DNA of 64,000 bases from Echinarachnius parma (Eukaryota; Echinodermata; Echinoidea; Clypeasteroida; Echinarachniidae): positions 1 to 64,000 of the forward strand of contig JBAMJV010008065.1 of the NCBI GenBank assembly GCA_037951105.1, read 5' to 3'. The translations under genes were made by a program, and so were the position numbers. Under the pieces are notes generated by a model. That model saw only the letters and a list, made by a program, of their open reading frames with translations. It was not told the DNA's origin and searched no databases. Below are positions 1 through 64,000 of the stretch, one piece after another. Positions within the stretch are counted from its first letter, which is position 1. The number at the start of each line of letters is the position of its first letter.

Positions 1-4
1 ATGT

Positions 5-2726
5 GAAGTACACAATATTATGTGGGACACATGTGCAGAGTTTATCTAGGTTCGAACTCCATATTGATTGCAAGGCATGTACCATTCATGCCCTGAACAT
101 CTTATTACATGTAGCTGGAAATTATAAAGGTCTATACAAATGGTTGATTTAGTATTTTAAAAAATTAGATGTATTTTTGTTTCCACTATTAAAAATAGCG
201 GGGAATTATTGTACAGGCCATTGCCTCCCCCCCCCCCCCCCCACACCCCCACCCAAAAAAAGGGAGGGGGGTATATTACCCATCCCACCCCCTCCCCGAT
301 CTATACGCCCGTGAACTCTACCAGTCCAAACTGGAGCTAATCTATGACCATGGATCATCTTACAAGATGATCTTTTACAAGTGTCTTTATTCACGTCCGT
401 AGGACACTATAATACAACACATAAATAATACACTTTCCAAATTGAAAGGGTTAAGGTTTCAGATACAAGTCTGCTTTTTGTCACACTGGCTCTACTAAAA
501 CTACCTTTTCACATTGGTGATATATTCCTAATATTTTTCTACAAATATATTAAGTGTATATTTCATTACTTTCATTACAACTAAAATTCATATAGCATCC
601 AAAAAAGCAGTTGTTTTGTCTTGTTATTGTGAAGATCATATTAATTATCTTAAATAAGGGTCTTATTGAAGTACACAATATTATGTGGGACACATGTGCA
701 GAGTTTATCTAGGTTCGAACTCCATATTGATTGCAAGGCATGTACCCTTCATGCCCTGAACATCTTATTACATGTAGCTGGAAATTATAAAGGTCTATAC
801 AAATGGTTGATTTAGTATTTAAAAAAATTAGATGTATTTTTGTTTCCACTATTAAAAATAGCGGGGAATTATTGTACAGGCCATTGCCTCCCCCCCCCCC
901 CCCCCCCCACACCCCCACCCAAAAAAGGGAGGGGGGTATATTACCCATCCCACCCCCTCCCCCGATCTATACGCCCGTGAACTCTACCAGTCCAAACTGG
1001 AGCTAATCTATGACCATGGATCATCTTACAAGATGATCTTTTACAAGTGTCTTTATTCACGTCCGTAGGACACTATAATACAACACATAAATAATACACT
1101 TTCCAAATTGAAAGGGTTAAGGTTTCAGATACAAGTCTGCTTTTTGTCACACTGGCTCTACTGAAACTACCTTTTCACATTGGTGATATATTCCTAATAT
1201 TTTTCTACAAATATATTAAGTGTATATTTCATTACTTTCATTACAACTAAAATTCATATAGCATCCAAAAAAGCAGTTGTTTTTGTCTTGTTATTGTGAA
1301 GATCATATTAATTATCTTAAATAAGGGTCTTATTGAAGTACACAATATTATGTGGGACACATGTGCAGAGTTTATCTAGGTTCGAACTCCATATTGATTG
1401 CAAGGCATGTACCCTTCATGCCCTGAACATCTTATTACATGTAGCTGGAAATTATAAAGGTCTATACAAATGGTTGATTTAGTATTTAAAAAAATTAGAT
1501 GTATTTTTGTTTCCACTATTAAAAATAGCGGGGAATTATTGTACAGGCCATTGCCTCCCCCCCCCCCCCCCCCCCCCACACCCCCACCCAAAAAAGGGAG
1601 GGGGGTATATTTCTTCTTCTTCTTCTTCTTCTTCTTCTTTTCGGTTCCAAAATTCAACTCAGTAAAATTCATATTGATTCTGTTTTATTCTCCGATCTCA
1701 CCGTCAATCTCTCAAATTCTTGTCGCAATCTTGGCATTATTTTTGATAGTAATATGACTATGTCTAACCACATCTCTCTTGTTTGCCGATCAGTTCGCTA
1801 TCAACTGCGAAACATTGGGTTCATTAGGAAGTACTTGTCCCGGACAGCTACAGAAAAATTAGTTCACGCTTTAATTTCTTCCCGTCTCGACTTTGGTAAC
1901 GCTTTATTATTCAACCTTCCACAGAACCAGCTGCTCAAACTTCAAAAGCTTCAAAATGCTGCAGCTCGCATAGTTTCTTTATCCCCCAAGCGCACTCACA
2001 TTACTCCCATTTTGAGATCATTACACTGGTTACCTGTAAAGCAACGTATTATTTTTAAGATCTTATTATTGACTTTTCATTGTGTTCCATGGCTCCTCTC
2101 CCCAATATTTAATTTCATTAATTCAGAGGTACACCCCTGCAAGATCATTACGTTCATCCACCTCCAGTTCTCTAGTTCCTCTCAAAGTCTCAAAAACCTG
2201 GGGGAAAGATCGTTTGTTTATTCATCTCCGAATTTATGGAACAGGCTTCCTGAACATATAAAGTTATGCCTCACTTCTGAATCTTTTAAGTCTCACCTTA
2301 AAACCTTTCTGTTTGATTCTTAATTTTTTTTAAAAGGCGCCTTGAGCACTCTTCAGAGTGGATTTGGCGCTCTAAAAGTCTAATTTATTATTATTATTAT
2401 TATTACCCATCCCACCCCCTCCCCCGATCTATACGCCCGTGAACTCTACTAGTCCAAACTGGAGCTAATCTATGACCATGGATCATCTTACAAGATGATC
2501 TTTTACAAGTGTCTTTATTCACGTCCGTAGGACACTATAATACAACACATAAATAATACACATTCCAAATTGAAAGGGTTAAGGTTTCAGATACAAGTCT
2601 GCTTTTTGTCACACTGGCTCTACTGAAACTACCTTTTCACATTGGTGATATATTCCTAATATTTTTCTACAAATATATTAACTGTATATTTCATTACTTT
2701 CATTACAACTAAAATTCATATAGCAT
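5..2726. repeat. 665-bp tandem repeat, three copies
   Basis: Copies begin with the same words (GAAGTACACAATATTATG) at 5, 668 and 1335, giving periods of 663 and 667 bp. The difference comes mainly from the length of the C tract in each unit. The third copy is split by a LINE end (1612-2404) and resumes at 2405 with ACCCATCCCACC, running out near 2726. Each unit holds a run of 17 to 23 C followed by an A-rich and G-rich tract. The short open frames across it, which encode proline runs, are repeat-derived and are not genes. Confidence 0.9.
1612..2404 (+). mobile_element. 5'-truncated non-LTR retrotransposon (LINE 3' end)
   Basis: The open frame 1754-2323 encodes 189 residues typical of the C-terminal end of a CR1/L2/Jockey-type reverse transcriptase, with features such as ALISSRLDFGNALL, LQKLQNAAARI, LHWLPV and a final LWNRLP...FKSHLKTFLFDS. 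The 3' UTR has a small hairpin (GGCGCC...GGCGCTC) and ends in an ATT/TTA microsatellite, a usual 3' tail. A TTC run of about 10 units marks the 5' junction. The insert interrupts the third copy of the 665-bp tandem repeat at the word GTATATTA. Only the C-terminal part remains, so this is a dead-on-arrival copy. Confidence 0.85.
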
Positions 2727-5333
2727 TTTCCATCACGAAAGCATTAATTTAGTCAGTATGCATGTCTAAAACAACAAAACAATGTATTATCGAGACAAGT
2801 ATTAATCCCCACTTCGTGATATTCTGAAGCATAATAGATAATTCAATAATTATCACCACCATCATTAACACGTGTAACATAGAATCAGGAATAATCACCT
2901 TTAATGCACAGCATACTCGATCCCACCTTTGTGATATTCTGAAACATAATAGATCATCCAATAATCATTAACACGGTCGTGTAACATAAAATGTTCCGTC
3001 ATGATATGTTAGTCAACACACACCTCTCTTAAATTGTTTACTCCATGGTATGAAACACACATGCATGATATGAATGAAGAAAGGAATATTTTGACCGTTA
3101 CTGGAAGGAGGGGCGTTTCATAAAATTGTATGATGTAGTATGAGGGCGAAGACCCTAACATTGGGGAGGGTGTTCTGGTCTCGTTAATTGGCAACGCATT
3201 ATATGCATAGATTTGATGTGCGCTGTATTGAGAATCAATTACTGTTTTCAAACATCTAATTAAAAACGCCATAAGTTACGAAACAAAAGAAATATAACGG
3301 CTTACCTGGAATTTCTTGAAATATTTGTATGCTAAATTGCAATAAAGGAAAAACAAATGTTGCCATTATTTGAGCAAATTAATAGGAACATATTATTTTT
3401 CCTCAATATCTCCACTACAACATATCAAAATTGTAGACGTATTCGAGCGGGATCGAAGGAGATAGAAGCACAACTGCACCTTCCAAACATAATATAAAAT
3501 TTATGAAATCAATCAAAATTAAATATTCGCTTTTCATGGCAATTTGATGACGTCATGATGTCCGGTTTGCGAACTTTGAATATCGCACTATACCTACAAC
3601 TCATACTCTATCACGAAAACATAACGACCAAAATACTGAACATGGATTTTCAAATTTATGATCAATTGAACAGGGCATGTTTTTACCACATTTTCACATA
3701 TTTTACGTATGGCAGCACGCGCGGATTTCATGTGTAGCACGCGCGCATCGGCACATTTCCGGTCGGAAAGAGATAGTAATTGTTCAGAATCGTCCCAGCT
3801 ACAAGATATCAAAACTTGGGAGAGATTCAAGCAGAATTGACCGAGATATCGGAATCCAAACACGATATATACATAATCGCAAATGATAAAATCGTTGAAA
3901 ACTGCTAATGTTAACTTCTCATGGTCATATGATTACATAATGAGGTTTGGTTGGCGATAAGGATGCATGACGTTGTATCTACAACTCATTCGTCTGCAAG
4001 GAAAAATATTTTTAACAAAATTGCCCGTGGATTTTAAAAATTATTATCAATTAAAAAAGGGCATATTTTGTACATATTTTGTGCATAGCAGCACTCGCGG
4101 ATTTTAAAGTTTTACGCCCTCCTGTTCGAGCGTTTTTGGTCGAGGAGATCTGGGAACTGTTTTAATTTATCATAGAAAGTATTGGGAACAGTTTCCAAAA
4201 AAAAAACGGCCATTTTTTTGTTCCGTGCGCGCTACGCGTGAAAAAGCGCGCGCGCAAACGCGCACGCGCGCAAAATTTTGAAATGCTCGGAATGACCTGA
4301 AACGTATGGAAAATTGGTTCGCCGGTTGATTTGAGAATTTTTCAAGGATTTTTACCCTTTGACGCGCGCGTACGCGTCCGTCGTTGTCCGTACGACCTTG
4401 GGTGCGACATTTTTATATAGCCCTTGAACTTAGCTTGCCATGTACAGAATTTGGTGAAAATATACCATTACGTAAGAAAGATATGGGCTGTTGAAATATT
4501 TCACAAAATGGCGTCTCCATGACGTCACAGGGTAGTACCGTCATAATCATTACCCAGGTGCACAATTTCGGACCAAGGTCTATTATGTTCACCAGGTTTC
4601 ATTATCATATCCCCAGCCAAATTTTACAGACACGAGACACAAAAAACGTACAAAGAAAAAAAATTAAAATAATTGTGTTTCCACAATTGCGGTATATTTG
4701 GAGATCGTAATGACCGCGGGAAATAAAGACGGATCGTGATAGCGTTATCAAAATGATGTCGAATGAAATCGGAATGACCGCGGGAAATGACGACGGATCG
4801 TGATAGCGTTATCAAATGATGTCGCATGATAATTTTATATGTTATGAACAAGATCTTATCGAGATCGAGCCTTGTAACATGACACGAATTATATACACAA
4901 AGCCAGAGATGATCGTGAAGTATTGTGCGATTGTGGAAACACCCCGCTGAGTAATAACAAAAGGTGATACGCTATACGTATCACCTAATTATAACAGCAC
5001 AAACAACAATAACCATCACCACTCCCCTTGTTCCCTCTCACCATCTCTATGTTGATCTCTGATTGGTTAGATTTTAATACGTGCCTGCGAGTACTAGCGG
5101 CAGTTATATGTTGCACATTACATCTATCTTCCTCGTTGTGACTACTGATCCCTACTGATATTAACATAGTTTTAAGGATTATGTTCTAGTGATGAATACA
5201 TATTGTGGATCAAGGATATTTGTAACTCTTACAGTACATTCATATTTACATCTTTATTTCAAAGGACGTTGCGGGAATCTGAAATTTTCCGGATGTTCAT
5301 GAATTATAGCATACTAGATCATATCCATTCAGC
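2727..5333. other. intergenic region upstream of receptor gene A
   Basis: No convincing gene is seen. It holds an imperfect tandem duplication at about 2804-2965 (units sharing GATATTCTGAA and CATAATAGAT). A diverged direct repeat lies at about 3540-3740 and 3925-4120 (shared words CTACAACTCAT, GGATTTT, GGGCAT). A purine/pyrimidine CG-rich patch lies near 4220-4390. A 65-bp tandem duplication at 4705-4830 shares ATGACCGCGGGAAAT and GGATCGTGATAGCGTTATC. The promoter of gene A should lie toward the 5333 end, but no clear TATA box is seen at a convincing distance. Confidence 0.6.
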
Positions 5334-5394
5334 ATGATGGGTTCGTCACGTCTTGTAGCAGGCCTACTCCTCGCAGTGGTACCGATATGTGCAG
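5334..5394 (+). CDS. receptor gene A exon 1: signal peptide
   Basis: The ATG at 5334 opens 20 codons reading MMGSSRLVAGLLLAVVPICA, a textbook signal peptide with a short basic N-region, a leucine/valine/alanine core and a small-residue cleavage end. The exon stops after one base of the next codon at a strong donor (G|GTAAAT at 5394/5395), so the intron is phase 1, like every following extracellular exon. It is too short to be found as an open frame. The next ATG in the exon directly follows the first, so the exact initiator is uncertain by one codon. The function is to route the protein to the cell surface. Confidence 0.75.
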
Positions 5395-5509
5395 GTAAAT
5401 CTATTTCACTTCCGTGTTTTAAATAATCAAAATCTAATCTGAATTAATTGACATTCTTCTAAATTAGGTACATCAAGAAAGAGGGCCAGATTAAACAATG
5501 TTCTTCTTG

Positions 5510-6641
5510 CAGGGGTGTCGATCCGTTTTTGAGATTGGGGGGGGGGGGGGGGGGGGCGAAATTTGAAAATGTTTCCAGAGTGCCCACTGAGAGAGCTAAA
5601 AGCCCCACATTGGCATGCCCGGAAGTTTTATTATGCGCTCATTGAAAGTGTCTTGATGGCTCGAAGACCTGACTTTGGGGGGCACCCACATTTGGGGACA
5701 ATAATGGCCGGGGTCCAGGGGGCGGAGCCCCGGAAGCTTTTAGATTTCAGACATTTGCTCCTAGCATGGGTGTTAGAATTGTATAAAATAGTGAACCTAT
5801 CGTACTCATAACGTATTTTTAAAGGGCATAGCGAGGAAAAGACTGAGCCTTGCATGAGATGGATCCACGTGATCATGTATACTATAGAGCCATCGATATA
5901 TTCTAGGGCATTGGGCTCCCATGAAACTAAGCAAGGGCGTCAACAATTTCTCAAAAGTGTAGGGGAGACATTGCGAGGAAGCGAAGCGACCGAGCGGGGG
6001 AGGGTGTGGGAGGGGGTGTCCCCCTCCCACCATGCCCACAGTAGGGAGCTTTTGTATTTTTGGGCGTGAAATTGTGCGATTTGGTGCACACCTGAGACCG
6101 AAATTTCACGTAATATGAAGTATATAGGTATGGAACCAAACATACATATTGACAAAGGGAGGGGGACAATCTGCTCCTTTTTCAAATGTGGGGGGACATG
6201 ATATTCCAATTTGATTTGCGTTCAGCGCCTATGTACCGAGATTATTTTATTTTCTGTGACGGTGTCCTATCTATAGATGAGGGTTTAATAAACGTCGTTT
6301 GATGTGTGCGTTTGAGAAATTACGCTGCCTAACACATTTCAAAAGGTGAGTTCCCGCAACCCAAATGAAACTTGCAATATGAGAAACTGTATGCGCGCGA
6401 AGCGCGCGGCAAAAAAGAGATTTACAGTCCTTTTCAAACTAAAAAAACCGGCTATTTTGAAGATTAATTATTCATAAATGTGTCTTTCCCCTCTTTGGCA
6501 TTATATCACTCGATTTTTTTCTTCCTCATTTTCGGAATTATTGGGGGTGGGGAGGACGAAATGATATGTTCGCCCCCTAATATTTTCATTGGGGGGGGGG
6601 GGGGGCGACCGCCCCCCTGCCCCCCAGGATCGACACCCCTG
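5510..6641. mobile_element. hAT-like non-autonomous DNA element in intron 1
   Basis: The ends are a perfect 15-bp inverted repeat, CAGGGGTGTCGATCC at 5510 and its complement ending at 6641. They are flanked by an identical 8-bp target duplication TCTTCTTG (5502-5509 and 6642-6649). CAGGG termini with an 8-bp duplication are the mark of the hAT superfamily. A G tract of about 21 G follows the left end, and a G tract plus GCCCCCCTGCCCCC precedes the right end. No transposase is seen, and the short frames inside are low-complexity shadows. It lies wholly within the intron between the signal peptide and CUB exons. Confidence 0.88.
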
Positions 6642-7173
6642 TCTTCTTGATCGCTGTGGACAGTATTCATACTGCTGCTGGAAATGCTGGAATTTACTTT
6701 TTGTTGTTATTTCTATTTAGCAGTCTATTCTAAAAGAAATATAATGAGGATATTTCACATTTTTATCGCTTTGAATTACACAATTTTGTCAAAAGAAATC
6801 TTTTTAGAAAAATAAAAGTTTGTCACAAAAGAAAACGTTTGTCTTGTTTCGAACAGCATGTCAAATATTATAATCATTTTGGGTATGGTCGCTTAGAAAT
6901 TTGTAAATTCATGTTAGGGTAAAGATCAAAATTGGTTTACGAAAAATCATAGGTTAGGGGGTCATTTTCATTGCCGTTGTCATATTCTAACCAGCATGGC
7001 CAACAACATTTTTATTTTCGGTTTTGGAAATTAGTAACGTGATATGATAAGATAAGTTCAAATAATATTTTAAAGAAATATAATCTACCAAAGTTGTCTT
7101 TTGTAATCACGCGTTGGTGCAGAGATTGTATAATGTTTAATCAATATCCACCATTTTGGTATTTTGTTAATAG
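6642..7173 (+). other. remainder of intron 1
   Basis: AT-rich intron sequence. It ends at an acceptor ...TTTTGTTAATAG before 7174. No other gene or repeat is recognised. Confidence 0.6.
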
Positions 7174-7512
7174 CTCATATCAACATGGTCACCGTCACTC
7201 GAGATTCAGAGGGAAACATCCATTCGCCCAACTATCCGTCGAACTATGACTCTAAAACTATTGTCCATTGGAAAGTACAAGCCAAACATCCATGTCGCCT
7301 CATGGTCGAGTTCAACTCATTTTACACGGAAGAAGGCGATGTACTCTGGATAAAGGACAATACTGACCGATCCAGAAACATTAAGTACAGTGGAGATGGA
7401 GCAGGATTCACACCATTTATTTCCAGTGGGCATATCATTGAATTGACATTCACATCCGATGCGTCTTATCAAGAGCAAGGGTTCGACTTGACACTTCGCT
7501 GTTTATTGAAAG
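7174..7512 (+). CDS. receptor gene A exon 2: divergent CUB domain
   Basis: The exon is 339 nt (113 codons), phase 1 at both sides (acceptor TTAATAG|CT, donor AAAG|GTAGGT). It encodes one CUB-like beta-sandwich. Visible marks are GNIHSPNYPSNYDS (the CUB 'SPNYP..Y' turn), W in VHWKV, the FNSFYTEEGDVLWIKD stretch resembling the CUB 'F.....D.l.v.D' core, and a terminal FTSDASYQEQGFDL...RC matching 'F.SD.s....GF...y'. Only two cysteines are present, in non-standard places, so the usual two disulfides are not conserved. CUB domains mediate ligand or partner binding in secreted and surface proteins. A phase 1-1 exon is the usual form for shuffled CUB modules. Confidence 0.85.
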
Positions 7513-8018
7513 GTAGGTATCATTCTTTTGGATTGATACATTCAGTGTTTTAAACAAATTCTGACTTTTCAATGTACCATTAATTTTGAATGAAGTATAC
7601 TTGTCCAAATATCAATACAGATATCCGTAATAAGTTTCCATACATTTGTTATGATTGTGTTTGGATATTTTAATACTATGATCATCGATCAGCAAAATGA
7701 ATGGACCATGGCATTCTAAATTAGTTGTATTTGTTTTACATTTAAACGATAAACCATTGCAGTAAACGACATTCAAATTTATGAGTGCATATAATTTTAT
7801 GGTCTTCGGACTTCAGTTTCTGTTTCTCTCCAAGTGAGCACGAATGTCAAGGTAAAATGATTAATTAATCGGTTCGTTTGTTATTCTCTGGAGAGTTTCC
7901 ATGGGTTTCACTTCTTGCCCGTTGTTTATTTTGCTTCGAAAGCTTCGTCATGCGATATGACACAAACTTAGCGATTATCGGTTTTGGTCATGGCGGGAAG
8001 TGCTTGATCTATTATTTT
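7513..8018 (+). other. start of intron 2
   Basis: AT-rich intron sequence after the CUB donor. No gene or repeat is recognised. The 69-codon frame at 7878-8087 lacks any domain and overlaps the next element. Confidence 0.5.
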
Positions 8019-8494
8019 GAGGGGGTGCCGTTGTCGGCGCACAATCTGTCTGGGCGGATAGCCTGTCCGGGCCGCAGGATATGCTAGCATATCCTGACGG
8101 ATTCGTCAGCTTGTGCTAGGATATGCTGTCGGACGGATATACTGCTCCTAGAGACAAGCTATACTATATAATAGTACAGACTGCCCTCATACTAATATAA
8201 AGGAGTATAAATTACCTCCTCGGTTTGAGGTGGTTTAATCAAATATGAACAAAGAATGGGACTACTATGGTGAGGGGAGAAAGGGGGAGAGCATAGTAAT
8301 GTTAATGGATGGCTAGGGATCAGCCAAGGGGGGAGGGGGGGTGGTAAATAAGGGGATATAAAGGAGTATATATTACCTCCTCGGTTTGAGATGGTTTAAT
8401 TAAATATGAACAAAGAATGTGACTACTATGGGGAGGGGAGAAATGGGAAGAGCATAGCAATGTTTTCTGGATGGCCAGGGGTAGCCAAGGGGGG

Positions 8495-8549
8495 TGTAAT
8501 ATATTGAGATATATTGCTTCATTGTTTGCACCTTTGAAGATACCCTTCT
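8495..8549 (+). repeat. remnant of Gypsy 5' LTR (first 55 bp)
   Basis: The sequence from TGTAATATATTGAGATATAT to ...ATACCCTTCT is identical to the first 55 bp of the 3' LTR at 12215. It starts with TG and is preceded by a G run, as is the base after the 3' LTR, consistent with a GGGGG target duplication. The rest of this LTR, plus gag, protease and most of the reverse transcriptase, is missing where the LINE fragment begins. Confidence 0.8.
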
Positions 8550-9380
8550 CAGACATATCCCTTACCATATCAGACACATCAGTTCCTTCTGTATCTTCAG
8601 CTAAGATTATTGGCGTCACATATGACTCATCCCTGAAAATGGATAAACATGTTTCTTCACTATGTCGTGGACTCCATTTTCAGCTCTCCAACATATCCCG
8701 CATACGACCATATATCACCCAACAAGCATGTGAGCATGCTACCCGAGCCCTCATTTCATCCAAACTCGATTACGCCAACTCACTCCTACATGGTATCCGA
8801 TCAAGCGACATGCAACGTCTTCAGCGAGTACAAAACCGTGCAGCAAAACTCATTTTTAAGGTTAAGAAATACGAACATGTTACCCCTCTGTTAAATGAAT
8901 TACATTGGCTCCCCATCAGTAAACGTGTATTCTTCAAAATTGTAACCATCGTATATAAATGCCTTCAAAATAATACCCCTAGCTATCTTCGCTCTCTCCT
9001 ATCATTTCGTAATTCTAGACCTGGTCTTCGCTCAAACTCCGACATTACAATGCTCCAAATTCCTAGATCCCATTCTAAATCCGGCGACAACTCATTTTTT
9101 ATGTATGCTCCACGTATGTGGAATGATCTCCCTCTCTCTATCCGACTAGCACTCTCATTAGATTCCTTCAAAAAACTACTCAAGACCCACTTGTTTGATA
9201 AGTAAATATGCAGCAATCTTTTATGCATATTTGCATGATTATTTTTGTGTTATGTATTCAGTTGTATTTCATGTATTTAATGTATTATAATGTATTTAAT
9301 TCCCTAAATGTAAAGCGCTATGAAACATGTTTGTATTTAGCGCTATATAAGAAATAGTATTGTATTGTATTGTATTGTAT
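8550..9380 (+). mobile_element. 5'-truncated LINE inserted into the Gypsy element
   Basis: The frame to 9205 encodes about 218 residues of the C-terminal part of a CR1/L2/Jockey-like reverse transcriptase: IIGVTYDSSLKMDKHV, ALISSKLDYANSLLHG, QRVQNRAAKLI, LHWLPISKRVFFKI, and a final MWNDLPLSIR...FKKLLKTHLFDK. The 3' UTR carries AAGCGCTATGAAAC and GCGCTATATAAGAA and ends in repeated TATTG (9356-9380), a typical LINE 3' tail. It runs on from the Gypsy 5' LTR remnant and the Gypsy pol frame resumes directly after the tail, so part of the Gypsy element was lost with this insertion or later. Confidence 0.85.
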
Positions 9381-11278
9381 AGGAGTTCTTGGGGATGGTG
9401 ACGTATTTGAGCCCATTTATCCCCAACCTGTCTAGCCGTACATCGGATCTTCGCGAGCTTCTTCGGCAAGATAGCGAGTTTGTTTGGTCCGAGAATCATC
9501 AGCGAGCCATTGATGACATTCGCGACCAGATTTGTGAGAGTGCTACCCTGCGATACTTCGATCCCAACAAAGAAACCGTTGTGCAGGTAGACGCGTCATC
9601 TCGTGGCTTGGGGGCTACACTTCTTCAAGACGGAGAGCCCATTGCGTATGCGTCAAAAGCGTTGAGTGATGCTGAGACCAGATATGCCAACATTGAACGC
9701 GAAATGCTCGCAGTTGTTTTTGGGTGTGAGTGGTTCCATACGTATGTATTCGGCAAGCACTTCACAGTCGAGTCCGATCATAAGCCGTTGCAAATGATCC
9801 ACCAGAAGCCGCTAACCTCAGCACCACCGCGATTACAGCGTATGTTACTACGCCTTCAGCAGTACGATTTCACCTTAGTCTACCGCCCAGGGAAAGAAGT
9901 CCCGATCGCTGATAGTCTGTCGCGGTCTCCAGGAAATGACAACACACATATCGCGCTCGACATGCAAATCAATCTCATCCAGTTCACAGCGCAACGAATA
10001 GCGGATGTGAAGCGAGAAACCGACGCCGATTCAACACTATCGCAGTTGAAGCGTGTCATAGGCCAAGGATGGCCAGAGCGAATGAAGGACCTCCCATCTC
10101 AGCTCAAACCATACTGGTCATTCCGTGATGAGCTGTCGGTTGAAGATGGGATCATAATGAAAGGTCCTCGTGTTGTAGTGCCAAAGTCAATGCATGAGTA
10201 TATGCTAGGAAAGTTGCATGAAGGCCACCAGGGTTCTACGAAAACAAAGCTTCGCACACGCGATTGTGTTTATTGGTTGAACATCAATAGCGATATCGAG
10301 AGTATTGTAGGCCAGTGTGCTACATGCCAAGAGCACCAGAGAGCGCAACCCAAGGAGCAATTGCTCCCCCACGAGCTACCAACACGACCATGGCAGATCT
10401 TAGGCACTGATCTGTTCCATTTCGAAGGTCGCGATTACCTAATCGTTGCAGATTACTACTCAAAGTTTCCATTCGTCCGCAGAATGCCCGTCGAGTGCAC
10501 TAGCAAAGCTGTCATAGAAGCTACGCAGCAGATCTTCTCTGAGCATGGCATACCCGAGAAGATTATCAGTGACAACGGTCCACACTTTGCTGCCTCAGCA
10601 TACAAGGAATTCGCTAGCACATGGGGCTTCACGCACGTCACGTCGTCACCACACTTCCCCCAATCAAACGGATTTGTTGAGCGAGCAATACAGACCGTTA
10701 AGCGCACACTAGCGAAAGCGACATCATGTAAGCAGAATGTCAACATGGCCCTTCTCTGCCTACGCACAACTCCTATCGACAGTGAATTGCCTAGTCCAGC
10801 GGAGCTTCTTTGTGGTAGGAAGGTCAAGAGTAACCTTCCACTGGTGATACGCAACACCTCAACACGCAAAGAGCAAACCTACCAGCGTCTACAACAGCGG
10901 CAAGATCAACAGAAAGCGAATCATGACCTATCCGCGCATGATCTCAAGCCGTTGAGACCTTCACAACATGTTATGATTCAGGATGCACGCACTCATGCAT
11001 GGACTCCAGCACAAGTCAAAGAGCGCTGTGATGAGCCCCGTTCATACATAGTTGTAACCCCGAATGGTCGCGAGCTACGCCGCAATCGACGTCATATTCG
11101 CGATCTTGAGCCAACAGCGACACACGTTACCCTCGCTAGAACGCCCCAACACGAGCAAAGACAGAAAGAGCACCTTCATGACACCAGACCACGCGATCAA
11201 GAAGTTGTACAGAACGATCAACACCCAAGGACACGGTCTGGAAGAATAATCAAACCCCCAGACAGATTTACCATTTAA
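9381..11278 (+). pseudogene. pol: Gypsy LTR retrotransposon pol, 3' part (RT end, RNase H, integrase)
   Basis: One uninterrupted frame of about 630 residues. It begins at the end of the reverse transcriptase (FLGMVTYLSPFIPNLS). RNase H follows with D in VVQVDAS (about residue 68), E in NIEREMLA (103) and D in ESDHKPL (130). A tether region and a zinc-binding segment come next (LHEGH...CATCQEH, about 277-313). The integrase core follows with D in GTDLF (341), D in ISDNGPHF (395) and E in GFVERA (431), then a basic tail ending RIIKPPDRFTI. There is no ATG at the left edge because the LINE replaced gag, protease and most of RT. Catalytic residues of both remaining domains are intact, so the copy is not old, but it cannot act alone. 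Confidence 0.93.
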
Positions 11279-12214
11279 ACCTGAACAGAGGACACAAAAT
11301 GATGTTTACTTGTTTTGAATGCCTTTACATGTATTTATGCATATAACATGTGAATCTGAAGAGTTTTTAGTACCTCACATTATATGAAACATGCAATTAT
11401 AACGCCCAAGACGCGCGTTATTGGCATTGTGAGTTTATGTTGTGTTCTCAGTCACGGTATTTGTTATTTTGGAAATAGAAGTTATTTTTTAGCCTAGAAT
11501 GCGCTAGTTGTGCCTAGATATATATATTTATTTTTGTTATTTTTGGGGGGCAAGGTTATCGATATTTTTTAGTTAAATAATTTTGAGAGGTAATTGTACA
11601 ATAAATAAAAAGGAACAAAAAGTTATAGACAGATAAAAAGGGCTAGGAAAAGAAAGAAATAACTTTGATTATGTGTTTTGAACTTTGAGGTATATTTATG
11701 ATGCCACATTTTGAATGTATGTTGAAAATAAGTTTTTTAGATATATGTTTCTTTGAAGGTAGAACACAATATGTTGCACATGTGTATTCACGTAGCTTAG
11801 TGCTATTATGAATTACCATGCGAAAAGCATGACACGATATTGTTTAGTTGTGAGTTACATATTTCCTTACATTTCTTGAAGGTACATTGTAGTGTGAAGC
11901 TAGGTTGCACATCACACTATTTGTAAGGAAGTAAACATGAAACGTTTTGCATTAGTGAATATAGGTTATTATTGATTGAGCACAGTAGTATAATAAAAAA
12001 GCATTTCTAAGAAGTTAATTGTGTTTTCATATTGTGATTATAGAACTTGATTATTATAAGGTTAATTTGTATACATGCGGTTCAATAGTTAAGATTATAC
12101 ACTTATACACCATTATAATAGTTGAAGTTAATTGTTTGTATAGTTAGACATGATGGTGACAATTATGATGGCTGAGAAAAGGTGGTTACCCCTTTTCTTT
12201 ATAAACAAGGGGAA
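11279..12214 (+). other. Gypsy 3' untranslated region
   Basis: AT-rich and without coding frames. It ends with a purine stretch AAACAAGGGGAA just before the LTR, fitting the polypurine tract that primes plus-strand synthesis. Confidence 0.7.
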
Positions 12215-12371
12215 TGTAATATATTGAGATATATTGCTTCATTGTTTGCACCTTTGAAGATACCCTTCTATACCATGACATGAACGTCAGAGTTGATACT
12301 GAATAAATACCCTCAAGAAATGTAACTACTGCCTCAAAGATATGATCTGTTGGAGTCTTCAGTATATTTCA
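12215..12371 (+). repeat. Gypsy 3' LTR (157 bp)
   Basis: It starts with TGTAATATATTGAG directly after the polypurine tract and ends ...AGTATATTTCA (TG...CA). It contains GAATAAATACC, a likely polyadenylation signal. The first 55 bp equal the fragment at 8495. It is short for a Gypsy LTR but within the known range. Confidence 0.8.
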
Positions 12372-13255
12372 GGGGGGAGGGGGGGGGGAGGGGGTAAGGG
12401 GATATAACGGAGCATATATATTACCTCCTCGGTTTGAGATGATTTAATTAAATATGAACAAAGAATGGGACTACTATGGGGAGGGGAGAAAGGGAGAGTG
12501 CATAGTAATGTTTTATGGACGGCTATGGGTAGCCAAGGGGTAGCCAGGGGGGGGGGGAGTTGCTGGTTAATGGGATATAAAGGAGTATATTTTACCTCTG
12601 CGGTTGAGGGGTTTAATTAAATAGCAGTCATATTCTCTGTTCATATTATTTTAATTAAACCCCCTCAAACCAAGGAAGTAATATAGTTTCACTTCTTTAT
12701 ATCCCATTAACCATCACCCCCCCCCCCCCCCCCCCCCTTGGCTACCCCTAGCCATTAAGAAAACTTTACTATGCTCTCTCCCTTTTTCCCCTCCCCATAA
12801 TAGTAGTCCCATTCTTTGTTCATATGTAATTAAACCCCTTTAAACCGAGGAGGTAATATATACTCCGCTATATCCCTTTATCCCGCACCCCCCCCCCCCC
12901 TCCCCTCCCCCTTTGGCTACCCCTAGCCATCCAGAAAACATTATTTTGCCCTCCCCCTTTCTCCCCTCCCCATAGTAGTTCCACTCTTTGTTCATATTTA
13001 ATTAAACCCCCTCAAACCGAGGAGGTAATATCTACTCCGTTATATCCCCTTAACCCGCACCCCGACCCTTGGTTACCCCTTGCCTACCCTAGCCATCCAT
13101 AACACATTGTTATGCTATCCTTCTTCTCCCCTTCCCATATAGTCTAAACCCCCTCAAACCGAGGAGGTAATACACTGGGCCCAAAAAGAAACTCATAATT
13201 GTTCACATGGTCATATCTTGAAAATCTGTCCTTCAAAATGAACCATTTAAAGCGG

Positions 13256-13985
13256 TGGTCACAACCCGCCGTACTTGCAAGTGCGTGCCCCGTGCGTGCT
13301 GTCTACTTGCAAAAACGTGGGCAAAATTTGGGTATCCGTACGTGGTGAGTACCGACTCAGTACCGACTCAGTACGGATTTGGGAGCACGCAGACACGACG
13401 TAGCACTTTTAGTGCACGAGGAACTTTCGCTGCGTTCGCTGCGTTTTCGCTGCGTTCTGCAGCCAATGAGTGCACGTGCGTGCTGCGCACGTGATAAGTG
13501 CGTGGTCCGTGCTTACTCGGCACTTCCCCAGTTCAACTGTCCAATGAGCACGCAGAACTCACGTGGACCGTACCGAGTAAGCACGTGCTCCGCACTTACA
13601 ACGCACGTTGTGCGCACTGATTTCTGCAGTATAATATGAGCAGAAAAGGTTGTTCGCACTTGCACGCACTTAGTGAGTAAGGACACCGTACGTGAGCAGC
13701 ACGTGTAAGTACGGCCTCCGTACGATAGCGTGGCAACCGCACGGAGACCGTACGTTGTAAGCACGTTGTAAGCACGTTGTAAGCACGTACAACGCACTTA
13801 CCACGTGCGCAACGTACGATGCACGCAACCGCTCACGGCCAGGCGTGGCGTGCGGGCCACGTACTTACACCGTTCGTGTGACGTGCGTTGCCGTTACTCC
13901 CTCCCTACGTTTTCAGAAAAACGTGGCGGCCGTGGCCTCCCCAAAAACCGTACGGACTAAAAACACGCACGGTGGGTTGTGACCA
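13256..13985. mobile_element. CG- and ACGT-rich insert nested in the Tc1-like element
   Basis: The insert is bounded by the inverted words TGGTCACAACCC (13256) and GGGTTGTGACCA (ending 13985), then CGCCGT against ACGG. The inside is built almost wholly from GTACG, CACGT, GCACTT and TGCGTGC words and is strongly CpG-rich against an AT-rich background, with local direct repeats such as GTAAGCACGTT repeated three times near 13758. No coding domain is seen. It is probably a non-autonomous DNA element of unknown superfamily. The target duplication is not resolved. Confidence 0.55.
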
Positions 13986-14113
13986 GGGCAAAGCCACACA
14001 GGATTACTTCAATACTATACTCTGATAACATGTCGGTATCCAAACGGTTACCTTACTGACATAACTGAAAAATGCACTGGCATGGAACCGCTAGCTGTAT
14101 CACATGTCACAGC

Positions 14114-14403
14114 CTAGACATTTTGGTAACAGAGTTTAAGGCAGGTTAGGAAGTCAACACAAATTGAAATGAATGTAATATCAGTTAACCTAACAAAGAC
14201 ATCAATAGTGGGTGTGTCCACCATGTTTCTGATACAGGCTTGGGGGAGATTGTTCCACTCTTCCTGTAGAGCTGCACTGAGTGTGTGCATTAAAAGGCGG
14301 AGTGTCCCTTTCTGTGACATGTGGTCCCGGAAGTTGTTCCATGTCAGTGCTTTTTGCTGGTGTGTCAGTTGGGCAACTGCTTGGTTACTAACATGTGTTT
14401 AGA
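14114..14403 (-). pseudogene. Tc1-like transposase C-terminal fragment
   Basis: The - strand frame carries LLMHTLSAALQEEWNNLPQA and then CIRNMV, resembling the last part of Tc1 transposases, where the tryptophan and 'P...I..lv' spacing are conserved. No DDE triad remains. It lies inside the 13173-14503 element near its right end. Confidence 0.6.
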
Positions 14404-14953
14404 GTATTGAAGTAACCCGGTGTGTAATTTTATTTGATTTGGATGGACAGGATTTTAAGATATGACCATGTGAAAAATTATAAGTTTCTTTTTGGGCCCA
14501 GTGTATATACTACGTTATATCCCCCCCCCCCCCCCCCCCATGGCTACCCCTAGCCATCCAGAAAACATTACTATGCTCTCCCCCTTTCTCCCCTCCCCAT
14601 AGTAGTCCCATTCTTTGTTCATATTTAATTAAACCCCCTCAAACCGAGGAGGTAATATACTCCATTATATCCCCTTATCCCGCAAACCCCCCCCCCCCCT
14701 TGGCTACCCCTAGACATCCAGAAAACATTACTGTGCTCTCCCCCTTTCTCCTCTCCCCCACAGTAGTCCAATTCTTTGTTCATATTGAATTAAACCGTCC
14801 AAAGATCAGCGAAATATGTTATACATAAACCGAATGGGGACACAGTATCCGACAGACTGATTATGCTTCGACGGGCCAACGTTATAGAGAATAATACGCT
14901 CCCAGGACAGGCTACAGTATCCGCCCAGACAGATTATGCGCCGACACCCTCCT

Positions 14954-15654
14954 CCCCTTCTACCTCGGCAACATACCACACGTTCTCATAAGCAATCCAT
15001 CGTTGATCTGATTTACCGTATTTAAACAAATATTTTTCTTATAATATTACATGTTTTGATTATCTAATATAATAAAAAGCACAATTATTTTTGTAATTTC
15101 AGTCACATTGTTATCTTAGAAATAATTTGGAAAAGCTTCAGTATTTCCTCTTTGTTCGAACGAGGTTGACTGGTTTCGGCAATGTGTGTATTGTCCTTCT
15201 TGTACGCATGTCATACTCGTTATCACTTGCAAAAAAGAGGTCGCTACAAAATACATTATTGGCGTTAAATTTGTAAACAGTAATAAAAAATGTCTCCACT
15301 TTGTTTGCGACTAATCATTTCCTACACAATTCTGGACTTTTCTCTAAATCTGGGATACTTACGATTGAAGTGTTCGGATTTTTAAAAACTATCCACTGGA
15401 TAGTCATAACCGTGTAAAAAGTCAGTGCAACGAGTTAGTGCAAATCACTATTCGCACTTTCGCTCATTACTCGGCCATATTACATCCTTTTAACAGGAAA
15501 TGTTCACACATTACTCAGTGGACATATCAGATTTATACAACAATACACAATTGTATCAACCATTCATCACTTTTTGCACGTGTCAACAAAGTTACCAGAT
15601 CCATTTCCTGCAAAATTTACGCGTTTTCCCTCACTTTGTTTGAATTTTATTCAG
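14954..15654 (+). other. end of intron 2
   Basis: AT-rich intron sequence ending at an acceptor with a pyrimidine run (...GAATTTTATTCAG before 15655). The open frame that begins at 15438 covers intron up to that acceptor; only its later part is exon. Confidence 0.6.
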
Positions 15655-15864
15655 AAAACACTGATGTCATTAGCACTTTTACAGACAGTGGACTAGTACA
15701 AATAATGACACACGTTGCAGAGCACACTTGTATAGATAACTGGGACATCCTGAACGCTGATACAGTATGCAGGGAAGCATGGTATCCAGGAGCCTACAGT
15801 GTAACTTTTAATGACGCCTATCTGAGAGAAAATATCCTGGGGAATGTTACTCATTGTGACAAAA
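15655..15864 (+). CDS. receptor gene A exon 3: SRCR domain, first half
   Basis: 210 nt, phase 1 in and out (TTCAG|AA; AAAA|GTAAGA). It encodes the N-terminal part of a scavenger receptor cysteine-rich domain. SGLVQIMT matches 'GRVEV', then HTCIDNWDILNADTVCRE matches the SRCR signature 'GtVCDDgWd...A.VvCRq', with YPGA following and THCD closing the half. Three cysteines are present here and three in the next exon, six in total. A six-cysteine domain split over two exons is the group A SRCR form. SRCR domains bind microbial or host ligands in innate immune receptors. Confidence 0.85.
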
Positions 15865-16280
15865 GTAAGATTTCAATAATTATTAATTTGGAATATCGAT
15901 ATAAACCCAAACGAAAAAATGTAAGCTACCATCCCCTAAACCACATCCACTGCCTTCTGATTTTATAAGCAATCAAGACATTTTCAAAGATTGCGAATAT
16001 ATACAAATATGTCTATGTTATGTACAATATATATGAACATTAAATGTATTGATAATCATGGTTGAAGGAGAAAAATACCATGTTTCACAAGTTTGAAAGG
16101 CGCAAAAAACAACATTGTACTGTTTTAAAACCAAATATAGCCATTCATAAACTTTGTAATCATTTATATTGGGTACTTGCTTATCCTATCCAGCCTTGTT
16201 GCGCCTAGATGTAAATGTTAAACAAAACTATACAATACACGACTTTATTTTCTGTTTTTTTCACTATTTTTTTCCTCTAG

Positions 16281-16358
16281 CACATTTCCGCATCCAAGAC
16301 TGTCCAGTAAGTCAAAGGAACTGCACAACGTTTCAATTGGCAACGATTTTTTGCAACA
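16281..16358 (+). CDS. receptor gene A exon 4: SRCR domain, second half
   Basis: 78 nt, phase 1 (CCTCTAG|CA; AACA|GTAAGT). It encodes HFRIQDCPVSQRNCTTFQLA and TIFCN, matching the end of SRCR domains ('L.dC......nC.h..da.v.C') with the last three of six cysteines. Gene B has an exon of the same length on the - strand at 38168-38245. Too short for ordinary gene callers. Confidence 0.82.
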
Positions 16359-17004
16359 GTAAGTACACAAAGTAAAGCACACCATCCCATAGGCTGATTC
16401 AGAATAAGTGGACCCTACACCCCAACCTTCCTAAAAATAAAATAAACAATATCTGAAAGATTTTGGAGCTATTGCTATTAGCATCTTGTCTGACTTCCAT
16501 TTGAGGGCTGTATTGTTTATTATTATGATTAAACTCGAAGTAAATCTTGACGAGCCTGGTTGAATTCTAAAAAAGAAATACTTCAGAGAATCAGGCCAGA
16601 TTCATAAAATATTTTACTGACATCCCATTTCTCGTATGGTCTCACAGCTTTGACTCAAATTTGCAGCTCGGGGAACGTTGACACCCAGTATGAAGTGTAC
16701 AACGTGTGAGATTGGCAGAAATCCATAAGAATATTTAAATATATTCTCTACTTATTTGTTGTTCTTGTCCATTTAGTCGTTTGCTTAATGTTAGATATTT
16801 TTATTTCCCACCATGTATCGTTCTTCGTCAAGATAATCATAGTCTGCTTTTTTTTCCCTCAGCAATCTTGCTGTACCTTTTGAAAATGTTGAAGGCTTTG
16901 ATAAGCATATTTACATTTGATTTCGTCTTTTTTGGAATGTTTCTTACAATCATTGTTAAGTATGTTTGAGAATATTTGTTTCGACTTTTTTTGTTCATAT
17001 GCAG

Positions 17005-17283
17005 CTTTGGCATTTCGGGGATGTTACAATTTTCGTCAACAAAGATCAACCTTTTTAGAAAATCAGAAGAACTACACGAGACAACAGTGCTTGAAATATT
17101 GCAATGCCACGTACATAAGTCCCCAGTTTGCGATGCTTCATCAAGAGAACTCATGTGCATGCTTCAACAAAACTGCGGTGGATCTAGCTGAACTAAGACA
17201 AGACAGTAACGAATGCCGTCGAGTTGTCAGACGAACGAGAAGGATAAATACTCGGCAGGACTTTTGGGTTTCTGTCTATGATA
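17005..17283 (+). CDS. receptor gene A exon 5: WSC domain
   Basis: 279 nt, 93 codons, phase 1 (CATATGCAG|CT; GATA|GTAAGT). It encodes a WSC domain: GCYNF at the start, RQQCLKYC as the 'C...C' pair, FAMLHQENSCACFN as the 'f.gl....CfC.n' core, NEC, and a closing FWVSVYD like the WSC 'isvY' end. WSC domains are putative carbohydrate-binding modules. The CGG motif before the last strand is replaced by a basic stretch (RRVVRRTRR). The gene B copy is the same length and about three quarters identical by eye, with changes clustered before the closing strand. Confidence 0.85.
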
Positions 17284-17540
17284 GTAAGTATGAATAGTTT
17301 TAATATGATAATTCAGTGATCCCCTCTAGTATGTTACTGAATTGAACCTAATTGGCTCCAAACGAAAATATGTTTTCATATGTTTTCATGCTGATTCTTT
17401 CCGTAAAATATCAGAAATATACTTATTATTTTGTATGTTTTATCATAATTGTTTCAAATAATTTCATGATTGGGCAACTTTTGTCAATTATTGGTTTGTG
17501 TTGAATTATTTGTGTTTGTCTATTTTCTATGACATTCTAG

Positions 17541-17777
17541 CTTCCATCGAATTCTGTGGGAGTTACCCGACACTTGAGAACGGAACATGGGTCTCGGATG
17601 ATAGTGATTCGCATTTGGGGTCTACGATACATGCAACCTGTGATAAAGGCTACACCCTTCAATCTACAAGCAACTTACTCACCTGTCAGATCGAAACCTC
17701 AACATCCACGCTTCGAGTGGAATGGCAAGAGGATAGAAAATTAATTTCTTGTGTTCCTCAAGAGAATCAAATTACAA
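17541..17777 (+). CDS. receptor gene A exon 6: Sushi/CCP domain
   Basis: 237 nt, 79 codons, phase 1 (CATTCTAG|CT; ACAA|GTGCGT). It encodes one Sushi (complement control protein) module: FCGSYPTLENGTW, GSTIHATCDKGYTL, LLTCQ, VEWQ and ISCVPQ, giving the four-cysteine C-C-C-W-C pattern. CCP modules give protein-protein contacts in complement regulators and receptors. The donor has GTGCGT rather than GTAAGT. Gene B carries the same exon at 36049-36285 with the same length. Confidence 0.88.
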
Positions 17778-18215
17778 GTGCGTATATTCTTCTTTTAATA
17801 TCATTTATGAGAGCAAAATTCTTGCTTTTGTTAATAAGATATAGTGGCGTATTTAAGGGGACGACTTCGAAGCCCTCTGGAAATTCTGACGCCCTTCTAA
17901 CAGTCTCACCCATGGAAAAAATGAAAAATACATATTACCTTTTAAACTGTTTAGTCCACCAGGCTATCCCGTTTACTGATAATTTTCACTGATGTTTATG
18001 ATAAATTTAGTATAAAGTTTAATAATACCAGTAAGTATGATAATGATGATGATGATGATGATGATGATGACTAAGATGATGATGATGATGATGACGATGA
18101 TGATGATACAAATCATTATGATAATGATTGCATATCATACAAACGTACATCAATAGATATTTACTGTTGAAAGTATAATCTGTTATTTCCATTTTCTTTT
18201 CGATATTTGGTTCAG

Positions 18216-18248
18216 GTGTTCGCCCCGGGTCAGAAACAATTGTTAAAG
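18216..18248 (+). CDS. receptor gene A exon 7: stalk mini-exon
   Basis: 33 nt, phase 1 (TTGGTTCAG|GT; AAAG|GTAAAT), encoding SVRPGSETIVK in frame between the CCP and TM exons. The matching 33-nt exon of gene B (35686-35718) encodes SLPGPESTVN with the same phases. Conserved length and phase in both genes support these mini-exons as real. They form a Ser/Pro/Thr-rich linker near the membrane. Confidence 0.7.
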
Positions 18249-18658
18249 GTAAATCAAATTTCGTATTTAAGTTGTACTGAATATATCACGAGCGTTAAGT
18301 TACTGCCCATCTAGCATGCTTATAGAAAAGGGACAATTTTAGTTAGATGCACGATGGCGACACGATGGCGATTCTTCATGAAAAGTAAATGTTAATTTTT
18401 TGAGCCAATCTTTACAGTAATTACTTCATAGATAGATTACAATATAGAACTATAATAATGGAATAAATATGAGATATATCATTTTCTAATGTAGTGATGG
18501 ATTCAATGACACCACTATCATTTATAACAAGCTACGACACATTACGATAGACCTGCGATAAAAAAAAAAACACTCTCATGCCGGACCAGTGTTTATAAAG
18601 ACCCAATAATCTATTTAATGCAGTACATCTATATACATTATATATTTGATTTGAACAG

Positions 18659-18697
18659 GAACATCATCCTTAAAGCCAACTGAGAACCAATTGCAAG
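18659..18697 (+). CDS. receptor gene A exon 8: stalk mini-exon
   Basis: 39 nt, phase 1 (TTGAACAG|GA; CAAG|GTAAAT), encoding GTSSLKPTENQLQ. It matches the 39-nt exon 35131-35169 of gene B (ETQSLGPSETPFP). It extends the juxtamembrane stalk. Confidence 0.7.
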
Positions 18698-18960
18698 GTA
18701 AATTATACAACATCTTCTTATAATCATGACACTTATAAGACGTTGTTCAAAATAGCATATTCGAAAAGTCACGAATGCATAAAATAGCTGTCTTTCTCAT
18801 AACGGATAGTGTGAATGATATATCACATAATATGATTCAACGAAATTGTTGATATTATTTGAGCATACAAAGTTATTATTGAATAGTAATCTATTTCTGT
18901 ATTCATGGCCTGTCGTGGCGTTGTCCTAATGACCATTTCACTTCAACCATCTTATTTCAG

Positions 18961-19057
18961 GCACAGGAAGAGGAATGACGGGAATACCAATCATAAAATC
19001 TATCTGTGTGATCTGTATTATTATTATCTCTGCATCCTCTGTTCTGCGACTAAAACG
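18961..19057 (+). CDS. receptor gene A exon 9: transmembrane helix with a lysine
   Basis: 97 nt, phase 1 in, phase 2 out (TTATTTCAG|GC; AACG|GTAAAT). It encodes a short linker, then the hydrophobic run IPIIKSICVICIIIISASSV and basic stop-transfer residues LRLKR. The lysine codon is AAA at 18996-18998. In gene B the aligned codon is ATA (Ile) at 33953-33955, a single-base difference. A basic residue inside a transmembrane helix is what activating immune receptors use to pair with an acidic residue of an ITAM adaptor; that role here is inference. Confidence 0.8.
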
Positions 19058-19326
19058 GTAAATTTAATTATGTTTTATTTGACAAATCAAATAGTATTAT
19101 TATGCGACGATGTTATGACCTATTACTAGTTCTCCACTAACTGTATCAACTTTTAAACGCTAAATGACAGAAATTACGTAACCAATTGAATTGTTTCACT
19201 CTAACTACTCATGCTTGATGGTTATAGCCACTTAGCCATTACATTTTATTTTTTGGTCAAAGAAAATATCAGCATGCAGTCTTATTTGTCGTATAAATTG
19301 ATTGAAATATTCTTACTGTTTAACAG

Positions 19327-19453
19327 GCTTAGGAGGGAAGGGGAAAAGACCCAATCAAGTAGACAAGGAACAACGGGAACAAGGTTGAACCACGGCCACC
19401 ATAACTACAATTCATCTGGACGAAAAATGCCACTTAGAGTATTACCAACGTGA
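19327..19453 (+). CDS. receptor gene A exon 10: short cytoplasmic tail and stop
   Basis: 127 nt beginning in phase 2 after TTTAACAG and ending at TGA (19451-19453). It encodes a basic tail of about 41 residues (LRREGEKTQSSRQGTTGTRL ... LRVLPT) with one tyrosine and no ITIM, ITAM or ITSM motif. The start is homologous to the start of gene B's large tail exon (LWRGKKPGSTGPGTAG). With it the ten exons sum to 1500 nt, 499 residues. A GTGAGT overlapping the stop (19450) could act as a donor to an unseen exon, so the stop is likely but not certain. Confidence 0.72.
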
Positions 19454-19830
19454 GTCCAAGTCTCATAACAAATACTACTGACCCAACGTCTAATTCCGAT
19501 GAAGAGATTTACCCCCGCCAGACATCCGGCAATCCGAGTTCTTCTGCTGAGTGTCATATCTACCATGATCTGGACGCGTCTTCACTCCATCTAGGCGAAG
19601 CAATGAAGCGGTAAAACGGAGTGAGGAGTCCTCAAACCTGACGAGGGAGACGCTGTTTCAACAACTCGATTCCCCCTCTTTCCCTTCCACTATTTTGGAG
19701 CTGGCACGACTAGATGAGCTCGCCTTCGACCAGTCGAAGTGTTCAATCCACCTGGTCTCTCCTACCAATACCAGAAAATACCCCCAAGACCCACAGGACT
19801 GTATTTGAATTGGGCTGTCCAAACTGAATC
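19454..19830 (+). pseudogene. decayed remnant of the long cytoplasmic tail
   Basis: Directly after the stop, another frame reads PSLITNTTDPTSNSDEE, then NPSSSAECHIYHDLDASS and LHLGEAMKR before a stop at about 19611. It matches gene B residues around IPSLVTHTSDPMSNSNED and IYQDLDAEAISSLQLGEAM. Weaker DNA identity continues (TGACGAGGGAGACG, GAGCTCGCC) to about 19740. Relative to gene B about 90 codons are deleted before this segment and the frame is broken. It therefore lies in the 3' UTR of gene A and shows that A once had, or was copied from a gene with, the long tail. Confidence 0.8.
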
Positions 19831-20398
19831 TAGTGGCCGACATCTATATAAGGCATATATCAGATGAATCTGTAGATGGGCACACTACGGTAGCTGCGCT
19901 TATCCCATTTTGACTGCTGTCATGGCTGTACGACCGCAGAAACACAAGGGGATTCACTGGCTGATGTACCCCTTCAACCGATTATCAAGGAATTCATCTT
20001 TATCTGAAAGCAAATTGATGATCTATTCCATGTTTACCATGGCAGCGTTAATTTTGTATATATATCTATATTTATATATAAAGGTTCTCAACGGAGTAAG
20101 ATATGACATTATAGCTTGCCTGATATTATATCAGTATGAAATACATTATAGTTTGCCGATGCTTGCAAAAGGGATACTCTACATTTAGGAAAACTATTAA
20201 ATGTTAATGTGTGCACAGCAGCCTAAATTTCCCCTTTTCTAACGCGATATTCAACGAGAGGCTCATGTCAAATAAAATATATAAACATTGTTCAATTTCA
20301 TTTTGTAAAAGAAAATCTTGCCTTTTGATGTCAAAATTCTAAAGAAAAAATTCGTCACTAAAATTTTAGAAGATTTCATAGTGTCTGCCAAGGGCGTC
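19831..20398 (+). other. 3' flank of receptor gene A
   Basis: AT-rich. A polyadenylation signal AATAAA lies at 20271-20276, a possible 3' end of gene A. No gene is seen. Confidence 0.5.
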
Positions 20399-21523
20399 GA
20401 TTTCTTCTCGCCATTGGGGGGGGATGATTCGTCATTTTGACCATCTCTGGCGGGGGAGCGAAGCGACAACCCAGCAGCGTGTCCGGGTTTGTATGGCTGA
20501 GGGGGGGGGGGGGGGGGGGCAAAGCTTTTGAATTCAGCTGTTTAGAAATTGGAAGATTATTAAGTGCACATTGCAAGCATCATGTTATGAGCTGGGCTTT
20601 GTCCAATACGGTATGAACTTTAGCCTGATAGATACATATATTGCAAGCATTCTGATGGAACCCTGAATAGCATCAGTCATGGGATACCCACATTGGGAAG
20701 CTTATTGGGGGTCCAGGGGGCGGAGCCCCCGGAAGCTTTGGGATTTGTAATATCCAGATATAAAGATGTTGTCTATATGTAAATATAGAGTTAATTATTC
20801 TTTAGTTAATTGGCTTTTGAATTAGCTGTTTAGAGATTGGAAGAATATTAAGTTCACATTGCAAGCATCCTGTTATGATGAGGGCACTGTCCAAGTATGG
20901 ATGAATTTTAGCCTGATAGATAAATACTGTCGATTGCAATCATCCTGATGGAACCCTGAATAGAATAAGTCAAGGGATACCCATATTGGAAATCTTATTG
21001 GGGGTCCAGGGGGCGAAGCCCCCGGAAGCTTTGGGATTTGTAATATCCAGAAATACAATTAACTATTGAATAGTTAGCTCAATAGCTCAATGTTAGCTCA
21101 AATTTATCCCCCATCCCCCCGTGATCGACGCCCCTGGTAGTAGTAGTAGTAGTAGTAGTGAGCGTGAGCGAAACGCACAGTGGGCCAGGATCGCCTGAAA
21201 GTTTGCCAAGAGAGAAGTCCTGAATAAAACTATTTAATATAGTATATGGCTGGTACTGGGTCAAATAACCTTAATGGGGGTTCCAGGGGCGCAGCCCCGG
21301 AATATTTTGGATTTGGGCAGTTTAGCATTATCAAAAAGTGGTTTAAAGAAGACTATAGTAACAACTTCCATTCATGAGAGGGGGCAATGCTCCTTAATTT
21401 TAATGTTATTATATATTTTTGAACCCCAAATATTGGGGGGATGATAATACAGGCCATCCCCCCCACCTGAAATATTGGGGGGGATATATCCCCCCCATCC
21501 CCCCCGTGATCGACGCCCCTGGA
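20399..21523. mobile_element. hAT-like G-tract element, rearranged
   Basis: It opens with CAAGGGCGTCGATTTCTTCT and closes with ATCGACGCCCCTG, the same terminal words as the elements at 22942 and 30551. The 8 bp before it (GTGTCTGC) resemble CTGTCTGC at 21524-21531, seven of eight. A second internal end (GATCGACGCCCCTGG at 21123-21137) followed by TAG repeats suggests duplication of the right end. Contains G runs, three blocks of GGGGCGGAGCCCC-type palindromes and no coding frame. Confidence 0.6.
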
Positions 21524-21706
21524 CTGTCTGCACATGAAATGTTGTATATGACAATTTAATAGTACTTATTATTTAAGGTTCACATCATGTTGAATGTGAC
21601 GCGAGCACTTTGAACTATATATGTTCACATATTTGTATAATCACACGTATTTACAATTTAACCACCTCTTATACGTCAATGCTGCTCATGTACTAGTCTT
21701 ACTTTA

Positions 21707-22243
21707 AAGGGGTAGTTTAGTTTTGGTAGAGAGGGCGCTGCGCATCACAAATTTTTTTGTGAGATAATGAAAAACTGAGCGTCGAATTTGAGAGAACATG
21801 CAATTTTAATGGCAGAATAAACTTTATTTGGTCAAAATCGGTCCAGAAACGGCTGAAATATCAATAAATATAATTGATCTTATAATTATTTGGGGCCCAA
21901 ATAATTAGATGATTTTTTCAAAAAATTAAAAAAATGCTTACACTTTTTCAAAAGTTTTCAAAAGCGTTTTTTAAATATTTGTTGATGATCTATCTACTTA
22001 ATCATTATTTCAATAGAACATCACATGCATTATTTTGTATAAAAAATGGTTGAAACCAATGCCTTTTTAGAAAGCGCCCTCTTGTGTTTTAATGGCTCTT
22101 TTTGAATGATAACAGGCTTTTTACTTAGTCGTTTGTAATTTTGTATACCTTTCGAGCATGGTGGAGTAATAACTATTAGTTTATAATGTTACTGTCCAGG
22201 TTTGGTTACTAAAGTTCAGCCTTACCAAAACTGTACTACCCCT
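21707..22243. mobile_element. TTAA-flanked MITE, copy 1
   Basis: 537 bp with inverted ends AGGGGTAGTTTAGTTTTGG and CCAAAACTGTACTACCCCT, flanked by TTAA on both sides (21703-21706, 22244-22247). Inner marks shared with the other copies are AGAGAGGGCGCTG and AAAGCGCCCTCTTG. TTAA targets suit piggyBac- or Kolobok-like transposases; no coding capacity. Confidence 0.85.
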
Positions 22244-22247
22244 TTAA

Positions 22248-22941
22248 TATGTAATAAGTTGGTTGTGCATAAATCATGAATTATCTGGATGTCACATTTG
22301 ATAGATTGAAGTAAGATATGTAAATACATTGTACATTAATTCGTAATTTATCAAATGATGTACAGTATATTTGAATATTGCTGAGATATTATTCATGTAT
22401 CAATGTATGTAGGCGCGCATTATAGTGGGCACATTTTCTGTATTTCTTTAATTTTCGAAGGATTTCTCCTTGATGGTGTATTGCTTATGTCAAATTGTCC
22501 CCTGTGCTACCCCCCCCCCCCCCCCCCCCTATCCCTTAGCTACACACTTGAGTAAAACTGTATAATACAAAAAATAAAAAGTTATGTACAAAATTGCACA
22601 CTTCATGTTAACATGACATGATATCATTACAATCAAATAGCACTACCTCTATCGATATGTGTTAATCTTACAGGGTTCAAGTATCATGTATACATCAGGT
22701 GTACCTTTTTAAATGTGTAAAATATAAGAACATTTTGAGACTCTGATAAGATTATTAATTTTGCTGAAAAGTTATGATTAAATGATTTCATGAGAAGAAT
22801 TCACCTTTAGCAGTTTAGTATGGAATATTCGTATGCATATTGATTTACATAGAAATAAGAACGATAACGTTTTGGATATGACGCTAGAACTTTGAACTTT
22901 TCAGAAGTTGTTAATTAGACGTATTCATGTTTTGTGTGCGC
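22248..22941. other. AT-rich intergenic sequence
   Basis: No gene. A run of 19 C lies at about 22510-22528. The last 8 bp (22934-22941) are the target duplication of the next element. Confidence 0.5.
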
Positions 22942-23042
22942 CATGGGCGTCGATCCGTAATTGATACCCATTCATCAGGGGGGATGATCTATTCATTCAT
23001 CCCCCCTGATGAATAGGTATTACGTAAGTATCGACGCCCATG
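22942..23042. mobile_element. 101-bp hAT-like MITE
   Basis: The ends CATGGGCGTCGAT and ATCGACGCCCATG are perfect 13-bp inverted repeats, flanked by the identical 8-bp duplication GTGTGCGC (22934-22941, 23043-23050). The centre is itself a palindrome (TTCATCAGGGGGGATGA against TCATCCCCCCTGATGAA). This is the smallest and cleanest member of the family whose larger members are at 20399 and 30551. Confidence 0.9.
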
Positions 23043-23050
23043 GTGTGCGC

Positions 23051-24347
23051 TTTATAAAATCATGCGAAATGAAATTTTAAACAAACTAAAACAAATATCA
23101 CTTGAAGTGTTGCTGTACTTATAAGGGTTTGCATCCTATACCACAACTGCCACCTTAAGCCCTTGTCACATATTACCAGATATCGTTAACGGACGCCCGA
23201 TGGAGAGCAAGATTTTCAATCCGTTCGTCTCCGTTTCTTGTCTGCTTCTTGTTCGGCGAATGCGTAATTTTTCAGGCGATGTACATTGTTCGAAGTACGG
23301 GTGAATGTTTTATGCATGAAACAATGGAGACGAATTTCACCACCGATTAATTTGATTTCGCAAACTTTCTTTTCGTTTACGATATATGGTGATATGTGAC
23401 AACACAAGTCTAGCAGGAATAATTTTTTCAAGAAAGGAATGAACACAAATAGATGTTAACTCAAAAACAGCAAAGCTGCATGTTTTTTTTTATTTCATTT
23501 GGACATTGGCAAGCAGGTGACTTTGCATAGAAAAGTGCTTATAGATAAACATGATAAAGGTACATGGATAACATTAGTAAAACAACTTGCAAAATTGATA
23601 ATAAGTTGTGTTTTTTACAAGCCTTCTTTCAGAGCAAAATTGAAAGCCAGATAATTGCAGCCGCTTTTCTTATATTGCAATAAGTTCTTTTCTTCATGTC
23701 AAATAAAACAATGTCAAACAATACATATATGAAATTCCTTTGAGTTATATTGTAAACTGTAAAAACAAGTAAACTAACGTATACCTTTAACATTTCATAT
23801 TTTAAGAATAAAAGTCGTAAGTAATTATTGATTTTATGATATGTACGTGCCATAATTTCACGCATTACTACAAATATAGACACAGATTCATATTAAATTG
23901 AGAAATGTAAGAATGACTACTCTTACGGGTACCCACAAATATAACATACTTTAAAACACAACATTTTGCTTTACAAAAGATAATGACAATTCTATCAAGG
24001 TCAAAGTTATTAACAGTATAGAACGCAATGTTGCACTCTACCTAAAGCTGCAACTTATGCGACAATTTATGTTTGGAAACATTAATTATTCGCATTAACA
24101 TATTACTCAGTTTTAGCATTGTACTCAAGTGCTTTAAAAGGTATTCTTAAGCTTAGTTGTATAATAAGAAACAAACATACTAACTAAATCTAATTAACGA
24201 CTTTATCATATTAAAGGTTACTACTTTGGTTATTATTTGCATATTTCTAGATGATAAATATCATACGAAATATTTTGGCATAAGACTAAATTATTGTCAA
24301 GCAAAATATACAAAATACAATGTAAATGTAATAACACATTGACATCA
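23051..24347. other. AT-rich intergenic sequence
   Basis: No coding region, RNA gene or repeat is recognised. Open frames on either strand are short, rich in Lys, Ile and Asn, and have no domain signature. Confidence 0.5.
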
Positions 24348-24351
24348 TTAA

Positions 24352-24900
24352 AGGACAATGAAACCCATGCAAACTGTTGTTTTTACAAACTTGAATAGAA
24401 TAGGAGGAATACTCTCTGAATGTTAGAGCATAATCGGGCCAGAAACAAGAAAACTATGGCCCTTTAAAGATGTTCATTTATTTGTATGGGAACTGAAATT
24501 GGTAACACACCCTGATACGTTTGTGGACTACTCCCCATATTTTCTGTACACAATTAATGTTCCCATTTTTTTCTTTTTCTTCATATAGTCACATTTGCCG
24601 TTTACCCAAACTGATATGTTGTGTATAAATGTATTATACAAAACATATGTTAAACTTAAACGAAAGGTAAACATATTTTGAGAAAATAGAACAAATTATA
24701 ATTTTGTTTTACAAAGCTTATGGGGAGTTGTAGTCCACAACTTTGCCAGAGTGCGTTGCCAATTTAGTCACTTGTAGAAATAAATGGATATTTCCATAGC
24801 TTCCTTACTTCTTGGACGATTGTGCTCAAACTTTTGCGACTAGTAATCATATTTAGTGTCTTATACTACAAACAACGATTTGTCCGGATTTCATTTTCCT
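24352..24900. mobile_element. TTAA-flanked MITE of a second family
   Basis: 549 bp with inverted ends AGGACAATGAAACCC and (complement of right) AGGAAAATGAAATCC, flanked by TTAA at 24348-24351 and 24901-24904. The arms stay alignable inward (TTGTGGACTAC...CCCCATA in both). No coding frame. Confidence 0.7.
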
Positions 24901-24904
24901 TTAA

Positions 24905-25616
24905 AAAGGTAGACCATAATGCCTGTTGTCATCGAATTTACCACTGTCATTGAACTAAAGAACTTGAAATCTTCATTAATTTACCAATTTATATCAATAT
25001 GTATTTTCTCTCAGGGGGCTGTTTAATGAATAATTTATTTATGAGGACATGACAAATAAAGGGTAATATAATTTTAATAATAACAATACCTATGTGATTT
25101 AAAAGACAATGTAAGATACGCTTTGTTGGATTAAGTTGAAATATCCCAAAATACATCGGATTATAATACAAAGTGGTTTTAAATATTATTTTTGATGACT
25201 TTCATATGAATCATTATTTTTAGCAGACAAGACAGCACTTTCACAATATTTGATTTAAAAAGCACTCGGTACTTTTAGGTGTCTAGAGAGCGCCCTTTTG
25301 TGATAACGGCTACTTTTTAAATCAAAACAACCTTTTAACTTAGATGTTTATTTGTTGTTCTACTATTCGAACATTGATGAGTTATAAATTTGAATCAAAT
25401 TGTGCAAGTTAAGTTACTAAAAATTAAGTTTGAACAGAATTGTACTATCCCTTTAAGTCCTCCTATGTAACATACATTGTAAATGTCGTTATCGTTATAA
25501 AATTTATTTTACACAAATTCAGAGCCGTCTTGAACATCATTTTGGTGGAGCTGAACAGAATTACACTGCTTAGATAAATCCTGAATATAAACATTAAATT
25601 TATAAGTAAACAGAGA
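24905..25616. other. AT-rich sequence with a diverged MITE half
   Basis: The part from about 25250 to 25456 resembles the right half of the AGGGGTAG MITEs (AGAGAGCGCCCTTTTGTG ... TGTACTATCCCTTTAA). Nothing else is recognised. Confidence 0.5.
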
Positions 25617-25620
25617 TTAA

Positions 25621-26155
25621 AGGGGTAGTTTAGTTTTGGTAGAGAGGGCGCTGCACATCGCAATTTTTTGGTGAGGTAATTAAAAAATGAGTGTCAAATT
25701 TGAGAGAACATGCAATTTTAATGGCAGAATAAACTTTATTTGGTCGAAATCGGCCCACAAACGGCTGAAATATCAATAAATGTATCTGATCTTATAATTA
25801 TTTGGGGCCCAAATAATTAACGGTTTTTTCAAAAAATTCAAAAAATGCTTCCACTTTCTCAAAAAATTTCAAAAGTGTTATTTAAGTAGTTGTTGATGTT
25901 CTCTCTATAAAATCAGTCTGGTAATAAAACATCACATGCATTATTGTCTATGGAAAATGGTTGAAACTGACGCCTTTAAAAAAGCGCCCTCTCGTGATCA
26001 AAATGGCTCTTTTTGAATGATAACATGCTTTTTACTTAGTCATTTTGCAAGTTTGTATACTTTTCGAGCATAGTGGAGTTATTACTATTAGTTTTGAAGG
26101 TTATTGTCCAGGTTTGGTTACTAAAGTTCAGCCTTACCAAAACTAAACTACCCCT
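25621..26155. mobile_element. TTAA-flanked MITE, copy 2
   Basis: 535 bp, ends AGGGGTAGTTTAGTTTTGG and CCAAAACTAAACTACCCCT (the best preserved inverted repeat of the family), flanked by TTAA at 25617-25620 and 26156-26159. Same inner sequence as copy 1. Confidence 0.88.
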
Positions 26156-26159
26156 TTAA

Positions 26160-26589
26160 AAACATGTATATACATGCACATAAAATTGATAAAAAGCATA
26201 GTAAAAACTATGTACAGTTTAAAAGTTCCCAGAGTCTGAGAACTGGAGTACCCTCAGTGGATCCTGCTAAGATACATAATTATTGAGAATAAAAAATAAA
26301 TAGAGTTAAATGAAAATTAATACATGTACATACAAACACAGTTAACCATGTGTACAGTTGACACGTTCCCAGACATGAACAAAATTAGTAATTTAATGTT
26401 GATAAAAAATAACAAAACAAAGAAATAAGGTAAGTACAACAATAACAAAAAAGAAGGAATACTGGTCAAACACTAGAAAGGGTTATACATATTTCATGAA
26501 TACTGTTGAAATATAAACAAAGTTACAGTCATGATATTTGCATAAGTAGAGTTCTTCCCTAGCCAGTTTTCTGCACATAAGGCGGCGCC
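26160..26589. other. AT-rich intergenic sequence
   Basis: No feature recognised. Confidence 0.5.
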
Positions 26590-26817
26590 TATCTCAGATT
26601 CATTAGCCCGAGGCCACACGCCTATAAATGTAGCCAATGCTACAGAAGGGGGACAGTCCTCTGGTAACTCGTGTGCTTAGCTTTCCCTTCTCCATTCTAT
26701 TAAATGTATAGCGCCTGGCTAGAATTATTTTTAAAGACTGTGGTATGATTCGGTCTGGGTTCGAACCCGGGACCTCTCGTGCATGAGGCACTGTAACCGC
26801 TAAGCCACCATGCTCGG
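26590..26817 (-). repeat. tRNA-derived SINE
   Basis: On the - strand the head (26817 to about 26745) reads like a tRNA: GTGGCTTAGCGGTTA (A box) and GGTCCCGGGTTCGAACCC (B box with T-arm) at the expected spacing. An unrelated body follows, with GCGCTATACATTTAATAGAA. The acceptor stem does not pair well, and the fused body shows this is a SINE and not a tRNA gene. Confidence 0.75.
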
Positions 26818-28634
26818 TAATTTGCATGATTTAACCTAGGTAAATATTTGATAAAATTGAAAATAAAAGCCAAACACTGATTCAACTGTCCCTTATGGTA
26901 CTGATCTCAGGGGTACCCATGACAAGGATCACTATCAAATTTCACAAGTTCACTTGGAGGTGAATCACAGTCAGATATAAATTCCTATACGCTGTACTAT
27001 CACGTGGATGTAAAACCAATCAAAACACTCACCCCAAGTTCAGAAAAATTTCTTTATTGTGTACATTTAGGAGATGTAATATGAATGAATCAATGGTTAG
27101 GTACATAGGTTACCATTTCACAAACATTTATATATCTTGCATGATCAAAGCTGTAAAACGTTATGATGATTATTATACTATGACAAAACACGTAAAGCTG
27201 ACAAATTAACATTCATACATTTACCAATTTTCAACATACATTTATAGTATATTAGGTACTAATAGTCTGGAAGATGATTGCTACAATAATATCTAAGCCC
27301 GAGTGAGTGATGTTATTGTAATGCCTTGTGTCCATTAGATGGTTGCATGCTCAAATAGATACTAAAAGTATTGCGAGTGAACATTATTGAACCGTATAAT
27401 ATGTACAGAGTGACGGAATCAATGTATATGCACATCAATTTTAAAATAATTTATATAAATGCAACATCTTGTTAAAGTGAAAAGAACTGCTTTGTTCTAA
27501 ACCGTGTACATTTTTTTTTTTTTAACAACTAACAATGTAAGTTACGGTGCAGTTTTCATTCAAATAACAGCCGTTCAGCACAGTAGCAAATTTGACATAC
27601 CTTAATTAACCCAAAAGGTTTTGTTTTTAATGTGAATTTAATTGTGTTTTTAAAGACACATTCAATAGAAAGATTATAGTTATACATTTAGAATATAAAA
27701 TATAAAATTATTAGTATATATTAATTACACAAACTTATCAGCTGCATAAATAAATTTGGCACTAACTTTATTGCATTTTGTGTAACATTTTTAAGGTCGC
27801 GTCGTATACTCAAATTGCATTATTTGTGGATATTCTAGCTGTTCTAGGCCCCGTTGCCATTGTTGTAGAAAAGAGTTGCAATTGGTTGTAAAGTTGAAAC
27901 TCATTATGAAACGCGCCCATGGACGTTTTTCTATCAAACTAATGTTGCTGTGTTTTTAAAGTGATGTTGCATATTCTTATTCTTACATCTAGATTTTGCT
28001 CGCAAACATATTTCCTGAGCGCAATCTCAACCAAATAAGTGCTAATATATATATCTGCATACCATATACGTGCCCCCGCCCCCCCCCCCCCCCCCACTCA
28101 GTATTATTTATGGTTCGCTCGTTCCCTCCCTTTGAAAGCACCCCCCTATCACAGGAGTGCTAACATTTCTGAAACCCCCCCCCCCCCCCCCCCTTCGCCG
28201 GCTTTTTGCAGGCTTTTCCTGCCTTGGAGACGCACCTAAATCCGGAACACTGCTCAATGTACCCCCTTATCTCAGGTGAGCTAGCAGGAGTTTCAGGAAT
28301 TATTTCAAATAATGTAAACAAAGATACTTTATAACCCCCTTTTTAATTGTGTTTTTAGGAGTTCAAAGAGAGAGAGAGAGAGAACAAGAACACCCCCTTT
28401 TTAAAGAAATCTTTTGGTAAAAAGTCAAATACACCTCCCTTTTTTTACAATTCTCTGGCCGGACTTTGTCGCGCGAAACGTACCCCTTTACCGGAGATTT
28501 AGGGAACAGCATGCGGCCCCCCCCCCCCCCCGACCCTGGAGGGGGCAGGGGGGGGGGGCGGGATACGTGCGAATATGCTGTACATTTTAGAGGTTGTTGT
28601 ATGTTCCCTTTCATTATTAAGCCACGATCGGCAG
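26818..28634. other. 3' flank of receptor gene B
   Basis: AT-rich with several C runs (about 28078-28096, 28177-28192) and a GA repeat (28365-28383). The 28500-28560 segment CCCC...GACCCTGGAGGGGG is a G/C palindrome in the 3' untranslated region of gene B. Candidate polyadenylation signals on the - strand (complement of TTTATT) lie near 27770 and 27050. No gene is seen. Confidence 0.5.
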
Positions 28635-30459
28635 TCAGTGCGTACTCTGCTCCAGCGTGTAGTACAATGGCTGAGGATCTGTTTCATCCAAAAGTCTACT
28701 CACCTTCCCCGCAAAAACCCCTAACATATCAACAGACTCTGTGTCCGTCTTAATGTCTTTGCCATTAAGATGGTTAATATGACTTTCTGAGTGACACACA
28801 TTTTCATACGGGACGTAGAGGATGTTGGTTACCATGCCGTTGTCATTTTCGTCGGTTTCCATGGAAACGTGCTCATTTGTCTGATCAGGATGAGATTGAT
28901 TTACTGCCAGAGCAGAGAAGGAATTCAAACTTTCGAGAAAGGTTATTGACGAAGATTCGGGAATTATTTCTTCAAAGGGAAGAACCTCGTAATCATGTGC
29001 CTTCGATCCAGTGGACGTCTCTGGACGTTGTTCTGTGGGGTAGCAGTTCGGATTCCGACCATCGTTTTCCTCTTTCATGCTTCCAGAAGATTCTGTCGGT
29101 GTATTATTATTGAAGTCGGAGATGGAGTAATATTTGACTTCGGAATTTCTGCACCCTGGTTGATTGCTTCTACTGGTGGTATGAGGATACATGCAAACAT
29201 TAATTTCTGATTTTGACCAGAGGTCTGCCCTCGCCTGGCAACCCTGGGATGGCATGGGACACTCGCTCTCTTGATCATGCGGAGAATCCCCAGCAAAATT
29301 GTCGTTACTTTTTCGGGATCTTGGAAGGGTAAGAGGGTACTCTTTGGAAATCGAAAGGGGTGCAGCGGGGTACCCATTTGGAAGTGGAGGGTGTCGAGGA
29401 GGGTACTTACTTGGGACCAGAGGGGGTACAACTGGGCATACCTCGGTGATAAAAGGGGGTACAGTTTCATAGCCGGTCGTGGAAACGGTGGTGGACTTTC
29501 TATCAGCTCCTGTATCACCTATGGAATAATACGCAACTTCGGAGCGTCGATTATCCCGATGACTAACAGACCTGTCTGCCACCATCGACCTATCAACATC
29601 AAACTTTAATTCACTATATGCAGATTCATCCGATGCATTTGCTGCTGTGAAGTTGGCCGCTGGATTCTGATGTGAACGTTCGATACTGTGAAAGGACATC
29701 TCATCATTCAGAACACCGTCTTCTTGGTCTTGGGGCATTCTTCGACCTCTGTTAGGGGTTGTCGAAGCTCGCGAGGCTTGGCCCATGGTCAGGTCTTGAT
29801 CAGGGCGAGCTCCTGCAGGCGCGCCGACTCCATGAGCATTGGGATCTGAGGTTGACGGATGAGGAGTAGTTGGACTTTCGTCTCCCTCGTCACGTTCGTG
29901 GGCGCCACCTCGATGTCTTATATTCATCGCTTCGCCAAGCTGTAGTGAAGAGATGGCTTCTGCGTCCAGATCCTGGTAGATATTACCTTCAGTAGTAGAA
30001 CTCGGATTGAAGGATGTCAGGCGGGGGGAACTATCCTCATTGGAATTAGACATTGGGTCACTAGTATGTGTTACGAGACTGGGAATTGAAAGAGTGATCG
30101 GGAAATAATTTTGAAATGTAGCTTCTAGCTCCTCACGGTCATCATAAGAATCATCATCGGGGTCGTTAAGATTATTATTTTCGGACATATTATGTGAAAT
30201 ATATCTTCGAACGGGCAATGCGCTTTCGTCAGAGAACGCGTAATGATTTTCTACCGGGAGTGTATTCAGCGTTGCCAAGTTAGAGATGTCATTCCTGGTT
30301 GGTTGTCGGTATCTGGTCATCAGGCTGGTCATGTTGGTCATATGGCTGTGTGTCCCTTCTCTTCCAGATAAACTGTGGCCGGAGTGTTCATCATTGATGT
30401 GAATTGCCCCTGCAGTTCCGGGTCCTGTTGATCCGGGCTTTTTTCCCCTCCACAGAGGT
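28635..30459 (-). CDS. receptor gene B last exon: 607-residue ITIM-like cytoplasmic tail
   Basis: 1825 nt, entered in phase 2 (CTCTTACAG|A at 30459) and ending at a stop at 28635. It begins LWRGKKPGSTGPGTAG, homologous to gene A's tail, and runs 607 acidic, Ser/Thr/Asn-rich, probably disordered residues. Numbered from the Met codon at 30341, tyrosine motifs fit (S/T/I/V/L)xYxx(I/V/L): SAYSEL (Y242), VAYYSI (Y271), TGYETV (Y291, also the ITSM form TxYxxV), VKYYSI (Y404), VPYENV (Y512). Near-matches are NIYQDL (Y122), HDYEVL (Y451) and PLYYTL (Y560). A proline-rich stretch (residues 303-340) has three PL..SKYP-like units and PxxP cores. In vertebrates such motifs recruit SHP-1/SHP-2 or SAP-type SH2 proteins. 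Tail function is inferred from motifs only. Confidence 0.85.
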
Positions 30460-33400
30460 CTGTAAGAGACGCGGGAAGTTTTGAGGTAAAGATTATGAAT
30501 TCATCTTAATGGTAACACACACAACATAAAATATATTAATTCCCCAAAATCATGGGCGTCGATCACGGTGGAGGGGGGGGGGGGGGGGGGTAGTATTTGA
30601 GGTGGGGGTGGCCTGTATTGTTATCCCCCCCCCCCCCCAATATTTGTGATTCAAATATATATCAAAATATTAAAATAAAGGGACATTGCCCCCTATCATT
30701 CATTATGTGAAATTGATCTAATTTAAACCACATCTGAGAGTGCTTATCTGCCCAAATCCAAAATCTTCCTGGGGCTATGGCCCCTGGACCCCATTATAGT
30801 AATTTGATCCGGTCCCCTGTTCACATACAATCGTTATATTTCGGAACTCTCGCTATGCCCACTAAAATGTAACTTACTATTATATCTAACTATTTGATAG
30901 CTAACTATGTTTCCTTTTTGAATCTGGATCTCTTTTGTTCTATTATACAGAATCCAAAAGCTTCCGGGGGCTGCGCCCCCTGGTCCCACATTATACTCAT
31001 TTGACCATGTCCCCATTACACGTATAATAGTTTTATTCAGGAACTCTCAGCGCTATGCCCACTTAAATTGTACTAACTTTATTTCCTATTTAAATCTGGA
31101 CAACATCTTTAGTTCTGTGTATCCCCTGGCCCGCATTAAAGCTATTTGACCCTGTCCCTATTACATGTATAATAGTTTTGTTCCGGACCTCTCGCTATGC
31201 CCACTAAAATGAAGCTAATTATATATCTAACTCATAATAATACCTAACTATTTTGTTCCTATTTGAATTTGGAAAATATCTTTAGTTCTGTAACGCAAAA
31301 CTCCAAGGCTCCCAGGGGGCTCCGCCCCCTGGCCCCCATTTTAGTCATTTGACCCGGTCCTCTGTACACGTATGAAAGTTTTATTCAGGAACTCTCGCTA
31401 TGCCCACTCAAATGTAGCTAACTATATATCTATATAATTATTTAATCAAAGCTAAATATGTTCCTGTAATTTGGACAACATCTTTAGTTCAGTTAAAGAT
31501 GAATTCCAGTTTTGGGAAAGAAGCCGAATACATTTATAGTATCTTTTGTTCTATTATACAGAATCCAAAAGCTTCCGGGGGCTGCGCCCCCTGGTCCCAC
31601 ATTATACTCATTTGACCATGTCCCCATTACACGTATAATAGTTTTATTCAGGAACTCTCAGCGCTATGCCCACTTAAATTGTACTAACTTTATTTCCTAT
31701 TTAAATCTGGACAACATCTTTAGTTCTGTGTATCCCCTGGCCCGCATTAAAGCTAATTTAACCCTGTCCCCATTACATGTATAATAGTTTTGTTCCGGAC
31801 CTCTCGCTATGCCCACTAAAATGAAGCTAATTATATATCTAACTCACAATAATACCTAACTTTTTTTTTCCTATTTGAATCTGGAAAATATCTTTAGTTC
31901 TGTAACGCAAAACTCCAAGGCTCCCGGGGGCTCCGCCCCCTGGCCCCCATTTCAGTCATTTGACCCGGTCCTCTGTACACGTATGAAAGTTTTATTCAGG
32001 AACTCTCGCTATGCCCACTCAAATTTAGCTAACTATATATCTATATAATTATTTAATCAAAGCTAAATATGTTCCTGTAATTTGGACAACATCTTTAGTT
32101 CAGTTAAAGATGAATTCCAGTTTTGGGAAAGAAGTCGAATACATTTATATTGATCATTATTGTTGAATAAGTATTAAAATAGGGCTTGTGTGGTAAAATC
32201 AGAACCTAAGCATCGTTAAATACAGAAATATCGGAAGAAATCCAATATCCGCCTGTGAAATTTATAAATCCACCGCCAGTTCGGACCTGTCCACGCCGCT
32301 AGCGCTGGGGGAGATATCGACAAGCTGGGGACAAGCCCGTATATAGCGAACACCTCGTGTACTCGCACGTAGCCATTGTACGTAGCGTATGGGCGATTCC
32401 GAGTTGGCGATCTCTATCTGCAGCAGATCAAGTTATAATTTTGCAAATATATCAATTAGTAGGCGGTTTCTTGGCCAAATTTGGATAATCCTATATTAGT
32501 ACAATTATATTCTTTCACATTATTGGTAATAAGAGCTTCCATTTCTTTTTTTTGAGAGGGGGGCGTTTCCAAAACTGCCCTTACCTTTAATCAAAAATCC
32601 AAAAGCTTCCGGGGGCTCCGCCCCTGGACCCCCATTGTGATTCCATTCAGTGTTCCATCAGGGTGCTTGCAATTTGCACTTTACTTTCTTCAAATTTCTA
32701 AACAGCTCCATCCAAAAGCTTGTACCCAACTCCCCCCCCCCCCCCCCCCCGTTCATAACAAATCCTGGGCACACTGCTGGGTTGGTCGCTTCGCCCCCTC
32801 ACCGAAGATGGTCGAAATGACGTACCACCCCCCCCCCCCCCCCGCCCCCAATGGCGAGAAGAAATCGACGCCCATGCCCAACATTTATAAGTATACAAAT
32901 AAGAACCAAATTATCTTGTTGAACGAGGGTACTGGAAATCAGAGCTCTTTATAATGAGGTTCTTTACTGTGCCATATTTGACTAAAGTGTCATTAAGTTT
33001 TAACTGGGAGGTGTTATGTTTGTTTTTTAATATTATAGGTAATAATAACAGATTGGAATTATGTTTATAAGTAAATGATCTTTGTATATGAATTATATGG
33101 TTATTCAATCAGTTATCATGGTTATTATTGCCGTTTGAACCTATATAAAACATACAAGATAATTATCTTTATGTCCTCCATTTTTCCTCCCTCGATATTG
33201 ATCCTGACAACGAAACACTAAGATAATGCATAATTCTGTTTTTTAGTTTTTTTCGAATTTATTCAAGGAATACTTGCCTATGAGTCCAGCAAGAGAGTTT
33301 GCTGGTGTTAAGTGCAGGTTAGGAGGTTTGTGACAGAATGTCCGTTTCCTGGCAAAACAAAATGTGAGTTGTGATTGTTAGTCAAAAGTGCTGATTTTAA

Positions 33401-33896
33401 CATTAAAATAAGTTCATTTTTGCAGTTCCGTGGATGTTGTGATATTCGGTGCAAATTTAGACATCCAGAGGTTATGACGTATGCTTTTAATTTCATTAAA
33501 ACATGGTTTTGTATCAGAAATGTATATAAACTGTAAATAATAAATTAAAAAATCAAATTCTACCAATATTCATTGAAACCTGATTTAACAGAACATGTTT
33601 AGTAAAAGAGGTTATCATAAAGGAATCTCTAAAATACGTATAAACTAAAAAATAATTACTGGGCGTTACATTGTGGCAAAATAATGCAATAAATAATTAA
33701 TGGTTAGCATGTTATTACATTATAAAATGTCTTATGTAAAATAATCGCCATGGCAAACATAATTTTAAAATGTTTGTGTTGTTAAATCCGAGAAAATGCT
33801 TAATCTATTCTTAAAAATATAATTTGTGCGAAATTAAGAAAAGTGATAGAAAATAAGATATTACTATTACAAATGAAAGTTGTTATGAAATATTAC
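30460..33896 (-). other. gene B intron before the tail exon
   Basis: Donor GG|GTAATA at 33897/33896 and acceptor TTACAG at 30460. Most of it is the hAT-like element 30551-32876. The rest is AT-rich with nothing recognised. Confidence 0.65.
30551..32876. mobile_element. 2.3-kb hAT-like non-autonomous element
   Basis: The ends CATGGGCGTCGAT and ATCGACGCCCATG are perfect inverted repeats. The flanks CCCAAAAT (30543-30550) and CCCAACAT (32877-32884) match at seven of eight, an old 8-bp duplication. Inside is a 611-bp tandem duplication (30931-31541 and 31542-about 32150) carrying GGGGGCTGCGCCCCCTGG and CTCTCGCTATGCCCACT words, and C/G tracts near both ends. No transposase frame is seen. It sits in the intron between the TM and tail exons of gene B. 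Confidence 0.85.
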
Positions 33897-33996
33897 CCTC
33901 TTCGCCGTATTACAAATGCAGATATAAGAAGAATACATATCACACAGACTGGTATCACGACTGCCACAGTGACTGTCGTTATTCCTCTGTCTTGGC
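33897..33996 (-). CDS. receptor gene B transmembrane exon
   Basis: 100 nt, phase 1 in (TTTCATTTCAG|GC at 33996) and phase 2 out (GG|GTAATA). It encodes QDRGITTVTVAVVIPVCVIC and then ILLISAFVIRRRG, an uncharged hydrophobic helix closed by arginines. It aligns with gene A's exon (shared RG, T, CVICI, ISA) with one extra codon and isoleucine where A has lysine. It anchors the receptor with the long tail in the cytoplasm. Confidence 0.82.
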
Positions 33997-35130
33997 CTGA
34001 AATGAAAAAAATATGATACAAGTATAATGGTCATTGTTTACATTGTACTACATGTATTTACTCTGAATTAAAAGGGAACATATGAATATAAAATGTCAGG
34101 ACAGGCACGTATAATAACTATTACATGATAAAGTTGTTTGCTAAAAAATAATGAGTCAGTATAAGCCCATCTTTCAATCCTAGCAGGATCTTTTTCTGGG
34201 CAGAAGTGCCCAATAATACTAACAATTTATTTGATAAATGTCAGAAGCCTATACAAATGTGTAAAACGATTTATTAACAACTATTCATATTATCTCATAT
34301 ATCATTCTTATCTTGAAAGGCTGTCTGTTTTAGATTTATTTTTAGACTTGTAGTGAGTGAACGTTATCCAGTAAAGTGGTCCAGTATTGGTTTTCCCGAA
34401 GGTGTCATTGACTGACATTGACTTCGCTTCATCGAAATGCGTTACGCAACGCCTTTCAATCATTAGTATATCTTCACATATTTAGAAAGCCATTTGAAAA
34501 ATCAAATTTCTTTTAATTATTATGTTACCATAAGCCAAATAGAGTACAGAAGCCATGACGTCATAAAAATCTTTTTTTGGAATTTTCAAATTTGAACTTC
34601 ATTTTCCGAAAGAGCATACAAAATAATGTCTAAATACCAACAATCGATTGAATATGTTCAGTATTGCCTGAGATATGCCCATCCGAATTAATTTGTTGTC
34701 AATAGGCAATCAGTGTTATAGTGGTCTTGTTCATAACTTTATGAACCAGAGCACTATAACACTGATTGCCTATTGAAGTAAAATTCTTTCGGATGGGCAT
34801 ATCTCAGCCAATACATAACATATTCTATTGATTTTTGGTATTTGGACATTATTTTTGATGCTCTTTCGGAAAATGAAGTTCAAATTTGAAAATTCGAAAA
34901 AAAGATTTTTGATGACATCACACTTCACCACTCTATAACAAGGTACGCGTGAACTCCGAAAGCTCTTATTCAATTTGACAGAGATAATTGATCACTTTAA
35001 TGCTGAATTCACTATTTTCCTAACATTTTATTTAGAATCAGGGCAAGTCAATTATTAAAATGATTATACGTTGATGATTATAAGAAAATTTTTTTGTATT
35101 ATCTTTATATGAATGTATTGTATTGTTTAC
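33997..35130 (-). other. gene B intron with a long hairpin
   Basis: Positions 34554-34925 form an inverted repeat with arms of about 180 bp (left CATGACGTCATAAAAATC, AACTTCATTTTCCGAAAGAG, GGCAATCAGTGTTATAGTG; right as the complement). This fits a foldback MITE in the intron. No other feature. Confidence 0.65.
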
Positions 35131-35169
35131 CTGGAAAGGGTGTCTCCGATGGTCCTAAGGATTGTGTTT
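35131..35169 (-). CDS. receptor gene B stalk mini-exon 2
   Basis: 39 nt, phase 1 (ATGAACAG|AA; CCAG|GTAAAC), encoding ETQSLGPSETPFP. Same length, phase and position as exon 8 of gene A. Ser/Pro/Thr-rich juxtamembrane linker. Confidence 0.7.
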
Positions 35170-35289
35170 CTGTTCATCAAAAATATATATAGATAAATCG
35201 TTGATGTATATTACTTGAAGTATATAAACATGTTAAAAAGTGTATCGTTTAATTCTACAATTAAACGATAAAACTTTGTACGTCGCCAT

Positions 35290-35660
35290 TTCGTCATATC
35301 TTATTAGTCATGGTAGTGGTAGTATTAGTATTAATACCACTAGTACTACTACCTCTATGTTTTAAAAAAATGAAATAAAATAATTATACTAATAATAATA
35401 AAAGTATGCATCTAAAACTATCCCCTTTCCAGAAGCATGCTAAGCAAGCGGTATAATTTTGAATAATGATAATATTGCCGATATATTGGTATTAACACCA
35501 CTTTTACTACTACATGAACTTATATCCTTTAAACAATGAAATACAATATTTATACTAATAATAATAACATTATGCTTCTAAAAATATCCCCTTTTCAGAA
35601 GCATGCTAAGCAAGCGGTATAATTTTGAACAATGATAATATTGCCGAAATATTAATTGTA
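35290..35660. repeat. tandem duplication of about 175 bp in a gene B intron
   Basis: Two copies share TACTAATAATAATAA, CAGAAGCATGCTAAGCAAGC and GGTATAATTTTGAA(T/C)AATG. The first copy is preceded by an imperfect GTAGTATTAGTA...TACTACTAC palindrome. Confidence 0.75.
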
Positions 35661-35685
35661 TCATAAATATAAACTTTACCTTTAC

Positions 35686-35718
35686 CATTGACAGTTGATT
35701 CTGGTCCGGGCAGAGAAC
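35686..35718 (-). CDS. receptor gene B stalk mini-exon 1
   Basis: 33 nt, phase 1 (TTTTTTGCTAG|GT; AATG|GTAAAG), encoding SLPGPESTVN plus a split codon. Same length and phase as exon 7 of gene A (SVRPGSETIVK). Confidence 0.7.
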
Positions 35719-36048
35719 CTAGCAAAAAATAAAATAAGGAAATGCCATAATTTACTAAAAAGTAAATATCAATTGGGGTATTATATGTTTATACGTTTTG
35801 CCAGGATTTTCAAGTTTACAGTTATATAAAGAATTTAAATTATACAAGCAAACAAAATTGATATGTAGTTTAACTATCAAGCTAATTGAGTTTCGACTTT
35901 TATCCTTTCGCCCCGTTAAAGGAAAATCATAATGCTACATTTAAAACTGAGTCAATTTCATTTTGAGTTATATACATTTTGGAGTGTTTTGGGAATGGCC
36001 CTACTTCACTCGATTTGTATGAGTTAGGGGATAATTATCTATACATAC

Positions 36049-36285
36049 TAGTTTCTTGATTATCTTGAGGAACACATGAAAGGAATTCTCCCTCTTCTTT
36101 CCATTCCGCCCGTAGAATTGATGTTGAGGATTCGATCTGACAGGTGAGTGAGTTGCTCGTAGTATGAAGGGTGTAGCCTTTATCACAGGTTGCACGTATC
36201 GTTGACCCCAAGCGCGAATTGCTATCATTCGAGTTCCATGTTCCGTTCTCCAGCGTCGGATAACTCCCACAGAATCCTATAGAAG
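36049..36285 (-). CDS. receptor gene B Sushi/CCP exon
   Basis: 237 nt, 79 codons, phase 1 on both sides (AAATTCCAG|CT at 36285; ACTA|GTATGT at 36049). It encodes FCGSYPTLENGTW, GSTIRATCDKGYTL, LTCQ, AEWKEE and LSCVPQ, the full four-cysteine CCP pattern. Closely similar to exon 6 of gene A; differences are scattered, such as SNDSNSRLG against SDDSDSHLG. Confidence 0.88.
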
Positions 36286-37152
36286 CTGGAATTTCGTAGA
36301 AAATAAAGGAGCACAAAAGAATTAAACTTTTATCCATTAAATTCGATAAAACGTTAGCCAGTCAGAAGTCTTTCAGAAAGAATCAACATTAACATATATT
36401 TTCTTTGATCCATTAACGTTGTCGAATTCAACCAAAATCACTTTCACACTTCCCTTGTACTTGTTGTTTGGCTTATGGTAACATAATTCATCCACAATTG
36501 CTGCTCTCTACCAAGGTGTATAAATGGGGACCCGTAAGGATGGGAACGTGTGTCCTTAGCACTGTGTGTGCCTAACAGGCGACTGGCTGGAATACTCCCT
36601 AGGGAGTGGAAAATGTGCACTTAATGTGCAGGAATGATTGCAGTGTGTATCCGTTTACCGGGGTAATAATACTCGTGTAAAGCGCTATGATCCCCACGGG
36701 AATAGTGCTATATAAATAACCGTCATTATTATTAATGAAATGGGTTTTAATTTGTTAAATTTTCCCCTAATTATCAAGATATTAAAGATTGAATTGGAAT
36801 GCGTTCCGGAACGATTAAGTAAAAAGTATCCGAATTCGGTTACTACGCGCGAACGATCGGGATAAAATCTGAAATCAATGTTTACATTTCCACTATGTTA
36901 ACAATTTTCTTTTTCTATGTTACTTTCACATCTAATTTAATTTGTAAAAAAAATTGTAATTTAGGTCTCAAAAATGTTTTTTTTTAATTCTTCTGAAGTA
37001 AACACAATCAACACAATTAACATTATTTAGACGATTTAAATTATTACTTTGCTAACTTTGATAAGTAACTGAATTATCATTTTTCAACTGCATGAATATG
37101 GTCGATAATGTCCAGAATCGTCTGCTTTTAAAATTTTACCATTCATACTTAC
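36286..37152 (-). other. gene B intron with a SINE-like repeat
   Basis: Positions about 36520-36735 hold a short interspersed repeat whose end reads AAAGCGCTATGA, GTGCTATATAAATAACCGTC and then ATTATTATTA, the same kind of tail as the LINE ends at 2330-2404 and 9310-9380. A tRNA-like head is not clear. No other feature. Confidence 0.55.
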
Positions 37153-37431
37153 TATCATAGACAGAAACCCAAAAGTCCTGACGACGAGTATTTCTCCTTC
37201 TACTTCGTCTGACATCTTGACCGCATTCGATATTGTCTAGTATTAGTTCAGCTAGATCCACTGCAGTTTTGTTGAAGCATGCACATGAGTTCTCTTGATG
37301 AAGTGTCGCAAACGGGGGACTTGCGTAGTCATTGCAATATTTCAAGCACTGTTGTCTCTTGTACTTCTTTTGATTTTCTAAAAAGGTTGATCTTTCACGA
37401 TGAAAATTGTAACAGCCCCGAAATGCCAAAG
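37153..37431 (-). CDS. receptor gene B WSC exon
   Basis: 279 nt, phase 1 (CATACGCAG|CT at 37431; GATA|GTAAGT at 37153). It encodes LAFRGCYNFHRERSTFLENQ, the QQCLKYC pair, FATLHQENSCACFNKTA, IEC and a final FWVSVYD. Same total length as gene A's WSC exon: one residue lost near CNDY and one gained near NTRRQDF. A carbohydrate-binding role is possible from the family. Confidence 0.85.
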
Positions 37432-38167
37432 CTGCGTATGAAAAAGAAGTCGAATACATTGTTCTCAAAACATTCAGGTCGAATGTAAATTATTTCGTTC
37501 AAAGCCTGGAGCATTTTCGAAAGATACAAATTACAAGAAAATGATTATCTGACTATCTGGCTATGTTGACGGATACATTATGGTGTAAAACAAACATTTG
37601 TAAATTTAAGCAAATGAGTAAGTGGACAAGACAACGTCTAAGTAATGACTTTAACCAAAACATTCAAACAAATTATGTTGCGGCCATGACTCTCACACGT
37701 TGTACACTTCATGGTGAGCTGGGTGCCGACGTTCCCAAAGTTGCAAATGTTTCCAAGCAGTGGGATCCTATTATAATAATTGCGATGTTCGTAGAGTATT
37801 CTAAACTTCTAGTCCGTTTTCTAAAAAAGGACTAAGAACAATTTTCCTTAGAATAGAACCGAGCCTAGCATTTTTACTTCGATTTGAATCATACTTATAC
37901 AACACAATAATGCTCTCACATGGAAGCCAGTCGAAGGTTATGGTTTAGACTGGTGTTAGCTTAGTAACAGTCGTAGTATTTTTTTTTACTGATTTCTTGT
38001 ACGTAGGGAATAGGAATGTTTTGAACTATTGTCCAAAACAATACAAAATTTATTGCTAGCAAGTAGCGCCAACAACTTTCAAAGATTGTTTATTTTCATT
38101 TTGGGGGCGTTGGAGTGTAGGGTTCATTGGTTGCCATGTAGGATGGTGTGTTTTTTCGTGTACTTAC
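37432..38167 (-). other. gene B intron between SRCR and WSC
   Basis: Aligns patchily with intron 4 of gene A (GTAAGTACAC, CACACCATCC, CCCTACACTCC; GGGAACGTCGGCACCCAG; TGAAGTGTACAACGTGTGAGA), showing that the duplication included introns. No gene inside. Confidence 0.7.
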
Positions 38168-38245
38168 TGTTGCACAAAATCGTTGCCCATTGAAACGTTG
38201 TACAGTTCTTTTGACCAACTGGACAGTCTTGAAGGCGGAAATGTG
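38168..38245 (-). CDS. receptor gene B SRCR second-half exon
   Basis: 78 nt, phase 1 (CACTCTAG|CA at 38245; AACA|GTAAGT at 38168), encoding HFRLQDCPVGQKNCTTFQWA and TILCN, the C-terminal half of an SRCR domain with three cysteines. The partner exon with the first half, the CUB exon and the signal peptide exon are not found to the right of it in this window. Either they lie beyond 64000 or gene B is 5' incomplete. Confidence 0.8.
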
Positions 38246-38724
38246 CTAGAGTGAAGAAAAAAGAATTTTTCCGAGTTAAACAAAAAAATTAAGTTACCGC
38301 GTAATGTAACAGGATATTAAAGCCAAATAACAGTATCGGGAAACGGCCCACACACAAAAAAAAGAATATGCTTTCATCACCTACCATGTAAAAGAATATA
38401 TCATAACTTGAATAATGTAAAGATCTGGACACAAACTGCTTTGAAATTGACTAATTGAGCATTAAAAGGTTTGACTTTAAACAGTCTACCACAGATCAAT
38501 TCAACCGCGTATACCATTTATACGTTGCATGCAAAATATTATGCTATGTTTACATAGCGTACGTGTGTACGGTATGCGGGCTTGTTGATATCTCCAGCCC
38601 AGCGCTAGCGGCGGGGAGAGGGACGAATGGGCTGGTAAACCCTCAAATGTAGAAATATCCACATGTAGAAACGACCACAAATGTAGAAGAACATCAACCA
38701 CAAATGTAGAAAATAAACCACATG
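38246..38724. other. region upstream of the last gene B exon seen
   Basis: No exon found. At 38640-38720 the word AAATGTAGAAA recurs at 17- to 23-bp intervals; the array is cut by the next element and resumes at about 41380. Confidence 0.5.
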
Positions 38725-41349
38725 CACACTAAGAAAAAAAGGTTGATAAATGGTGCAAAGTAACGGGAAAAGGTGCAGACTCGGCATAGGTTTAAAGTTG
38801 CACCATATTATGCACCTATAAAGGTGCATTTTTGCTAAAGTGCAAAGTCGCACCTTTCTTAGACTTGCTCCTATACCATGGTCCTACTCCACGCATGTTT
38901 GTATGTACTCCCCTATTAATACACGATTCGTAAACACTATGTCAATCATCAAATGTATTTCACACTGTTATGAGTGTATAATCTTATGGTTGTAAATTAA
39001 TATGTGCGAATTATATTTTCATATAATATTGAAATTAATTAAATGGGTCTGTAAATCAAACTACGGCCACAGAAGGCTATCAACCAATTACAGGGTCCGA
39101 GACAAACAATTCACTCACAGAGAGAAAACAAACATATCTTTGTTTAAATGCAAAATTGTTGTTTTTCATCACTGCTTTATCATTGTTTATGACTTATTGT
39201 GTGAAATAATACCTCATTATGCATGCAGGGATTGGAAAAAACAGAGAAATTGGAGAGAAAAAAAACGTAATATGAAAATAGTTCTCCTTCAAGCGTAGAT
39301 TCGTTAAAGCCCTTCTGATTGGTCATTTGCTTGATTGGCTACCAAGCGAGAATAAAACAAAGATAATAAATACATCACTACTCTATGTTTCCTTTTGTTA
39401 AATATTAGCTCATTATGCATGAATGGATTTTAAAAATAGAGAAATTGGAAATAAAGTACTACGAAAATATTTCTAATTCACACATAGTTTCGTTACAGGC
39501 CCTATGATTGGCCATTTGCTTGATAAGCTATCGCACGCTAATGCGACGTCATTAATTCGATGCCCTAAAGACCAGTTCATGCGTAGCCTATCGTCAATGG
39601 TTGCTCATGGCAAGTTGAAAAGGTTTTCAGGGGTTTGTCCAACATAGCAACAGCTGATTTGTGTACGATTTTGTCTACGTATTGAATCGCATTTATATCA
39701 ATTGAATAGTTCGTCTCCAGGTCACCGCTGGACGCTATTGACTTGAATTGTTTGAATAACATTGTTTATGCAATTGGACCATCAAACCCAGGAATATAAC
39801 ATTTTGTTAAAAAAAGAGAAGTCTTCTTAGAATGATTTCTATATTGGGACACATACGGACACAAACAAAAGCAGTTTCAATGCAAAGATGCGTTATCATG
39901 CTGTTGGCACATAAAACAACTTGCTATAGAAAACGTGCAAGGTGCAAACCCTTTAAAAATCCATAGAATTGCATACTTGCATGCAGTTTATTATTCAACG
40001 AATGAGCTGTTAGTCTTGCATTAAGTTTTTACACCTTTGCAGTGCAAAGCGGCGCATCATGTGTTCATATGAATATTAATATTTTATTTACAGTATTTGC
40101 ATGTGTTTTGTTGAAATGGTTGTGATGGTTAGATTATTTAACTGTAATGTGATGTCCTACACAAATGTTAGGCCATCAGCTACACTGTCAAAATTAACTG
40201 TATAATTAGAAGGTTTTTTGCCCTTAAAATTACAACTTTTCACCGTTTTTATAAATTTTACAGAACTTATTGTGTAAAATAACAGAAATTGTGTTAGTTG
40301 ATGAAAATTGTGTTTTATTTACAATTATCTACATTCATAACTGTTAATAAACGGCTTTCAGAACTACCTACAACTTTCCCTGTTTTTTTTTGTTTACAAA
40401 TGTTCGCATGGTTCTATTTTTATTTACTGGCGACAATGTTCCTGTCAAAAAACGACAAATTATTTTATGAAACAGAAACAATCCTGTTGAACTAGGCCTT
40501 TGCTAACATCACAGGTTGTTTCTTTTATTACCCTGGTCTGTTTAAAAAAAACAGGCAAACAAACCTAATTTCTTGTAGACATTATTAAATACGAATATAC
40601 CGTTAAACCATACAATTTGTAGTAATTTGTAACAGGTTCATGAATATTCATGAGCTAGTTTGTGCTTTTTCAAAATGACATTGAATCTGTTCATAATCCC
40701 GTTATTTTGTGAAATAATTATCAAAATGCATTTTTAACTTAAATTAGTATAATCAATTATCAGTGGACTCTTGTGAACCACTTTTGGATGGAAATTAATG
40801 AATGCAATAATGTTTAAAGTCTGTGTTAATTTACTAAACCACTACAAAACACTGGTTATAAGCTAATCGTGAACAAGGAACGATAGATATAGGCTTAGGG
40901 CAAAGTATGTATAGGATATGTCGTAGGCTAGTAGGATTAGGAGGATAGGGCTATAATTATGATACACACAGAAAAAGGGTGGTACTTAACCAAAAGTGCA
41001 ACTTTTAACCATTTTCTGTGCATCTTTGCACTTAACTCAAAGGTGTAATGTTGCACCATAAAATGGCATATTTGCACATTTCCCAAATGGTGCAACTTTG
41101 CACCTTTAACTTACATTTACACTTACACATACATTTACACTTACACTTACATTTACACTTACACTTACATCTGCCTATCTATTTTTAAGTGCAACTTTGC
41201 ACCTTTTCCTAAATATGCTTTATTGCACCGTCGAGGTGCAAACGGTGAAGGATCAACTCTGCACATTTACCGAACGGTGAAATGTTGCACTTATATAGGT
41301 GCTCCCAGTGTGGCAACGGTGTAAGATTGACCCATTTTTTCTTAGTGTG
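38725..41349. mobile_element. CACACTAAG-ended DNA element, copy 1 (2.6 kb)
   Basis: It begins CACACTAAGAAAAAAAGG and ends CCATTTTTTCTTAGTGTG. Subterminal regions are dense in GTGCAA, TTGCACC and GGTGCA words in both orientations (38755-38860; 40990-41300), with a minisatellite of ACACTTACATTT units near 41106-41165. The right flank is TA, the left TG. The interior is AT-rich and without a transposase. A second copy, in the opposite orientation and interrupted, is 47142-55921. The superfamily is not assigned; a TA target is suggested by copy 2. Confidence 0.75.
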
Positions 41350-42159
41350 TATCTAGAAATTGAACAGCAACAATAAATGTAGAAACGCCGACTAATGTAT
41401 AAATAATTCGCAAACATCGCAAACAATTGTAAAAACGGCAAAATATGTCAATTAGTTCTTGTAGATAGTACATGTACTAGGTACGTGTGTCTTAACGGCT
41501 CCTGTGTGTGTGTGTGGGGAGGGGGGGGGGGCATGTCATACTTGGAGTATGTGCCTGATATGCGCGTATTTTGTATCGAATATGGAAATGATTGTGTGCG
41601 TGCGTTTATTACTGCATCTGCAATAAAGACAAAGTCACTGGTCACGAATATGTTCATGTCTATGCCTCTGGGATGTAACAATAATGTAAGCGACTTTGTA
41701 ACTTTGTGAAAGATGTGTTAATTGACTGGTTACTTAATTGATTAATGCATTGATTCCTTATTTTTTTGCTTGGCCTTGTAGCATTTAAGAGTGTCACCGT
41801 ATAAGTAGGAATCAAAATTTAGGAATATAGCAAGCTTGTTTTATTTTTTATTTTATTTTTTTTGATACATTAGTGTGCATTTTAGTGGTGTAAACAAGCG
41901 CTCACTAATGTAGAAACATACACATCACCCACTAATGTAAACATGTAGAAGTAATCATCATGTTTGTGCACACTACAAAATTAGGGTGCAATTTTGCACC
42001 TGTAGGGGTTCAGACGATTCTAACAGTTCATTCCATTCTTCTTCTTCTCCCTCCGCTCTTCCGGAGATCAGTGTGGCGAATCCCACACACCGTTCTTGCT
42101 GGTAGATTTCATACCTTCAATGCTTGTGAAACAGTAGAATTAGCATAAACTAGATGGAT
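41350..42159. other. sequence with scattered AATGTAGAAA motifs
   Basis: The AATGTAGAAA word recurs near 41380 and 41905-41950. A GT/G run lies at about 41503-41531. No gene; short frames have no domains. Confidence 0.5.
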
Positions 42160-43275
42160 CTTCGACTGCGCGCAGTCGAAAATGATGCCTCCGCCATTAC
42201 GCAATTGATTTATGTCAAGCCCAAATCAACATGTACATGTACACAGAATTAATTCTGTCAACTCAATTTTGATGGTACTCTGTCTTTTAGATCTTGACGT
42301 ATCACAATTATGAGCTATAGGTGACCTTGACCTTTGCCCTCATGACCCCAAAGTCTAATGACTACAATTGTTCCCTATTATACATTCAGGTATCAAGTTG
42401 GATTGAAATCTGATATTCAGTTCTTGAGATTTCCAATCTCAAGCTACTTTTACATATAATGAGCCCTGTGACCTTTGACCTCATGACCCCCAAAATCTAA
42501 TCAGTTCATTGGCTCTCCAAGGAACATACATGTACCAAGTTTGGTCAGAATCTGTCAATCCCTTCTTGAGAAAACGCGATCACGAGCTATTTTTGCATAT
42601 ATAATGAGCTCTGTGACCTTTGACCTTTGACCTCATGACCCCAAAATCTAATCAGATCATCGGCCCCTCAAGATACATACATGTACCAAGTTTGGTCAGA
42701 ATCTGTCAATCCCTTCTTGAGAAAACGCGATCACGAGCTATTTTTGCATATATAATGAGCTCTGTGACCTTTGACCTTTGACCTCATGACCCCAAAATCT
42801 AATCAGATTATTGGCCCCCCAAGATACATACATGTACCAAGCTTGGTCAGAATCAGTCAATCCGTTCTTGAGAAAACGCGATCACGAGCTATTTTTGCAT
42901 ATATAATGAGCTCTGTGACCTTTGACCTTTGACCTTTGACCTCATGACCCCAAAATCTAATCAGATCATTGACCCCTCAAGATACATACATGTACCAAGT
43001 TTGGTCAGAATCTGTCAATCCCTTCTTGAGAAAACGCGATCACGAGCTATTTTTGCATATATAATGAGCTCTGTGACCTTTGACCTTTGACCTCATGACC
43101 CCAAAATCTAATCAGATCATTGGCCCCCCAAGATACATACATGACCCAAGTTTGGTGAAAATCCGTTAATCGGTTCTTGAGATAACGCGATCACGAGAAC
43201 GGGACGTACGTACGTACGGACGGACGGACAACCCGAAAACATAATGCCTCCGGCTACTTCGTTGCGGAGGCATAA
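42160..43275. mobile_element. Helitron/pearl-like element with 151-bp tandem repeats
   Basis: A core of about five tandem units (GAGCTATTTTTGCATATA at 42584, 42735, 42886 and 43044, with a diverged first unit) is followed by an ACGT/ACGG microsatellite (43203-43229). A palindrome TGCCTCCGGC...TTGCGGAGGCA (43246-43272) closes it; the left flank has ATGATGCCTCCGCC. Tandem core plus ACGG microsatellite plus terminal palindrome is the layout of the mollusc 'pearl' elements interpreted as non-autonomous Helitrons. Units differ by 7-bp steps in the number of TTTGACC words. Confidence 0.65.
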
Positions 43276-43463
43276 AAAGGTTGCACGAGTGACATGCAAT
43301 AGAGGAAGCACCAAATAACTACATTCACGTGATCAATGAGAGGGGAAGGCATATGGGTATTAGGGAGGACCAGGACAGCAGGTGTGAAGCAGAGAGGGTC
43401 TGAGAAGGCAAAGGGCTGCATACAATCCTGCGAAATCTCAAGGTCGTCAAGCTTCTTAATGAA

Positions 43464-43974
43464 GGTTTCAAGTTTCAAGTTTTCAAGTTTCAAGTTTATT
43501 TATCTTTCTTATATAACACACATTACAAATAAGACATGAACATAACAAATTGACAAAATATGGCGTTACAATAGAAAGATGAGGTGACCTTGGTTGAAAG
43601 CAAAGCTTGTGGAATTAAGGTCCCTCATGTGTAGCTTATGAGTATACATTTCCAAATAAACAAAAAATACTGTATGCATTAAAATGCTTACAAACTACAC
43701 TAACTAATGAGCTGAGAAAAAAATATAAACATAAATAAGTATGATAACATCTACTGACTACTAAATAATCATTATTTACTGGAGAAGCAGGAAAATACTA
43801 CGAGTAACTGGACAAAAGACATGGCAGAGGGAGAGAGAGGGGCAAAACAACTAGACTGAAACACCGACAGAACAAAACAAGACAGACAGATGATTTGAGA
43901 AATAGGAGTAGAATTGTATGCAGGCCTATATATAGCAAATAATTCTCTTACATTGTACCTAATAAGAATCAAAA
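43464..43974 (-). mobile_element. LINE-A 3' UTR and tail
   Basis: On the - strand it follows the ORF2 end. It finishes at 43464 with repeats of CTTGAAA/ACTTGAA, the short 3' tail repeat of this LINE. No frame. Confidence 0.7.
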
Positions 43975-45180
43975 CTATAAATCTAGGCAATATCGACTCA
44001 AGAAAAGTAACTTCAATTTGCGCTTAAAAACATAAATACTGACCGATTGCGCTATTCTTGGTTCAAGGGAATTCCAAAACCTAGGTCCAGTGGACCCCAA
44101 TGTCGTCAAGGTGAATTGCGTTCTAACAAGAGGTAAATGCGCTTGCGCGTGTCGTGTAGAATAATTATGAACTTGGCTACTTTTCTTAAATATTCTGGCC
44201 AAGGCTACTGGCAGTAGACCTGCATTCAATTCATACATAAGAGCCCCTAGTTGTAAATAATAAATATCTTAAACTTTCAAAACACTACTATTATTAAAAA
44301 GGACATTGATATGTGCAAGATAGTGAGTATTACAAACAATTCTTATTACTCTTTTCTGTACCAATAGTAATTTTCCCACTTGGGATTTTAGCGAGTTACC
44401 CCAAGCTAGTACACCATAGTTTAAATATGGCAAAATTAAAGTTGTATACAACATACGTTAAATACTTTGAGGGAACACAGATTTCAATTTATAAATTACA
44501 CCAGTATTTCTTGACAATAATCTACAAAGTTGACCAATATGGTACTTCCAATTTAAATCTTCATCGATATACAAGCCAAGAAATTTAAATGTAGGTACCC
44601 TTTCAATTTCACCACCATTGAACATTACATTTCCAGGCAATATACTCAGGGAATTACTAAAAAGCATATAATTAGTTTTTTTGAGATTTAAAGAAAACTT
44701 GTTTGCATGAATCCACAAAGTCACATTAGTCAACTCAAAAGTTACAGTCTGCAAGAGAGTTTGAGGATTTTTGTGAGAGAAAAATACACTTGAGTCATCT
44801 GCAAATAAAATGAATGATAAAATTTTTGAGAAAAGCTGAAAGTCGTTTATATACACAATAAACAAAAGCGGGCCTAGAAGGGATCCCTGTGGGACCCCAC
44901 AGGTGACGCCCCGCATACCTGAATAAATTCCATTCAAAGAAACAAACTGTTTCCTATCTGTTAAGTAGCTCCTAAACCAATCTAAAGCTCTTCCCCTTAC
45001 ACCATAGTGGCCCAGTTTATTTAATAAAATATCATGATTAACAGTATCAAAAGCTTTAGAATAGTCTAAAACGACACCAACAATATGCATGCGATTATCT
45101 AAGGCACTGGATATCTTATCCACTAAATGTAAAATTGCATGAGTTGTCGTGTGTTTTTCACGAAAACCAAACTGAAATTT
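43975..45180 (-). pseudogene. LINE-A ORF2, reverse transcriptase core and C-terminus
   Basis: The - strand encodes RT blocks in order: FQFGF...HTTTHAIL, VVLDYSKAFDTVNHDILLNK, GVPQGSLLGPLLF, ILFADDSSVF (the catalytic FADD box), KTNYMLFS, FKFLGLYIDEDLNW, then the C-terminal YGVLAWG and FWNSLEP. Two TAA codons break the frame (about 44457 and 44265) where the aligned residue is probably Leu. A one-base deletion lies near 45178. The family is CR1/Jockey-like. It is part of one element whose pieces continue at 46292-47141 and 55922-56807. Confidence 0.85.
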
Positions 45181-45230
45181 GACAAAATATTAGCATTCAT
45201 TAACAATTTTATTGTCCGGGTATACATTAA

Positions 45231-45718
45231 AGGGATAGTTGAGTTTTGGTAGAGAGGGCGCTAGACTACTTATTTTTTTTGTTTGATCAAAATCGGTTCA
45301 GAGACGGCTGAAATATCCATAAATATAACAATTTGTAATAAACCTGGGGCCCCAGGTTTATTAGAGAATTTTGAACCAGCCGTTAAAAATTCAAAAAAAT
45401 GCTTCCTCTTTTCAAAAAGTTACAAAATAGGTATTTAAATAGTTGTTGGTTATTTCTCTATCTAATCACTATTTCAACAAAGCATCACATGCACAATATT
45501 TTATTCAAAATGGTTGAAACCGATGAGTGTTTAGAGAGCGCCCTCTTACGTTTTAACGGCTCTTTTTGAATGATAACATGATCTTTACTACGTCATTTGT
45601 AATGTTGTGTTCCTTTCTAGTTATAACTATTAGTTTGTAATGTAATGATGCAGGTTTTGGGTACTAAAATTCAGTTTAACCAAAACTGTACTCTCCTTAC
45701 CAGAACTCAACTATCCCT
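45231..45718. mobile_element. TTAA-flanked MITE, copy 3, inside LINE-A
   Basis: Ends AGGGATAGTTGAGTTTTGG and CTCAACTATCCCT, TTAA at 45227-45230 and 45719-45722. More diverged than the other copies. Removing it with one TTAA rejoins the reverse transcriptase coding sequence, so it landed in an existing LINE. Confidence 0.85.
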
Positions 45719-45752
45719 TTAACTTCTCAAGAATTTTAGAAAATGAAGTTAA

Positions 45753-46287
45753 AGGGGTAGTTTAGTTTTGGTAGAGAGGGCGCTGCACATCACAATTTTC
45801 TTGTGAGGTAATGAAAAACTGAGTGTCGAATTTGAGAGAACATGCAATTTTAATGGCAGAATAAACTTTATTTGGTCAAAATCGACCCAGAAACGGCTGA
45901 TATCAAAAATATATCTGATCTTATAATTATTTAGGGCCCAAATAATTAGATGATTTTTTCAAAAAATAAAAAAAAATGCTTGCACTTTTTCAAAAAATTT
46001 CAAAAGCGTTTTTTAAATAGTTGTTGATGATCTCTCTATTTAATCATTATTTCAATAAAACATCACATGCATAATTTTGTATGAAAAATGGTTGAAACCA
46101 ATGCCTTTCTGGAAAGCGCCCTCTTGTGTTTTAATGGCTCTTTTTGAATGATAACAGGCTTTTTACTTAGTCGTTTGTAATTTTGTATACCTTTCGAGCA
46201 TGGTAGAGTTATAACTATTAGTTTATAATGTTACTGTCCAGGTTTGGTTACTATAAAGTTCAGCCTTACCAAAACTGTACTACCCCT
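45753..46287. mobile_element. TTAA-flanked MITE, copy 4, inside LINE-A
   Basis: 535 bp, ends AGGGGTAGTTTAGTTTTGG and CCAAAACTGTACTACCCCT, TTAA at 45749-45752 and 46288-46291. Only 26 bp of LINE coding sequence (45723-45748, encoding FSKILEK) separate it from copy 3. Confidence 0.88.
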
Positions 46288-46291
46288 TTAA

Positions 46292-47141
46292 CAAAGAAAT
46301 AGGACGATAATTATTTAACATAAGGGCATCACCCTTTTTAAAAATTGGCACAACCTTTGCAATTTTCATTCTCATGGGTACAACACCAGTGGTTATTGAT
46401 AGATTAAATATGTGTATGAGGGGTTGCACGATACCAACAATTACATTTGTTATCAACTCATTTGTTACATAGTCAGAACCTGGACTTTTCTTATTCTTCA
46501 AAGAATGTACAATATCAAGCAATTCTTCTACAGTCGTTGGCATTACAAATAAACTATTATGATTAGGGTTTCCTAAAAAAGATTGAAATGTTTTTTGAGA
46601 CTCTGGAATAACACCTGACAAATAATGGCCAATATTACAAAAATATTCATTGAATTTGTCTACAATAACTTCCGGGTCATCAATTACATTCCCATCAATA
46701 TTTAATTTACTTACATCAGACACTTTCTGCTTTGGCTTAAAAACATTCCTTATCACTTTCCATGTCCCTTTAATATTATTATATGTCGCCTGAAATTGAG
46801 CAAAATAATACTGCTTCTTAGCAGCACGTAACACGGAAGTAAGAGTATTCCGATAAATACTATATTTCCTGTGAGAAGACTGAGATTTACTTATCTTATA
46901 CCTATAATACAACTTATTATTCCTATTTATTGACCTCAATATTGAATTGGTAATCCATGGCAACCGAGGGGTTGTTCTACGATTTCTACTATTACATTTA
47001 CATAAAGGTAAATTTGTATCATACAACAAAAAGAATGTATTAACAAATTTATTATAGGAGCTATCATCAGTATCATAATCACGTAATACTTCACCCCAAT
47101 CAGTTGCTAGTAACTCGTCTCTCAATTTAGCAATACTGGTA
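46292..47141 (-). pseudogene. LINE-A ORF2, linker and RT N-terminal part
   Basis: The - strand frame encodes the endonuclease-RT linker (IAKLRDELLATDWGEVL, RLPWITNSILRSINRNNKL, YFCNIGHYLS) and the first RT blocks (SPGSDYVTNELI, IAKVVPIFKKGD, LNNYRPISLL). It ends at MITE copy 4. At its other end it is cut by the CACACTAAG element; joined across that insert with one TA, the reading frame continues from the endonuclease part at 55922. Confidence 0.85.
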
Positions 47142-47213
47142 CACACTAAGAAAAAATGGGTCAATCTTACACCTATATAGGTACAAACCGTTGCCACACC
47201 GGGGGCTCCTATA

Positions 47214-47732
47214 CAGGGTGGCCAAAACAAAAACGGAACGGGGCACTTCCCAAAATATAGTACCAAAATATTTATGTCCCACGGATAGGGTGTCTTTTCC
47301 AATGAAAAACGATACCAAGAACAGTAATTTTGGTCGTGTAGTTTTTGTTTTAGGACGCTGTGAGTGAGACCATGTCAGGTGCCAATTTTTGTCAATTTTT
47401 ACCTAGTCAATGCCAGTTAAATTGCACTCCCTGCCCGCAATACCATTCACCGACCATGCTCATTCTCTCGGTACACGGCTGAGTGCACACTGACAATGGC
47501 GCGCTATGAAAGGCGGTACGTGCGATGTATCAAGCACTGGCTCGGTATAAATTGACAAAAAAGAGAACCTGACATGGTGTCACTCACAGCGCCCTAAAAC
47601 AAAAACTACACGACCAAATTGACTGTTCTTGGTATCGTTGTTCATTTGAAAAGACACCCTATCCGATAGACACAATACATTTGTTTCTATATTTTGGGAA
47701 GTGCCCCGTTCCGTTTTTTTTGGGCCACCCTG
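47214..47732. mobile_element. mariner-type MITE with long inverted arms
   Basis: 519 bp, flanked by TA (47212-47213, 47733-47734). Ends CAGGGTGGCCAAAACAAAAA and its complement; arms of about 150 bp contain GGAACGGGGCACTTCCCAAA and AGGGTGTCTTTTCCAATG on the left and complements on the right. It is a foldback structure without coding capacity. Confidence 0.85.
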
Positions 47733-48191
47733 TATAAGTGCAAAAGTTCACCTTTTGGTAGAGGTTCAGATTGAATCCTTCACCGTTTGCACCTTGAGGG
47801 TGCAATACTGTATATTTAGGAAAAGGTGCAGAGTTGCACCTAAAAAAAGATACGTGTAAGTGTAAATTTAAGTGTAAGTGTAAGTGTAAATATAAGTTAA
47901 AGGTGCACAGTTGCACCAGTGTGGTGCAACATTGCACCTTTGAGTTAAGTGTAAAGATGCACCAAAAATGGTTAAAAGTTGAACACCCCTTTCCTGCGAG
48001 TGCATGTATGTATAGTCCTATCATCCTAGTCCTAATAACTCACTGATGGCGCTCTTCAAGTAAACACGTAAAAGTCAGGGCTCTCCAGATTTATAAATTT
48101 TTATGCTGTTTTTAGACATCAAAGAACGATTTTGAGTGTGGAATATCATCCTTAACATCTACCAGTTCATCTGTCTCCTGGAATCTAATTT

Positions 48192-49159
48192 GTGGAAAAT
48201 GAGTCAACCGATGACGACGAGAAGAACCAAGGACAAAAAACAGCTTCGACGCCAACAGGTGAAAAACGGTTTACAGCACCTAAACCTTCCAGTAGCCCAG
48301 GCAACCACCCTGGAGTTGCGGCCATGGAAACGGCGTCGCCGGCCCCCCACAAGGCCCCAGTTCAAAGCTCCGAACTCGCACCAAAAGCCTGCAACGTACC
48401 CGACGCTAGCCCCATGGAAACGCCACCATCGAGCCCCAACGTCACCTTGGATCAGTGCACCTCGTCCAGTGCACAGCCCGATGCAGTCGACCATGACACC
48501 CTTTCACCCCAGCTCGAAACCTACAATCGACGGATTACCGAGTCCATGCTCGCGAAGGCGGTGGCTAGCCTCGTCTCAAAGCTACGTGATGTTGAAGACC
48601 ACATGAGCGCAGCCCTACTCTTCGAGAGACAGCGGGTGGATGAACTCCATAAACAGCAGGCGGCTATGCAGAGGCAGATGAACCAGATGCAAATAGAAAT
48701 CGACGATCTACAACTGAAGGCAGCAAAAAATGAAGCAGCAAACAAAAGCGAGCGCTTCTCAAGGAGGAACAACGTCCGCCTTGTCGGCATTCCCGAGCCT
48801 CGACCCAACGAAAGAGAGGATTGTGTGGAGATAGTACAGGCAATCCTCAAACGTAACTTCGACATCACAAGTAAAGTAGAGAGAGCCCACAGGGATGGCA
48901 AAAAGGTGGAGGGTATAGACCAAGACATATCCTTGTCAAGGTCTTGTCCTACCGCGACAAGATCGACATTATGAAAAGGACCAGAGAAGCTTTGAAAGCA
49001 GAGCGATTCTTCACCATCGACGACTTAACCCTCAGTGACCTTCAGGAAAAGCGCAAATGGTCTAATCAGGTTAAAGAATTGTACTCCACGGGAACCAAGT
49101 TGCGCTTCTACGCTGGGAAGTGGCGACAGCTAGGTGGCACTCCGTATGTATTTCAGTGA
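48192..49159 (+). pseudogene. LINE-B ORF1 protein (L1 ORF1-like), frameshifted
   Basis: Two overlapping frames (48192-48974 and 48944-49159) make one protein. A Pro/Ser/Ala-rich N-terminus is followed by a coiled coil (about residues 105-185 with RDVEDHMSAALLFERQRVDE), then SRRNNVRLVGIPE as in L1 ORF1 RNA-binding domains, and a C-terminal MKRTREALKAERFF...LRFYAGKWR. The frame shifts by one base near 48925. The first codon is GTG with a stop just before it, so the ATG appears lost. It would bind the LINE RNA. Confidence 0.82.
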
Positions 49160-50762
49160 TTTTTTTCTATTTCAATCAATTGTAACTTGCAGTATTATTC
49201 GATATTTATGTCATTTCTGATGTCATTAATAGTATGACGATTTTATTACAAATATCCGTATATATTTTTTCGTATTATAGTACGATTAATTATTGTGTAT
49301 ATAAAAACAACACATTTTCTATTAGTAGAATTTGCACGCTAAAAACACTTAGTCTCTTCATTTGGATTTAAACATTTATGCCGATAATGAATACAGCTTA
49401 AATTGTGCCTGAAGTTAACGTTATTTTCATTTCATTATTGGCATGCCTCGAAATTGTTTACGATTATACTCCGTCGAGTAAAGTTTATTCTAAATCTTGT
49501 TTACTTCAATGAACTATTTTTGAATGAGATTTCAGTTAATCGTAGCTATATTTTGTTTCAGGAATGTTGCTTATATCATTATCATTTATATGTGTGATCT
49601 TGCGTGTATATCAGTACTTTTCCGTGCATTTCCTGTGTTCTGCTTTGAAATTGTCATATGATTTAATGCTTCATAATTATGTGTTCATGCTCTTTGTTGC
49701 TTTGTCGTAACACCCATACCGATCATTATGTGTGTGTTTCTTTTCTCTTTTTTTTGTTTTTTTCTTAATTAATCTTATTGTGCTTCTCTATCACTTGTAT
49801 TGTTAAATTAGTTACTTTAGATATATTTTAATATCTCAATGCTCTACCTATTATAGCTAGGTATATCAACTAAATCAAGATAGTCCTGACGTAGAGACCA
49901 TGGATTCCGTGCATTTTAACCTCTTACGTTCTGCTACATGAGTCAATTGACATCATTTAATTGTTACTGAGGCACACGCGCATATTGTTACTTTTCGCAT
50001 TTTGAATACTCTTTGGTTCTGCAAGAAATCCTCATTATAAGAGTCTTAGGTCAATTGATCTCCTGGCTTTTTCAAAGCTCAACTTCATGTGGTATATCGG
50101 ACAATAATTTTACTACTACTCTTATTTTGCCCGTTTTGTATTCTGTATTACCCCAAACCGCGTATCTTACACATGTATACAACGATCACAACTCATTAGG
50201 TCTCATGTTCTATAACCATTACAATAAGCGCTTTCTTATTATTCATGTTATCAAGTTATATGTAATTACTTTTTGTTTCAATTTCAATTGGCGTCTTACA
50301 CTCACTACATATTTGTTTTTCTTTTCTATTCTGTGTAATCTTCTTGATGTTGTTTCGAACTGCCTGTTCAGGCGCTTGGTAAATTATGAATTAAATAAGT
50401 TATCGCATGTACTCATTCTGCATACGATATATATGTATATATATATTTTTTTCTTCTTTGTCTATATTATTATATTTTTTAAGACTGCTGGCAATCTGGA
50501 GAGGCCGGCATTTGCATTTTTTGTATTTTTTGTATTTTTTGTATTTTTTGTTTGATACAGTGTTTATTTGTTTGTTATTACATATATTTCACTGACAAGC
50601 TGTCAGTAACTTATGTCATGATACCATTCTCGCTTCATGTTTCACCCTTCATCATTTCATCTTTTTCATCCGACTTCATCCCATATTGCTCAACCCGCAC
50701 GTTGTCATTTCATTATCACATTCACCTCATCCAGTGCAGCCCAAACAAAATAATATTTATGT
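49160..50762 (+). other. LINE-B inter-ORF spacer
   Basis: 1.6 kb, strongly T-rich, with a TTTTTTGTA repeat at 50509-50552. The frame 50013-50555 has no recognised domain and is composed mostly of hydrophobic codons from T-rich DNA. It may be spacer or an unrecognised insertion. Confidence 0.5.
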
Positions 50763-53727
50763 ATGATTTTTGATCAACCTGATCCTGACTCAATATTGAG
50801 TGACCAGAATCAATTAGATACACACTGTCAATATCATTCTGTTGATGAATTTAATGTTAAATTTCAAAATGAGAGCCCATTTAGTTTATTACATTGCAAT
50901 GCAAGAAGCTTACATACAAATTTTGACGCTATAGAATCACTTTTATATACAATAAATAATTATTCTTTCTCTATTATAGGAGTAACTGAGACATGGCTTG
51001 ACTTCAGATCCCCACCCCTATATAATATTGCAAATTATAAAATGATTCGTGTTGATCGTCCAGTAGGAAGAGGCGGTGGTGTGGCTCTTTATATTAACCA
51101 TAACCTTAAATTTAAAATAAGGACTGACATAGAAATTAAAGAAGCGGAGACATTATTTATAGAAATTGATAATAATAAGAGTAAAAATGATGTTATTCGA
51201 GTAATATATAGACCTCTTAATATGAATGTTAATGATTTTATTGAATCTTTTGATGTGGTCCAAAATGTATTGTTAAATCAGAATAAGAATATTTATTTAA
51301 TGGGAGATTTTAATATAGATTTAGCATCAATAGGTGAGAATATAAATAGTGATAAATTATATAATGTTCTATATTCTAATAATCTATTCCCTTTAATTGA
51401 TAAGCCAACTTGAATAAATGCAGTCTCAGCAACACTAATCGATAATATTTTTACTAACGTTTTAACTAGTAAACTTTTAAGTGGTTTGATATACTCAGAA
51501 ATATCCGACCATTTACCTATATTTGCTATTTCATGTAATACGCATAATAATATCATAATAAATAATAAAATAACTTTTAGAAAGGAAAATGTAGAAACTA
51601 TCCAGCGTTTAAATGATGATTTGATATGTGAATTATGGGAAGATGTATATGTTGAAAATAATGTTGAGAATGCTTATAATATTTTTTTTCAAAAATGTAT
51701 TTATTATTATAATAAAAATTTACCATTAATAAGTGGTAAATTAAGAAAAAAAATTCAAAATCCATGGATAACTAGAGGAATAATGAGGTCCATCAAAAAA
51801 AAAAAACATTTATATAAATTGTATATGAAACATCGCTGTAATCAAAGATTGAGTGAATATAAAAAATATCTTAATAACTATACTCACTGAAACTATTATA
51901 ATTTCCCATAAATTGTATCGTGCGAATCAATTTGAAAAAAGCAAAGGGAACATGAAAAAAACTTGGAAAGCTATTAATGAAGTCCTGGGGAAAAATAAAA
52001 CATTATTATGTAATGATACATTTGTTATAAATGGTAGAAATGTTAAAGATCTCGATGAAATTGTTAATGAATTTAATTCACACTTTGTAAATATTGGTCC
52101 TACATTATCAGCCGATATTGAAGAGACTGATATTAATCATGTTGATTTTTTGCTTGATAGAAATGATGAAACTATATTTTTTAAACCGACAAATGTTAAT
52201 GAAGTCATACAAATTGTGCATGACCTTAAACTAAGTAAGTCGAGTGGACACGATGGTATAAGTACTGAACTTTTGAAAAAGATTATTCATTCTATAATTC
52301 ACCCACTTGTTTATATTTTTAATGTATCACTTTCCTCTGGAATTTGCCCTAACTCGTTAAAATGAGCTAAAATAATACCAATTTTTAAAAAGGATGATAA
52401 TACTATACTATCAAATTATCGTCCGATATCTCTATTGCTAGCATTGTCTAAAATAATTGAAAGACTTGTATTTAACAGAATTTATAATTTTTTGGACGAA
52501 AATAATATATTGAATTCTAACCAATATGGCTTTAGAAAAACCCACTCTGTAGATTTTGCATTAATACAAACATAATGATAAGATTGTTAATGCGTTTTCT
52601 AAAAAGGAACACATAGTGGGGATTTTTATGGACCTTAGTAAAGCGTTTGATACGCTTAATCATTGTATACTATTGAATAAATTGCAACATTATGGTATTC
52701 GGGGCACGGCTCATAATTGGTTACAAAATTATTTAAACAATAGACAGCAATATGTTGAATATAATTCATGTAAATCTATTAATCTCCCAATAGTTTGTGG
52801 AGTACTACAGGGCTCTATTCTTGGTCCACTTTTATTTTTGATATATGTGAATGATATTTTTAACTCTTCGGATATTCTGTCATAGATTATGTTTGCTGAT
52901 GATACTAATATTTTTTATTCCGATACAAATTTTGAAAATTTGATTATAGTATTAAATCGAGAAATACATAAGATATCAAAATAGTTTAAATGTAATAAAT
53001 TGTCTTTAAATATTCAAAAAACTAATTATGTCCACTTTAAAAGTAAGAACTCAAGGTATTATGAAAATTTGAATTATGAAATAAATATTGATGGAATACC
53101 CCTTTCACAAAAGAATTTCGTTAAATTTCTTGGATTCACAATAGATGAAACATTAAGTTGGAATAAACATATTGATACTATAATGATTGCTGTTGCAAAA
53201 AGAGTTGGAATTTTAAATAGATTGAAATATATTCTCCCACATAATATACTTTTTATGCTTTATAACGCATTAATATTATCCAGAATTTCCTATTGTAATG
53301 TTGTTTGGGGGAATTGTTTTAAAATCTAAATAAATTATATTTTACTGTTACAAAAAAGGCCCTACGAATTTGTACTGGCTCCACATATTTAGCACATACT
53401 GACCCCATCTTTTATCGCTTATCTACATTAAAGGTCCATGATATTTATAAGCTGCAAACTGCTACATTTATGTATAAGGCAAGTAAAGGTAAAGTACCAT
53501 CCCAGTTTTTAGATTTTTTTATTTGTAATAAAGATATTCATAACTATTCTACTCGAAATGCAACTAATTATCATCTATATAATCTAACAATAACGCATAA
53601 GTCCATTAGACATGCTGGTCCCGACGTGTGGAATCCTCTCCCAAACGATATTAAAAATCGTCCCTCAGTCATATCATTTAGAATGGCAATGAAAAATAAA
53701 TTTATTCAATTGTATAACTTACTCTAA
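50763..53727 (+). pseudogene. LINE-B ORF2 (endonuclease and reverse transcriptase), degenerate
   Basis: Broken frames read in order: an APE-type endonuclease (LLHCNARSLHTNFD, IIGVTETWLD, GRGGGVALYI, YLMGDFNIDL, then SDHLPIF), a linker, and RT (IIPIFKKDDNT, NYRPISLL, MDLSKAFDTLNHCILLNK, QGSILGPLLF, MFADDTN, KFLGFTIDETLSWNKH), then a C-terminal SYCNVVWGN and WNPLPNDI. In-frame stops occur near 51411, 52363, 52883 and 52984, with shifts near 51890, 52572 and 53330. Same general type as LINE-A but clearly diverged. Confidence 0.85.
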
Positions 53728-55921
53728 TGTTGATAATACTTAGCTTCTTTTTTGTTTTAATTACTGTTTTATGTTGTATTGATGCTGGTCCCAATATAAT
53801 TGAGTTAAGACTGTTTTGTGATAACAGTAAAAACAAATGTATAATATTGTATAAAGAATATGTTTGGCTTGTTATATCCCAACTGTTATATTCTCATCCG
53901 CACCCGTCATCTCATCCATCTTTCATTTTTTTTTTTTACTTCTTTTTTTTATATAGTTTGTAACGTTGTATAACTTTTTTTCAGGGACCATCATTCTCTC
54001 AAGCACTGCTTATAATGATGGTCCCGTACATATCACATTATGTTAAAATACACCATTTGAAAATATTGTTTTATTATGTGTAGCTTCCAGTATTAATGCA
54101 ATTGTTATTATGTTTCAATTTTGTTTATTACACATGTTTTACCAAATACACGAAGTGTATTTTTTCTGTATTATTTTGATAATTACTTTGTTTTACCATG
54201 TGACTATGTTGAAAATAAAATCAAATGAATCAAATGAATCAAATGAATCAAATTAATCAAATAACCTATGCTATAACCTATACATACTTTGCCCTAAGCC
54301 TATACCTATCATTCCTAACCATCGGTCACGTTTAGCTTATAAGAGGTTACAACACGATGTATGTTTTTTAGTGGTTAGTAATTAAACACAGACGTTAAAA
54401 CAGTATCGCCTTTATTCATTTCCACCAAAATGGTTCACAAGAGTCCACTGATAATTAATTGTTACTAAATTAAATTACAAATGCATTCTGATAATTATTT
54501 CACAAAATAACGAGATTATGAACAGATTGAATGTTCGTTTTGCAAAAGCACAAACTAGCACATGAATATTCATGAACCTGTTACAAATTACTGCAAATCG
54601 TGCGGTTTTATTTGTATTCAATGTCAGCAACAAAAGAATACGCTGTTTTGACCTGGAGTCATACTATTCAATTGATCATGTTGATATAAATGCGATTCAA
54701 TACGTATACTAATCATACACAAATCAGCTGTTGCTGTGTCGGAAAAGGCTGAAAAGCTTTTCAAATTGCCATGGGCAACCATTGATGACAGGCTACGCAT
54801 AAACTGGTCCTTCGATCATCGAATTAATGATGTCGCATTATTTTATTATTACTCCGGTTATACTGTATACTCTGCATCATTGTCAAGTCTGCACCTTCCG
54901 ATTAATGTTTTTCTTTGTGTGAATAACGTGCGATATCTTGGCAAAACAAATTACCAATCAGAGGGGCTGTAACGAAACTATTTTTAAATTATAAATATTC
55001 TCATAATACTTTATTTCCTTCATGCATAATAAGCTATCATTTTACAAAAGAATCATAGAGTAGTGATGGATATTAAACATTTTGCATTAAAACACTAAAT
55101 GCATAGTTTGTCTCTCTGTGAGTTAATTATTTCTCTCGGACCTTGTAATTGGCTGACTGCCTTGCAGTGGCCGTAGTTGTCATTTATTTTCAGACCAATT
55201 TAAATAATTTCAAGTTAATATAAAAAGACAGTTGACACATGTTCATTATAAAACCATGAACTTATACACTCATTATGGTGCACAATACTTTTGATGTTGG
55301 CATAGAGTTTATCAATGGTATATATCTCAGAAAACCACGTGTGCAGTAGGACCGTTGTATAGGAACAAGACCAAGAATAGTGGGTCTTTGTACTTTAGCA
55401 AAAAATCACCTAAATAGGTGCACAAAATGGTGCAATGTTACTCCTTTACCAAGTCTGCACCTTTCGCCGTTACTTTGCACCTTGTTTGATTCTCGCTTGG
55501 TAGCTTATCAAGCAAATGACCAATCAAAGGGGCTGTAGTGAATCTACGTGTGAAGAAGAACTATTTTCATATTACGTTACTGCCAATTTCTCTGTTTTTC
55601 AAATCCCTGCATGCATGATGAGCTATTATTTCACGCAAGAACCAATAGAGCAGTGATGTAAATCGAAAATTTTGCATTTAAACACAAAATACATGTGTTT
55701 TCTCTCCGTGAGTGAATTATTTCTCTCGGACCCTGTACATAAAACCATGCGTGCAGTAGGACCATGGTTTAGGAACAAGACTAAGACAGGTGCGACTTTG
55801 CCCCTTAGCAAAATGCACCCTAAAAGGTGCATAAAATGGTGCAACTTTAATCCTATGCCGAGTCTGCACCTTTTTACGTTATATACTTTGCACCATTTAT
55901 CAACCATTTTTTCTTAGTGTG

Positions 55922-56807
55922 TAGGATTACTTTTCCGAACATACCTATTACTCGAAGTATTACAAATATTTCTACCAAAGGACACCTTCGCATATACTGG
56001 AAAGTGGTCAGACAAATCTGAAATTATAATACCCGCATCTGGGAAAGGTCGTACATTAGCATGATTAGTAAAGATGTTATCAATGAGAGTAGAAGAGATG
56101 TCCGTAGCTCTAGTAGGTTTAGTACTTAAAGGCAATAAAGAGAAAGATACACACATATTCAAAAAGTCACACACGTTTGCATTATCATCGTGCTGAAGAA
56201 GATTAATGTTATAATCACCCATGACAAAAACTGTTTTATTTAAAAATATTGAATTTGACAACACAGATTGCATTTCATTAATAAACAAATTCACATTACC
56301 TTGTGGCGGTCTATAGACGACCCCAATTATAACATTCCGCCTGCCAGGAATAAACAATTCTACAAAAACACTTTCCATTAAATCATTCATTACATTAACT
56401 TCATTTAAGACTTGGTAATTTAACTGCGTGGGGACATAAAGCGCAACACCTCCTCCTCTCCTATCTGGTCGATTATTCACGATTAAATTTTTCCATGGAA
56501 GAGAAAATACATTTCCTTCACTTTCACTCGATAGCCAAGTTTCAGAAATTCCTAAAACCATAGAACTGTAGCACATGTTCCGCAAAAATACATTTAATTT
56601 ATCAAAGTTTGCTTGCATACTACGAACATTAAAATGAAGAAAAAAAAAATCCTTATCACCAGAATTACCCATCTTATGAGAGAATTGGCTTTCTGTACAA
56701 TAATTACAATGGCTTGTGATTGCGCCATTGCCTTCACCAAGATCATACTCTAATGAGTCTACGCTAGATTCAAGATAGTTACATATATCAGCATCGTTTG
56801 TACCCAT
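55922..56807 (-). pseudogene. LINE-A ORF2 start: APE-type endonuclease
   Basis: ATG at 56807. The - strand encodes FFFLHFNVRSMQANFDKL, LGISETWLSS, RRGGGVALYV, VVYRPPQGN, FVMGDYNINLL, STLIDNIFTN and SDLSDHFPVY, all blocks of an apurinic-type endonuclease in correct order, without a stop. This nicks target DNA for retrotransposition. The frame runs into the inverted end of the CACACTAAG element at 55921. Confidence 0.88.
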
Positions 56808-57152
56808 AATTTACGGATTCATACCTGCATGGAGTGCAATATAATTGAAAATGAATGACATACAAAGGCAGCATACTACGTGCAAAAGAAAAGAACACAT
56901 ATATGAACAACAAACATGTTTGGTTATACTTAGAAATATGCATAATAGGCATAGAAAGAACAGGATAAAATTTACAGGGTGGAAAAGATAACAGAAATGA
57001 AACAAGCAGTAGAACACTGTAACATGTTAACTGCCAGCCAGAAAATGCCACGAGAAATGTTGAATGAAAAATGTCGGATCAGGATGGAGAGAAAAGAGAA
57101 GGTCGTAAAAAGGAGCAAAAGGAAGCATATATTGCAGAGCAAGATGTTTAGA
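56808..57152 (-). other. LINE-A inter-ORF spacer
   Basis: About 345 bp between ORF1 stop and ORF2 start. No domain; the frames seen are unsupported. Confidence 0.6.
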
Positions 57153-57878
57153 TCACAGTTTGGCAATATCTGCCTCACATGTAATCAGTTTCTTGATGAA
57201 ACCGCCATGCGAGTCCTTCATGCCAGCAAAAATGCGGCCATCAATGCTCCACGCCCTCAAGACTTTTTCGCAGTGACGCACCGTGTGGTAAAGCTTCTGA
57301 TTCACTGCCGTCAAGTCCTCATTGATATAGACACCCGTCCCCTTGAGCTTGGAGCGGGCTTGTGCAAACTTTGCTCGTGTGCGGTAGGCACCAAACTGTA
57401 CAACTACGGGCCGATCCTTCGACCGGTCCACTGCTGCACCATCGCCGCCTCCAGGGGATATGCGGTACGACCGGTCGATGTCAGCTGCAGTGATCTTGAA
57501 CCCCAGCTGATCGGCCAGCCGACAGATTGCGTCATCAGTTGACTCCTGTGGGCGCTCCTTGATGCCATGGATGCGGAGGTTGTTGCGCCGGGAGTGCTGC
57601 TCCTGGATGTCGGCCTTCCGCTCCAGACGGGAAACAGCATCCCGGCAATTTTCCTCGGATTTTGTGAGGCGTTTGATCTCCTCCGCATGTGCCCGAACCT
57701 GCCCCTCTAGCTCCAGTACTCTCCCCTCCTGCTCCTCGAGACGGGTGACTAGGCCAGCGACCGCTTCTTTTACAGCCTTTTTGACTGCCTTCTCCACGAT
57801 ATTAGACAGCAAATCGCTGTGCTCCAGCTCGCTAATAACAATCCGAGCAATCTCTGCAGGGGTATTCTTAGGAGGCAT
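57153..57878 (-). CDS. LINE-A ORF1 protein (L1 ORF1-like RNA-binding)
   Basis: Intact frame. The ATG at 57878 (context TAACCATGC) gives 241 residues starting MPPKNTPAEIARIVISEL; upstream in-frame codons are possible. A coiled coil (about residues 30-100, VKKAVKEAVAGLVTRLEEQE and so on) is followed by QHSRRNNLRIHGIKE and an RRM-like body (DRSYRI, RPVVVQFGAYRTRAKFAQAR) and a C-terminal extension. It forms trimers and coats LINE RNA in L1-type elements. It belongs to the element whose ORF2 lies in pieces at 55922-56807, 46292-47141 and 43975-45180. Confidence 0.85.
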   Translation of the reverse strand: MPPKNTPAEIARIVISELEHSDLLSNIVEKAVKKAVKEAVAGLVTRLEEQEGRVLELEGQVRAHAEEIKRLTKSEENCRDAVSRLERKADIQEQHSRRNNLRIHGIKERPQESTDDAICRLADQLGFKITAADIDRSYRISPGGGDGAAVDRSKDRPVVVQFGAYRTRAKFAQARSKLKGTGVYINEDLTAVNQKLYHTVRHCEKVLRAWSIDGRIFAGMKDSHGGFIKKLITCEADIAKL

Positions 57879-57962
57879 GGTTACCCAATCCGTGGCAAAC
57901 CAGTAGAGGTGGCTATACAGAAACAATGCACTACACAAGGCTAGTGAATATGTTAGCAGCAT

Positions 57963-58254
57963 TAAAGCACCAAAGCATCAAAGCACAAGAGTCAAATATC
58001 ACGTTCATCCATGAGATTAGGCCCAACAAATCAGTACTCACGGGTTATGGCGGCATAACAGAGTCACAATGAGCTGCACATGTTACATGTATTTACTTAC
58101 ACGAAAGTTAATAGGTGGTACAGTGAAAAGTGGCCATGTGCTAACCCAGGGAACCTTGGTTCCCTAAATAATACCTTTGATGAGGCTGACAGTAAACTCC
58201 TCAGCTTAGCATAGCAAAACAGAGGCTACAAAGTTCATGACCTCCAAGTACAAC
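57963..58254 (-). other. probable LINE-A 5' flank
   Basis: No coding frame. It may include the LINE-A 5' UTR; its end is not visible. Confidence 0.4.
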
Positions 58255-58760
58255 TGAAGATAAATATTGTGGTTATGATGTCAAGCACTGCACTGCACTG
58301 CACTGTCCGTATGCTGTTCTGGTCTGGTGGTGTGAGATAAGGCTCGAACAGACTGCTACAAAGTGTACCTCATCCTCTATGCGGTTGTTGCAGAGTTGAC
58401 ACAGGTCTGAAGAGCTTTTCCCAATCGTCTTGAGTCTTGCCTGCACAGGGTATGTTCTGCAGGACAGCTGAGCTCTGATGGAAAGGGTCTGACGCAGAAA
58501 GGTGCCTGCTATGCCTGAAGGATGAAAGCTGGGTAGAGCTTGCGGGTCTTTGTCTAGCCAGAACTTGAGGGATGACTTTCTTAGTATGGCCGCAGCTGCT
58601 GAAGAAGTAACTGCTCTCATGACTGCATCCTTGCATATCGACTTCCATTGAACGTTTGATAGCAAGTTCAAGAAGCTTGCTTACGGAGGAAGTCAGAATA
58701 ATGCCTCTGTTATTTGATGGATCAGATTGGGAGCCTTTCTTCTTGTAGATGGCAAGAATT
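58255..58760 (-). pseudogene. LINE fragment with internal deletion
   Basis: On the - strand 58760 to about 58645 encodes YKKKGSQSDPSNNRGIILTS and SKLLELAIKR, an RT fingers block. The next frame (58671-58273) encodes a C-terminal region with QLCNNRIEDEVHFVAVC, a zinc-binding CCHC-type end of non-LTR RTs. The catalytic middle is missing. Low-copy CACTG repeats lie at the 3' end (58287-58304). Confidence 0.65.
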
Positions 58761-58931
58761 ATTTATTTATTTATTTATTTGTTTTATTTATTTTATACTG
58801 CAGGGTAGGCCTGTTCAGTTATGCAAAACTGCTTTACAAAGGCGCCCTGCAGTTCAACTTGCATGTTGACAAAACAACAACATATAAACATATATACATT
58901 AATAGTGAATATGTTATTCATTGCGGATATG

Positions 58932-59031
58932 GTATCGGAAAAGATATCGCTAGTGATATTCGTTTGTCTCGCAATGTGGTCAACAAGGAATCTTAAGAGA
59001 TCACGACGTTTCGTGCGCCGCTGCAACACTT
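58932..59031 (+). repeat. Penelope-like element left inverted terminal repeat
   Basis: The 100 bp from TATCGGAAAAGATATCGC to CCGCTGCAACACTT are an exact inverted copy of 61040-61139. Penelope-like elements carry pseudo-LTRs that may be direct or inverted; exact identity indicates a recent insertion or copy correction. Confidence 0.85.
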
Positions 59032-59040
59032 ACGAAAGAG

Positions 59041-60847
59041 ATGCACACCGCCCTCAACACGTTGAAGGCTGATGATAGCATTACTATCCTCCCAGCCGAC
59101 AAAGGTCGCGCCACAGTTATCCTAGACACCACAACATACCATGAGAAATTGACCGACTTGTTGGAGTCTGGTCCGTACCGTGAAGTAAAGAAAGACCCCA
59201 CAGATCGCCTGAGTCGTAAGCTTTCCAGCACCCTGCCTGAAGCTCAAGAAAGACAACGTGTTGGATGAACCAACCTATCGAAGGTTGAAACCCACACAGA
59301 AGCAACCTCCTAGAATATATGGGTTACCCAAGATACACAAATCCACAATACCACTACGACCCATAGTGTCATGCATAGGTTCCTTTGCCTACAACATCTC
59401 GAAGCACCTAGCAGAGATTCTGTCTCCACTCACCGGTGTCACTGAACACTCGATTCCCAACTCAAGTGGTTTTGCATCGTTCATAGCAGAGCAAACCATT
59501 GGTCCACATGAATGCATGGTATCGTTTGACGTCGTGTCTCTCTTCACCAATGTACCGATAGAGGGCGCATGCAGTGCGGCTCTGCATCGCTTGCAATCAG
59601 ACAGCAGTTTGACTACCCGCACCGCACTCTCACCAGAACAACTCACACAACTCCTCGAGTTTGTCCTTCGATCGACCTACTTTCTGTACAGGGGTTCATA
59701 CTATGAACAGACTGAAGGGGCAGCCATGGGCAGTCCAGTCTCGGCCGTCGTGGCCAACTTGTACATGGAGAGTTTCGAGGAGGAAGCGTTAGAAACATGC
59801 CCACTCTCTTGCATACCCTGGGTTGGAAGAGATACGTAGATGATACATTCATCATAGTCTCCGGCTCACAAACAGACAACCTGCTCAAACACATGAATAG
59901 TCGCCAGCCCTCCATCCAGTTCACATCAGAGATGGAAAGTGAAGGGAAGATAGCATTTCTAGACACGCTGGTTCACAGACACGACAACCACAGGCTTTCC
60001 ACCTCGGTGTACAGGAAGCCTACCCACACAGACCAGTACATAGCGTTTGACTCTCACCATCCCATATCGGTGGAGAGAGGTCTGGTCAAATGTCTATTTG
60101 ACAGAGCATCACGCATTGTGACTAGTCCACAGCAGCCATGCAAAGAGCGGGCACGTGTCCGTAGTGCCTTGAGCCTTAACGGTTACCCACGCCGTTTTGT
60201 ACACAACACCAAGAATAGAACGTCAGACCCAAAGGATCAGAAGGTATACAAGAGATGGTGTCTCCCAACAACTCAGGCGCCGCCTAGAGAGCCATGGGAT
60301 CCGAACGGTCTTCAGATCAGATACCACACTACGCTAGCAACTAACACACCCCAAGGATCCAATTCCTCAACACAGACGGGACGGCATCGTGTACAACATC
60401 CCTTGCAAAGGATGCGATAAGTCCTACATCGGTGAGACTGCCCGACCGATATCCGAAAAAATCTCTGAGCATAAGAGGGACGTCAGGCTCCGCCATACTG
60501 ACAGCTCAGCCGTAGCCGAACATGCTTGGGACAACCAGCATCAACCAGACTGGGACGGGGTTCAATGCCTTTCCCAAGAACGGCATTGGTACACACGAAG
60601 GGTAAAGGAAGCTATCAATATCCGCCTGAATCCCAACAATTTCAATAGAGACAACGGGATCGACTTCCCCGAGTTTTGGATGCGTACGATACGCCGCCAT
60701 GAATCTGCCCGAACAGCCCGCACCGACACGCCATTGATTCTGCCTAATAGGCCAGCCGAGACAGCGGCCCATGAATCTGCCCGAACATCCGGCACCGACA
60801 CGCCATTGATTCCGCCAATAGGCCAGCCCGAGCTAGCGGCCCGCTGA
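59041..60847 (+). pseudogene. Penelope-like RT plus GIY-YIG endonuclease, three frameshifts
   Basis: Four overlapping frames (59041-59268, 59258-59839, 59797-60420, 60389-60847) give one product. The N-terminus has ITILPADKGRATVI, then RIYGLPKIHK and LRPIVSCIGS, SFDVVSLFTNVPI (first catalytic Asp), GAAMGSPVSAVVANLYME, WKRYVDDTFII (YVDD box), FLDTLVHR and VYRKPTHTDQYI. The C-terminal GIY-YIG nuclease has VYNIPCKGCDKSYIGETAR and REHW-like WYTRRVKEAI. Shifts lie near 59238, 59800 and 60340-60390. The C-terminal end has a 72-bp tandem duplication (60699-60843). Confidence 0.92.
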
Positions 60848-61039
60848 TTGGTTGAACACGCCATTGTTCCCGCCGAGCAGGCGAGCCAGCCAACCGGTCC
60901 GCTGATTGGTCGAGCGCCCGTGCGCACCGACCAATAGGCCTTGTCCGTTATTGACCAATTAGGAGCGTTCTCGCTCATACGGCGTAGCGCGCTGCGCTAC
61001 CCGTGGGGTACTTGCATTACATTTGTATCACACCTGACG

Positions 61040-61139
61040 AAGTGTTGCAGCGGCGCACGAAACGTCGTGATCTCTTAAGATTCCTTGTTGACCACATTGC
61101 GAGACAAACGAATATCACTAGCGATATCTTTTCCGATAT
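61040..61139 (-). repeat. Penelope-like element right inverted terminal repeat
   Basis: Exact inverted copy of 58932-59031. Directly before it stands CACCTGACGA, then AGTGTTGCAGCGGCGCAC and GAAACGTC, which resemble the conserved boxes of hammerhead ribozymes found in Penelope-like ends. Confidence 0.85.
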
Positions 61140-61163
61140 ATACATTACATTATTAAACCCTAA

Positions 61164-61239
61164 ACAATAGCAGCACCATTTAGGGTGCAGATCTGCACCC
61201 TTAGTTATGAGCCAGCACCCTACAGGGTGCTGCTATTGT
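61164..61239. repeat. 76-bp palindromic element
   Basis: The ends ACAATAGCAGCACC and GGTGCTGCTATTGT are perfect inverted repeats. Inside is a perfect 18-bp palindrome GGGTGCAGATCTGCACCC. Likely a tiny MITE or a structured RNA-like hairpin; no target duplication is certain. Confidence 0.65.
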
Positions 61240-61642
61240 TACAACGGCTTACCATGTTCTTATGATTTCGTCGGTTAAGAGTGAGAAGGGCGTTAAGCAG
61301 TGAACTTTGGGCAAAATTGAGTTGCGCATCAGACCATCTTGTTGATCCTAGTCTCCTCTACACGTAGGCGAAATTTCAAGGCCGAATTCAATTTGATTAT
61401 GAAAATATTTATCAATAAAATAAGGGAATTAACTGTTTTTAGCGCTTTCTGTCAAAATGAGAAGGGCGCTAAGTCCTCCGGTGAGTCGCGTGATCATTAT
61501 TGACGCGCATATTAAAACCAGCAACCTTGTTTCGTTTTTTGAAGTGAAAAGGGCGTTAAATTAGTTTTCAACCTATAAACAAAGTCATTTGGGGGTATTT
61601 CTAGCTATCATTTGAATATTTTTAGAAGTCTTTATAATTCTT
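61240..61642. other. non-coding sequence
   Basis: The word GAGAAGGGCGTTAAG or close forms recurs at about 61282, 61459 and 61546. No gene seen. Confidence 0.45.
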
Positions 61643-62443
61643 CAGCTGTTGGTTATAAAGTTGGTATATTTTTTTTTAATCCAACTTCATTCTTTTTTCC
61701 TATTTTTTGCGCCTAATGAACCATTTTAGACTTAAAATAATGATTTTATAATGTTTCCTAACTACCAATCTACAATAAATGGTTGCATGAATTTGCATTA
61801 ATTAATTTAGCCTAGTCCAGGCACGTCCGGTAAATCTTGGTTGCATGGTATGGGGTGGACACTTGGTAGTTTGTCTTGCTCGGTGACCACGTTAGAGCGA
61901 TCTCTGATGTACAGTTTGGTGGAAGGCGTTGATTTTCCATAGTGTTTTCTTCATAGACGGCGAAGGCTCCTTTTTGGCATTTCCGGTTTCTACGGCACAG
62001 GTTAAGCAATTTGCGATAATCTATCCTGGGGGTCAATCGTGGACGTCCTAGAGATTCCCGTGGCTTTAATTGACCCTCCTCTCGATGACGTCTGAGGATT
62101 TTACAGACCGTAAATTGCGATGTTCCAACGAAATAGTGGACATTGCTTGTTGACACCCCTTCCTGGTGGAGCACAAGCATCGTTTGGCGTGTAGTCAATA
62201 GCGTTGGAAGGAGTATGGCCTATAGAGCCTCTGTGCCAATTTTTGTTGAAAATTTTACGGCCAACTTTGAGAAATGACCCATAACGATGACTTGTTGGAC
62301 ATACGCTTTGTTGTACATTGGTAGTTTGGAAACATTATATAATCATTATGTTTAGTCTGAAATGATTCATTAGGCGCAAAAAACAGGAAAAAGAATGAAG
62401 TTGGATCTAAAAAAAAAATATTCCAACTTTATGACCAACAGTG
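61643..62443 (-). mobile_element. Tc1-like element with transposase N-terminal fragment
   Basis: Inverted ends of about 90 bp: CACTGTTGGTCATAAAGTTG on the right complement (followed by TA), CAGCTGTTGGTTATAAAGTT on the left. Both arms contain ATCCAACTTCATTCTTTTT and TTTTGCGCCTAATGAA. The - strand frame 62198-61812 encodes a helix-turn-helix N-terminus (VHYFVGTSQFTVCKILRRH, then ESLGRPRLT, the 'GRPR' hook) as in Tc1 transposases. The DDE region is missing. Confidence 0.82.
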
Positions 62444-63277
62444 TACAAACATCTGAAAATGATGACCGGTAAAAGAAACGCACAACTGGACATCATCGAT
62501 GACTCGCGTGATGATGAATCCCCCGACAGAACTGATGCAGAAAAGGCTGAAGAAATAAAGACTTTCTTCTCCTCCTTCAACAATGATATTCCTCCTCTCA
62601 ACCTGCATGACCTGCCAGCCTACCTACCCTCCTCAGCAGCACCACAAACCATCTATCCGTGGGAAGTTTTCAGAGAGCTGAAGAAAACCAAGCCTGGCAA
62701 GTCCTGCGGACCGGACCGGATACCAGCTCGACTAATCCGCGAATTCGCCTTGGAAATAGCTACCCCTTTGTGCCACATCCTTAACCTGTCGTACAAATCT
62801 GGCATTGTCCCCGACCAGTGGGAAAAGGCCGTTCTAGTCCCAATCCCGAAGGAATCTCCACCGGTTATACTTGATCAACTGCGCCCCATATCACTAACGG
62901 ACCATTTTGCAAAAGTCGCGGAACTGTTTATTGCAAGACAACTTCTTTCAGACATCAAGTCCCACCTCGACCCTAAACAATATGGCAGCATACCAGGTCA
63001 GTCAACTACCCATTGTTTAGTCGACCTAGTAAACTTTCTCGCCAAAAACGCAGAACCCCCGAACAATGTCTCTAACGTAATTTGCACCGATTTCAGCAAA
63101 GCTTTCGATAGAGTGAGTCACACTGCCGCAATCAGGAAAATTATCGAGCTCGGCGCGCGCCCGTCGATTGTTCCCTGGCTGTGTAATTTTCTGACGGATC
63201 GCCAGTACAGCGTTCGTTTTAAGGGCACGCGATCGTCATGGGAACCAGTCGAGGCCGAGGTACCGCAAGGCACTCGT
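62444..63277 (+). pseudogene. non-LTR reverse transcriptase fragment
   Basis: An open frame continues out of the Tc1 end into a LINE RT: GPDRIPARLIREFALEIATP, KAVLVPIPKE, LRPISLTDHFAKVAELFIAR, QYGSIPGQSTTHCLVDL, ICTDFSKAFDRVSHTA (catalytic Asp) and EVPQGT. Similarity stops at about 63277, before the expected YADD block, so the copy is truncated at both ends. It differs in type from LINE-A and LINE-B. Confidence 0.82.
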
Positions 63278-63584
63278 TTGGTGCGGCCATTGGTGCCCAC
63301 TTTGCGACTTAACACAGATATCAGGGGATCGCTCCTATTTCGGGCAAGATCGCGTAGTAGGCATTGGGCTAGCGACCTTGGAATCACATCAGTTCGCAGT
63401 GAGTCAGCCCGATTCCATTGTGCACGCGATCTTTTCAGTGTGACTTCTTCGTGGTCATGCCTTGGCCCCATTTTGACGCATTGTCGAGGAATACAATAGC
63501 CATGGATTCACGCTTGTTTGATTTGGAATTTGTTGAATGTGCGAGCATGACCAGTCATGGCTAGCCGTTTTAACATTTATTTCC
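63278..63584. other. no feature recognised
   Basis: The frame of the RT continues open to 63499 but without RT similarity; GC content is higher than around it. Nature unknown. Confidence 0.4.
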
Positions 63585-64000
63585 TTTTCTTGATATCAAG
63601 AAAAGAATTCTTGGTTCTCGCAGGGCGCCTTTGAAAAGCAGTTTCGCATAACTAAACATGGAATTCTTGATGTAAAGAAATCATTTTCTGTTGTTAACCA
63701 ATGGTAATTCTTGGGCAGCTTGGGCTAGTATGCTCCCCTGGGAGTTGAGATGGTGCACAAGATAGTTGTGCGGGTTTGAACTGTACCTGATGACCAAGGT
63801 ATAATAATGCGCCTCTGAATAGGGCACCTAGATACATGGCGCTCTATAAATGCTATATATTATTATTATTATTATTTCAAGAATTCAATTCTTGATATCA
63901 AGAAATCGAATTCTGGATATCATGAATTTATTTCTTGATATCAAGAATTTAATTATTGATATATAAAAACAGAATTTTTGATATGAAGGATTGGATTCTT
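63585..64000. repeat. palindromic TTGATATCAA array with an embedded SINE/LINE tail
   Basis: TTCTTGATATCAAGAA occurs at about 63587. From 63874 to the window end the units CAAGAATTCAATTCTTGATA, GAATTC(T)GGATATC, TTCTTGATATCAAGAA and TTATTGATAT follow each other at roughly 20 to 23 bp. Between them, about 63700-63866, lies a short interspersed repeat with ATGGCGCTCTATAAATGC and an ATT-repeat tail. The array runs off the window. Confidence 0.65.

Follow-up and report, generated by a model that had tools for sequence, protein, structure and literature searches.

The window, the 64,000-nucleotide stretch of DNA analysed here, contains a CUB-SRCR-WSC-Sushi receptor gene that has been duplicated in inverted orientation. 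The two copies, gene A and gene B, are convergent with 9.2 kb from stop codon to stop codon and form a small gene cluster, in line with the tail-to-tail order given in a preliminary description of this DNA. Gene B ends in a long tail with ITIM-like motifs, whereas gene A most likely acquired its short tail when a long one decayed, because the remnant of a B-like tail sits behind its stop codon. Judged from the sequence, a paired activating/inhibitory mechanism for the two genes is plausible.

Gene models and shared exons

Gene A (plus strand, 5334-19453) encodes a product of 489 aa with the domain order signal peptide, CUB, SRCR, WSC-like, Sushi, TM and short tail. The model comprises 10 open exons with GT-AG introns and is complete at the 5' end, and gene B (minus strand, 38245-28635) is the counterpart of its last seven exons (Table 1). 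At E 0.1, Pfam lists CUB, SRCR, Sushi, CDCP1_CUB_6 and a sub-threshold WSC for gene A, and Sushi for gene B, which has only the final 25 residues of the SRCR domain within the window. The SRCR domain of gene A scores above its Pfam cut-off (PF00530, 32.4 bits vs 26.1), and the WSC score misses its own (17.9 bits vs 27.8). The WSC exon of gene B is absent from the listing at E 0.1, an AlphaFold model of the WSC exon is unusable (mean pLDDT 50.2), and its single match to the PDB by sequence is meaningless (E 0.64). The label "WSC-like" is used because the Pfam score falls short and the exon model is unusable. The module order SRCR/WSC/CCP reported earlier holds for the shared exons; gene A additionally has a CUB domain and a first SRCR exon, and its WSC remains below the cut-off. 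An internal repeat in gene B (RRSEVAYYSIGD / RNSEVKYYSISD) was not significant by shuffling (p 0.06), one scan of viral contigs with the gene B CCP exon found no relative, and Rfam returned 0 matches.

Table 1. Exons and other features of the two receptor genes, with positions in the window.
Feature	Position	Strand	Basis
Gene A exon 1, signal peptide	5334..5394	+	gene model; hydrophobic start judged by eye
Gene A exon 2, CUB	7174..7512	+	gene model; PF00431, E 7.1e-13
Gene A exon 3, first SRCR exon	15685..15864	+	gene model; PF00530, E 1.2e-7 across exons 3-4
Gene A exon 4, second SRCR exon (SRCR2)	16281..16358	+	gene model; PF00530 across exons 3-4
Gene A exon 5, WSC-like	17005..17283	+	gene model; below Pfam cut-off
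Gene A exon 6, Sushi/CCP	17541..17777	+	gene model; PF00084, E 4.1e-5
Gene A exon 7, stalk	18216..18248	+	gene model
Gene A exon 8, stalk	18659..18697	+	gene model
Gene A exon 9, TM (contains lysine 428)	18961..19057	+	gene model, TM analysis
Gene A exon 10, short tail (41 residues) ending in TGA	19327..19453	+	gene model
Decayed remnant of long tail, 3' of gene A stop	19455..19872	+	alignment to gene B tail
Candidate poly-A signal AATAAA, gene A	20271..20276	+	sequence motif
Gene B tail exon with stop codon; 607 residues, four ITIM-like motifs and one ITSM-like motif	28635..30459	-	gene model, motif count
Gene B TM exon	33897..33996	-	gene model, TM analysis
Gene B stalk exon	35131..35169	-	gene model
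Gene B stalk exon	35686..35718	-	gene model
Gene B Sushi/CCP exon	36049..36285	-	gene model, homology to gene A; PF00084, E 8.9e-6
Gene B WSC-like exon	37153..37431	-	gene model, homology to gene A
Gene B second SRCR exon (SRCR2; first exon found)	38168..38245	-	gene model, homology to gene A

Five exons are identical in length and phase between A and B, as had been described before: SRCR2 (78/78 bases), WSC (279/279), CCP (237/237) and the two stalk exons (33/33 and 39/39); the TM exons measure 97/100. The SRCR2, WSC, CCP, stalk and TM exons start in phase 1 and the tail exon in phase 2, and the modelled introns have GT donors and AG acceptors. Amino-acid identity amounts to 20/25 residues in SRCR2, 80% in WSC and 75% in CCP. 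Across these three exons (591 bases, a count that excludes the TM and stalk-2 exons), A and B are separated by 2 gaps of three bases each; had the gene A exons decayed like the remnant described below, the probability of zero frame-breaking gaps would be about 2e-12. In the TM and stalk-2 exons, whose lengths differ by 3 and 0, the nucleotide aligner placed small non-triplet gaps (6/7).

The dN/dS ratio is 0.49 for the three domain exons (SRCR2, WSC and CCP) and 0.62 over the 251 shared codons (bootstrap 0.43-0.93); on few codons, it is 1.05 for the TM exon, 0.84 and 1.26 for the stalk exons, and 0.93 for the WSC exon. With a dS of 0.28, an alignable SRCR2-WSC intron that is 82% identical, and different tails, A and B are unlikely to be alleles or an assembly artefact. 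Synonymous divergence is low in the WSC exon (6/56 vs 33/112, p 0.0066, post hoc), which hints at gene conversion.

The short tail of gene A and its decayed remnant

The tail exon of gene A contributes 41 residues, of which one is a tyrosine, and has zero ITIM/ITSM-like motifs, and the hydrophobic segment at residues 423-444 (GIPIIKSICVICIIIISASSVL) has a single lysine, residue 428; both the motif-free tail of about 41 residues and the TM lysine had been noted in the preliminary description, which mentioned neither the remnant nor the missing 5' exons of gene B. The remnant is identical to the gene B tail at 80.5% of 380 aligned bases, and the alignment scores 197, where 200 shuffles reached no more than 28.5. 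Frame-breaking gaps make up 19/24 of the total, and the gap density per 100 aligned bases is 6.3, compared with 7.4 in the alignable intron. Differences are spread over the codon positions (20.5, 21.6 and 16.4%), unlike those of the domain exons (7.2, 12.3 and 15.9%). The remnant stops at residue 280 of the gene B tail, where the first ITIM-like motif begins, and gene A DNA past 19872 matches the distal gene B tail no better than chance (19.5 vs a shuffle maximum of 30.5). A 16-base G run is the exception past this position (score 32 vs 28.5), and a looser local alignment with cheap gaps continues to 20215. The starts of the two tail exons align weakly (score 25 vs a shuffle maximum of 25.5).

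This history of tail decay in gene A is very probable. Gene A is also probably a live short-tailed gene, because the SRCR2, WSC and Sushi exons stayed in frame while the tail decayed; with 10 open exons, GT-AG introns and zero frame-breaking gaps in SRCR2, WSC and CCP, it is unlikely to be a dead pseudogene. Splicing of gene A to a long ITIM tail is unsupported in the window, as the long gene B tail lies on the opposite strand and tblastn with the whole gene B tail as query found no plus-strand copy of residues 280-607 in the window. The same query gave two weak matches, one at 12.7 kb (E 0.12) and one at 13.4 kb (E 0.37), which lie inside gene A, upstream, and are not tail-like.

An ectodomain frame kept intact while the tail decayed is also consistent with gene A being a non-signalling short-tailed copy (a decoy, ligand sink or adhesion protein) that competes with gene B for ligand and whose lysine binds no adaptor. 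The dN/dS of the TM exon (1.05) gives no hint of constraint on the membrane part, and lysine 428, as residue 6 of a 22-residue TM segment, is near the outer edge and could be positioned at the membrane surface. Such a role nevertheless appears rather unlikely, as tail loss combined with a TM lysine is the pattern given for activating members in excerpts of PMC3533184.

The long tail of gene B and its missing 5' exons

The tail of gene B is open for 607 codons as far as the stop at 28637-28635, and the chance of such a run at the base composition of the tail is about 6e-14. Among its 22 tyrosines, four fit [SIVL]xYxx[ILV] and one fits TxYxx[VI], all within tail residues 281-551 (Y281, Y310, Y330, Y443 and Y551). 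These five ITIM/ITSM-like motifs compare with 0.99 expected (p 0.0024), and the four ITIM-like ones alone with 0.76 (p 0.0073; 10,000 shuffles), an excess measured on this one sequence; the earlier claim of a 607-residue tail bearing such motifs is borne out. The best hydrophobic segments of gene B are charge-free.

YxxPhi motifs are possible sorting signals, and Yxx[ILV] occurs 9 times in the tail vs 2.98 expected (p 0.0013), one of these also being YxN. The VPYENV motif is also a Grb2-type YxN site. The tail could then serve phosphotyrosine docking or sorting (Grb2-/AP2-type) without being inhibitory, which would make gene B a signalling or endocytic scavenger receptor, as SRCR receptors are by family, and gene A its tail-less variant. 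This explanation is improbable, since five of the motifs also have the residue that ITIM/ITSM require at position -2 (p 0.0024).

The CUB exon and first SRCR exon of gene B were not found in the 25,755 bases upstream to the window end. In a phmmer search of 249 minus-strand ORFs with 28 aa or more, the best E values were 1.6 (CUB), 0.12 (SRCR1) and 1.5 (signal peptide), and tblastn over 38264-64000 on both strands gave 2.5, 0.42 and 1.6, respectively. The candidate ORF for SRCR1 is without SRCR features by eye, and the signal-peptide exon, at 20 residues, is too short for these searches to exclude. Because the two exons are absent upstream, gene B may be incomplete as a surface receptor; its start may lie beyond the window, or it may be truncated at the 5' end. 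If truncated, gene B would be a partial duplicate and no surface receptor, and gene A alone would work, leaving no pair. The absence of these exons agrees with truncation, as do the reverse-transcriptase and endonuclease ORFs in the upstream stretch and the end of A/B homology about 17 bases upstream of the first gene B exon found. However, the 607-codon tail is open, exon frames and splice sites are intact, and the first exons possibly lie past 64000. Zero frame-breaking A/B gaps in SRCR2, WSC and CCP would also be unlikely for a dead copy unless its death was recent, and we give truncation little credence.

Possible paired signalling and known receptor systems

Paired receptors are similar outside, one member having an ITIM and the other a short tail and a basic TM residue, and lie in a small gene cluster (excerpts of PMC3533184). 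The predicted anatomy of A and B matches this published definition. The SRCR2, WSC and CCP exons are 75-80% identical in amino acids, gene B has the ITIM of an inhibitory member at the level of motifs, gene A has by sequence the short tail and, as lysine 428, the TM Lys/Arg of an activating member, and the two lie in a small cluster. To this extent, the paired-receptor reading in the preliminary description stands, although the CUB and first SRCR exons of gene B are not in the window. In the definition, the activating member additionally associates with an ITAM adaptor, and overlapping immune cells express the members. Partners of DAP10/DAP12 are marked by a lysine within the TM region (excerpts of PMC4258407). 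A non-exhaustive scan recognised no adaptor, kinase or phosphatase genes in the window.

We propose that the common ancestor of A and B would have been long-tailed and that the activating form was derived from the inhibitory one through loss of its tail; the decayed tail behind the gene A stop adds support for a long-tailed form turned short-tailed. Both proteins would recognise the same or related ligands through their common SRCR-WSC-Sushi part. Phosphorylated B may damp the cell by recruiting an SH2 phosphatase (SHP-2 or SHIP, for example), and tail-free A may activate it by using the TM lysine to pair with an adaptor that is acidic and of the ITAM type. The full mechanism, with the copies in opposite signalling forms, is possible but falls somewhat short of likely. 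More doubtful is the wider reading that an activating receptor arose from an inhibitory one outside vertebrates, in a scavenger-type CUB-SRCR-WSC-Sushi protein that lost its ITIM tail, left a remnant behind the new stop codon and has a TM lysine; if true, paired activating/inhibitory receptors would have originated independently here, without Ig or lectin domains.

As in vertebrate KIR, LILR, PILR, Ly49, Siglec and SIRP, linked genes with similar ectodomains here combine an ITIM tail with a short tail and basic TM residue. Unlike the vertebrate receptors, whose ectodomains are Ig or C-type lectin, gene A has CUB-SRCR-WSC-Sushi. With Pfam at E 0.1, neither A nor B has the Ig-like or C-type-lectin-like ectodomain of a KIR, Ly49, LILR or PILR descendant. 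An independent origin of their putative pairing is an inference. In cattle, short-tailed KIR came from long-tailed forms and carry a disrupted ITIM, and short tails spread through recombination with one short tail (excerpts of PMC4258407), whereas here it was a copy's own tail that decayed, by a different route.

Among invertebrates, the fester co-receptors (FcoR) of Botryllus schlosseri carry ITIM, hemITAM or core tyrosine motifs alongside Sushi, V-type Ig and C2-type Ig domains, and activating/inhibitory integration has been proposed for the linked FF/FcoR pairs of the fester system (excerpts of PMC12065747). Linked pairs and the Sushi domain of FcoR recall A and B; the FF/FcoR partners, however, belong to two families, with the activating-type motif in the tail itself, whereas A and B are close duplicates, one of which lost its tail, and Pfam finds in neither the Ig domain of an FcoR descendant. 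In the sea urchin S. purpuratus, 38 Sushi, 36 WSC and 35 CUB domains occur within the SRCR set (excerpts of PMC10855680); SRCR, Sushi, WSC-like and CUB domains also occur in gene A, although these excerpts do not state that they share a protein or this order, and the word ITIM is absent from the main text. Amphioxus BbLcLRR resembles gene B in its ITIM-like tyrosines, and in Jurkat cells it associated with SHIP1 and, to a lesser extent, with SHP1/2, but it has an LRR ectodomain, and excerpts of PMC8211107 mention no activating partner. Among the matches listed from the open-licence literature, neither titles nor abstract openings mention a pair of long- and short-tailed SRCR/WSC/Sushi receptors.

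The tail remnant points to a direction, with the long-tailed form first and the short-tailed one derived. If the pair signals in the way its anatomy suggests, paired activating/inhibitory receptors would be a recurrent solution for which Ig or lectin ectodomains are dispensable. A and B offer a defined pair in which the balance of ITIM/ITAM type can be tested with a scavenger-receptor ectodomain. Should neither protein signal, the locus still shows the loss of a duplicated receptor's tail with the outer part retained.

Two receptor genes arranged tail to tail

Gene A, the short-tailed receptor copy with a lysine in its transmembrane (TM) segment, was modelled as 10 exons with GT-AG introns and a product of 489 residues, ordered as signal peptide (assigned by eye), CUB, SRCR, WSC-like, Sushi, stalk, TM and short tail. 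Pfam recovered CUB (E = 7.1e-13), SRCR (1.2e-7), and Sushi (4.1e-5) above cut-offs, with WSC under its cut-off (17.9 vs. 27.8 bits). The seven exons of gene B, the long-tailed copy, are counterparts of gene A exons 4 to 10, and 9.2 kb separate the two stop codons. The gene models bear out the equal length and phase that a preliminary description reported for five exons, and the TM exons differ by one codon. The presence of introns in these genes marks the window as eukaryotic.

In the 607-residue gene B tail with ITIM/ITSM-like motifs, also described there, the 607 open codons have P ~6e-14 at the base composition of the exon. Among its 22 tyrosines, four match [SIVL]xYxx[ILV] (Y281, Y310, Y443, and Y551) and Y330 matches TxYxx[VI]; 10,000 shuffles gave a mean of 0.99 motifs, with at least five in 0.24%. 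Residues 1–279 contain six tyrosines, none in a motif, and the other 16 lie farther along.

Both WSC-like exons contain a furin-like RxRR motif, with the sequence RTRR in gene A and RSRR in gene B; the stretches sit where the last WSC cysteines would presumably be expected. Introns harbor a retroelement ORF (631 codons, RNase H and integrase domains) and a fold-back element (172-nt arms, 90% complementary, 2 nt between). Mutually related non-coding repeats with G runs occur in a gene B intron and downstream of the gene A tail.

Coordinates of features in the window
Feature	Position	Strand	Basis or location
Gene A exons 1–5	5334-5394, 7174-7512, 15685-15864, 16281-16358, 17005-17283	+	gene model
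Gene A exons 6–10	17541-17777, 18216-18248, 18659-18697, 18961-19057, 19327-19453	+	gene model
Gene A stop codon	19451-19453	+	
Gene A candidate AATAAA	20271		
Tail remnant	19455-19872		
Gene B	38245-28635	-	
Gene B WSC-like exon	37153-37431	-	
Gene B tail exon, aligned part	30084-29621	-	
Retroelement ORF	9383-11275	+	gene A CUB-SRCR intron
Fold-back element	34565-34910		gene B stalk-TM intron
G-run repeats	20389-21521	+	downstream of gene A tail
G-run repeats	30551-32876	-	gene B TM-tail intron
Tandem array	42327-43197		
Inverted repeat	58933-59031 / 61040-61138		
ORF scanned by Pfam	60338-60844		

Decayed tail and retained ectodomain of gene A

The preliminary description overlooked a remnant of long-tail DNA behind the gene A stop codon, which aligns with the gene B tail exon over 380 bases at 80.5% identity (score 197, compared with at most 28.5 in 200 shuffles) and with 24 gaps, 19 of which have lengths not divisible by three. 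Positions 19441-19605, read in the gene B frame, show 62% identity over 58 residues, and tail homology is detectable up to tail residue 280, just short of the first ITIM-like tyrosine. Given the candidate AATAAA, the remnant would fall in the gene A 3' UTR. On a plain reading, the ancestor would have been long-tailed and the tail lost in gene A; we infer this direction from a comparison of the two copies, in which the frame is open in gene B and broken in gene A. The tail-exon starts align too weakly (score 25 vs. a shuffle maximum of 25.5) to place the first lesion.

Gap density in the remnant (6.3 per 100 aligned bases) is similar to that of the alignable SRCR2-WSC intron (7.4), whereas the second SRCR (SRCR2), WSC, and Sushi (CCP) exons have two gaps, each of three bases, in 591 aligned bases; decay at the rate of the remnant would have left ~27 frame-breaking gaps in these exons, which show none (P ~2e-12). 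Differences are distributed across the codon positions in the remnant (26/127, 27/125, and 21/128; 8/49, 6/48, and 9/49 in its best-aligned first part) and climb toward position three in the domain exons (14/194, 24/195, and 31/195). dN/dS was 0.49 for the pooled domain exons (SRCR2 0.36, WSC 0.93, CCP 0.36) and 0.62 (0.43-0.93) over 251 shared codons. The outer part of gene A was therefore retained as the tail drifted. No constraint on the membrane part is visible in this single A-B comparison (dN/dS: TM 1.05; small stalk exons 0.84 and 1.26), and gene A may be a decoy copy.

Synonymous divergence of the WSC exons was below that of the other shared exons (6/56 vs. 33/112 sites; p = 0.0066, post hoc), a hint of gene conversion.

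The 5' end of gene B

Between 38245 and 64000, a stretch of 25,755 bases, searches recovered neither a CUB exon nor a first SRCR exon of gene B. Best E-values there were 2.5 (CUB) and 0.42 (first SRCR exon) by tblastn, and 1.6 and 0.12 by phmmer on 249 ORFs, none domain-like, and blastn with the gene A 5' region gave no counterpart. Sister exons are easily detected, since the second SRCR exon of gene A recovered that of gene B at E 1.9e-17 in the same tblastn search. A signal-peptide exon is too short for these searches to exclude. In the upstream direction, A/B homology is lost ~17 bases before the SRCR2 exon, and the 38245-64000 interval holds reverse-transcriptase and endonuclease ORFs. Gene B would either be 5'-truncated or have its first exons past the window edge, behind a very long intron filled with transposons; as a truncated copy it may fall outside the paired-receptor reading.

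The same interval contains a tandem array of ~151 nt units and a perfect 99-nt inverted repeat (copies 2 kb apart) that flanks ORFs of Penelope-like appearance by eye; the only one scanned by Pfam gave no match.

A putative paired receptor

PMC3533184 defines paired receptors as clustered, with conserved ectodomains, one member carrying an ITIM and its partner combining a short tail and a basic TM residue; A/B show all of these features by sequence. The main weakness of the proposed activating/inhibitory pair is that the gene B 5' exons were not found in the window. Once phosphorylated, the gene B ITIM/ITSM tyrosines would recruit an SH2 phosphatase and inhibit, while the gene A lysine would couple to an ITAM adaptor and activate. 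The gene B tail may otherwise be a docking tail without an inhibitory role.

In cattle, according to PMC4258407, long-tailed KIR gave rise to short-tailed activating forms, in that case through recombination involving a single short tail that has a mutated ITIM tyrosine; a TM lysine is the mark of DAP10/DAP12 users. Invertebrate ITIM motifs are described for Botryllus FcoR (PMC12065747) and amphioxus BbLcLRR, assayed in Jurkat cells (PMC8211107). Among the matches listed from the open-licence literature, there was no long/short-tailed pair of this kind. Pfam found no Ig or lectin ectodomain in A/B, which argues against descent from a vertebrate paired-receptor family. The ectodomain appears to be of a known kind, since CUB, WSC, and Sushi are among the commonest SRCR partner domains in the sea urchin, according to PMC10855680; the novelty of A/B may lie in how the pair works.
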